This document shows, piece by piece, positions 1-64,000 of a DNA stretch of 64,000 nt. The translations under genes and the position numbers were made by a program. Below the pieces are notes generated by a model. The model did no database searches, was not told where the DNA came from, and saw only the letters and a list, made by a program, of their open reading frames with translations. The first letter of the stretch is position 1; each line of letters opens with the position of its first letter. The DNA lies in assembly GCA_949752735.1 (NCBI GenBank), contig OX457037.1, forward strand, positions 71,973,329 to 72,037,328, read 5' to 3'. The DNA is from Lumbricus terrestris. Lineage: Eukaryota; Annelida; Clitellata; Crassiclitellata; Lumbricidae.

Positions 1-253
1 TCACGTTAGAGTGCACAGCAGAGATTTCATCTCTGACATTCAACTGCACAGAGGAAATAGCGTCTTCAACATTGGACTGTACTGATGAAATAGCATCTTC
101 AACATTGGACTGTACTGATGAAATAGCATCTCTAGTTTCCCTAGCCTGCGACTGCATGGATGAATGCATGGAAGTTATAGCCTCCATTACCACCTCCAAT
201 GATGAGGGGGGCCTGGACGGCTGGGCAGGAGTGACCGGCCTAGAATCCTCCAT
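1..253 (-). CDS. Partial Gag-like ORF with 11-residue repeats, runs off left edge
   Basis: An open frame starts at an ATG at 253 and runs leftwards to the window edge without a stop (84 codons visible). A Pro/Ser-rich start (VTPAQPSRPPSS) is followed by a helical segment in which an 11-residue unit like VQSNVEDAISS is repeated about three times. Eleven-residue (hendecad) repeats favour coiled coils. An in-frame stop lies shortly upstream of the ATG, so this is probably a true start. Short leading exons of this kind are common in Gag proteins of LTR retroelements, but no zinc knuckle, protease or RT is visible because the frame leaves the window. It could equally be a host coiled-coil protein. 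Confidence 0.35.
   Translation of the reverse strand, partial: MEDSRPVTPAQPSRPPSSLEVVMEAITSMHSSMQSQARETRDAISSVQSNVEDAISSVQSNVEDAISSVQLNVRDEISAVHSNV
20..130. repeat. 33-bp tandem repeat inside the partial ORF
   Basis: Units at 53-85 and 86-118 differ at one base; flanking units at 20-52 and 119-151 are more degenerate. The period is a multiple of three and encodes the hendecad repeat. Confidence 0.7.
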
Positions 254-1700
254 TGGCGCTATATCAGTTTCCTTTATAGCAATGAATTGAGTCAGTAGAT
301 TCGAGAATGTTTCTTATTATTGACAATCAATTAACTCTTCAAGCGTCAACAGTTACATTCAATACAATTAAAATAATACACTTATGCAATAGTCAAATAC
401 AATCCATGCAACCAACACATAGACCAGAGGATCACACATGAATATTCCCCGTTTTAGCTCTAAGTCCCCAGGCCAATTTAGCGGATAGCCCAAATTGTCT
501 AGCAATGATCGCTTTCATTCCTAACATACCCCAAATTTTGTCGCGGTGGACAGGACTGAGATGGGATGCGAAGAATCCAGAGTACGAACCTCGGGGACAT
601 GCATCGATGAAGTAGCTCCGAAAGTGATCCAAAAACGATGAATTCCCGAAGATAGGCGACGAACGACACCGTACGATTATTAACCTGACGAAAAATATAT
701 GTCGATCAATTGGCGGCACGTAAGCAACAAACTTTCAAATCATCGCACGAGGGGCAACAGAAATCGAAGACGACGTATAATTTCGCTCCTGCGAAAGATA
801 GAGACGAAAAGCCCAAGACGAAAGACCATTCTTCTTAATTTGGCCGAGACGACGAAAGACCAACAGAACCGACAACAATGACGAATCGACGCAGAACCGA
901 TTTCTATGAAATATTATATTCAACTCCTGTCGAAGAATGAAGCGGCGAACATAATCCGTGAACTCTCGATAGGACTACGAGATACAACTGCGCCATAATT
1001 TAGACGACGAACTTAAACGATTCGTTCTCCGACACTTCTTCACACTTCTCAATCCCGGCGTAGTCTTCTACTTCTTCGTCTTCTGCCTTTGTCTTTGTCC
1101 CCTTAACTAGGACGCGTCTTCACTCGTTCAGGATCCACATTGTCTTCTGCGCTGCGCATTTCTAGTTGGCATCGCTTATATAGGCTTTCCTTGGCGCCAA
1201 CGCTACTGACGTCACGTTTCTACGCAGCAGAAAATTGTCAGGTGCAATTGCGTCGCAGAAAAGCTGCCAACGTCGTAGATATTATTGCGCAGTTGTAATT
1301 GCGCAGTAGGAAAACCGCCTGAATGAGTCACAGCTGTGCCCTCTGCATCACCATGCTTGTCGGTCTTTCTCTCTCTCTCTCTTAAAATGCGCCCTCGGAC
1401 GGCACGCTGTGTCTTCTTTTCCGTCTGTCTTTATATCTCTCTCGGTATCTCTGTCTGCCACAGCGACTCTGTCTCAACCGCCGACTGCCCACGCAAGCCA
1501 TTAAAACGCGACAAAGGCTGATCTCGTCGCAAGATGGCGGCCGCGACGGAAATAGAGATACCAATGGCCGCGATCCAATATATTTCAGTCGGCGACCGCC
1601 CACGCACCGATCGTCGCGTATCAACACAAGATGGCGCGTCGCGACACAATTAAAACGCGGCGGAAACTGAAACCCAAATTATATGCAGGCGTTTCAATTT
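254..1700. other. GC-rich leader or LTR-like stretch, no gene seen
   Basis: No convincing coding exon. The stretch lies upstream of the leftward ORF. It is CpG-rich near 1500-1650 and has two AAGATGGC boxes (YY1-like cores) near 1532 and 1629, a CT-rich tract near 1365-1382 and a TATATA-like site near 1177. It may be the 5' LTR/leader of the leftward retroelement; no second LTR is available to test this. Confidence 0.3.
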
Positions 1701-1716
1701 TATGCTCGAATCAAAA

Positions 1717-2935
1717 TTTAAAGTGTCTCTAATTGTTTTAAGTGTTCTAAGCAATGTTCAGAGAATAGCAACTCGAATTTATTTAGTGACTCTGAGTGTT
1801 CTTAAGTGTTTCAAATGTTCTAAGTGCTCCAAAACAAAAGCAAAAAAAGTTTTATAGTAGGAATAAACAGTTAAACATGCCTGTTAGTGTCGTTGTTCAA
1901 AACAAAGCAGATGAAAATGAATTTGCAAAAAAAATACACGCGGAAGTAGCCTTTTCGACTTCTTCATTGGGGGGGATACGATTAATACGGGGGATACTCT
2001 ATTTCGTGACACCGGCAGAAACAGACGCTTTCATAAAAGTATAATCTAACCTTACGCATTATTTGGTGTCAGGTAAATCTGTAGCCTGATTTGGTTAATA
2101 TCTTCGTGTGAGAACTAGTTCTTGTGTTAACTTGTTACAGCTTTTTCTGAGTTTAACTAGTTAACTTTATTGAATTGTGATAAACCTTTAAACTCGGATT
2201 CTTCAACATCTACATCATCAACGCTGCGTCGAACCGAATTCCAAAACAGAAGCAATGTTCCACGAGTTGGGCTTGTCTTCGCTTTCTCAATATCCATGCT
2301 GAAACTAAGAAGATGTGTGCAACGTTACAGCATGTTGGCTAAGGATTGCATTATGCAGTGCAGTCGTTATTTAGGCTAGTGCATTCAGGCAGTAGGCCTA
2401 TACTTCAACTGATGAATTGACTATAGAGTAGGCCTATCCATGACTACATCTGGGAAAACAATCCAGACAGAATGAACATTAATTTTCGAAGATTTAAGGA
2501 CGAAAAGGTAGTTATGGATCACATCATCACAAGTGCATAACTGCATATGTTAGCGATTTCAAAGTGCCGACAGAATGATCTGAAGGTCTGAATCTAATTT
2601 TATTAAACACAAACTTTAGTCATGATTCAGCCCGAGGCGTTTATCAACAAAACCGATCCTGTCTATCACATCCGTTGCAATAAACCGACGATGGCAACAA
2701 CCGTATAGGCTATAAGCTTACGCCTATTATACCTTTTGAATTGGTCTAATAGTCGAAATCGCTGGTTCTGCAATTAAATAACAATGTCATCAAATGGTCC
2801 AAACATGCAGCCTAGCTTATATTTCCACAATATTGAAAAATACAGAAATCTACACCGTAAATTTTATACGAACTTCCTCAATACTTTACAGACGAGCTGC
2901 ATGGGTTTTCCCAGTCACTTTAAGCAGTGGCGGCG
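1717..2935. repeat. Duplicated segment, partner of 42088-43245; first 330 b also at 61350-61690
   Basis: The sequence from about 1838 to 2930 is repeated in the same orientation at 42088-43245 with scattered small differences. The first part (about 1717-2035) has a further copy near 61380-61690, so part of it is an interspersed repeat. It contains a 69-codon frame at 2170-2379 whose central Arg/Leu-rich helix-like part could be a 5' exon of the downstream CNBD2-like gene, but I see no good donor site. The two main copies lie just before the two CNBD2-like units and may mark the start of the tandem duplication. Confidence 0.6.
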
Positions 2936-5071
2936 CCAGACACTTTTTGTAGCCAGGGTATAGCCAGGACTGTCATACAAGACACCAGGGCAGAGGGCGA
3001 GCCGCGTGCTCGGTAGTACAGGCTTACATAGGCCTATAATAATTTTGCGCTACCGTGCATGCCATAAATCACAAACCTTACACTGTCAGGGTTGGCTGGT
3101 CAGAGGATCAGACGAGCGAAGCCATAAAACCAAACAGTTGTTGACATTTGAAAGGCAAGTAGACAACAGCAAGTATACTACGTAGTGATTAGACCTACTG
3201 AAGTAACTGAACAAGACCATAATGCCAACATAGGCCTAGTAGGTCTAAGCAGGCATTTATCGCAGATGTTTAACCCTCAGGTTGCCCAGGTTTTTAGATG
3301 TCGACTGAATTTTGTGTTTGTTTTGAGATATCATATCTTGCAATACAACAATTTACTCACATTTATTTATGAACAAAATGGCATATAGGCTAGTCTTAAG
3401 ATATAATATGTATGCATCTCGAAATTATGCAACTATTAACATGGGAACGGCCCATCACGCCCAGCTTGTACTTGTCGCCAGGGATGAAAGTGTCTGTCCG
3501 GGTCCACGATTTTCGTTGCCCGCTGTTGCCGGGTCTCAGCCACGTCGAATAGCTAACATTCAATCTATACCAATTACTAAATTTAGAGGGAAATTGGTAG
3601 GCCTACAGTTTTCTGGAAATTCAGTGCGAATGACCAAAACAGACATTTGAACAGATATTTTATATGTTTAATCTATAGGCATCTCCAGGGGACGTTCCCC
3701 CAGGAATGTCAATAGGCACCTTGGCTCGGAACTGTCAGGAAATCAAGTGAAACAGGACTGAATAACGGTCCTTATAAATATTATTATCATTATTATTAAG
3801 CAAGGAGCTTTTCTATGGTCTTCTTTCTTCGTTCGAAAGGTTGAAGTTTAAATACAGAAATATATTTTCTAATGGTTTTGATTATTGTCATAATTTCGAA
3901 AATCCTCTGCCATTTGAGAATCCGTGTTCTCAAGAAGTGTGCGTACCGGTAGTTAAGATTACTAAACCATCGTTGAGTCATCTGTGACTAAGATTTACTG
4001 TGTCTGCATTCAATCTGGAATGTTCTTAAACCTCAACTGTCGTGGTTCATTAGACATTCACGCAGTGAGCGGACTCCCGGCTTCCTCTCTCTTTCCCTTC
4101 ATGAATTATCAAAAACTCGTCTGTCGCCTTTTATAGCCCGCTGCCTCGTTTCCGTTCCAGCTGCCATGACAACGCTTAAGCGCGCAGCAACAGACGGGTA
4201 GTTAACGCCGTCGATAATTCTGGCATTAATTTTAATGCGATTTGCTGTTATTAGAACTTATGGTTTTGTGGTGGGGTCGGTCGACAGTGTATGATTCCCT
4301 TTTCCAGCTTTCCAGCTCATTCCACGCTCCATTTGGCTAAACGACCACCAGCCAGCCACCAGCTGATATTTGTAACTCGTTTTACCCGATGGATGCCAGA
4401 GTATAGGCTACAAAAAGCGAGTTAATTGACTGCACGTTGAGTTGGAAATGTCAGACCCGTCGGAGTTTGTTTCGATGTTATTATCCAACAAATGGGTTGA
4501 GACCATACGACGTCTATCCTCAAATAGTATCGTATTTCATTTGTAATCTGTGTTTCGCCGTTATGCCGCTGGCGTGGCCACAGTTGGGAAACCGAATTTA
4601 TGTGTTCAGCCTCAAGGGTGGGATCCAGTAACTGCTCGAACGCTGGCCGCGGTATGCATTTTCGCCGTTCCCCGTAATCATGGTAGACCATGTTTTACCA
4701 GTCTAATCATTTGATATTCATGACATTAAAATACCATTGTCTAGGAAACTTTCATCAATCCAACTTCTAATTACGCAGGAATGTAGGCTACTTTCATCCA
4801 TCCCATTTATGCAGGAATTTTTATTTTAACAAACCCATCTTCTATTTACGCAAGAACATTTTCATCAGTGCAACATAGTCTATAGGCTATTTAAAAGAAC
4901 CATGTTTCGGCGAATAATGACGTTAAAACGAAAGCTGTCTTGATTTCTCCGATATTGCTCACTGAACTCTCCCAGGATCGGCGAAAATTCTCGTGGCAAA
5001 GGGACGCGAAAGCCGAATGTGTGAACGCTCGTGTAATAAATAATAATGCGGACAATTAGTTATAACTAATG
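2936..5071. other. Unassigned non-coding stretch
   Basis: No gene supported. A hAT-like terminus (CAGTGGCGGCG) occurs at about 2926, directly where the duplicated segment ends, but I found no matching right end. Several TAGGCCTA palindromes occur (near 3026, 3228 and 3599). Short frames on both strands lack splice context or recognisable domains. Confidence 0.4.
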
Positions 5072-5328
5072 TGGGGCGCTATGGTGCAGTTGGTATGTTC
5101 GACGATTGTTCGTTGCCTTGTAGCCGTAGGGTTGCAGGTTCGAATCCTCCTCAAGCCGCCGCGTAGGGACCTTGAACAAAGTCCTTCACTTGCAATTGCT
5201 CGAGCGCTACGGCGTGAAACTCTGATGCAGTGTCCGCGCTGAAGCCGGGAGCGCCTCTGAGTGATGAGCTTGAGCTACCTATATAAATGGAGAAATAAAT
5301 AATAAATAAATAAATAACTATATCAGTT
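5072..5328 (+). repeat. tRNA-derived SINE, full-length
   Basis: Pol III A box TGGTGCAGTTGG at 5082-5093 and a perfect B box GGTTCGAATCC at 5137-5147, followed by a body shared with copies at 63331 and 57672 (same GCGTGAAACTC...TGCAGTGTCCGCGC core) and an AT-rich AATAAATAAATA tail. Members of the family end in a block like GGGAGCGCCTCTGAGT...ATAAATGG, which resembles the LINE 3' ends in this window. Confidence 0.85.
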
Positions 5329-7031
5329 ACTGCTTATATTAACACTTTAACAACCAACTGCGTTGGTTTATTTGTCTTATTACATACACACTCTCGACAT
5401 CAATATGCTAACTATCACGTCATAATGAAGTTCTCCCATACAGATCATTTAAATCTACAATCCACGCTTACATGTACATGTAGGTCGCGTTATACCAGGC
5501 CTCGTCTTATAGCACGGGTCGCTGTAACAATTCTCCGGTGTATGCCTATATACACGTGACCTCGACGGATAATGCTGGTCGAAAGGTGGCTAATTAAATT
5601 AACATCTTTCTCTAAGATAGAAAACATATTGATTTCTGTTTTAATAATGCATCTGCTGCTCGTGCTAATTTTATCACGCACTCCTTTCTATAATGTCTCG
5701 CGTGGTATATTGAGCCCTAACTCTGTTTTTAGCACATTGGGTACAAAAATGCTGAAATGTTGCTTGCCATTTCCTGCTGACTAATATTAGATATTTTGGA
5801 GAATAATTATATTCTTGTATTAAATATTGTATTATGTTATGTCATGTTGAGTTGCATTACACTACAATCGCATTAGAATTGCATTATACATTGCTTTGTA
5901 CCGTATTGATTGGATTGCGTTGCGTTACATTAGTGATTAGTCGTACATTGCATTGAATTACATTTATATATTAATATATATATTACATAAATAATACATT
6001 AATATATTGTTGGCCTATTGTCATGTTTTAATATTCTCGAATACCTTATGATTCTCAAGTTGCTCACGAGCAACATAATTCTACAACCGTAGCAGTACCT
6101 ACACAGCTGTTGAGGATACAGATCTGTACATTTTCATGAGTTAAATACTTTGCAGGTATCAGTGTCGTAATACTATGTCAGTCCCTTCATTTGCCTGCAG
6201 CTTGTTGAGATCCTCTGCAACCTCGCTGCTGAGGTTCCTCGATATGTGAACACCGTGTATTCCTGACCGTTGGTACTTGCGTTGATGCATCTGAAGTTGA
6301 AACGTATTACTAACTACTTTCAACAACCACCAACAAAGAATAACGATCAGTGAAACACGTGACTACCATTCTTAAACGATAATAACCTGAGCATTTCGAT
6401 AGATAGGCTATCGTGCACATTCCAACGTTTTACGTTAAGTAAGTAATATAGGCCTACGTAGGCCCTGAACAATTTGAAAAGTGCCTCTCGCTTAGGCCAC
6501 GATGATCTGCGATTTACCGTAAAACGCCACCATATTGGCATCTAGTGCATTGACCTTATACCGTCCTATAACCGTTTGCATTTTCATGCCTCTGTAGTTC
6601 AATTGTGATTGACAGATTGCAACTCCAGTTTTCGCATATTAAACTTTAAGGCTAGCAGGAAACCAACCTATTCACAGACTGTGACAGACGTAGTAATTCT
6701 TTGAAAAAGCCCATCAAATGACTTTCACAGCATGCATACATCCAGCAAGCAAGTAAGTAGGCCAGGCTGTATATGCACTCGGATAACAGAGAACTTGTAC
6801 AGCTATGAAACAGATGAAGGGATGTTAGAATCCAGGCTAAGATGACGACGATCATACTTTCAGTTCGCTTAACACAACGTCTGACTGGCGGAGAAATCCC
6901 ACGATGTGCCTGCCTTTCCAATATACGGGCGACGAGCGATATGATATTGGATGCATATTGCAACCAACCATGTGACACAGTCTTCGGGGTTGATTTTCAC
7001 TCAGCCGACCATGAATCTCATTCCCTCGTCG
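5329..7031. other. Unassigned stretch upstream of the CNBD2-like exons
   Basis: AT-rich, with simple ATTGCATT-like variation near 5830-6000. Missing 5' exons of the CNBD2-like gene may lie here. One acceptor-like site (near 6200) precedes a short open stretch, but the evidence is too weak for an exon call. Confidence 0.3.
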
Positions 7032-7140
<109 letters not shown>

Positions 7141-7174
7141 TGATGGAGTTATATTCTTGTCTTCTGATGAGCAG

Positions 7175-10100
7175 ACGTGGATCCGTGATAGTGAAGAACA
7201 GCAATCAATCCGATTGGTTGTACGTCGTTAAGTCCGGAAGTGTTTCTGTCCTCAAGAAACTCGTTGCTTCCAATCGAAAGTCGATCATTGATTTGCGTGA
7301 ACCATCGATGATCAGAAGATTAATAGCATTCCAACAACAAAGCACGACGAGCAGAATCAAGACGCATGGTATGAACCATTTCCGTACACAAAATGTTTCG
7401 CTTCACACGCAATTTAGGTGGTCTACATATATATATTCAACATTAATTTTTAGTTATGAGTTGCATGTGGGCTGTATAAACACCTAAACTTCTAAACATC
7501 TAAACTTCTAAACATCTAAACATCTAAACGTCTAAACATCTAAACATCTAAACTTCTAAACTTTTCTTCAGAAGCGCATTTATTGACTCGTAATTGTAAT
7601 CTCCAGATTTCTAAAGCGCTACCGATAGGTCTACTAGAAAGCCAAGCGCGGGAGCACCATTTTATTCACGAGCGCTGCGTTGCGTCAAACGGGTTGTCCG
7701 TTAGAGTAGCCTAAAGGTGATCTGGGTCGAGTTACTATAAGGTAAGAGAGGCGGAACAGCTACTAAGGCGGGTGACCGGGTTAGCTGGCGTTTCTTATAA
7801 GAGTTTGCATTTTTGTTCGTTTTGTTATGTCCTTAGTTAATTACTCTTTTCTGCTTTCAACGAGGCAAGTAGGGCCTATATAATATTTGGGTTTTAGATA
7901 TTATTTGTTAGCAGTTCATTCTAAATTGACTGCAGATGGCGCACGCAGTCGAGATGGCAGTCCATCAGAGTCGAGTTTTAAAGACAAGAAAAGAGTTCGA
8001 CTGCGAACACAGAGTGCCTTCGGGAAGTCTCTCTTCAGTGCAGACCGACTCATCAGATCTCCTTCTAGAGATGCCACCACCGCCATTACAAGACCAAAGA
8101 CGATGTCCGTTGGAATTAGGACACCACAGACAACGATTACATCGATTCTGAAGAAAGATAGACCCAACACCGCCCAGGTATGTATTGTAATAGTCTATGC
8201 TATGCATGCTTGTATGAATGGCTGCATGTTTTGTAAATGGGTCCCACATGCACTGTGGCACCCATTGAAATCTCCCCTCGATAGCGTTGAATAATTGGCC
8301 ACATCTGAAGTTCTACAGTTTTTAACCTAATCTCGACACTGATGCCGTGAAATGAAAATGTACCGAATCTAACCTGCAGAATAACGACTTGTCAGTATTG
8401 TTTCCATATTGACAACAATAGCCTACTTAAAACATGCCTCTATTTCTTAAAAATGCTCACTCATTGTGGGTATACTCGACCTGTTATTCTGTTTACGTAC
8501 CGTTTGTGCATTCGGCCTATGGTATTGTATCTTGGAATGGTTAAAAGTATACAGTGCCTAAAGTGTGGAAAATAAGTGCCTGGACGCTCCTTGCCTCTCC
8601 AAAAGAAGTGCCTGCATGGACGGTTGTGAGCTAATTTTGTATAGTCTATGTGGTCAGTTGATGTTTAGGCGTACGAATAGACCAGCTCAAGGTCAGCGTC
8701 TAGACAGTTAGGCCTGCAGGTGACAGACTGGCGGGAAAGTTGGCGCGGCTCGGCCGACCGTCGCCGGAGAGCGCGAGAGAGAGAGATAGGCAGACAGACA
8801 GACGGACAGATAGACGGAGAGAGGCAGATAGAAGGACAGAGCGGCAAGGGGAAGAGTGTACGCCCGGACAGTGAGATAAGTTGTAGAAGAAGGAGTTGGT
8901 AGTAGAGAGTAGAAGACGTTTTAGAGAACAGTGGAGTTAGATAATAATAGTTGCGTTGCTGTCGTAGAATTCAAGCGTTTGTCGTCGTTGATGCCTTGTT
9001 GTGTTATTTGCGTTGTCATGAAAGAAGAAGAAAATACAAGAAACAGAGCTTTGTTGTAATTGAACAAGTTAAGAACTTTAGAAACTTATACACTAGCTTT
9101 AGATACCGAAATACAGTGACTAGGTTAGGCGTAGGCTGCGCTACTGAACACAAGGAAAAACTGGAGAAAACTTTGAAGGTCAATAGAAGGTTGACATTTT
9201 GGTGGCAGCGGTGGGATACTGAATTCAAGCAAAGGACGTTGGGACAGCGAACTCATTTGGAGGAATATTTTCAGCTGGAGGAATATTTTCAGTTGGAGGA
9301 ATATTTTCAATTGGAGGAATATTTTCAATCGGAGGAATATTTTCAATCGGAGGAATATTTTCAATTGGAGGAATATTTTCAATTGGAGGAATATTTTCAA
9401 TCGGAGGAATATTTTCAGTTGGAGGAATATTTTCAGTGGATTTTGCTTACGAAGTGTTTTCGACGCCAAGTTACGGACGGTGAATATCGAATCAATCTGA
9501 GGAGCCGACCACACGGGAGAAGGAAACCGAGCATTCGAAACAACTGGTGAGAAGATACAACGGGCATACGAATAACATTACGACAACGCAACGCCAGAGA
9601 GAGGTATACAAAACTTGCTTGTCTACCCAAGGAGCCATAAGAATTAAAGTCAGCCAATCACAGATATTCATAGCCATTCCCGTGATTTCTTCACGGTAAT
9701 CACTGAAGTAAAGAAGTAAGATGGAGAAACTTACAGAACAAAAGCAAGCGAGTATAAAGAAGATGTCTTCTGATCGATTAATAAAGTTATTAATTGAAGA
9801 GGGTCTAGACGTAGAAGAAGTCGAAGAGATGTCTAGAGAAAATTTGATGGGAGCATTAGCAGAGGTTTGGCTTAAAAAGGAAGCTGAAGAGAAAGGTGCT
9901 GTGGGTGGTGTTGAGGAGAAACCAATTGAAAAACCACCGGCACCGATGTCTATGGAGGCGTTGATGCAATTTATGATGATGAGGGAGGAGCAACGCAGAC
10001 AAGAAGAGAAAGAGAAAGAAGAGCAACGCAGACAAGAAGAGAAAGCGAAAGAGGAGCAACGCAGACAAGAAGAGAAAGCGAAAGAGGAGCAACGCAGACA

Positions 10101-13100
10101 GGAAGAGAAAGAACGAAAACAAGAAGAGAAAGAACGGAAACAAGAAGAGAAAGAGAAAGAGGAACAAAGGAGACAACAAGAGAAAGAACGAGCAGAAAGA
10201 GCAGAAAAGATCAGACAGGAGAAAGAGGAACAAAGGAGACAAGACGAGAAAGAACGGAGACAAGAGGAAAAAGTAAGAGCAGAACAAGCAGAAAGGATGA
10301 GACAAGAAGAGATACAGATGCAGAAGCAGCAGTTCCAGCTTCAGCTAGAACAACTGAAAAAAGATCGTGACGAAGCAGAACGAAGAAGAATGGAATTGAT
10401 GATAGAATACGAGAGGGCAAGGAAAAGTGATGAAGAAATACGAAAACAACAGATTGAAGAGCAAAAGGCTCGTGAGGAAGACAAAGAAGCCATGCGTTTG
10501 GCAGAATTACAAAGAGCCGAAGAGATTCGACAGGAAGAATTGAAAATGGAGAAAGAAAATTTGGAAAAAGCGGAAAGAGAAAGGGAAGAACAATTAGAAT
10601 TAGAACAAAAGAAACTCGCTCTTAAGGAAGCTCAGCTCCGAGAAATGGCTATAGAAAAGGAGGAACGCAGAAGACAGTTAGAATTGTTGCAACAGAAGAT
10701 AGAACAAGAAGAACTGCGTAGGGAAGAAGATCAAAATAGACTCAAGAAAAGAGATGAAGACGACAGAAGAAGCCGTGAGGAGTCAGAACGAAACAGGATC
10801 AGAGAAAGTGAGACAATGGTGTCCAAGATTAAAAAGATAGGTGATGCAATGAAACACGTATTACCTAAGATGCCATATGATATGATGGAGGTGCCATTAT
10901 ATTTTGAGACAGTTGAGAATGCATTCAACAGTTTTACGGTGGAAAAGCAGTTTTGGGTCAAATTGCTGTTGCCACTAATGACGCCAAGAGCGAGAACGGT
11001 GTTGAACCGATTGTCTTTCGATGATCTAGACAATTACGACATAGTGAAAGAACATTTACTGAAAGAATTCAAATTGACAGCGAGAGAATATCGATCACGA
11101 TTTGGAGATGCGAGGAAAACGGCAGAAGAAACATACACGATGTTTACAGCAAGATTGAAGAATCTGTTGAACTATTATGTCAGAAGTAGGCGAGTGGGCA
11201 AAAGCTACGAGAAGTTATTTGATCTGTTGGTGGCGGATAAATTGAAAGAATGTTTACCAGCGGGTCCACTACAGTTCGTACTAGCAAAAGAGGGTACTGA
11301 ATGCTTTGAAGCTAGTAATGTTGCAGAACTCGCAGACGTACACGTGAACAATCGAATTGGTCTAATGTTTCAAGACAAACCGAAATATGAAGCATGGGGA
11401 AATAGTTCGAAGCAACCCAGGTGGAATAGTAATAACAAAGAAACAGGAAACCAAGCCAGAAATAACGAAGCAAGGAATGATGGTGCTCCTGGAAGACAGT
11501 TTGGTCAAGATAGAAGAGAAGCAACGGGTGACAGACAAATGTACAGTCGAATTCCAGTGATGGGACGCCAAAGAGAAAACAATGCAGCGTACAATTACAG
11601 GCGGGAGAGCACTGAACAGAGAGGGATTGTTAAGAAACGTTGCCAAAATTGTCAGTCAGACCGACATCTGATAAAGGATTGCAAAGTACCACCAAGAATG
11701 ACGAATCTGAGAAATAGATTTACTCGAAGTGCAGAAAATCTCAGAGTAAATCAGATACAAGTAATGAATGCACCGAATCAGTCTGAAGAACAAGACAACC
11801 GCGAAACGGAAGTGAAGTCAGTGATGAAGTGCACGCCTCAATTTACTATACAGAGAGAAATAGTAAATTCTGCTCCAATTAAAGATACTGGTCGAGAAAC
11901 AGAAAGCAAAGATGAGTGTCAACGTACGAAGAAGTCTTTACTACAGCATGTCAATGTAGAGATACGTGGAAATGATGACAGTTGTCATCCCATGCAAGTC
12001 AGAGCGCTGATTGACTCTGGTACTGAGATTCCAGTAATCAATGAGGAATTGTTGAAAGGAGCGACAGTGGAAGAAATTGGCAGAGTACATTTGCAATGTG
12101 TGGCTGGAGAACCCATTCCAGCTAAGTTGGTGAAAATCGAAGTGCGGATGAGTTGTCATAACGAAGGAGGAGATTTGAAAGACAAGGGAGTAAATATCGC
12201 GCCATATTTAACCTTGGTGTGTGCCAGCATTCCGGCAGTTTTGTGCAAAGATAACAAAGAAAAGTTCTTGCTGCATCCAGAGATAATCGCAGAACTGAAA
12301 GAGGTTCCACCAGTGAGTATATTGCAAGGAGAATTGCAAGCGAATGTGACTACGAGAGCACAAAGTCGGAGAAGAGAAGTGGAAGAAGGAGAAGAGGAAC
12401 AGCTAAATGAAAGTTTGCTAGACGATGACACAAAAAGCGATGATGAACAAAGCGTTCAAGAAGAAGAAGAAGGAGTAACATCCGGGAGCAATGAAATTGA
12501 AGAAGAGATGGTTGCATGTGAACGTGATGATTATGATGATTCTGGAAGTGATAGTGAAATGGACACGAGTATGAGAGATTTGTTTGCCGAGAATACGAGT
12601 GATGAAAGACAATTGGCAGACGCAAAGAAATTTGAAGAGCAGCAGAGAAATGACGAGTCACTGAAGTCGTGGTGGAAGATAGCTGAAGACAAAGGATCAG
12701 AGTTTAGTGTGGTGAATGGGTTGATGTATAAGAAGCATCAAATGTTGGACCAGTTGGTATATCAGTTGGTGTTGCCGAAGGAAAGAAGAATTCAGGTGAT
12801 GGAATTGGCGCACGAGTCAGTATTTGGCGGACACTTGGGAGAAGAGAAGACAAGGGAACGTATCAAGTTGTCCTTTGTATGGCCAAGAATGCGTAGAGAT
12901 GTGGTGAAGTTCTGCAAGTCCTGTGAGAAGTGTCAGTTGAAAGCACGAAGTTTGGTGATGGATCGAGTGCCGATTACACCAATACCAAGAGAGGATGTGC
13001 CGTTCAGAAGAATGACCATGGACGTCGTAGGACCAATCGAACCGACTTCAGCAGCAGGGCATAAGTATTGTTTGTGCATCGTGGACTCATGTACAAGATG

Positions 13101-16100
13101 GCCGACAATATTCTTGATGAAGTCATTGACCGCTAAGGCTGTATGCGAAGCTTTGATGAAGCTGTTCATGGATGTGGGAGTTCCGTCAGTAATCACGAGC
13201 GATAGAGGGACGAATTTTACAGCCAGTCTAACAAGAGAATTTCTGAAACTGATGGGGTGTTGTCCTCGATTCGATTCGCCAGGACATCCAGAAGCGGCAG
13301 GATTGGTGGAGAGATGGAATCAAACGTTCAAGAAAATGATTCATCATGTCGTTGTGGAAAATCCGAGACAGTGGCATAAAATTATTCCATTTACAGTCTG
13401 GGCATTGAGAGAAGTGCCTAATGCAACTACAGGAGTGGCACCGTATTTGCTGGTCTATGGAAAGTTGCCGAGAGGGCCACTCACCATCCTTAAAGAAAGC
13501 TGGACCAAAGAAATAAATCTACCACCGAACATTGGAGTGCAACCGGCAAAATACCTGAAGAATTTAAGAGCAGACATGGAAAAGGCCTTGACATTCGCCG
13601 AGAGTTGTGCTGAAGAAAAGCAAAAACAGTACGCCAGTCAATACAACAAAAGAGCAAAAGATAAAGAATTCGAGCCAGGAGAGAACGTCATCGTGCTGTA
13701 TCCAACGTCAACCAATAAATTGATCTCCCGATGGCATGGTCCATGCACGGTCCTGCAAAGAAGATCCAAATATTCGTATCTGGTGGACATGAACGAAAAC
13801 GGTCGACGGATTATTCATGCTAACAAGATGAGGAAGTTCATTACGAGAACATTGTCTTGTGGTCTGATCGTGGAAGAGGATGACGAATTTGGATCAGTGG
13901 TAGAAATACCGCTGAAGGAAGACTATTCAGAGACAAAACAGAAGTCACTTCAATTGGATTACGAACAAATTGGACATCTGACCAGCGAACAGCAGAAACA
14001 ATTACTTGATGTACTGAATCGATATGCAGACAGATTTTCAGACCAACCTGGACTATGTACATTAGTAGAACACGAAGTGGTGCTGAGACCAGACTTTCGA
14101 GAAAAAGAATTCGCGGCATATCGAATACCACTAATATACCGAGCAGAAGTGGAAAAACAAATACAAGAGATGCTGAAAGAAAACATCATTCAACCATCGT
14201 CAAGCAGAATGGCAAGTCCACTTGTCATTGTCAAAAAGAAGAATGGATCCTTGAGACTGGCTTGTGACTACAGATACATTAACTCTTTTACTGAAAATTG
14301 CCGATATCCTATGCCAATCGTCAACGATGTCTTGAGCAAAGTTGGAAAATCCAAGTTCATTTCTGTTATGGACTGTCGCAGTGCATATTGGACTTGTCCT
14401 GTGAAAAAGAGTGACCAATGGAAGACTGCGTTTGTTACACATAATGGACTGTATGAATTTACGCGTGTTCCGTTTGGAATGATTAACTCTGGACGGACTT
14501 TTGTAAAAGCGATAAATATGATTTTGCAACCGATTCATGATTTTACTGAACCTTATGTTGATGACATTGCAGTGCATTCTAATGATTGGGACATTCATTT
14601 AAGACATTTGGAATTATTTTTGAAACAAATAAGACTGCATAATGTAACATTGAACTTGAAGAAATGTGTGTTTGGTAAGAGTGAGGTGAAGTTCATCGGT
14701 CACCTCATAGGATCAGGGAAGAAGATGATGAATCCAGATAGGATTGACAGTTTAATTAATTTGAAGAAACCTGAAACCAGGAAGGAAGTGAAGCAAGTCT
14801 TAGGATTTTTTGGGTTTTACAGACAGTTTATTTGTAATTTTGCTGAAATTGCTAAACCATTGACAGACTTGACCAGCAAGAAAGTACCTGAGAACATTAT
14901 TTGGACTGATGCACATCAGAAATCTTTTGATTCCCTTAAACAGATTGTCTTATCAAATGTGATTCTATATATGTTTGAGGTTGGGAAACCTTTTAATTTG
15001 TACTGTGATAGCAGTGATTTTGCTGTGGGAGCTGTCCTGTCACAGGTGGACAATGAAGGGATAGAACGTCCCGTTTCCTTTATAAGTCAGAAGCTGACAG
15101 ATACTCAGAGGAGGTGGGCGACGATTGAGAAGGAAGCCTATGCAATCATATGGGCTTTAAACAAGTTGAAAGAAATTCTTATTGGTTCTAAAATCAATGT
15201 GTTTACAGACCATAATCCTTTAGTTTATTTGACTGAATCAATGTCGAAATCTGCTAAATTAGTCAGATGGTCTTTATCATTGCAAAATTTTGACATTCTG
15301 TTGAACTATAAGAAAGGTAAATTGAATGTAGTAGCTGATTGTCTGTCTAGATTGTAGTGTAAGATATTTTATGATGTATTATGTTATGGACTATTTGCAT
15401 TGTTTAGTTAAGGTACGTTCGCTAATTTTTATAGATAATTAGCTCTCTTTAAAAGAAAGGAGGGAGGTAATGTGAGCTAATTTTGTATAGTCTATGTGGT
15501 CAGTTGATGTTTAGGCGTACGAATAGACCAGCTCAAGGTCAGCGTCTAGACAGTTAGGCCTGCAGGTGACAGACTGGCGGGAAAGTTGGCGCGGCTCGGC
15601 CGACCGTCGCCGGAGAGCGCGAGAGAGAGAGATAGGCAGACAGACAGACGGACAGATAGACGGAGAGAGGCAGATAGAAGGACAGAGCGGCAAGGGGAAG
15701 AGTGTACGCCCGGACAGTGAGATAAGTTGTAGAAGAAGGAGTTGGTAGTAGAGAGTAGAAGACGTTTTAGAGAACAGTGGAGTTAGATAATAATAGTTGC
15801 GTTGCTGTCGTAGAATTCAAGCGTTTGTCGTCGTTGATGCCTTGTTGTGTTATTTGCGTTGTCATGAAAGAAGAAGAAAATACAAGAAACAGAGCTTTGT
15901 TGTAATTGAACAAGTTAAGAACTTTAGAAACTTATACACTAGCTTTAGATACCGAAATACAGTGACTAGGTTAGGCGTAGGCTGCGCTACTGAACACAAG
16001 GAAAAACTGGAGAAAACTTTGAAGGTCAATAGAAGGTTGACCAGTCTAGTCTGTGCTTGCCAATAAGTGGCTGGACGGCGTTCAGATTTTAAAACAAGTG

Positions 16101-19100
16101 CATGGACGCCGTCCATGACCGTCCAGGCACACTTTAAGCCCTGAAAGTATATCAACTATTCTAGTCTGCAATAATTTTAATATACAAATAAATAGTTTAC
16201 CGAACGTGCATTAATGCATGTGTTATGACGCAGGCATTGTAAGAGCAAATTTCATAGTTTGTCTCACTGCATGCTTACTGTTTCACTGATCAAGTAGGCC
16301 TATATTAATATGCAATGGGTGAGTAGGCCATAATATCTAATGAATGAATCTGGTGCCCACTGCCAAGTCATTTACTGACTTATTTGATGTTGAGCAGCCG
16401 ATATCGCCTTGTTAGGAATCACGTAAAAGGGTGACAATGCTAAAACTGAAATGTATAATGTATAACTGTAGGCCTATTTAATGGAAGACTTTATGTCTGT
16501 TCCTTTCAGTCAGAAGCTTCGGATCTCAATGATAGGAAATCGACCGATGTTCATATGAATTCTGAATACAAGGTAAACTGAATAAATATTAGCGTCTGTG
16601 ATAGTATGATAGACCTACATGTATGTCACAACTCATTCCATCGTACAAATACAGATAAATATAATAATTTTTCGAAATTGTCAGAGCCGTCATTTCACAG
16701 TTTGCATAATGCATTATGGTTTCCAGAGTTGGCAGTCCAACGTTACACAGGTAAGCTGCAGGATTACCGATAGATCTAATTTTTGTATATAAGAAGACTA
16801 ACTCACATGATTGATGATTCGCAGTGCATCTGTTGACGTCGCATGATTATGTAAGCGGGTTCCACTGTCTATACATACGCCTTATGCCTGGCATTGTCTG
16901 GGGTTGCTCAGATGCGTTTTATCGCTACTTTCAAACCGTTATTCAAAACGGAGGATGGTTCGGCAGCGCTTCCGAGTAGTAATCTTGAAGAGGCGCTATA
17001 TGAGTCTTCGTAATGAATTAATGAATCTAGACACTTATAGAATCTCACACGATCACTCTAGTCTGTGCTAAGAAATTATGTTAAGTTACTTGTTTTTGAT
17101 TAGGTCTATATTGTTTTCAATAAAACTGTGTTGCTATTGTTCTTCAGTCGGCGATTGTCATCGAAGACAATGATCAGAATACTGCTTTTGTCCGATTGCA
17201 GACATTGACAAAGTTTGACGTCTTCGTAAGTGCTTTGTTCCGAATGATAGGCTACCCCACGCAATACAAACGTTCAACAGCCTGACTTGCAGTGGCGGCG
17301 TCAGGGGGAGGCAAAGCCCCCAAAAGGTCATCAGGTTTTTTTGCACAGGGAAAATTAAATATTTTCATGAGATTTCGACCAAACGACTAAAAAAAGGTCG
17401 TCAGCTTTTTTTGACCGGAAACATTATATATTTTCTTGAGATTGTGTGACCAAATGACTAATAAAAGGTCATCAGAAATTTAGTCGAATGAAAATGGAAA
17501 ATTTCCTCCGCGATTCGTCCCTCTCAACCAGCCGCCTCCAAAACTGAAATCTTGGCGCCGCCACTGCTGACTTTGTCATGTCTTATCTTGGTTTAAAATT
17601 CCTTAATTAACATTTTCTTCCATTATGCAGACTAGTGTATAAATATGCTAATCATTGATTTATGCCGTCTAATAGAAAGTGTGAAGATGAGACGGTGAGG
17701 TAGAGGACTGGTCGCTAGCCCTCAAATGCCGAGACTGAGAAAATAACGTCGCTCAACTCCACACACATTGACTGACAAAGTTTGATCTTGTGACATCTGG
17801 CTCGAAAATTTCTGCAGACTTTTCTAGTCAAATTTTCCAATAAGTTTTTCTCCCTGAGCTCACCCAAAAACACACAATGACAATGTTGCCTTTTTATCAG
17901 ATTTTACTGCACAACCTTTCGTTACATTCCGGTCCTCCATGGTAAATTACCATAATCAAATGACAGTGACCTTTTTACTGTCTTTCACTGCACGCGATTG
18001 CTTGCACAGCTGCACAAATTCATTTACAATTGCACATTTTATGTCCAACTACAAGTTTTAAAAAGCTCTTGTTTGTTTCGTCGTAGGGTCTGTCTTATCT
18101 CGTCTTCAGCAGTCAACCGAGTCTCAGTCTCGTTAGCAACGGAGCCGAATGCATCATGATCAGCAAACAGTTCTACCTCGACAACTGCACTCAACAGCGC
18201 AGAGATCAATTGCGCTTCGAGGTATACACCTACATTATATCCGACTACTAACAATAATTATGCACAATCATGTATGTAATAATTGTAATATTAATTTTAT
18301 GTCCGTGCTGGATGTTTATCTGTTTTAAGATGGTTGACATGAATTTAAAATTCAACCCGCAGTCCGCTTGCCCGAGAGTCGAATGCTGGACGGAACGCGT
18401 TTTCTCATATTATCCCAATGGCCTCGGCTACTTATATTCGGATTTCGGAACAATTCGGAGCGGATCTATTACGTTTTGTGCTTAGGCCTAAACAGAAGTT
18501 GGATTGATAAAAATGGTCTTGCCTGCATAGAAGTAAGATTGACGAAGATATTGTTGCCTGAATAAAAGTTGGATTGATGGAAACAATTCTCGCTTCAATA
18601 GAAGTTGGATTCACGGAAGCAATTGTTGCTTAGCCTAAATAGAAGTTGGATTGATGATAATAATTCTTGGTCACTCCGTTGGGATATAACTATGGGTAAA
18701 CGTTGGCAGCACGGCCATGGACCATGATAGTTCACCCCAACGTTTATTATGCGGAAATTTGCATCTCCGCTACGGTTTAAAAACAACGCAGCGCCTATAA
18801 TTAGTGAAAAAAATGAAAAAGAAAATATTCATGGGATGGTGGTCATGTTCTTAGAGCGTATACAGTGCGATTGCAACGCCACATGCGACAGTGAACCGAG
18901 TTAAGTTTATTGCTCTTCTTACTTCAAATTTTCTTCAAATTCTGCTTCTCTCTATTTCGCTTGACTTTTGAATACATTCATGCAAAGCTTATGTTGTGCA
19001 GCTGTTCTCATGTTGACTGTCTTAGGTGTCTCCTTATCCGACGGATGAGAATCTGAAGATCGGTTTAGAGGAGAGATTGAATTGGTTGAACTATAAAGAG

Positions 19101-19133
19101 AACGTCATCGATGAACTATGCTCCAAGAGATAG
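7175..19133 (+). CDS. CNBD2-like cyclic-nucleotide-binding-domain protein, seven 3' exons
   Basis: Exons I can phase: 7175-7368, 7936-8177, 16510-16572, 16727-16750 (24-base microexon), 17148-17225, 18087-18221 and terminal 19026-19133 (stop TAG). All have AG/GT borders; phases agree throughout (phase 1 at 7368/7936, phase 0 afterwards). The first exon holds the start of a cNMP-binding beta-roll (RRGSVIVKN, then SDWLYVVKSGSVSVLKKL). The second is a Ser/Arg-rich insertion. The later ones resume the roll (FDVF/GLSYLVF, SLVSNGAECIMISKQFY), and the terminal exon begins VSPYPTDENL. Known of the family: CNBD2-type proteins bind cyclic nucleotides and are linked to sperm motility; whether this copy binds ligand is unknown. 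The 5' exons and start codon were not found. The long second intron carries the Gmr1-like element. It is convergent with the CARD-NHL gene. Confidence 0.68.
7478..7563. repeat. 9-bp tandem repeat (CTAAACATC-like)
   Basis: About ten imperfect copies of a TCTAAACAT unit in the intron after the first recognised CNBD2-like exon. Confidence 0.85.
7630..7730. repeat. Short dispersed repeat, LINE-tail-like
   Basis: The block AAGCCAAGCGCGGG...TTATTCACGAGCGCTGCGTTG also occurs at about 23170-23240 and 55250-55320. A related block at 35240-35285 is the 3' end of a minus-strand LINE, so these are probably LINE 3' remnants on the - strand. Confidence 0.4.
8625..9195 (+). repeat. 5' LTR of the Gmr1-like element
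   Basis: Starts TGTGAG and ends near GGTTGAC(A). It is offset from the 3' LTR by a constant 6846 bases at both ends, so there is no net indel. It contains a purine-rich GACAGACAGACGGACAGA tract. Confidence 0.92.
9200..9217 (+). promoter_or_regulatory. Primer-binding site, tRNA-Leu type
   Basis: TGGTGGCAGCGGTGGGAT is complementary to the 3' end of a eukaryotic tRNA-Leu acceptor/T-arm (ending ...CCGCTGCCACCA), from memory of that tRNA. It lies four to five bases after the LTR, as expected for minus-strand priming. Confidence 0.8.
9257..9436 (+). repeat. Ten 18-bp tandem repeats in the retrotransposon leader
   Basis: The unit is TTGGAGGAATATTTTCAG with a few substitutions, repeated exactly ten times between the PBS and the gag start. 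The 18-base period keeps a frame open (LEEYFQ repeats), but the gag start lies downstream at 9721, after stops in that frame. Confidence 0.95.
9721..15357 (+). CDS. Gag-Pol polyprotein, Gmr1-like, 1878 aa
   Basis: Single intact frame. Residues about 95-355 are a highly charged Glu/Arg/Gln coiled coil. About 380-545 is the capsid region, whose C-terminal part (about 455-545) resembles SCAN domains. A CX2CX4HX4C zinc knuckle is at 641-654. An aspartic protease with DSGT is at 765-768. The integrase has an HHCC finger (H1031, H1038, C1068, C1071) and a D1101/D1161/E1197 triad with D35E spacing, followed by a GPY/F-type C-terminal module. RT has YVDD at 1612-1615 and RNase H uses D1763, E near 1805 and D1830. 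Integrase precedes RT, as in Ty1/copia, while the RT is gypsy-like: the Gmr1 arrangement. Gag and Pol lie in one frame, so no recoding signal is needed between them. All catalytic residues are present, so the element may be active. Confidence 0.95.
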   Translation: MEKLTEQKQASIKKMSSDRLIKLLIEEGLDVEEVEEMSRENLMGALAEVWLKKEAEEKGAVGGVEEKPIEKPPAPMSMEALMQFMMMREEQRRQEEKEKEEQRRQEEKAKEEQRRQEEKAKEEQRRQEEKERKQEEKERKQEEKEKEEQRRQQEKERAERAEKIRQEKEEQRRQDEKERRQEEKVRAEQAERMRQEEIQMQKQQFQLQLEQLKKDRDEAERRRMELMIEYERARKSDEEIRKQQIEEQKAREEDKEAMRLAELQRAEEIRQEELKMEKENLEKAEREREEQLELEQKKLALKEAQLREMAIEKEERRRQLELLQQKIEQEELRREEDQNRLKKRDEDDRRSREESERNRIRESETMVSKIKKIGDAMKHVLPKMPYDMMEVPLYFETVENAFNSFTVEKQFWVKLLLPLMTPRARTVLNRLSFDDLDNYDIVKEHLLKEFKLTAREYRSRFGDARKTAEETYTMFTARLKNLLNYYVRSRRVGKSYEKLFDLLVADKLKECLPAGPLQFVLAKEGTECFEASNVAELADVHVNNRIGLMFQDKPKYEAWGNSSKQPRWNSNNKETGNQARNNEARNDGAPGRQFGQDRREATGDRQMYSRIPVMGRQRENNAAYNYRRESTEQRGIVKKRCQNCQSDRHLIKDCKVPPRMTNLRNRFTRSAENLRVNQIQVMNAPNQSEEQDNRETEVKSVMKCTPQFTIQREIVNSAPIKDTGRETESKDECQRTKKSLLQHVNVEIRGNDDSCHPMQVRALIDSGTEIPVINEELLKGATVEEIGRVHLQCVAGEPIPAKLVKIEVRMSCHNEGGDLKDKGVNIAPYLTLVCASIPAVLCKDNKEKFLLHPEIIAELKEVPPVSILQGELQANVTTRAQSRRREVEEGEEEQLNESLLDDDTKSDDEQSVQEEEEGVTSGSNEIEEEMVACERDDYDDSGSDSEMDTSMRDLFAENTSDERQLADAKKFEEQQRNDESLKSWWKIAEDKGSEFSVVNGLMYKKHQMLDQLVYQLVLPKERRIQVMELAHESVFGGHLGEEKTRERIKLSFVWPRMRRDVVKFCKSCEKCQLKARSLVMDRVPITPIPREDVPFRRMTMDVVGPIEPTSAAGHKYCLCIVDSCTRWPTIFLMKSLTAKAVCEALMKLFMDVGVPSVITSDRGTNFTASLTREFLKLMGCCPRFDSPGHPEAAGLVERWNQTFKKMIHHVVVENPRQWHKIIPFTVWALREVPNATTGVAPYLLVYGKLPRGPLTILKESWTKEINLPPNIGVQPAKYLKNLRADMEKALTFAESCAEEKQKQYASQYNKRAKDKEFEPGENVIVLYPTSTNKLISRWHGPCTVLQRRSKYSYLVDMNENGRRIIHANKMRKFITRTLSCGLIVEEDDEFGSVVEIPLKEDYSETKQKSLQLDYEQIGHLTSEQQKQLLDVLNRYADRFSDQPGLCTLVEHEVVLRPDFREKEFAAYRIPLIYRAEVEKQIQEMLKENIIQPSSSRMASPLVIVKKKNGSLRLACDYRYINSFTENCRYPMPIVNDVLSKVGKSKFISVMDCRSAYWTCPVKKSDQWKTAFVTHNGLYEFTRVPFGMINSGRTFVKAINMILQPIHDFTEPYVDDIAVHSNDWDIHLRHLELFLKQIRLHNVTLNLKKCVFGKSEVKFIGHLIGSGKKMMNPDRIDSLINLKKPETRKEVKQVLGFFGFYRQFICNFAEIAKPLTDLTSKKVPENIIWTDAHQKSFDSLKQIVLSNVILYMFEVGKPFNLYCDSSDFAVGAVLSQVDNEGIERPVSFISQKLTDTQRRWATIEKEAYAIIWALNKLKEILIGSKINVFTDHNPLVYLTESMSKSAKLVRWSLSLQNFDILLNYKKGKLNVVADCLSRL
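15451..15468 (+). promoter_or_regulatory. Polypurine tract
   Basis: AAAAGAAAGGAGGGAGGT sits two bases before the 3' LTR and is the expected plus-strand primer. Confidence 0.85.
15471..16041 (+). repeat. 3' LTR of the Gmr1-like element
   Basis: Same sequence as 8625-9195 by eye. Its terminal base is C where the left copy continues CA, so the exact end is uncertain by one base. Confidence 0.92.
17290..17566. mobile_element. hAT-like MITE (copy A)
   Basis: Inverted ends CAGTGGCGGCG / CGCCGCCACTG. Target duplication CTGACTTG on the left and CTGACTTT on the right; in copy B both sides still read CTGACTTG. Internal ACGACTAAAAAAAGGTCGTCAG-like modules are repeated. The insertion predates the A/B duplication. 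Confidence 0.85.
18500..18660. repeat. Imperfect tandem repeat around AGAAGTTGGATTGATG
   Basis: Four to five copies of a roughly 37-base unit in the intron before the last CNBD2-like exon; also present in copy B at about 50955-51150. Confidence 0.55.
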
Positions 19134-20459
19134 CCCAGCCATGCAGCTGTTGCTTCATAGTTTATGTGTTAAAGAACACTATGTGCTCTAGTTTCGATAG
19201 TTCGAGACAACAACAGCGATAGTAATGATGATGACGATGATGATGATAGTTATTTATTTATTCATTCTAAAATTTATATATCGTTCATTGACAGTGCCTA
19301 ATTAGAGCAGTGGCGTAGCCAGGAATTTATCATGGGGGGGGTTTATGGCCGGATACCCTGTTTTTTGCTAATTTGCTTACTTAAATGGATAAATAACCCC
19401 CAAAACACCTTTTTCCGGAGCCAATGAGGGGGTTTAACCCCCGAAACCCCCCTTGCCTACGCCACTGAATTAGAGGCTTCTTCAGACCAGCCAAGGTTAA
19501 CTAGGAAGATTTAAGCAACTGGCAAAAACCAGATGCATCATTCCGTGGGATTAAGCTCAAGCGGGAGATCATATTTTGCTGGGTCCAATAATCAAGAAGG
19601 CTTGACGCTGCCTGAGAGAGTAGCAGACTCGTCGAACAAGGAGTTTCCACTAACCGAGATGCTTAGCGCTATTAATAGCCTACTTTTATGTAGACAACGA
19701 AAAAATTTAGATTTCGCGTAAAATTGTTTATTCAGATTGCTCTGATATTATTCACAAGTCCACAGCATGAGTCGTTCTAAGTTCTACGGATTTCTGCGAA
19801 CGTGCATTCCAATGTGTTCGCTTGAAATGGTAAGATGTTTAATCTTGCGTGGTAAGCTCCTCGATCTGCAATGACGTGTTTAGACATTCCTGTCTCATTC
19901 TAAGACAGTTTTGGAGTTGCTGGAGTTGGGAGCACCGCTGAGTAGGCCTATCGTGTCGTATCTAAAATGTCATAGCCTAGAGCGACTCTCAGGATAGATA
20001 ATTCAGAGGCGTTTTCAACGCAAAGGTCCCCGGAGGAAAGGAAATGTCTTGAAAGAACGAAAGAATGCGGGGGAATTTCATACATGAGCCTAAGCCCGTA
20101 GTAGAGGAGGAATTAAGCCATTCCAATTGAAGAGACCGTCACAGCACATATTCACGACATCGAGCAGACCCAGCAGAGGAACAAAGAAATCCTCATGATC
20201 GGCAGAGCGTAAAGGGCGAGCAGATGTTGCGATGGCCACGTTGCAGCTCTAACATAGGCCTGCAGAAAATATTATAACGTCATCATGCTATAATTATATA
20301 ATAAAACGCTGAACACAACTGGTCATAATCTCCGATAATTCTCAAAATTGAAATCATCCAAAGTTTCTTAGACATAATTAACGACAGTTCGACAGTCTAC
20401 GTTGCCTTACAATATACCATAGAACATCCCGGAGACTATTAGATGTCGAGTGACCTATT
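19134..20459. other. Intergenic stretch between the convergent genes
   Basis: Follows the CNBD2-like stop and holds the 3' flanks of both genes, a (GAT)n-like patch near 19228-19245 and one MITE. No other coding exon supported. The matching stretch in copy B (51666-53055) has an extra segment near 52270-52500 that looks like a small MITE. Confidence 0.5.
19308..19467. mobile_element. hAT-like MITE, 160 b, absent from copy B
   Basis: Ends CAGTGGCGTAGCC / CTACGCCACTG; 8-bp target duplication AATTAGAG at 19300-19307 and 19468-19475. Copy B has a single AATTAGAG at the matching place (about 51838-51845), an empty site. Confidence 0.93.
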
Positions 20460-20982
20460 ATAGTGTAAAGTTCTCTACCCACGTCGTCGGTCTTATGTCA
20501 CCGGGCTGGGAGAACGAGGCAGCAAAAGCCTGATGAATGCGAGCAGGAGCCGAAGCCTGATAATCTAGAGAATCAGTAGGCAGTACAGTGTGTAGAACAG
20601 AACGATTCGTTGAGCAGAGGTCAGATATTGGAGGGGTTGCAGGTATCTTACCAGGATGCTGCTCGAGTGGTGTAAGGGACATGTAGTCGACGGTTCTCGG
20701 TCTGAGAACGCCCGCCGCCAAGGGTTGAGCTGGGTCCGACAGCTCCCTGCCCTCGTCTGGTTCTATGTGGCCCGACACGAGAGCATCGTGCCCCAATTGC
20801 ATGTTTCTTAATTGGGCCTTCGATCGTATTTCGTCATCGGGCACAGATGTAATTATGGGCTCTATCTCTACGTGATTGGATGCACCTTCTACGCGGTCGT
20901 AGGCAGAGTCATTAATGTTCAAATACGCGGGGCTGTGATTAAGCATTGTGTTATGGAGAGGAATGTTTTGCTTTGTTGCCAT
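20458..20982 (-). CDS. ORF of unknown function filling an LTR-like element, 174 aa
   Basis: Open from an ATG at 20982 to a stop that lies just outside the element, so the protein reads through its 3' terminus. It is Pro/Ser/Thr-rich in the C-terminal half, with no zinc knuckle or recognised domain. I do not recognise it. It could be a Gag-like accessory ORF of a retroelement or a chance frame. The similar layout of the 33884-35888 element makes chance a little less likely. Confidence 0.3.
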   Translation of the reverse strand: MATKQNIPLHNTMLNHSPAYLNINDSAYDRVEGASNHVEIEPIITSVPDDEIRSKAQLRNMQLGHDALVSGHIEPDEGRELSDPAQPLAAGVLRPRTVDYMSLTPLEQHPGKIPATPPISDLCSTNRSVLHTVLPTDSLDYQASAPARIHQAFAASFSQPGDIRPTTWVENFTL

Positions 20983-21296
20983 TTTGGCTTGATCAGTTCA
21001 CACACAAATGACACACAAAGTTTCGCAACTTAGATCACCACTCGTGGTGTATTGTAATTAATTCAAACTCGCAAACAAACAGTCAGATTTTACCATAATT
21101 AACTAAAATTGCCATGTGACGAAACATGTCGGCCAACAACTCAGAACGAAAAGGGAAGAACTTAAATCTTCAAGCGTTAATTACCAGTCGGTCGCTATGG
21201 GCAATCCATTCGCGCCCGCTAGATCACAGCGGTCGGCGCCATACCGTTTGGGCCGCCAACATGTGACACGTGAGGCTAAAAGGCTGGGCCTTTACA
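20464..21296 (-). mobile_element. LTR-like insertion (TG...CA, 4-bp duplication ATAG), 833 b
   Basis: Begins TGTAAAG and ends CTTTACA, flanked by ATAG at 20460-20463 and 21297-21300. Copy B has a single ATAG followed by a different short sequence. It may be a solo LTR or a non-autonomous LTR element; no internal direct repeat was found. It lies just downstream of the CARD-NHL stop codon. Confidence 0.7.
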
Positions 21297-21345
21297 ATAG
21301 TCATCTGTGGCAGATTAGACTAACATACTGATAATATTGAATAAA

Positions 21346-42013
<20,668 letters not shown>

Positions 42014-42087
42014 CTACAGAAATTCGAGTTTTTATAAGAGGATGGAGAAAACAGACGGATTATATTGCATTGTTTCGCATGATCCAA

Positions 42088-43245
42088 AACCAAAGCAAAA
42101 AGTTATATAGTAGGAGTAAACATATATCCTACCTGTTAGTGTCATTGTTCAAAACAAAACAGATGAAAATTAATTTGCAAAAATAAATAGGGCCTACACG
42201 CGGCAGTGACTTTTTCGACTTTTCTTCATTTGGGGTAATACGATTAATACGGGGTATACCCAGTATAAGCTTACTCTATTTCGTGACACTGGCAGAAACA
42301 GACGCTTTCATAAAAGTAGCTTGTAATCTAACCTAACGCATTATTTGGTGTCAGCCTGTCAGGCAAATCTGTAGCCTGATTTGGTTAATATCTTCGTGTG
42401 AGAACTAGTTCTTGTGTGGACTTGTTACAGCTTTTTCTGAGTTTAGCTATTTAGGCTAATTTTATTGAATTGTGATAAACCTTTAAACTCTGATTCTTCA
42501 ACATCTACGTCATAAACGCTGCGTCGAACCGAATTCCAAAACAGAAGTAATGTTCCACGAGTTGGGTGTGTCTTCGCTTTCTCAATGTCCATGCTGAAAA
42601 TAAGAAGATGTGTGCAACGTTACAGCAAGTTAGCTAAGGATTGTATTATGCAGTGCGGTTGTTGCTATTTATTCTAGGGCATGCAGACAGTAGGCCTATA
42701 CTTGAACTGATGAATTAACCATAGAGTAGGCCTATCTATGACTACATCTGGGAAAACAAGCCAGACAGAATGAGCATTAATTTTCGAAGATTTAAGAGCC
42801 AAAAGGTAGTTATGGATCACATCATCACAAGTGCATATGTTAGCGATTTCAAGGTGTCTACAAAATGATCTTAAGGTCTGAATATAAATTTATTAAACAC
42901 AAACTTTAGTCATGATGTAGCCCGAGGCGTTTATCAACAAAACCGATCCTGTCTATCACATCCGTTGCAATAATCCGACGATGGCAACAACCGTAGGCTA
43001 TACTATAGGCTATAGGCCTAAGCTTACACCTATTAGACCTATGTTATAGGCTATACCTTTTGAATTGGTCTAATAACGGAAATCGCTGGTTCTGCAATTA
43101 AATAACAATGTCATCAAATGGTCCAAAACATGAAACCTAGCCCCTATTTACACAATATTGAAAAATACACAAATCTACACCGTAAATATATGAACTTCCT
43201 CAATACCTTACAGACTAGCTGCGTGGGTTTTCCCAGTCACTTTAA
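42088..43245. repeat. Duplicated segment, partner of 1838-2930
   Basis: Same orientation and order as the left copy, with several extra TA-flanked hexamer-type insertions (near 42192, 43005 and 43034-43055). Probably the start of the second tandem unit. Confidence 0.75.
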
Positions 43246-43572
43246 ATACGCGCTCGTCAGCAATGCGTTACTCAAGCATGTTCAAGTTACAGCCATGCAG
43301 CTTGATAGGCCTACTTAAAGTGAATGCGTAACACTTGAATGATTGTACACAGTACTCTGTACAGAGCAATCTGTAGAGCTCACTCTGGCAATCGGGTGCC
43401 GGGGTGCGTGCATAGATTGCATATCAACGATCAACCAAAACAATATTGAAAGGCATTTTATAAGCAGAAAATGTGAACGTCATTGGCCTAAATGCTCAAA
43501 GGAAGAATGAGTTTTGTTTGTCTCACTGTAGTCCTCTGAAACAGAAAGGACGTCTATGAAAATGATACGTCT

Positions 43573-44110
43573 GATTAATTGTAATTGTAATTGAACATTT
43601 ATAAAGCGCCGCTCACTGATTCAGTAGCGCTCCCGACCCAAGCTAGTGCTCCCACCATCAAATAAAATAGTCTTCAAGCGTTTACGAAACAAGGGAAGAG
43701 AAAGGCCAAGGAGTTCAAGACGAATCTTGTGGGGAAGGCGATTCCAACAAGAAGGACCAACATAAGCAAAGCTTCTAGATTGGGCCGTAGCTCCACGCAT
43801 GCGAGGGACAACAAGTAGGCCATTAGTAGGGGAGCGAAGGGCTGAGTGGCCAGGTAAAGTGGAGACCAGGTTACACAATGCCCGAAGATATGAAGGGGTT
43901 TCCCCAAGAAGAGAGTTGCGCACAAGTGTCAGAATCTTGAACTCAATGCGTTGAGGTACTGGAAGGCAGTGAAGAGTGTTCCGGATAAAGTCAGATATGT
44001 GTGAGAATTTGGGAAGACAAGCGATTAGGCGGGCAGCATTGAGTATTGACTGAAGTTTAGAAAGGTTGAGAGAGGAGAGACCAGCATAGACAGAGTTTCC
44101 AAAACTGTTC
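43573..44110 (-). repeat. LINE 3' end (L2/CR1-like), minus strand
   Basis: On the - strand an ORF2 C-terminus includes LHCLPVPQRIEFKILTLVRN and YVGPSCWNRLPHKIRLELLG, the WLPV...FKIL and WNRLP blocks, followed by GGGAGCGCTACTGAATC and an (ATTACA)n tail at about 43575. The last about 100 codons are open (43621-43923). Confidence 0.8.
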
Positions 44111-44199
44111 TGGCTAAACCAAGGAGAGGTGGAGAAAACACAACATCACTAAGACGATTCTATCCGGTATTGCCGATTGGCGACTGAAAGGACCCGACC

Positions 44200-47100
44200 A
44201 TTCCACGAACGCTGGGTCAGACCCAACGGTAGTTTGAAAACCCAAAACAACGAAATATGATCCTGCCAAATTTGTGGCGTCGAAGGCTCGAAGAGGTCAA
44301 CTTCAAAGCAGCCATCCGTCTTATAGTCAGCGAAGATAAGCCGGCACTAGACACACCAGAAACGCTGGCCGCGCTGAAGCGTAAGCACCCGTCAGCCCCG
44401 GCGGACAGAAGGTCTCCGTGCGATCCAGACAGCTCAGACCGTTTCATCGCGTTGCAGGTTTCCAAAGAAGAAGTAGCTAAGGCGATCTCCTCTTTTCCAG
44501 CGGGTTCAGCCGGCGGTCCAGATGGTATTACTCCACAGCACCTGAAGGATCTTGTTTCATTTGGAGTGGATAACAACATCGAGCAACATCTGTCCGACCT
44601 TGTCAACCTGCTTTTAAAAGGAGGTCTTCCTGAAGAGGTGAATGAGGTCATCTATGGAGCAAACCTTTTAGCCGTAAGCAAAAAGGATGGAGGCATAAGA
44701 CCGATCGCGGTGGGCTACACATGGCGCCGCCTGGCAGCGAGGTGTGCTAATTCATACGCCGAGACAAGACTGTCTCAACTGATCGCCCCCATTCAACTGG
44801 CAGCCGTTCACGCGACACGCCGATGGGTGACAACGTCCTCGTGAAGCTGGATTTCACAAACGCGTTTAACACTCTGCGCAGAGATTCTCTTCTAGAGGCA
44901 GTGGCTAGAGACATTCCAGAGCTCTACCGATTTGCTCACGCTGCCTACTCGAACCGTCAGCTCCTGCGTTATGGATCGAACAACATACGATCTGAAGAGG
45001 GGACACAGCAAGGCGATCCTTTGCGTCCTCTGGAGTCTGGAGTTTTGCCTTGTCTTACAACCGCATTTGGTCAAACTGAGATCAAATCTGCGTGTTGGTT
45101 ACCTGGATGACCTGACATTGGGTGGTAGCCAGTGATATTTTCATTAACGATAAGTAAAATTAGAACTAAAGTGGTCTATAGCTGCTCCAAGATGCTAATG
45201 GTATGGAGCAGACCTGCTGACCGGACCGGTTGAAGCTGGGCAGCATGACACGAGACAGACTCAGACAGAGAGTGGCGTCGGACACCTACGGGCATTTAAC
45301 CCAAGGATTTTGATGATGATGATGAAAATTAGAACTGAAAATATTGATTTCCGTTCAGTGTAACTTCAACTTTAACTGAAATTATTTTGAGAACGAAAAC
45401 TGAAATAGAACTGAAATTATGCACAGCGAACGAAAATTAGAATAAAAACCAAAATTAATTTTAGAACGGAAATTAATGAAAAAATTGGAAATTTTAGTTC
45501 ATAGCCTCTAAAAGGCGCAGGTACTTTCTGACTCTTAAAACTTTGTTATCTTTGACTTGGCACGTGCTTCAGTGTGCAATTTATTATGGCCTTTTGCATT
45601 TGGACCTTTGCTGTAAGTTAATTTTCAGCATCATGGTAAGAACGTGGTTATGTGAAAATCACTTTGAATACCGGAGTGAAAATATTCCAATCATTATAAC
45701 TTTGTGCGGCCTGCTCACTGGGCTAAATGGAAAAATCATGTATTGGATTGCTTCAATAGGCCTACTGGAATGAAACAGACAAATAGGCGAAGCCTAACAT
45801 TACAACGCTTGTACCCTAAAACGACGTTTCAGGATGTTTCTGGCAAACTTTTCAACAATTTAATTTGTCTTCTTCGGTGAATAAGCGACACAGAATGCTA
45901 AGAAATATATTCAGGGTTGGCCCGAAACTTTCATGTGACTGATTCGAGTCAGCGGCTTCACCACAGAGACAGAACAAGCGCTGCATAAATGTGTAAAAGA
46001 AAGAAATGTTACGTGGTCTACCAATTCCCAATTCAATGGAATATGATAAGGGGAGTGTGATTGGCTATTGTCAACATGTTAGCGGATTGGTGCCATCCAG
46101 CAACTATTGCCAATAAAATATTTCAGGCAATTATACAAACTAGATCTGTAGTTCAAATTGCTTGTTTTTTTTTGTAAAAATTACGCATGATTATTATTGG
46201 AGGGAAAGACGGCAAGTCTACGGTAGCACGGCTCCACTTGCAGAAGATGTTGAAGCTAACTCCGGCTTTTCAAACTTGTAGAAGAAACAAATATTTTGTC
46301 TGGGTGAAGATTTCTAATAGGTGAGAGAAAAAACTGTCTGCTAAAGTCGCTGAAAATAGGTGGTTCTTTTAAAATTAAAAGGTATATCGATATTGAAAAT
46401 GTTCGAACTTGGTTTAGGCCAACTCTAATTTGAGGCAAGTTCTAGACCTATAAAGAAGTAAAACTGAAATTATTTCTATGCAAGAACTGAATTGAGAACT
46501 GAAATTATTCTAAAAACTGAATTAGTAGTATAACTGAATTTTTTTGAAGAACTGTAATTGAACTAGAACTGAAATTGAGGACGTCCGAACTGAAATAGAA
46601 GTAAAACGAAAATTATTTGCTGAAGTAAAATATCACTGGTGGTAGCAGGGAGACAGTGGTCGCCGATGTCCTTCTGATTGCGCAAGAATCGAGGAACCTT
46701 GGTTTGGCATTAAACCGCAGCAAATGTGAAATCGCCTGCCACAACTCACATGCACTACTTGATGACCCGGCGTTTGAAGGTTTTACGAACATGACCTTAG
46801 AGGAGATGACCTTGCTGGGTGCACCTCTGCTGCCAGGTCCAGCTGTGAAGTTGGTCGTCGGATTGAAGGCCAACGATCTAGATAGAGCAATCACAAGGCT
46901 CTCCATGCTCTATACACATGACGCTGTGGTTCTGCTCAAAAACAGCTTGAGCGTTCCAAAGATGCTTTACAGCTTGCGCACAGCTGTATGTACTGACTGT
47001 CCGGGTTTGGTTCGGTTCGACAACTTATTAAGAGAAGGTCTATCAACCATCTTGAACGTGGACCTTGACGACGACCGCTGGCTCCAGGCTTCTTTGCTTG

Positions 47101-47222
47101 TCAGAGATGGTGGCCTTGGAGTTCGTTGTGCATCAACGCTGGCACTATCTGCCTTTCTGGCTTCTGCCGCTAGCACGAGCGAACTGCAGGCCTGCATCCT
47201 ACATACAGAGTCAGCTGATTAG
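44200..47222 (+). pseudogene. Non-LTR retrotransposon reverse transcriptase, broken and interrupted
   Basis: Three frame segments belong together: 44257-44820 (KEEVAKAISSFPAGSAGGPD, then DGGIRPIAVGYTWRRLAAR), 44823-45127 (VLVKLDFTNAFNTLRRD, TQQGDPL, and in another frame GYLDDLTLGG, the catalytic box) and, after a nested transposon, 46650-47222 (RNLGLALNRSKCEI...). The catalytic box and fingers/palm order are typical of LINE-type RTs. The clade is uncertain; the GSAGGPDGITPQHLKD block is like a large animal RT family. No endonuclease seen. A frameshift with a small deletion near 44820 and the insertion make it non-functional. Confidence 0.82.
45130..46638. mobile_element. hAT-like element nested in the RT pseudogene, 1509 b
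   Basis: 12-base inverted ends CAGTGATATTTT, flanked by GTGGTAGC at 45122-45129 and 46639-46646. Both subterminal regions carry many GAACTGAAATTA-like repeats (45150-45500 and 46450-46615). It contains a LINE 3' scrap at about 45180-45330 (RTRLRQRVASDTYGH, then a TGATGATGATGATG tail). No transposase seen. Confidence 0.88.
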
Positions 47223-47317
47223 TGTGGTTCAACAATACATGGTAAAAAATAAAGTTCAAGCTGAAAACCAGGGCGCCCTCCCAGTTTGTTAGACCTTTCA
47301 ATAGTATTATTGAGACA

Positions 47318-49484
47318 AAATTTCAGCTTCATATTCCAACTGGAAGGCGGTGCTCAACGACTGTCTTACTTTGCATGGGCCAATGAAAAGACGTTAATTG
47401 TAGAAATCAATGTGTTGAGCATATATTCCAATACAATTGTGCTTTATTTCAAGATAGATGATACATTACTGTAATATGACAATATGTGTGACACTTAAAC
47501 AATTGGTGAGCTTGAAATATAAAATTTCAGTAGGTTTTAAATGTGGAAAATGTAAAAAAATGTAAAAAACATCGTTAAATCCACGGATGTCTATTGTTCT
47601 CGTTTTATGACTCCAAATATACGATGACGTCTACAATGTAGAAGGCTTTGCAAGCACAGTGTCAACAGTATATTTCTTTGTTGATTGAGTGGGGACAGCT
47701 GTTCTATTTGCCTCAACCACTTGGAGAAAATACTGTTTCTTCTTCATCAGTGATGAGTCAGTTTAATTCCTTGAACAACTTCACACTTCTCTCAGCCATG
47801 TCGTTTACCACTCTCAATTGCTGACTTCAGCCCTACCCTGCTGATAATCATCATTGTCAGGCTATTGCACTGGTGTAAGTATAAAAAAGAATCACCAAAT
47901 TTCAGGCGTGGCAGTCAGTGTTCACTGGGTTGCAAACTCGCCCAGGCAATCCCCCTCCTTCTGGATGGCAGCACTACCGTCAACATCATTTCACTAGCAT
48001 TTGCAGTCATTCCGTAAAAAATCTTCACCTTATCTGAACCATATCAGGCAGATGGCAGCATAATAGTGTCAGACATTCAGCCTCATCTGAAAGGCACTAA
48101 GTATTGATAATTTTCTAGAACATTCATGGCAGCAACGTTGAGTTCCTACAAATAATAGTCACCTGAATCAAAAGTCCTATATCAATCAAAATTGACAGAT
48201 CGTGGCCTGGAGTTTCAGCAGCAAGATGATACACAAAAGGATCAATCTGAGTTTTTCTTTTTCCTTAGATTGAATATTTCACGTTGATTGCTAAATCGTA
48301 CAATTATTTTGATGATATGCAGTAACCTGGCCATTCAAGAGCAAGAGGAGACCTGTATCCATGCCTTTGAGTGAAGAAAGGAACCAAATCACACAAATGG
48401 ATGAATCTGAGATTCTTCCCTCATCCTCAGATTGAATACTGTACGTCGCGTTGATTGGTATGTCGGCATATTGTGATGGCATACAGTAACCTGGCCATTC
48501 AACGTGCGTGGTAAATTGGGCTCTCCAGTTTCTTATTGAGGGCTGACTCCCAAGGACAACCATTGACACCTCAATGACATCTTGGTAGTCGTCTCTGAAA
48601 TTGACTTTAATTTCAGCAGTCTTCTTGATGAAACTGATCGCTCTCTCATGGTAGGCTTCAGTAGCGGATACGACTTCCAGTACTGGTATGTTGTCACGTG
48701 TCACACCATCCCACACAGCTTTAAATCTCTTTAAGATTGGATTCTATTTTTGGATTAGATGGGCAACAACACAAAATGAAGATTTTGGCTTAAATCAACT
48801 CCATCACGATGACGACAGCAGGCCAACCACAGGAACATTTTACATATCCTGTTTTTCAGAAAAACGTACACTTCACTAAAACGTCCGGTGTTGTGTCAAA
48901 GATCAAGTCTTAGCCATTATCAGCGAGTCTCAGTAACTTCAGAAGATGATGAATGACCTTGGATTTAAATTATATCCTGTCATAGAGGGACATTTGGGCA
49001 TACCAAAGAGTTTAGCGACACCATCACCTGAAACTAGCACTCAAAGGCGGTCAACATTTCCAGTGTTCTGCAAGTGGTTAATTTGGTACAAATTCAGATC
49101 TTACAGCTTCAGCATGCTCCATCTTGGCTTCTTAAGCACTCCATATGAATGGTTTTCCGTGAAAATGGCAGGACAAAAGGATCGCACATAAGCGCTGCAG
49201 TAATTGTGACCAACAATCTCAATGCTTCATGATCAGATCATAAGGAGTGTTATTGCTATCAAAATGCACTTGTCACTTGATGGCTAAACAGCTGTCAAGT
49301 AGTTAGCACTGACTGTAATAAGTATGATAGTGCAACAGAATCTATTTCAAGTTCATCTACATGACAAGGGTTGAGGTTTTTGATCAAGCTCAAAGACATC
49401 AAGATTTCTTGCTAATACAACTACATGGTAATATTTCGATGTCGTTGAGCACCGCCTTCCAGTTGGACTGGGAAGCTGAAATTT
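47318..49484. mobile_element. Fold-back-type element with about 55-160-b inverted arms
   Basis: AAATTTCAGCTTC...CCAACTGGAAGGCGGTGCTC at 47318-47365 is repeated in complement at about 49435-49484, with weaker similarity further in. The right arm ends where the copy B duplication begins. No clear target duplication. Confidence 0.6.
48291..48716 (-). pseudogene. Decayed ORF of an uncharacterised repetitive family (HARWM-type)
   Basis: Open 141 codons: GVTRDNIPVLEVVSATEAYH, then INFRDDYQDVIEVSMVVLG-like text (actual start VNFRDD) and a shift. In another frame the next block reads YHAR, stop, MARLLYAITI. I recall an unnamed high-copy invertebrate family with ...RDDYxELxELxxxFLG...PGAxHHARWMAKAIYxLKI... 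in this order. A second decayed copy of the MARLLH block at about 48300-48360 shows an internal tandem duplication of about 180 bases. Non-functional. Confidence 0.45.
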
Positions 49485-49529
49485 GGTCTATCTTGTTTTT
49501 CACAAAATTGTGTTGCTATTGTTCTTCAG

Positions 49530-51665
49530 TCGGCGATTGTCATCGAAGACAATGACCAGAATACTGCTTTTGTCCGATTGCAGACATTGACAAAGTTTGA
49601 TGTCTTCGTAAGTTCTTCGTTCCGAATGATAGGTTATCCCACGCAAAACAAACGTACAACAGCCTGACTTGCAGTAGTGGCGCCAGAGGGACTAGAGGCT
49701 ATGCCCCCCCAAAGGTCATCAGGTTTTTTGCACAGCGAAAATGAAATATTTTCATGAGATTTTGACCAAACCCCCTAAAAAGAGGTCATCTTGTTTTTTG
49801 GGGGAAAAATGAAATATTTCCTTGAGATTTCGACCAAACGACTAAAAAAGTCGTCAGCTTTTTTGACTGGAAAAATGAAATAAATTTTCTTGAGATTGTG
49901 ACCAAATGACTATAAAAAGGTCGTCAGAAATTTGGTTGAATGAAAACGGAAAATTTCCTCCGCGATTCGTCCCTCTCAAACAGCCCCCAAACTAAAATCC
50001 TGACGCCGCCACTGCTGACTTGTCATGTCTTATCTTGGTTCAAAATTCCTTAACATTATTTTCGTTCATCATGCAGACAAGTGTATCGGTATTAATTATT
50101 GATTTATTCCGTCTAATGGAAAGTGTGAAGATGAGACGGTGAGGTAGAGGACTTGTCACTAGCCATCAAACACCGAGACTGAGAAAATATAGTCGCTCAA
50201 CTCCACACACAGTGACTGACAAATGTTTAATCTAGTGCCTTTTGACCCGAAAATTTCTGAAGACTTTTCTAGTCACATTTTCCTATAAGTCTTTCTCCCT
50301 GAACTCACCCAAAAAGTCAAAACACACAATGTAACCTTTTAGCAGATTTTTACTGCACAATCCTTCGTTCCATTCCGAGCCTCCATGGTAAATTACCCTG
50401 ATCAAATGACAGTAACCTTTTTACTGTTTTTCATTGCACTGTCGATTGCTTGTACAGCTGCACAAATTCATTTACAATTGCACATTTTATGTACATTGTA
50501 CAACTGCACGTGTAAAAAAGCTTTTGTTTGTTTCGGTAGGGTCTGTCTTATCTCGTCTTCAGCAGTCAGCCGAGTCTCAGTCTCGTTAGCAACGGAGCCG
50601 AATGCATCATGATCAGCAAACAGTTCTACCTCGACAACTGCACTCAACAGCGCAGAGATCAATTGCGTTTCGAGGTAGGACTACACTATCTCGACTACTA
50701 ACAATAATACACAATCGTGTATAATAATAATTATTGTAATATTAATTTTTATGTCCGTGCTGGATGTTTATCCGTTTTAAGACGGTTGAGTGTGTGTATG
50801 GGTGTGTGACATGAATTTAAAAATCAACCCGCAGTCCGCTTGCCCTAGAGTCGAATGCTGGACGGAACGCGTTTTTTCATAATATCCCAATGGCCTCGGC
50901 TACTTATATTCGGATTTCGGAACAATTCGAAGCTGATCGATTAAGTTTTGTGCTTAAACAGAAGTTGGATTGATAAAAATGGTCTTGCCTGCATAGAAGT
51001 AGGCTAAGATTGACGAAGATAGGCCTATTGTTGCCTGAATAAAAGTTGGATTGATGGAAACAATTCTCGCTTCAATAGAAGTTGGATTCACGGAAGCAAT
51101 TGTTGCTTAGCCTAAATAGAAGTTGGATTGATGATAATAATTCTTGGTCGCTCCGAATTGTCCGCTACGAATAATTGTCCGGAAACCATTGGGATATAAT
51201 TATGGGTAAACGATGGCAGCACGGCCATGGACCATGATAGTTCACCCCAACTTTTATTATGCGAAAATTTGCATCTCCGCTACGGTTTAAAAACAACGCA
51301 GCGCTTATAATTAGTGAAAAAATGGGAAAAGAAAATATTCATGGGATGGTGGTCATGTTCATAGAGCGTATACAGTGCGATTGCAGCGCCACATGCGATA
51401 GTGCACCGAGTTAAGTTTATTGCTCTTCTTCAAATTTTCTTCAAATTCTGTTTCTCTCTATTTCGCTTGACTTTTGAATACATTCATGCAAGGCTTATGT
51501 TGTGCAGCTGTTCTCTTGTTGACCTATGTTGTGCTGTTGTCATGTTGACTGTCTTAGGTGTCTCCTTATCCAACGGATGAGAATCTGAAGATCGGTTTAG
51601 AGGAGAGATTGAATTGGTTGAACTATAAAGAGAACGTCATCGAGAAACTGTGCTTCAAGAGATAG
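49530..51665 (+). pseudogene. CNBD2-like 3' gene fragment (last three exons)
   Basis: Exons 49530-49607, 50540-50674 and 51558-51665 duplicate 17148-17225, 18087-18221 and 19026-19133 with the same lengths, phase 0 borders and intact splice sites. Protein changes are few (for example DELCSKR becomes EKLCFKR at the C-terminus). No copy of the earlier cNMP-binding exons exists between 43.2 and 49.5 kb, which is transposon sequence, so this is most likely a 5'-truncated copy. It could be spliced to an unrecognised upstream exon. Confidence 0.75.
49672..50014. mobile_element. hAT-like MITE (copy B)
   Basis: Orthologous to 17290-17566; perfect 8-bp duplication CTGACTTG at 49664-49671 and 50015-50022. 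One internal GGTCATC...GACCAAAC module is duplicated relative to copy A, making it longer. Confidence 0.88.
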
Positions 51666-53053
51666 ACCAACCATGCAGCTGTTGCTTCACAGTTTATGTG
51701 TTAAAGACTCTATGCTCTAGTCTAGATAGTTCGAGACAACAACAGCGATAGTAATGATGATGACGATAAATTCGATAATGATGATAGTTATTTATTTATT
51801 CATTCTAAAATTTATATGTCGTCCGTTGGCAGTGCCTAATTAGAGGCTCCTTCAGACCAGCCACGGCTAACTAGGAAGATTTAGGCAGCTGGCAAAAACC
51901 AGATGCATCATTCCGTGGGATTAAGCGCAGCTCAAGCGGGAGATCGTTTTTTGCTGGGTCTAATAATTATCGAGAAGACTTGACGCTGCCTGAGAGGGTA
52001 GCAGACTCGTCGAACAAGGAATTCCCCTAACCGAGATGCTTAGCGATAATTAATAGCCTACTTTTCTGTAGACAACGAACAATGTTTTATTTCACGTAAA
52101 ATCGTTTATTCAGATTGCTCGGATATCATTCACAAGTCCACAGCATGAAGCATGATTCGTCCTAAGTTCTACGGATTTCTGCGAACATGTATTCCAATGT
52201 GTTCGCTTGAAATGGTTAAGATGTTCAATCTTGCATGGTAAGCTCCTCGATCTGCAATGATCTGTCTTTGGTGCTCCACTCCCTAGAAACTCTTCTCAGA
52301 CATTCATGCAGGGCTTTTTAGCGTGCAGTTGTACACAAAAAATGTGCAGTCCTAAATGGATCTGTGCAGTTGTAGAAACACTTCTGTACAGTTAAAACTA
52401 GTGAAATAGGTCATTGTCCTGCGAGTGGAAGTAATTTTCCATGGAGGATGGGAAAGAAAAGAAGGAGTTTGTGCAGCTCTAAAAATTCCTTTAAAACATT
52501 CTAAGACAGTTTTATTTGGCCGTGCTGGAGTTGGGAGCACCGCTGAATATCGTGTCGTGTCTAAAAGTCACAGAGCGTCTCTCAGAATAGTCAATTAAGA
52601 GGCACTTTCAACGCAAAGGCCCCGGGGAAGGAAATGTCTTGAAAGGGCGAAAGAATGCGGGGGAATTTCATACATGAGCCTAGTCCGTAGTAGAGGAGTA
52701 AGCCTTTCCAATTGAAGAGACCCGTCACAGCAAATTCCCGGCATCGAGCAGACCCAGCAGAGGGACAAAGAAATCCTCATGATCGGGAGAGCGTAAAGGG
52801 CGAGCAGATGTTGCAGCTCTAACATAAAGAAATTATTATAGCGTCATCATGATATAATTATATAATAAAACGTTGAACACAACACTCCGATAATTCTCAA
52901 AATTGAAATCATCCAAAGTTTCTTAGACATAACGACAGTTCGACAGTCTACGTTGCCTTACAATATACCATAGAACATCCCGAAGACTATTAGATGTCGA
53001 GTGACCTATTATAGTCGTCAATAGAACATCAAGCGACGTTTCATAATGATGTA

Positions 53054-53267
53054 ATGTTAGTCTAATCTGCCACAGGTGAAGAAGCTTTTAACAGAATGAT
53101 ACCCATTTTTAAGCAACCAAATTCTATAAACAGAGTTGCTGCAGGTGTCAATTTATACTCCTATCAAAGAGTAGAAAAGCTCACCGTGTATCCGGCTACA
53201 GCTGATGCGTAAGTCAATTATTGGTAGACTAAACAGTAGCTTCATCTGTGGCAGATTAGACTAACAT
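53054..53267. repeat. Inverted repeat at the 3' end of the gene B NHL exon
   Basis: ATGTTAGTCTAATCTGCCAC at 53054 is complementary to the segment ending at 53267, about 30 bases per arm with a spacer of roughly 150. The right arm overlaps the last codons and stop of gene B. Copy A has only the right arm. Confidence 0.75.
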
Positions 53268-56200
53268 ACTGATAATATTGAATAAATTATTAAATTCAAA
53301 GATCAAAATACGTTGATCGTCCAATTCGTTGTTAGCCACAAACAGTCGACCATTTATCTCATCCAGAAGAATTCTCCGTGGAAGTCGCAGTCCGTGTTCA
53401 TCTTTGGAGAGAATTTCTCTCTTTAATTTCAAATCTGGATCCAACAACAAAACCCGACTGTTTTCTTGGTCAACGACTAACACGAATCCATTTCCATCGA
53501 CGGACAAATAAATTGGATGAATCATTTTTTCGATGGACGATCCACGTTCTCCACCAAATGACTTCTTAGGGTTTCCATCTGAATCCACTATGCACACTCT
53601 GTGCATAGCATCACCATAGTACGAGTCATGACTGATCAAAAAATCGCCATTGATCAGTTTTATGGCATGCAGTATATAATGAGTACATGTATCGGGCGAT
53701 AGATGTATACTTCGGATCAACTGCCCATCTGGTGAATACTCTTTTAATTCCCTTAGCGCAAGAATAGTTAAAATGATATTTGATTCATATGTAACAGACA
53801 TACTTCTGACCGGACCATCTTCTTCTGACCATTTCTTTGTTAATTCTCCCGCTGGATCAATTCTCAAAATTTCGCTCGCGTTACTGAGTGCTTTAAAATG
53901 GCTGATGTAGAGACATTTATTTCTAGCACAGGACACCAAATCAGTTGGATTGGCCAATTCTTTCAGATTCCACCGACGCCTTAGACCGAAATCCATCAAA
54001 TCGTAAACTTCAACGTTACTCTCTTCACTCGCAACAAACAATTCTTTGCCTAATATCGTCATTCCCCCTATGTATATGGCTCTTTGTTTAAACCTCTGTT
54101 TACTCTTTATTTTGGAATTTGTGCCGATAGTGTGAACTAAAACTCGATCCGATTGGTATCGAAGTTCAGCTGAAAACAGAAATAAAATATTAGAAGCTCT
54201 CAGAATATTAGAAAGCAGCTATTCTGCCATTTAAATTTGTTGGTTATTACGTTGAGATAAGCCTAAATAATCAGGCTACTATTTCCAAACGCCGGAAAGC
54301 ACTTAAAAAGGAAACATGGAAGTGAGGCGGAAGGTCGATATGACGATGATGATATTAGAAAATGTACCATACGCAGGTAAGCACTGAAATCGAAAGAAAA
54401 AGAAATTCCTTAATGCCACTTAGACAGTTGTTGTTATAAGTAGGTTATCATTAAGCAATTTCCCCCTGATTTCCCTCCGTTTCGCTCTGCTTCGATTTGT
54501 GTGCTTGTTTTGCTCCCTGACTTCTCTTCGCCTGGTTCGCGTGGATCGCTCCCCGCCCTCCGTTTCGTTCTGCTTCGCCTGGTTCGCTCTCTCATCTCAG
54601 TTCTCAGCGTCGTCTGGGTTCGCTCTCCTTCGTCTGTTTCGCCTCGTTCACCTGGTTTGCTTGGTTCCCTCCACTCCATGCATCCGCATCGCCTGGTTCG
54701 CTTGGTGCTCCCTCCCTCCGCTTCTCTCTGCTCCGCCTGGTTCATTCCCTCACAACTTCTAGAGTCTAGACCAAGTCTCTGCCTATGTCTACCCTGCTGG
54801 CATTACAAGGCTTATAATTTTTTATTCATAGCCTGCCAATAAGGTCTAGGCTGTCTTTGCTTCTTTATGAGTTTAAATTGATCCGGTTTAAAGATTTATT
54901 CGGGTTTCTAGTAATATAGCCTACATCGGGACATGTTGTAAAGTGTTACATCTAACTCATTGGCGGAGACTTAGTCTAGAAGTTGGGTGGGACGAACGAG
55001 CGGCCGAAGGACAATTAGGCCTATCGCCGAGGCGCGACATTTTCGGCGGACGGCCGAGTCGCCGACCCTCGACATTTTCCATTTTCACCGACGAAATTTT
55101 CTGACGACCTTTTTCTTAGTAATTTCAACTCATTTGGTCCATTTTTGTCCTGCCAAAATAGCTGATGACCTTTCGGCCTTTCCCCCTTTCTTATTGATGT
55201 GGATGGACTTATCTTCTTATAAAGTTACCTGTATAATTCACCAATTAAAGCCAAGCGCGGGGCACTCACGAGCGCTGCGTTGAGTTAGGAGTTAGAAGGG
55301 TTGTCCTTGAGCGTGGGTAAGAGTGACTAAAAAGAGTAAATTGACTCTGGACCCAAGTCCCGAGAAAGGCAGCTTATAAATTGTGATTTAAGGGTCAATG
55401 AGACGATTTAAAGTGAAAATTCAAGAACTTAAAGTTAAAGTATGCAGCGTCGTAACATTGTATGTAGGCCTATGTATGTATTTGAGCAGCTCCATTGGCT
55501 TCCTCTAACTGCGCGCATTAAGTTCAAAATTCTCATTTTGGTCTCTAAAGCACAACGGGGTCTTGCCCCAAAATATCTAGCCAATTGATGGAATTCGCAG
55601 GCCAGTTTCAGCTTCCTCGCATCGTCCACTCCGCTCTTTAAACAGATTTGATCTTATAGTACCGCCTACTAGAACGGCTATGGCTCAGTCCCGTTCCTTT
55701 ACATCAATTGGCCCCTCTCTTTGGAATACGCTGTCTCCTTCTATTCGATCTCAACTTCTGACAGGTAATCCTTCCTCCTCATTTTCTTTTCTTAAAACCT
55801 ATTTCTTCTCTTGTGGTCTTGCGCACTGGGAGCGCCTCTGAACGGTTCACCCTACATGTAGTAGAGGCGCTTTATAAATGTTTTTATACAATACAATACA
55901 AAATGTGCACTTGTTATAGCACCCCTTCAAGCTGACTACTCAGAGGCGCTTTCGACTCCAGCGCGGACACTGAATCGGAGTTTCACGCCGAAGCGCTGAG
56001 CAATTGCGAGTGAGGGACTTGCCCAAGGTCCCTACGAAGTCGAATGAATGTTTTGTGATAACATTCAGACTATGGCGCACATTGTAAATGATTGTATAAC
56101 ATCTCGCTTTCCGGGCGGAATGCCCGTCCTACACGAGGCCGGTGGGGCTGCTGTTGAGTGGCTCTGCGTGAACTGCAAAAGCTAAATAATATTAAATGTT

Positions 56201-59200
56201 TTGTGATTCATAGCTTTGCAAGCGGTACAGTTTATTCTGATTCCATCACAACATTATTTTGGTGTGAAACAAAAGTGTAGGCCTAACCGTGAGATTCATT
56301 TGCAGCAAGGACTACGAAATCCTTTAATGACGAGTTGCAGTGGTTTCCCAGTTAAAACTTTAACAGACGTTCGTCGGCAAAACACAGAAGCTTATGAACA
56401 GCAAGCTTAGCCTATATCGGACTATGCTACTTTACTTTTTATTGCTTAAACCTGCAGAGCCTGCCGCCTACCGATTCTTCTTCTGTATTCTTCTGCCTCT
56501 CCCATTAGACGATCTTTCTCTGCTCGCGTTAGCTCCAACTTCCTTTCCAGAGCTAGGCATTTCTGTCGGCTACCTAAGAACAGTAAAACACAAACACTTT
56601 GTTATCAGTGGTAGGCCTGCTGTGCCAAGGCGACTTTATTTATCTACAATAAATAAAGACCATTCAATTCGCCATATTTAAACGAAAAGTAGCGACAGAA
56701 CATTTGAAATAGAGCGAATTGAATGAATTCCTTATTGTAGATAGGCTAAATAATTTTTTTCAAAACAGAATTACCATACTTGTAGGCCCTGTGTAGAACT
56801 TTTTGCTCTTTAAACCTGCAGCTGATGATCTGAAAGCAGCTAGACTGATAAACAGGACCAACCGACGGATATGTCCTACACATGCAGTCTATAGCAACGA
56901 TGCAGACAGAAACACAAAAGCTGAATCGCTTATGTGCAATTATTTCGGCCCATTAATGTTGCAGCATTCTCGCTAAGAAATTTCATCATTTCCGAAATGC
57001 CGTCCCCTCAAAACTGCGGGCCCCTCAAAACTGCGGGCCCCTCAAAACTGCGGGCCCCTCAAAACTGCGGGCCTGGGTGCTGCAGCACCCTTAAGCACCT
57101 ATGCCCTAATGCGGGCCTGACCGTACCTCGATAAAGAACCCCGAAACAGCAAGGACCCTTAGTTCCATTCACAAATCCAGTTTCTACAAGATAGTACTCA
57201 TTCATCTAGCAATGAACTATCGCAAAGTGATATCAACTGGACTCAAAGCTTCTGCGAGAATTACGTATGCCTATAGACCAGTGGCGTCTACCAATGGAGG
57301 GGTTGGGAGAACGTTCTCCCACGGTTTCTGAAAGTGGGGGGTTTGACGTTTTTCGGGTGTTAATTGGGGGGGTTGGTGAATTTCTATTAAATAAAGGCCT
57401 GGAATACGAAAATTATTATTTGTGCATCATTTATGTATCGAAAAACATTATTACATTGGACTAACGAACCCACGGTTCGCATGATGTCACTTATATTTGG
57501 TAAGGACTAGGGAGCAGGACAACTCATAGACATTAGTGTCAGTCAGGTCCCTGGCATACAAGGGTGAAACACACCCATTCGGGATTGACCTCTTATTGCT
57601 AATCACGTTTAGGCCTACTGACAGCGCCAAGCCGAAGCCCCACCCTTGGCAGGTTTGTTTGTTTGTTTGTATGTGCACTTGTTATAGCGCCCCTTCAAGC
57701 TCTCTCTACTCAGAGGCGCTCCCGAATGCAGAGCGGACACTGTATCGGAGTTTCACGCCGAAGCGCTGAGCAATTGTGAGTGAAGGACTTGCCCAAGGTC
57801 CTTACGCGGCGAGGTGGATTCGAACCTCGAACCTTTCGGCTTCAAGGCGACGACGCCACCACTATACCACCGCGCCCCACAGGTGATGAAGGCAACAAAA
57901 TTAATGATTGCGACGGTCGCGCAGCAAGAATCAAACGACCCGTTTGACACTTGCTGTGCACGTGTAGCCTACCCCAGTCTTCGGACAGTGGTCCCTTCTG
58001 GTAAAGTGGCCTAAGCCTAATGAAGCTACATGTAATAACAGATGTTTCGCATTAGATTCCCAGCCAGCATATCGCTGAAATGGATAAGAGCAGCTCTGAT
58101 GTAGGCTAATGCATAGTCTTTCATGCTATAGAGATGCAGCCATAAGTGCAGGCAGCTAGATGGTAGTCATTATACATGTAGGTCTACTATAGACAACCGA
58201 ATTTGACTGTTTCTGTGTTATAAGTTTTTCTTATTTCGCGAAGAGTTGCATCGACATCAGCAAGAGTTGTCAACAGCTAAAGGTCTGCCTAGTGCCTAAA
58301 CAGAGAATTTCTGTGGAGAATTCGAATTATTAGCTTTCAGCTTCTAAGCGCATGGACGGAGATTTAAAGGGGTGGCGTCGTGGCGGAGATGCCTATAATA
58401 TCGCCCCAATGTTTCAGAAATATTTCATAAATATCATTATAAAATTTACTACAGTGTTATTCGTTGAGCTTATTTATCTATAATGAAAATTCGTCTAAGA
58501 TGGCAACTTAAAAGTCTGCAAATTAAAAAAAAATTAAGCATTGGGAGCGACATTTATTGAAGTCTTGAACCACATCTCTGAGCACTGAGATCATGACAGC
58601 TTAAAATGCTACGTACGGCAGCAATGTGCAAATCCAAAAATTGTATGCAATTGGGAGGCGACACTCTAAGGTCTCAAACCATGGCTAGGCTAGCATCAGT
58701 ATGGGAAAAATGAGTACGGGTAATTTTATTAAGACGACACCTTAAAATGCTGCCATTGCATTGTGGAAATTCAAAAAGTTTCTAATGGGCCACTGAAAAA
58801 GTACAGCTATTTTGTTAAGACGACTCCTTAAAATGCTGCCATTGCAAAGTGCAAATTCAAAAAGTTTCCGATGGGGAGGGGCGCATCCCCTCCCCATACC
58901 CCTGCCCCTCACAGTGCAACGCGCATCACGAGCTTCCTTCGGACGCTCAATTGTCTCCCCCCCCCCCCTAGAAACCTCAATTCCCCCCAGAGGAGACTAG
59001 ATTAAACACTGTGCGTACGTAACATATGAACAAATTTTCATACAATTGTTTTAAGTCGGCGAAAATGGGGGGTTTGTTCTCCCACTCCAAGTGGGGGGGT
59101 TAGACGCCACTGCTATAGACTAACCCCAACCCTAACCAGGCCCGGCCTTAGGGCAAGGCGAGCGAGGCAGCCGCCTTGGGCCCCGCGCTTCAGAGGCCCC

Positions 59201-62200
59201 GCGCTGACGACTAGACCTGGGAGTCGACCTCAATAAGTCGACCCCAGTCGACTTGGTCATCCCAAGTCGGGTCGTTTGTGCTCACCGCAACTGACCCCAA
59301 GTCGAATTTTGTAGATAGAAGTCACATTGTTTTTACCTCAAGTCGACTTAAACCGACTTGAGACACAAACATAGTTAAATTTGACACTTCAAACCAATGA
59401 TTGTGACAACATTTAAGCAACCTTTTCTGCCTAGTGTGTTTACAAGAATGAATGAGGCCTTTGCTAAACAGAGACTTAGGCTATAGGCTATTGATTATTT
59501 TGCCGGTAGGCTATCGTGCAGACTGCTGTTTGCCGATCTATTCATATAATTTGTAATTTTATGCTTAAACGTCACGCTTAGGCGTGCGCTTAATTAAAAC
59601 ATTGATGCTTGAGCGATATTGAGCACTATAGCCTTCATTGCTTGTGAACAGAAATGTTAATGGACAGAACACAAGACATTATCTAGAGTGATTAACAAGC
59701 TTTCAATGAGAAAATCGTTAAAATATTTTAATTATTGGCATCCAATTTCAGAAGTCTATTCAAATAAGGAAATGAAACATAGCCTAATTATTGCTTTCAT
59801 GGTAAAGAGCTTGCTTTGCATTTCTTATTCATAAACCGATTTTATTTCGATTTTCGATATTTTTATAGGCCAACAGTGTCATTTTCAATATTTTTGGTAG
59901 AAAGCCAACTTCGCAAATTTTCTTGCTTGAGGAGCCGCTCACCGCTTGCTGCCTCGGGCCCCGCAAACCCTATAGGGCCGGGCCTGACCCTAACCTTAAC
60001 GGTAAGCACGTTTTCCCTCTGAAATGAAGTTCAACCTGCCTTAATCGGTAATTCTCCTCAGACTCGCATAAATAGTTGAAGGGGCGTTATAGTTTTAGAA
60101 ATCAATAAATAAATGACACCCTACCGCTTCACCGTACACTTTATTCCTATAATAGGCCAACGTAATGGCGAAACAGCTGAAAATGAGTAGACCATGTGCA
60201 CAGATCGATCAAGCTAAAATAAAAGATTGAAAGAATAATAAGGTGAAAGTCCGCAGTTGTAGAATTGTTTTCAGATTAACCGTGAAAATTGCTGGAAAAG
60301 GTTTTTACTGCCATTAAAACTGACTGCAAGCATATCCTATTATCGTTTTATCAAGAAGAGTTTGAAAACCAGTTACTAATGCCATTAGAAGATGGAAACA
60401 CCGGCGAGCTCTTTGGCTACCTGAGACGTTGTGAAACTTCTTAATTCTTTAAATAGTGGTTCGGGTTTGCGACAGACAGGAGCAGACGCTTAGGCCTATT
60501 GAGACGGATGGGTGATAAGATGAGAGATGGAACAAGAGAAAGAGAGAGAAGTGAGAGAAGAGAAAATAAAAGAGAGAATAAATATGGGGAGAGAGGATGA
60601 GGTGAGAGAAAGTCACGAGGCTGATTTGTGACTAATGTTAGACCCATAATTAAACATTTACTTAAGTATTCGGTTCGCAGTTTCTGAGCGTGCTTCATGA
60701 ACTGAGTCCTCTCTTCTGCCCATTCTGTCCTCTCTTCTTCCCAAATCTGTTTGATGTCCGGCAGTCTCCAACGAACCTCTACAGAGAACAAAATGCTGTT
60801 GGTTTTTTAATAGCTGGATGAAAATTCCAACTAATGTCAATGTCATGTAGAATGAAATTAGCAGATCGCAGTTGTTCCTAGGTTTTAGATTTAACTGTAT
60901 TTTAACTGTTATATTATATTATAACCACTTGTAAGAGTATAGACCTATGTATGAGTAAACCCCTTAATTGACTTGACAACACACGAAATGCCTAATAAAC
61001 GAGAATAACAAATATTTACTAATAAAGAGCGCATTGATTATCGAGATAATTAGAGTCGATCTGCTGGGCCGTGCCCTAGAAACCAGAATCCTTGGATCAA
61101 CACTATTGTGTGAATGGGTCGAACTTCGTAAAGGCGCCGCAGGACGTCGTTGTTGCGGCGGCGCTCTAACCTGTCGAGATGACAATGGTGACGACAGCGA
61201 CGCGTAAAATTGCCGGTGTCACGTTATATTCTATTCCCCCTTAAACCTATAAGGGGGGATGAACTAATCTATCCCTCCAGATGGAATATACCGGTCTAGA
61301 CTATCCGGGGGATAAACCACTCTATCCTCTTTATTGAAAAATGAGCATAATTGAAAATTTTGTGTTGTAATCAAATTTAAATTTAAAGAGACTCTAATTG
61401 TTTTAAGTGTCGTAAACTATGTTCAGAGCAAGGCAGCTCAAATTTACTTAGTGGCTCTAAGTGTTCTTAAGCGTTTTAAATGTTCTAAGTGCTCTAAATC
61501 CAAAGCAAGCAATCAAAATTATCTAGTAGGAATAAACATACAATGTCATGTTAGCGTCATTGTTCAAAACAAAGCAGTTCGAAGTTAATTTGAAAAAAAT
61601 AATACACGCGGAAGTGCCTTTTCTCAACTTCTCTTCATCTGGGGGGGGGGTACAATTAATACTGGGGATACTCTATTTCGTGACATCGGCTCCACGTAAT
61701 TTTCGCAGGACCCAAAGTTAGGACTAATCGTAACGGATCAAGTGGCGTAGAGGCACAAGGTCATGCGAGGATCATGTCAATGTCAAACGATGCTGATAAT
61801 GACTCTGTTGGATTTTCACATCCTCAAAGAACCTATTCTCGGCTGAGAATTTATCTTTGTGCCTCACAGATTTTTGTTATGCTAATATTTGACAATACTG
61901 CTCAAATTAGGCCTACCTTGAAAATGAAGGCAGGCCTAATCAATTCAATGCTAGAAAAAGAACTCTTTGACTTCGTTGACCCCAGAACTCTATTATCGAC
62001 ACAAAATGACGCTTCTATCACTTTTAGTTTCTCAAATACACCTGAAGAGTAAGTTACCCTTGGGTTGCAGAATACGTCGCCCAAATTTAGGTTCCGCCAG
62101 AAGATTCGACTAAAACAGTAGCCTACTCTGAAAATCTGCAATAATGTGTAGCAATTGACAAATCCCTTCATGAATTAATAGCCTATACGGTATTGTAGAA

Positions 62201-63024
62201 GTGCAACATACCTTCTGGTCTCAAATTATCAGTGTCTTTCTCTGTCACTAATAACTTTGCTTCTCGTAATTTTACTTCCGTTGCAAGTAACATTTCTCGG
62301 GTGTCTGTGGCTGGTTTAAAATCTAATTCATCAGCCCTAAACTCCCCTTCTGTGTCCATTAGCTGGGTTTTCACTTGTTTCTGGTTTACTTCAGACTGTA
62401 GGTCTATTGTCTGACTTCGAAGACTTTCTATTATGCCTATCTTTTCATTCACTTCTTGATCTTTTCGTTGGATCACCATTTTCAGATCATCAATACATTT
62501 CTCTGATACATTTAGCTGTGATTTCAACTCATCTAGTTCGACCATTGTTTCTTTTAGCAACTCGTGGGTTTCTTTCAATTCTGTTGTAGTTGCCTTTAAA
62601 GCTAATTCTGTTCCAATCAACTTATCGTTACTCTCCCTTAATAGTGCTTCCTTTTCATTTAATTTTATTTCAGAACTTGTTACCTGGCTTTCAAGCTTTT
62701 CACTTATGCCTATCTTTTTATCAGCCTCTTGCACCTGCCGTTTATTCAGCATCTTTAGGCTCTCTACTTCGATTTCATATTTCTTAAGTTTTGCAAACAG
62801 ACCTCTGCTCTCATTTTCTGCTAGATTGCGTCTGACCTCTAACTCTTGTACTGTTTCTTGAAATTCTCTTAGCCGTTTCCTGGTTCTAGCTTGCTCCCGT
62901 TCAGTGTTTTCCTTGACTATCTGACATTCACGTTCTCGTTCAATACTTTCTTGGAATAGTCTCTCACACTCTTCCGCTGCCGTTTTGGCTTGCACAATGC
63001 TGCGTCTTTTAATGCTTTGCGATT
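53256..63024 (-). CDS. Coiled-coil-NHL protein, gene B (3' four exons; 5' part outside window)
   Basis: Exons: 63024-62212 (main coiled coil, 271 codons), 60778-60662 (39 codons), 56573-56472 (34 codons), 54169-53256 (NHL; stop 53256-53258). Same order, phases and splice motifs as gene A. The main coiled-coil exon needs one base from upstream, so CARD exons are expected beyond 64 kb; none is in the window. A one-base deletion near the end makes the C-terminus differ (FEFNNLFNIISMLV instead of FEFK). Against gene A the NHL domain differs at about 13 % of residues, with a cluster around NIILTILALRELKEY (gene A NVILANLCKSTIKEY). No stop or frameshift otherwise, so probably functional. Confidence 0.75.
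55482..55902 (+). repeat. LINE 3' end (L2/CR1-like) with ATACA tail
   Basis: Decayed ORF2 end (QLHWLPLTARIKFKILILVS-like, IGPSLWNTLSP), then GGGAGCGCCTCTGAACGG, GAGGCGCTTTATAAATG and a (ATACA)n tail. Absent from copy A at the same place (near 26090), so inserted after the duplication. Confidence 0.82.
55908..56043 (-). repeat. SINE 3' fragment (copy B)
   Basis: Orthologous to 26092-26226; the LINE above lies directly next to it. Confidence 0.7.
57004..57072. repeat. 17-bp VNTR (copy B, about 4 units)
   Basis: Same CCCCTCAAAACTGCGGG unit as 27055-27180, with fewer copies. Confidence 0.9.
57279..59112. mobile_element. hAT-like element, 1834 b, private to copy B
   Basis: Ends CAGTGGCGTCTA / TAGACGCCACTG, flanked by CTATAGAC at 57271-57278 and 59113-59120. 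Carries a SINE, G- and C-runs (about 58950-58975) and two similar blocks ending CCTTAAAATGCTGCCATTGC (58740 and 58830). No transposase recognised. Confidence 0.92.
57672..57879 (-). repeat. tRNA-derived SINE, minus strand
   Basis: On the - strand: A box TGGTATAGTGG (57859-57869) and B box GGTTCGAATCC (57816-57826), then the shared body and an ACAAGTGCACAT end. Inserted in the hAT-like element. Confidence 0.85.
59137..59986. mobile_element. hAT-like element, 850 b, with AAGTCGACTT subterminal repeats
   Basis: Ends CAGGCCCGGCCTTAGG and the near complement CCTATAGGGCCGGGCCTG, flanked by ACCCTAAC at 59129-59136 and 59987-59994. Near the left end (59220-59365) AGTCGAC-type motifs recur at least six times. 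No transposase seen. Confidence 0.92.
60779..62211. other. Intron of gene B with a partial dispersed repeat
   Basis: About 61380-61690 matches 1717-2035 (an interspersed repeat). 61900-62130 is shared with copy A near 29500-29690. A GC-rich patch at 61060-61210 and palindromic CCCCTTAAACCTATAAGGGG at 61231-61250 are private to copy B. No exon supported. Confidence 0.45.
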
Positions 63025-63330
63025 CTATAAAACAAAAAGATTATTATATCCTAGTTAGCCGGAATTAAATGACTTTTAAGCACAAGTTACCACTGGAAGT
63101 TATAATATCATGATATTCGTGTATGCATGCATCAATACCATAGGCATAAATCATCAATGTTTCAGGAATACCATGCGCAGTAGGGCTGAATCTGTTCTTT
63201 GCAAGGACCTAGGGTTGAATTTGCTCTAAAGGCCGCTGCTAATAATCTTTGTTTATTTCTAAAAATTTATACTACAGAGGAATCAGAGTGACGCATCACA
63301 AGTGTTGATGCACATTAGCCTACATTAGTG

Positions 63331-63550
63331 TGGGGCACGGTGGTGTAGTGGGGCGTCGTTTCCTTGAAGCCAGAAGGTTCGAGGTTAGAATCCACTTCAA
63401 GTACGGTAGCTGCGTAGGGACCTTGAGCAAGTCCTTCAATCGCAATATTATTGCTTGGGCGCTTCGGCGTGAAACTCCGATGCAGTGTCCGCGCCTCTGA
63501 GTAAAGAGCTTGAAGGAGCGTTATATAAATGGATAAATAAAATATTTTAA
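63331..63550 (+). repeat. tRNA-derived SINE
   Basis: A box TGGTGTAGTGG (63341-63351), B box GGTTAGAATCC (63383-63393, one mismatch), the shared body and TATATAAATGGATAAATAAA tail. Confidence 0.85.
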
Positions 63551-63705
63551 AAAATAAAATAAATACACGGGAAACATTAATATGGTCATTACAATGTCAT
63601 TGAAGGTCAGGTAAAGAGTGAGGACCCTCGTAATAAAGTTTTGAATGTCCTTCACTGTTAGAACGACTGGTGGCGGTCTAGAGCGTAAGTTGCAAGTGGA
63701 AAAAA

Positions 63706-63775
63706 CAGCAACAACAACAACAACAACAATAATAATAATAATAACAACAACAATAATAATAATAATAATAATAGT
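63706..63775. repeat. (CAA)n/(AAT)n microsatellite
   Basis: AACAACAAC then AATAATAAT runs of about 65 bases. Confidence 0.9.
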
Positions 63776-63783
63776 ATAATGCC

Positions 63784-64000
63784 CAGTGGCGTAGCTAGCT
63801 TTTCATGGGCCCGTGTGCAGAGGTCCTTCATGGGCCCCTGTTTGGTCGGTATCCTTGCGTTCTTGCAATCAAGACCAATAAAACCTAATCAATTACACTT
63901 GCTAATTAGACCTAGCACATGCAATACAACTCACTCATAGAATAAACACGAATGCTGCTGCACGAATGTGACAGATAATTTAAGTGTAATAACTTTTCTC
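63784..64000. mobile_element. hAT-like element left end, cut by the window edge
   Basis: Starts CAGTGGCGTAGCTAGC, the same family of termini as 19308 (CAGTGGCGTAGCC), followed by GGGCCC-rich text. The right end and target duplication lie outside the window. Confidence 0.5.

Follow-up and report, generated by a model that had tools for sequence, protein, structure and literature searches.

TA-bounded elements of ciliates (IESs) are excised in huge numbers by a programmed, somatic process that leaves a single TA, and excision in the Sleeping Beauty style involves a three-base stagger. Footprints of 2-4 bp have been described for the Tc1/mariner group and of 0-3 bp for ZB (PMC7913693), while for the pogo element Passer, whose target is the TA within AAGTACTT, the footprints measure 0-4 bp (PMC9976928); the HTH_psq domain has been assigned to Fot/Fot-like elements and not to Passer (PMC7386202).

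In a 64-kb window of the Lumbricus terrestris genome (the whole stretch of DNA that was analysed), the word TAGGCCTA and its relatives, which we call scars for short, resemble the footprints of Tc1, Sleeping Beauty and ZB in that a TA target is duplicated and a few terminal bases lie between the two TAs. Unlike those footprints, they leave GG/CC and would occur genome-wide at roughly 0.7 per kb rather than as single assay products, and unlike ciliate IESs they are inherited and retain element bases. We consider it probable that they are heritable excision scars, and that the elements which left them were TA-inserting, cut-and-paste members of the pogo superfamily (IS630-Tc1-mariner group) with GG...CC ends and a preference for purine-TA-pyrimidine.

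The original prediction had put TAGGCCTA at about 30 copies by eye with about one expected; counting returned 33 exact copies in the window against a second-order Markov expectation of 0.63, and the remaining 15 palindromes of the form XY-GGCC-rc(XY) had only 0-2 copies apiece. Across 17 sampled 10-kb stretches (170 kb) there were 67 copies (1.42 expected), and the anticipated enrichment was also seen genome-wide, with 354,398 copies in 1.056 Gb compared with 8,418 of the reversed word, a ratio flattered by the CpG in that control. The seven-base class, TAGGCTA/TAGCCTA, is at least as abundant as TAGGCCTA, with 460,350 copies in the genome, 46 in the window (5.6 expected) and 85 in the 170-kb sample. 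Equal counts of TAGGCTA and TAGCCTA were rejected as evidence, because strand symmetry yields equality for any word. TAGACCTA/TAGGTCTA looks like a primary scar class within the window (15 vs 1.6 expected), since TAAGCCTA, the product of the other G>A change, shows no excess there (2 vs 1.6), a contrast that is weaker in the 170-kb sample (23 vs 4.0 expected and 13 vs 3.8 expected). Extrapolating from the genome and sample counts, scars would total about 0.7 million; mild clustering and nesting were also observed. A pattern scan of viral contigs gave at least 120 stretches, and a phage-like contig, L073, has a local TAGGCCTA cluster that appears unrelated. A search for relatives in viral contigs found none.

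Paralogous copies allow each scar to be compared with its empty site. In a strict paralogue test, a plain TA stood in the paralogue at 12 of the 14 TAGGCCTA sites having a partner, compared with 7 of 63 control TA-NNNN-TA words (p 1e-7), two of the 12 depending on one L138 locus that was interpreted as a deletion. For seven-base sites the figures were 6/12 and 9/59 (p 0.015). The presence-absence tabulation proposed earlier gives what defines an excision footprint, a few-base insertion at a duplicated target relative to an empty-site allele. Seven of the nine pairs originally listed passed the strict TA-only test (18483, 19943, 21744, 22419, 51020, 51000 and 26057), although the partner TA of 21744 lies at 53684-53685 and not at 53694-53695. 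Two did not pass: 55465 vs 26087 sits in a TATG repeat and is ambiguous, and 54917 vs 22993 is at the edge of an alignable block, with agreement chiefly on the left side. The sites are as follows (window coordinates; no strand is assigned to any of them).

2393..2400, TAGGCCTA, common to 42691-42698; predates the duplication
2429..2436, TAGGCCTA, common to 42727-42734; L138 lacks it, which reads as an imprecise 6-base deletion
3029..3036, TAGGCCTA, common to L138
3231..3238, TAGGCCTA, no informative paralogue
3598..3605, TAGGCCTA, no informative paralogue
4784..4790, TAGGCTA scar; TA in paralogue L139
6449..6456, TAGGCCTA, no informative paralogue
16295..16302, TAGGCCTA, no informative paralogue
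16469..16476, TAGGCCTA, no informative paralogue
18483..18490, TAGGCCTA scar; TA in paralogue 50955-50956; strict test passed
19943..19950, TAGGCCTA scar; TA in paralogue 52548-52549 and third copy L139; gain here
19973..19979, TAGCCTA scar; TA in third copy L139, CA in second copy
21744..21751, TAGGCCTA scar, an in-frame Arg-Pro addition to an NHL-domain reading frame on the minus strand; TA in paralogue 53684-53685
22419..22426, TAGGCCTA scar; TA in paralogue 54353-54354
26057..26064, TAGACCTA variant scar; TA in paralogue 55441-55442
26319..26326, TAGGCCTA, common to 56278-56285
32189..32196, TAGGCCTA; paralogue reads TAGGCATA, a decayed shared scar
33275..33282, TAGGCCTA, no informative paralogue
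36186..36193, TAGGCCTA, no informative paralogue
36587..36594, TAGGCCTA, no informative paralogue
38954..38961, TAGGCCTA scar; TA in paralogue L138
39332..39338, TAGCCTA scar; TA in paralogue L138
39622..39629, TAGGCCTA; L138 alignment uninformative
39808..39814, TAGCCTA scar; TA in paralogue L138
40720..40727, TAGGCCTA; L138 alignment uninformative
41287..41294, TAGGCCTA, its TA common to TACATGTA at 41293-41300
42188..42196, TAGGGCCTA scar, 9-base; TA in paralogue near 1935 and in L138
42452..42458, TAGGCTA scar; absent from paralogue near 2160
42691..42698, TAGGCCTA, partner of 2393
42727..42734, TAGGCCTA, partner of 2429
43013..43020, TAGGCCTA within nested-scar cluster 42994-43053; TA near 2713 in one alignment, the cluster alignment being ambiguous; TAGGCTA at about that place in L138
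43306..43313, TAGGCCTA, no informative paralogue
45757..45764, TAGGCCTA, no informative paralogue; inside a stretch that by eye is non-LTR-retrotransposon-like
51000..51006, TAGGCTA scar; TA in paralogue 18534-18535
51020..51027, TAGGCCTA scar; TA in paralogue 18549-18550
54917..54923, TAGCCTA scar; weaker pair, alignable-block edge
55016..55023, TAGGCCTA, no informative paralogue
55465..55472, TAGGCCTA scar; ambiguous pair, TATG repeat
56278..56285, TAGGCCTA, partner of 26319
57610..57617, TAGGCCTA, no informative paralogue
60491..60498, TAGGCCTA, no informative paralogue
61908..61915, TAGGCCTA, no informative paralogue
62399..62406, TAGGTCTA in coiled-coil reading frame, in frame, +6 bases vs paralogue near 31427; paralogue has CG, not TA

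The TA-only state does not always arise by deletion, as three-way paralogue comparison with third copies indicates gains at two sites, 19943 and 19973. The earlier statement that gains fall always at TA is nearly right, the exception being 19973, with CA in one paralogue and TA in a third copy. The 21744 scar sits in an exon as an in-frame insertion; of the alignments with NHL proteins of known structure, made to judge its polarity, those examined (5/40, 3/48 and 3/42 matches) stop short of this insertion. One NHL match, TRIM3 (query 142-267), does span it.

Families of the pogo superfamily (DDE_1) are resident in the genome; they have open frames, copies that are nearly identical and TA-GG...CC-TA ends. 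There were 129 DDE_1 matches among 140 candidates, many with long open frames. The first family encodes a 911-aa pogo-like transposase with DD35D spacing (35 residues between the last two D residues, as measured in this family), in which the DDE_1 catalytic domain is joined, in a Pfam scan, by HTH_psq and HTH_Tnp_Tc5, as befits the pogo superfamily; a PHD match fell below Pfam's cut-off. Two aligned copies are 99.6% identical over 3,982 bp and run from TA-GGGCAAAG to TTTACCC-TA. Sixteen genome places match the left end and 15 were read: 14 are intact, every one abutting TA-GGGCAAA, and one lacks the first eight bases. The right end was found at the length-predicted distance in three of the five copies checked (L143, L150 and L152) and not at the expected distance in L154 and L156. 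A second family, found via DDE_1 matches, starts TA-GGGGAAGGCGGGG; 29 places match this left end, the 22 that were read all abut TA-GGGGAAG, and a single right end, the only one read, agrees with the left end at 26/26 bases. The TA target duplication and short inverted ends of the pogo superfamily are seen in this second-family copy and in L143, L150, C13:20452165 and L160, four copies belonging to the first family or to its relative and read at both ends. In a third pogo group (850-aa frame, L168/L169) the left boundary does not fall at TA. The bases retained in scars would be the outer two of the resident TA-GGG...CCC-TA ends, and the TA-duplicating GG...CC transposons that had been predicted are present. 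Neither the window nor any of the 17 sampled stretches contained GG-ended inverted-repeat elements, and the flanks of five element copies, compared with the other DNA examined, showed no scarred allele.

Like Passer, the 911-aa family combines DD35D, TA duplication and short inverted ends, and the purine-TA-pyrimidine target of Passer corresponds to the preference of the scars here. Set beside the Passer transposase (400-500 aa; BrkDBD and/or HTH_Tnp_Tc5), this one is larger at 911 aa, within the 300-977 aa given for pogo, and has HTH_Tnp_Tc5, with HTH_psq in place of BrkDBD. Tc1/mariner elements were searched via PF13358 (147 matches among 150 scored of 2,198 candidates), and ten stretches were read, one of which, L143, is a pogo element. 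CAG ends led us to reject L140, L145 and L149 as the source, and CAC ends L141/L142 and the window's own mariner (32235-33200); the inverted repeats of L148 start TTATATAGGGTG, so a GGG end after TA is possible for it.

The purine-TA preference of the scars (base preceding TA at TAGGCCTA flanks: A98 G76 T50 C16, n=240) is matched by the insertion sites of the second family (G14 A5 T3 C0 at 22 left ends) and not by those of the 911-aa family (T5 A4 C3 G2 at 14 left ends, with no purine preference); the pooled figure of 25/36 purines is due to the second family. After the scar, G is avoided (1/60 flanks; p 0.0006 vs other CCTA). Near the two GG-ended families TAGGCCTA occurs 10 times in 9.7 kb, compared with the sample's 67 in 170 kb, and near Tc1 copies 5 times in 7.5 kb, whereas neither neighbourhood is enriched in the seven-base class (4 and 2, vs 85 in 170 kb). 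Local scar density was rejected as a test of source, being not specific when Tc1 neighbourhoods are TAGGCCTA-rich too.

Under the excision reading, the departing transposase would cut the 5' strands two bases inside the element, and each flank would retain a GG 3' overhang after its TA. Were both overhangs kept, filled and joined, TA-GG-CC-TA would result; a one-base overlap with the G:G mismatch resolved either way would give TAGGCTA or TAGCCTA, and three bases left on one side would give TAGGGCCTA, with a net change of +6 or +5 bases in the main classes. Two observations count against this reading: GG/GG ends do not predict TAGACCTA/TAGGTCTA, and TAGGTA/TACCTA, which would arise from full overlap, is not raised (9 vs 19.4 expected). 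Since scars would accumulate with the number of jumps and not with copy number, a very large number of scars can go with a small number of resident copies; still, 16 and 29 left-end matches set against roughly 0.7 million scars call for long-continued jumping or for further, perhaps extinct, families. The families with predicted ends, one of them sharing the scars' base preference, together with genome-wide enrichment and gains among paralogues, support the first alternative of the original prediction, that the words are excision scars of an active TA-targeting GG...CC transposon.

An abundant functional or compositional motif (a binding site, simple repeat or assembly artefact) with no insertion at all has next to no probability in our view: short palindromes can be regulatory, but this reading is contradicted by presence and absence relative to plain TA in paralogues. 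The in-frame exon insertion also points to insertion, as do five younger-looking insertions, their intervals picked by hand with the site list in view, that contain 0/79 scar sites although holding 694/4,212 TAs (p 7e-7), which speaks for the excision reading as well. Programmed elimination, in which germline elements are cut out in the soma used for assembly, would account for hundreds of thousands of scars beside few resident elements. We hold it to be very improbable, because in nine paralogous pairs (2393, 2429, 26319, 18631, 19676, 29677, 26448, 26792 and 27570) both members have a scar, identical in class and orientation, the class possibly differing between copies only in the ambiguous cluster 42994-43053, and shared scars at 17248, 22533 and 32189 decay by point mutation like inherited DNA.

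A different family of Tc1/mariner type, possibly extinct or unsampled, that had GGC...GCC ends and was cut with a three-base stagger in the Sleeping Beauty style could give the 7-, 8- and 9-base classes from one end sequence: three-base annealing would yield TAGGCTA/TAGCCTA, two-base GC annealing TAGGCCTA and one-base annealing TAGGGCCTA/TAGGCCCTA, while a mixed GGC/GAC end pair would yield TAGGTCTA too. Such a family predicts no 6-base class, in line with the TAGGTA/TACCTA count given above. However, the blunt product that it predicts, TAGGCGCCTA, did not occur in 254 kb, and no GGC-ended element was found in the window, the sample or the Tc1/mariner copies with readable ends, whereas GGG-ended elements do exist, and we judge this origin unlikely. 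A GGG-ended element with a three-base stagger was rejected, as the TAGGGCCCTA that it predicts occurs 0 times in 254 kb and TAGCCCTA 0 times vs 1.07 expected. As no individual site was observed with an element in one copy and a scar in another, we also retain, as a distinctly improbable rival that the data do not require, a micro-insertion process, either templated repair or abortive action of a transposase at TA, that would write GGCC plus TA directly with no full transposon involved. It fits the very high scar-to-element ratio, the TA target, the palindromic product and the clustering and nesting, but not the insertion-site preference common to scars and one resident GG-ended family, nor main classes that are those expected from joining two GG overhangs.

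With heritable excision by pogo-like transposons as the preferred reading, we put at even chances the further proposal that a few low-copy families have been jumping for so long that inherited scars far outnumber elements and form a major source of 5- and 6-base insertions, some adding two residues in frame. The scar chemistry is already known; the estimated scar load and the tie to these pogo-like families look new. Excision footprints have so far been known from assays and single loci, and here they appear as a common, recognisable small-insertion class across a whole animal genome. Past transposon jumps could thereby be counted and dated even where no transposon survives, giving a record of cut-and-paste activity that is separate from copy number. 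Their 7-, 8- and 9-base products would also amount to a natural collection of the ways in which GG overhangs are repaired, and some scars would supply proteins with two-residue insertions in frame. Similar scar words seem worth looking for in other genomes.

The original prediction held that the 8-base palindrome TAGGCCTA recurs in the window as a micro-insertion at TA, left either by excision of a TA-targeting transposon with GG...CC ends or by a separate process. The surplus was confirmed: the window holds 33 copies of TAGGCCTA against 0.63 expected under a second-order Markov model, and 0-2 copies of each of the 15 other XY-GGCC-rc(XY) palindromes. Also in excess are the seven-base words TAGGCTA and TAGCCTA (46, expected 5.6), TAGACCTA and TAGGTCTA (15, expected 1.6), and the 9-base words TAGGGCCTA and TAGGCCCTA (3, expected 0.24). 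Of the words one base away from TAGGCCTA, TAGACCTA/TAGGTCTA alone lie far above expectation in the window; because the other G>A variant, TAAGCCTA, is not raised there (2 versus 1.6), TAGACCTA/TAGGTCTA look like a separate class in the window rather than mere decay of TAGGCCTA, a contrast that is weaker in a 170-kb sample (23 versus 4.0 for TAGACCTA/TAGGTCTA, 13 versus 3.8 for TAAGCCTA). In this sample (17 ten-kb stretches across four large contigs, with 3,140 bases masked in total, in two stretches), TAGGCCTA was found 67 times (expected 1.42) and the seven-base words 85 times (expected 12.8).

The enrichment extends to the whole genome (1.056 Gb, 331 contigs), where 354,398 copies of TAGGCCTA compare with 8,418 of the reversed word, and 229,626 copies of TAGGCTA and 230,724 of TAGCCTA with 42,721 and 42,487 of their controls, all of these controls containing CpG. 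With background removed, the inferred load comes to some 0.7 million scars, or about 0.7 per kb. Overall they show mild clustering, with nested or tandem examples at 42994-43053 and 59477-59513 of the window (TAGGCTATACTATAGGCTATAGGCCTA; TAGGCTATAGGCTA). A local TAGGCCTA cluster on a phage-like contig (L073:2626-3912), holding 8 of the 11 copies in its 72-kb record, is probably unconnected with the scars.

Insertion at TA was examined with a strict paralogue test, in which the same word or plain TA was sought elsewhere, bounded by matching 14-base flanks with up to 5 mismatches, for TA-NNN-TA, TA-NNNN-TA and TA-NNNNN-TA words in the window and in two neighbouring stretches holding paralogues, L138 and L139; in the window, seven masked intervals of repeats and sites flanked by low-complexity sequence were left out. 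As predicted, TAGGCCTA sites usually face a plain TA: 12 of 14 partnered sites (52 in all) did so, compared to 7 of 63 partnered control words with four central bases (426 sites; p 1e-7 for GGCC). Two of the 12 (2429 and 42727) face the word as well in a further copy and rest on one common L138 partner, read as a later deletion; the partner of L139:7358 lies on the opposite strand of the same stretch, with 5 mismatches; and 43013 lies within an ambiguously aligning cluster. For TAGGCTA/TAGCCTA, 6 of 12 partnered sites (65 in all) had TA (p 0.015 for GGC/GCC); three-base controls gave 9 of 59 (393 sites) and five-base controls 6 of 51 (368 sites), and control rates are too high because some control matches overlap scars. 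The single partnered site of TAGACCTA/TAGGTCTA (16 sites) and that of TAGGGCCTA/TAGGCCCTA (six sites) each had TA, and none of 14 sites of a further word, TACATGTA, was partnered. The test overlooks shared sites with a small flank indel, such as 26319/56278.

The TA-only state does not seem always to stem from deletion. At 19943 and 19973 the word is present in one of three copies, the others having TA and TA, or TA and CA, so gain is the simplest reading at both, a polarity taken from the copies themselves rather than from a tree. At 42188 both other copies have TA and are the closer pair (92% versus 85%), so no direction can be read from this site by itself. Loss also occurs, though imprecisely: at 2429 two copies carry TAGGCCTA, and the third reads as having lost six bases without a return to the original flank. 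Nine sites carry a scar of one class and one orientation in both window copies, so scars are passed on by descent and some of them are older than the duplications; the cluster at 42994-43053 is the sole place where class may differ between copies. Two sites lie within reading frames:

21744: six extra bases within an NHL-domain frame, adding Arg-Pro in frame (SPDTC-RP-THY versus SPDTCTHY in the paralogue)
62399: TAGGTCTA in a coiled-coil frame, which thereby exceeds the paralogue by two residues, although the paralogue's TA is now CG

TAGGCCTA, TAGGCTA and TAGCCTA are absent (0 of 79 sites) from five insertions taken to be younger and containing 694 of the 4,212 TAs (p 7e-7; p 3e-6 for 71 sites with shared copies counted once), although these p-values are indicative only, since the intervals were hand-picked with the site list in view and others were omitted, including the non-LTR-like 44233-47222 (one site, 45757). 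Grounds for selection were the identity of the LTRs, inverted repeats, coding frames, or the insertion being missing from a paralogue. The window also contains a Gypsy-type LTR retrotransposon (8625-16041; 571-base LTRs 100% identical; relative in L133) and, on the minus strand at 40115-42059, frames that by eye resemble CARD-type death-fold domains, in a block duplicated in L138; 40432-40854, the one frame scanned there, had no Pfam match.

A genome search with PF13358 brought up several equal-scoring copies of a family whose open frame spans 911 or 913 aa. Identity between two of the copies is 99.6% across 3,982 bp, and both run from TA and GGGCAAAGTGACTTAATTCTGGCC to GGCCAGAATTTGGTAACTTTACCC and TA. 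The 911-aa frame matches DDE_1, HTH_psq and HTH_Tnp_Tc5 (and PHD under the Pfam cut-off) with DD35D spacing, and on these predicted features the family belongs to the pogo superfamily. Its left end matches 16 places, six strongly and ten at 88-90% over the first 49 bases; the 14 intact ends all adjoin TA followed by GGGCAAA, a further one is missing its first eight bases, and one was unread. Upstream of the 913-aa copy (L167), only a CTA microsatellite was seen. The right end is present at the expected distance in L143, L150 and L152 and was not found there in L154 and L156. Beside the first family, a small element (L143:601-1212) has, by eye, GGG...CCC ends at TA. One relative is shorter:

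L160: 2.15-kb relative of the first family, with both ends and no frame of at least 150 aa

A genome search for DDE_1 gave 129 matches from 140 candidates, with many long frames and groups of equal score. A second family among the DDE_1 elements starts with TA and GGGGAAGGCGGGGCAAGACGGACC; in the one copy whose right end was read, that end agrees with the left at 26 of 26 bases. Its left end matches 29 places, and all 22 read adjoin TA. A third pogo group (850 aa) does not fit as a scar source, its left boundary not lying at TA.

The base preceding TA was G14 A5 T3 C0 at the 22 second-family left ends, T5 A4 C3 G2 at the 14 first-family ends (pooled, G16 A9 T8 C3), A98 G76 T50 C16 at 240 TAGGCCTA flanks and A111 G103 T61 C27 at 302 seven-base flanks. 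Purines thus precede TA in 19/22, 6/14, 174/240 and 214/302 cases, respectively, against a share of 0.48 at all window TAs; the preference of the second family fits the scars, whereas in the first family no such bias is seen. In their share of C, no difference was seen between the pooled left ends and the scars (p 0.72). The pogo element Passer inserts at TA within AAGTACTT, and its footprints span 0-4 bp (PMC9976928); Tc1/mariner footprints are put at 2-4 bp (PMC7913693).

With pogo families carrying GGG...CCC ends at TA, the transposon reading of the original prediction gains support, and we consider it probable that the scars derive from pogo-superfamily transposons with GG...CC ends inserting at TA. 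A cut with a two-base stagger would leave GG on each flank: TAGGCCTA would arise when the overhangs are joined without overlap and filled, TAGGCTA/TAGCCTA from a one-base overlap whose G:G mismatch is resolved either way, and TAGGGCCTA when three bases are kept on one side. The full-overlap product, TAGGTA/TACCTA, shows no excess. Among the words bearing on stagger (TAGGTCTA, TAGGGCCTA, TAGGGCCCTA and TAGGCGCCTA), TAGGGCCCTA is predicted by a three-base stagger of GGG ends, and its count of 0 in 254 kb speaks against that scheme. A family with GG/GA ends would account for TAGGTCTA/TAGACCTA. A GGC-ended element cut with a three-base stagger would account for the classes equally well, but no such element was found in the window, in the sample or among the Tc1/mariner copies with readable ends, and we regard this source as improbable.

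TACATGTA is itself enriched (11 versus 0.97 in the window; 29 versus 3.7 in the sample). It lies at 5469, 5475, 16616, 21750, 26453, 33199, 41293, 53684, 55853, 58027 and 58173, and five of these 11 have a GG-type scar no more than 8 bases away, with which they share a TA (0.87 expected); it is possibly the scar of Tc1/mariner elements with CA...TG ends. Elements of mariner-like or Tc1 type were also observed:

32235-33200: mariner-like, with ~200-base inverted repeats, CAC ends and a transposase fragment with D and D 37 residues apart (by count); TACATGTA adjoins the right end
27593-29007: second mariner-like element, CAGGGTGGCTCAATA ends, relative in L128
G000:C2:31629988-31650669: five open DDE_3 (Tc1-type) frames of 378-383 aa in 21 kb, tandem-array-like

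Among the matches listed in the open PMC literature, footprint and pogo terms returned no report of a genome-wide scar load, and a full-text search for TAGGCCTA returned no title or abstract on such scars. Under the pogo reading, each jump would leave a scar while the resident copy number may stay low, so a high ratio of scars to elements would be no contradiction. The mark itself is of a known kind; its very large scale here looks new.
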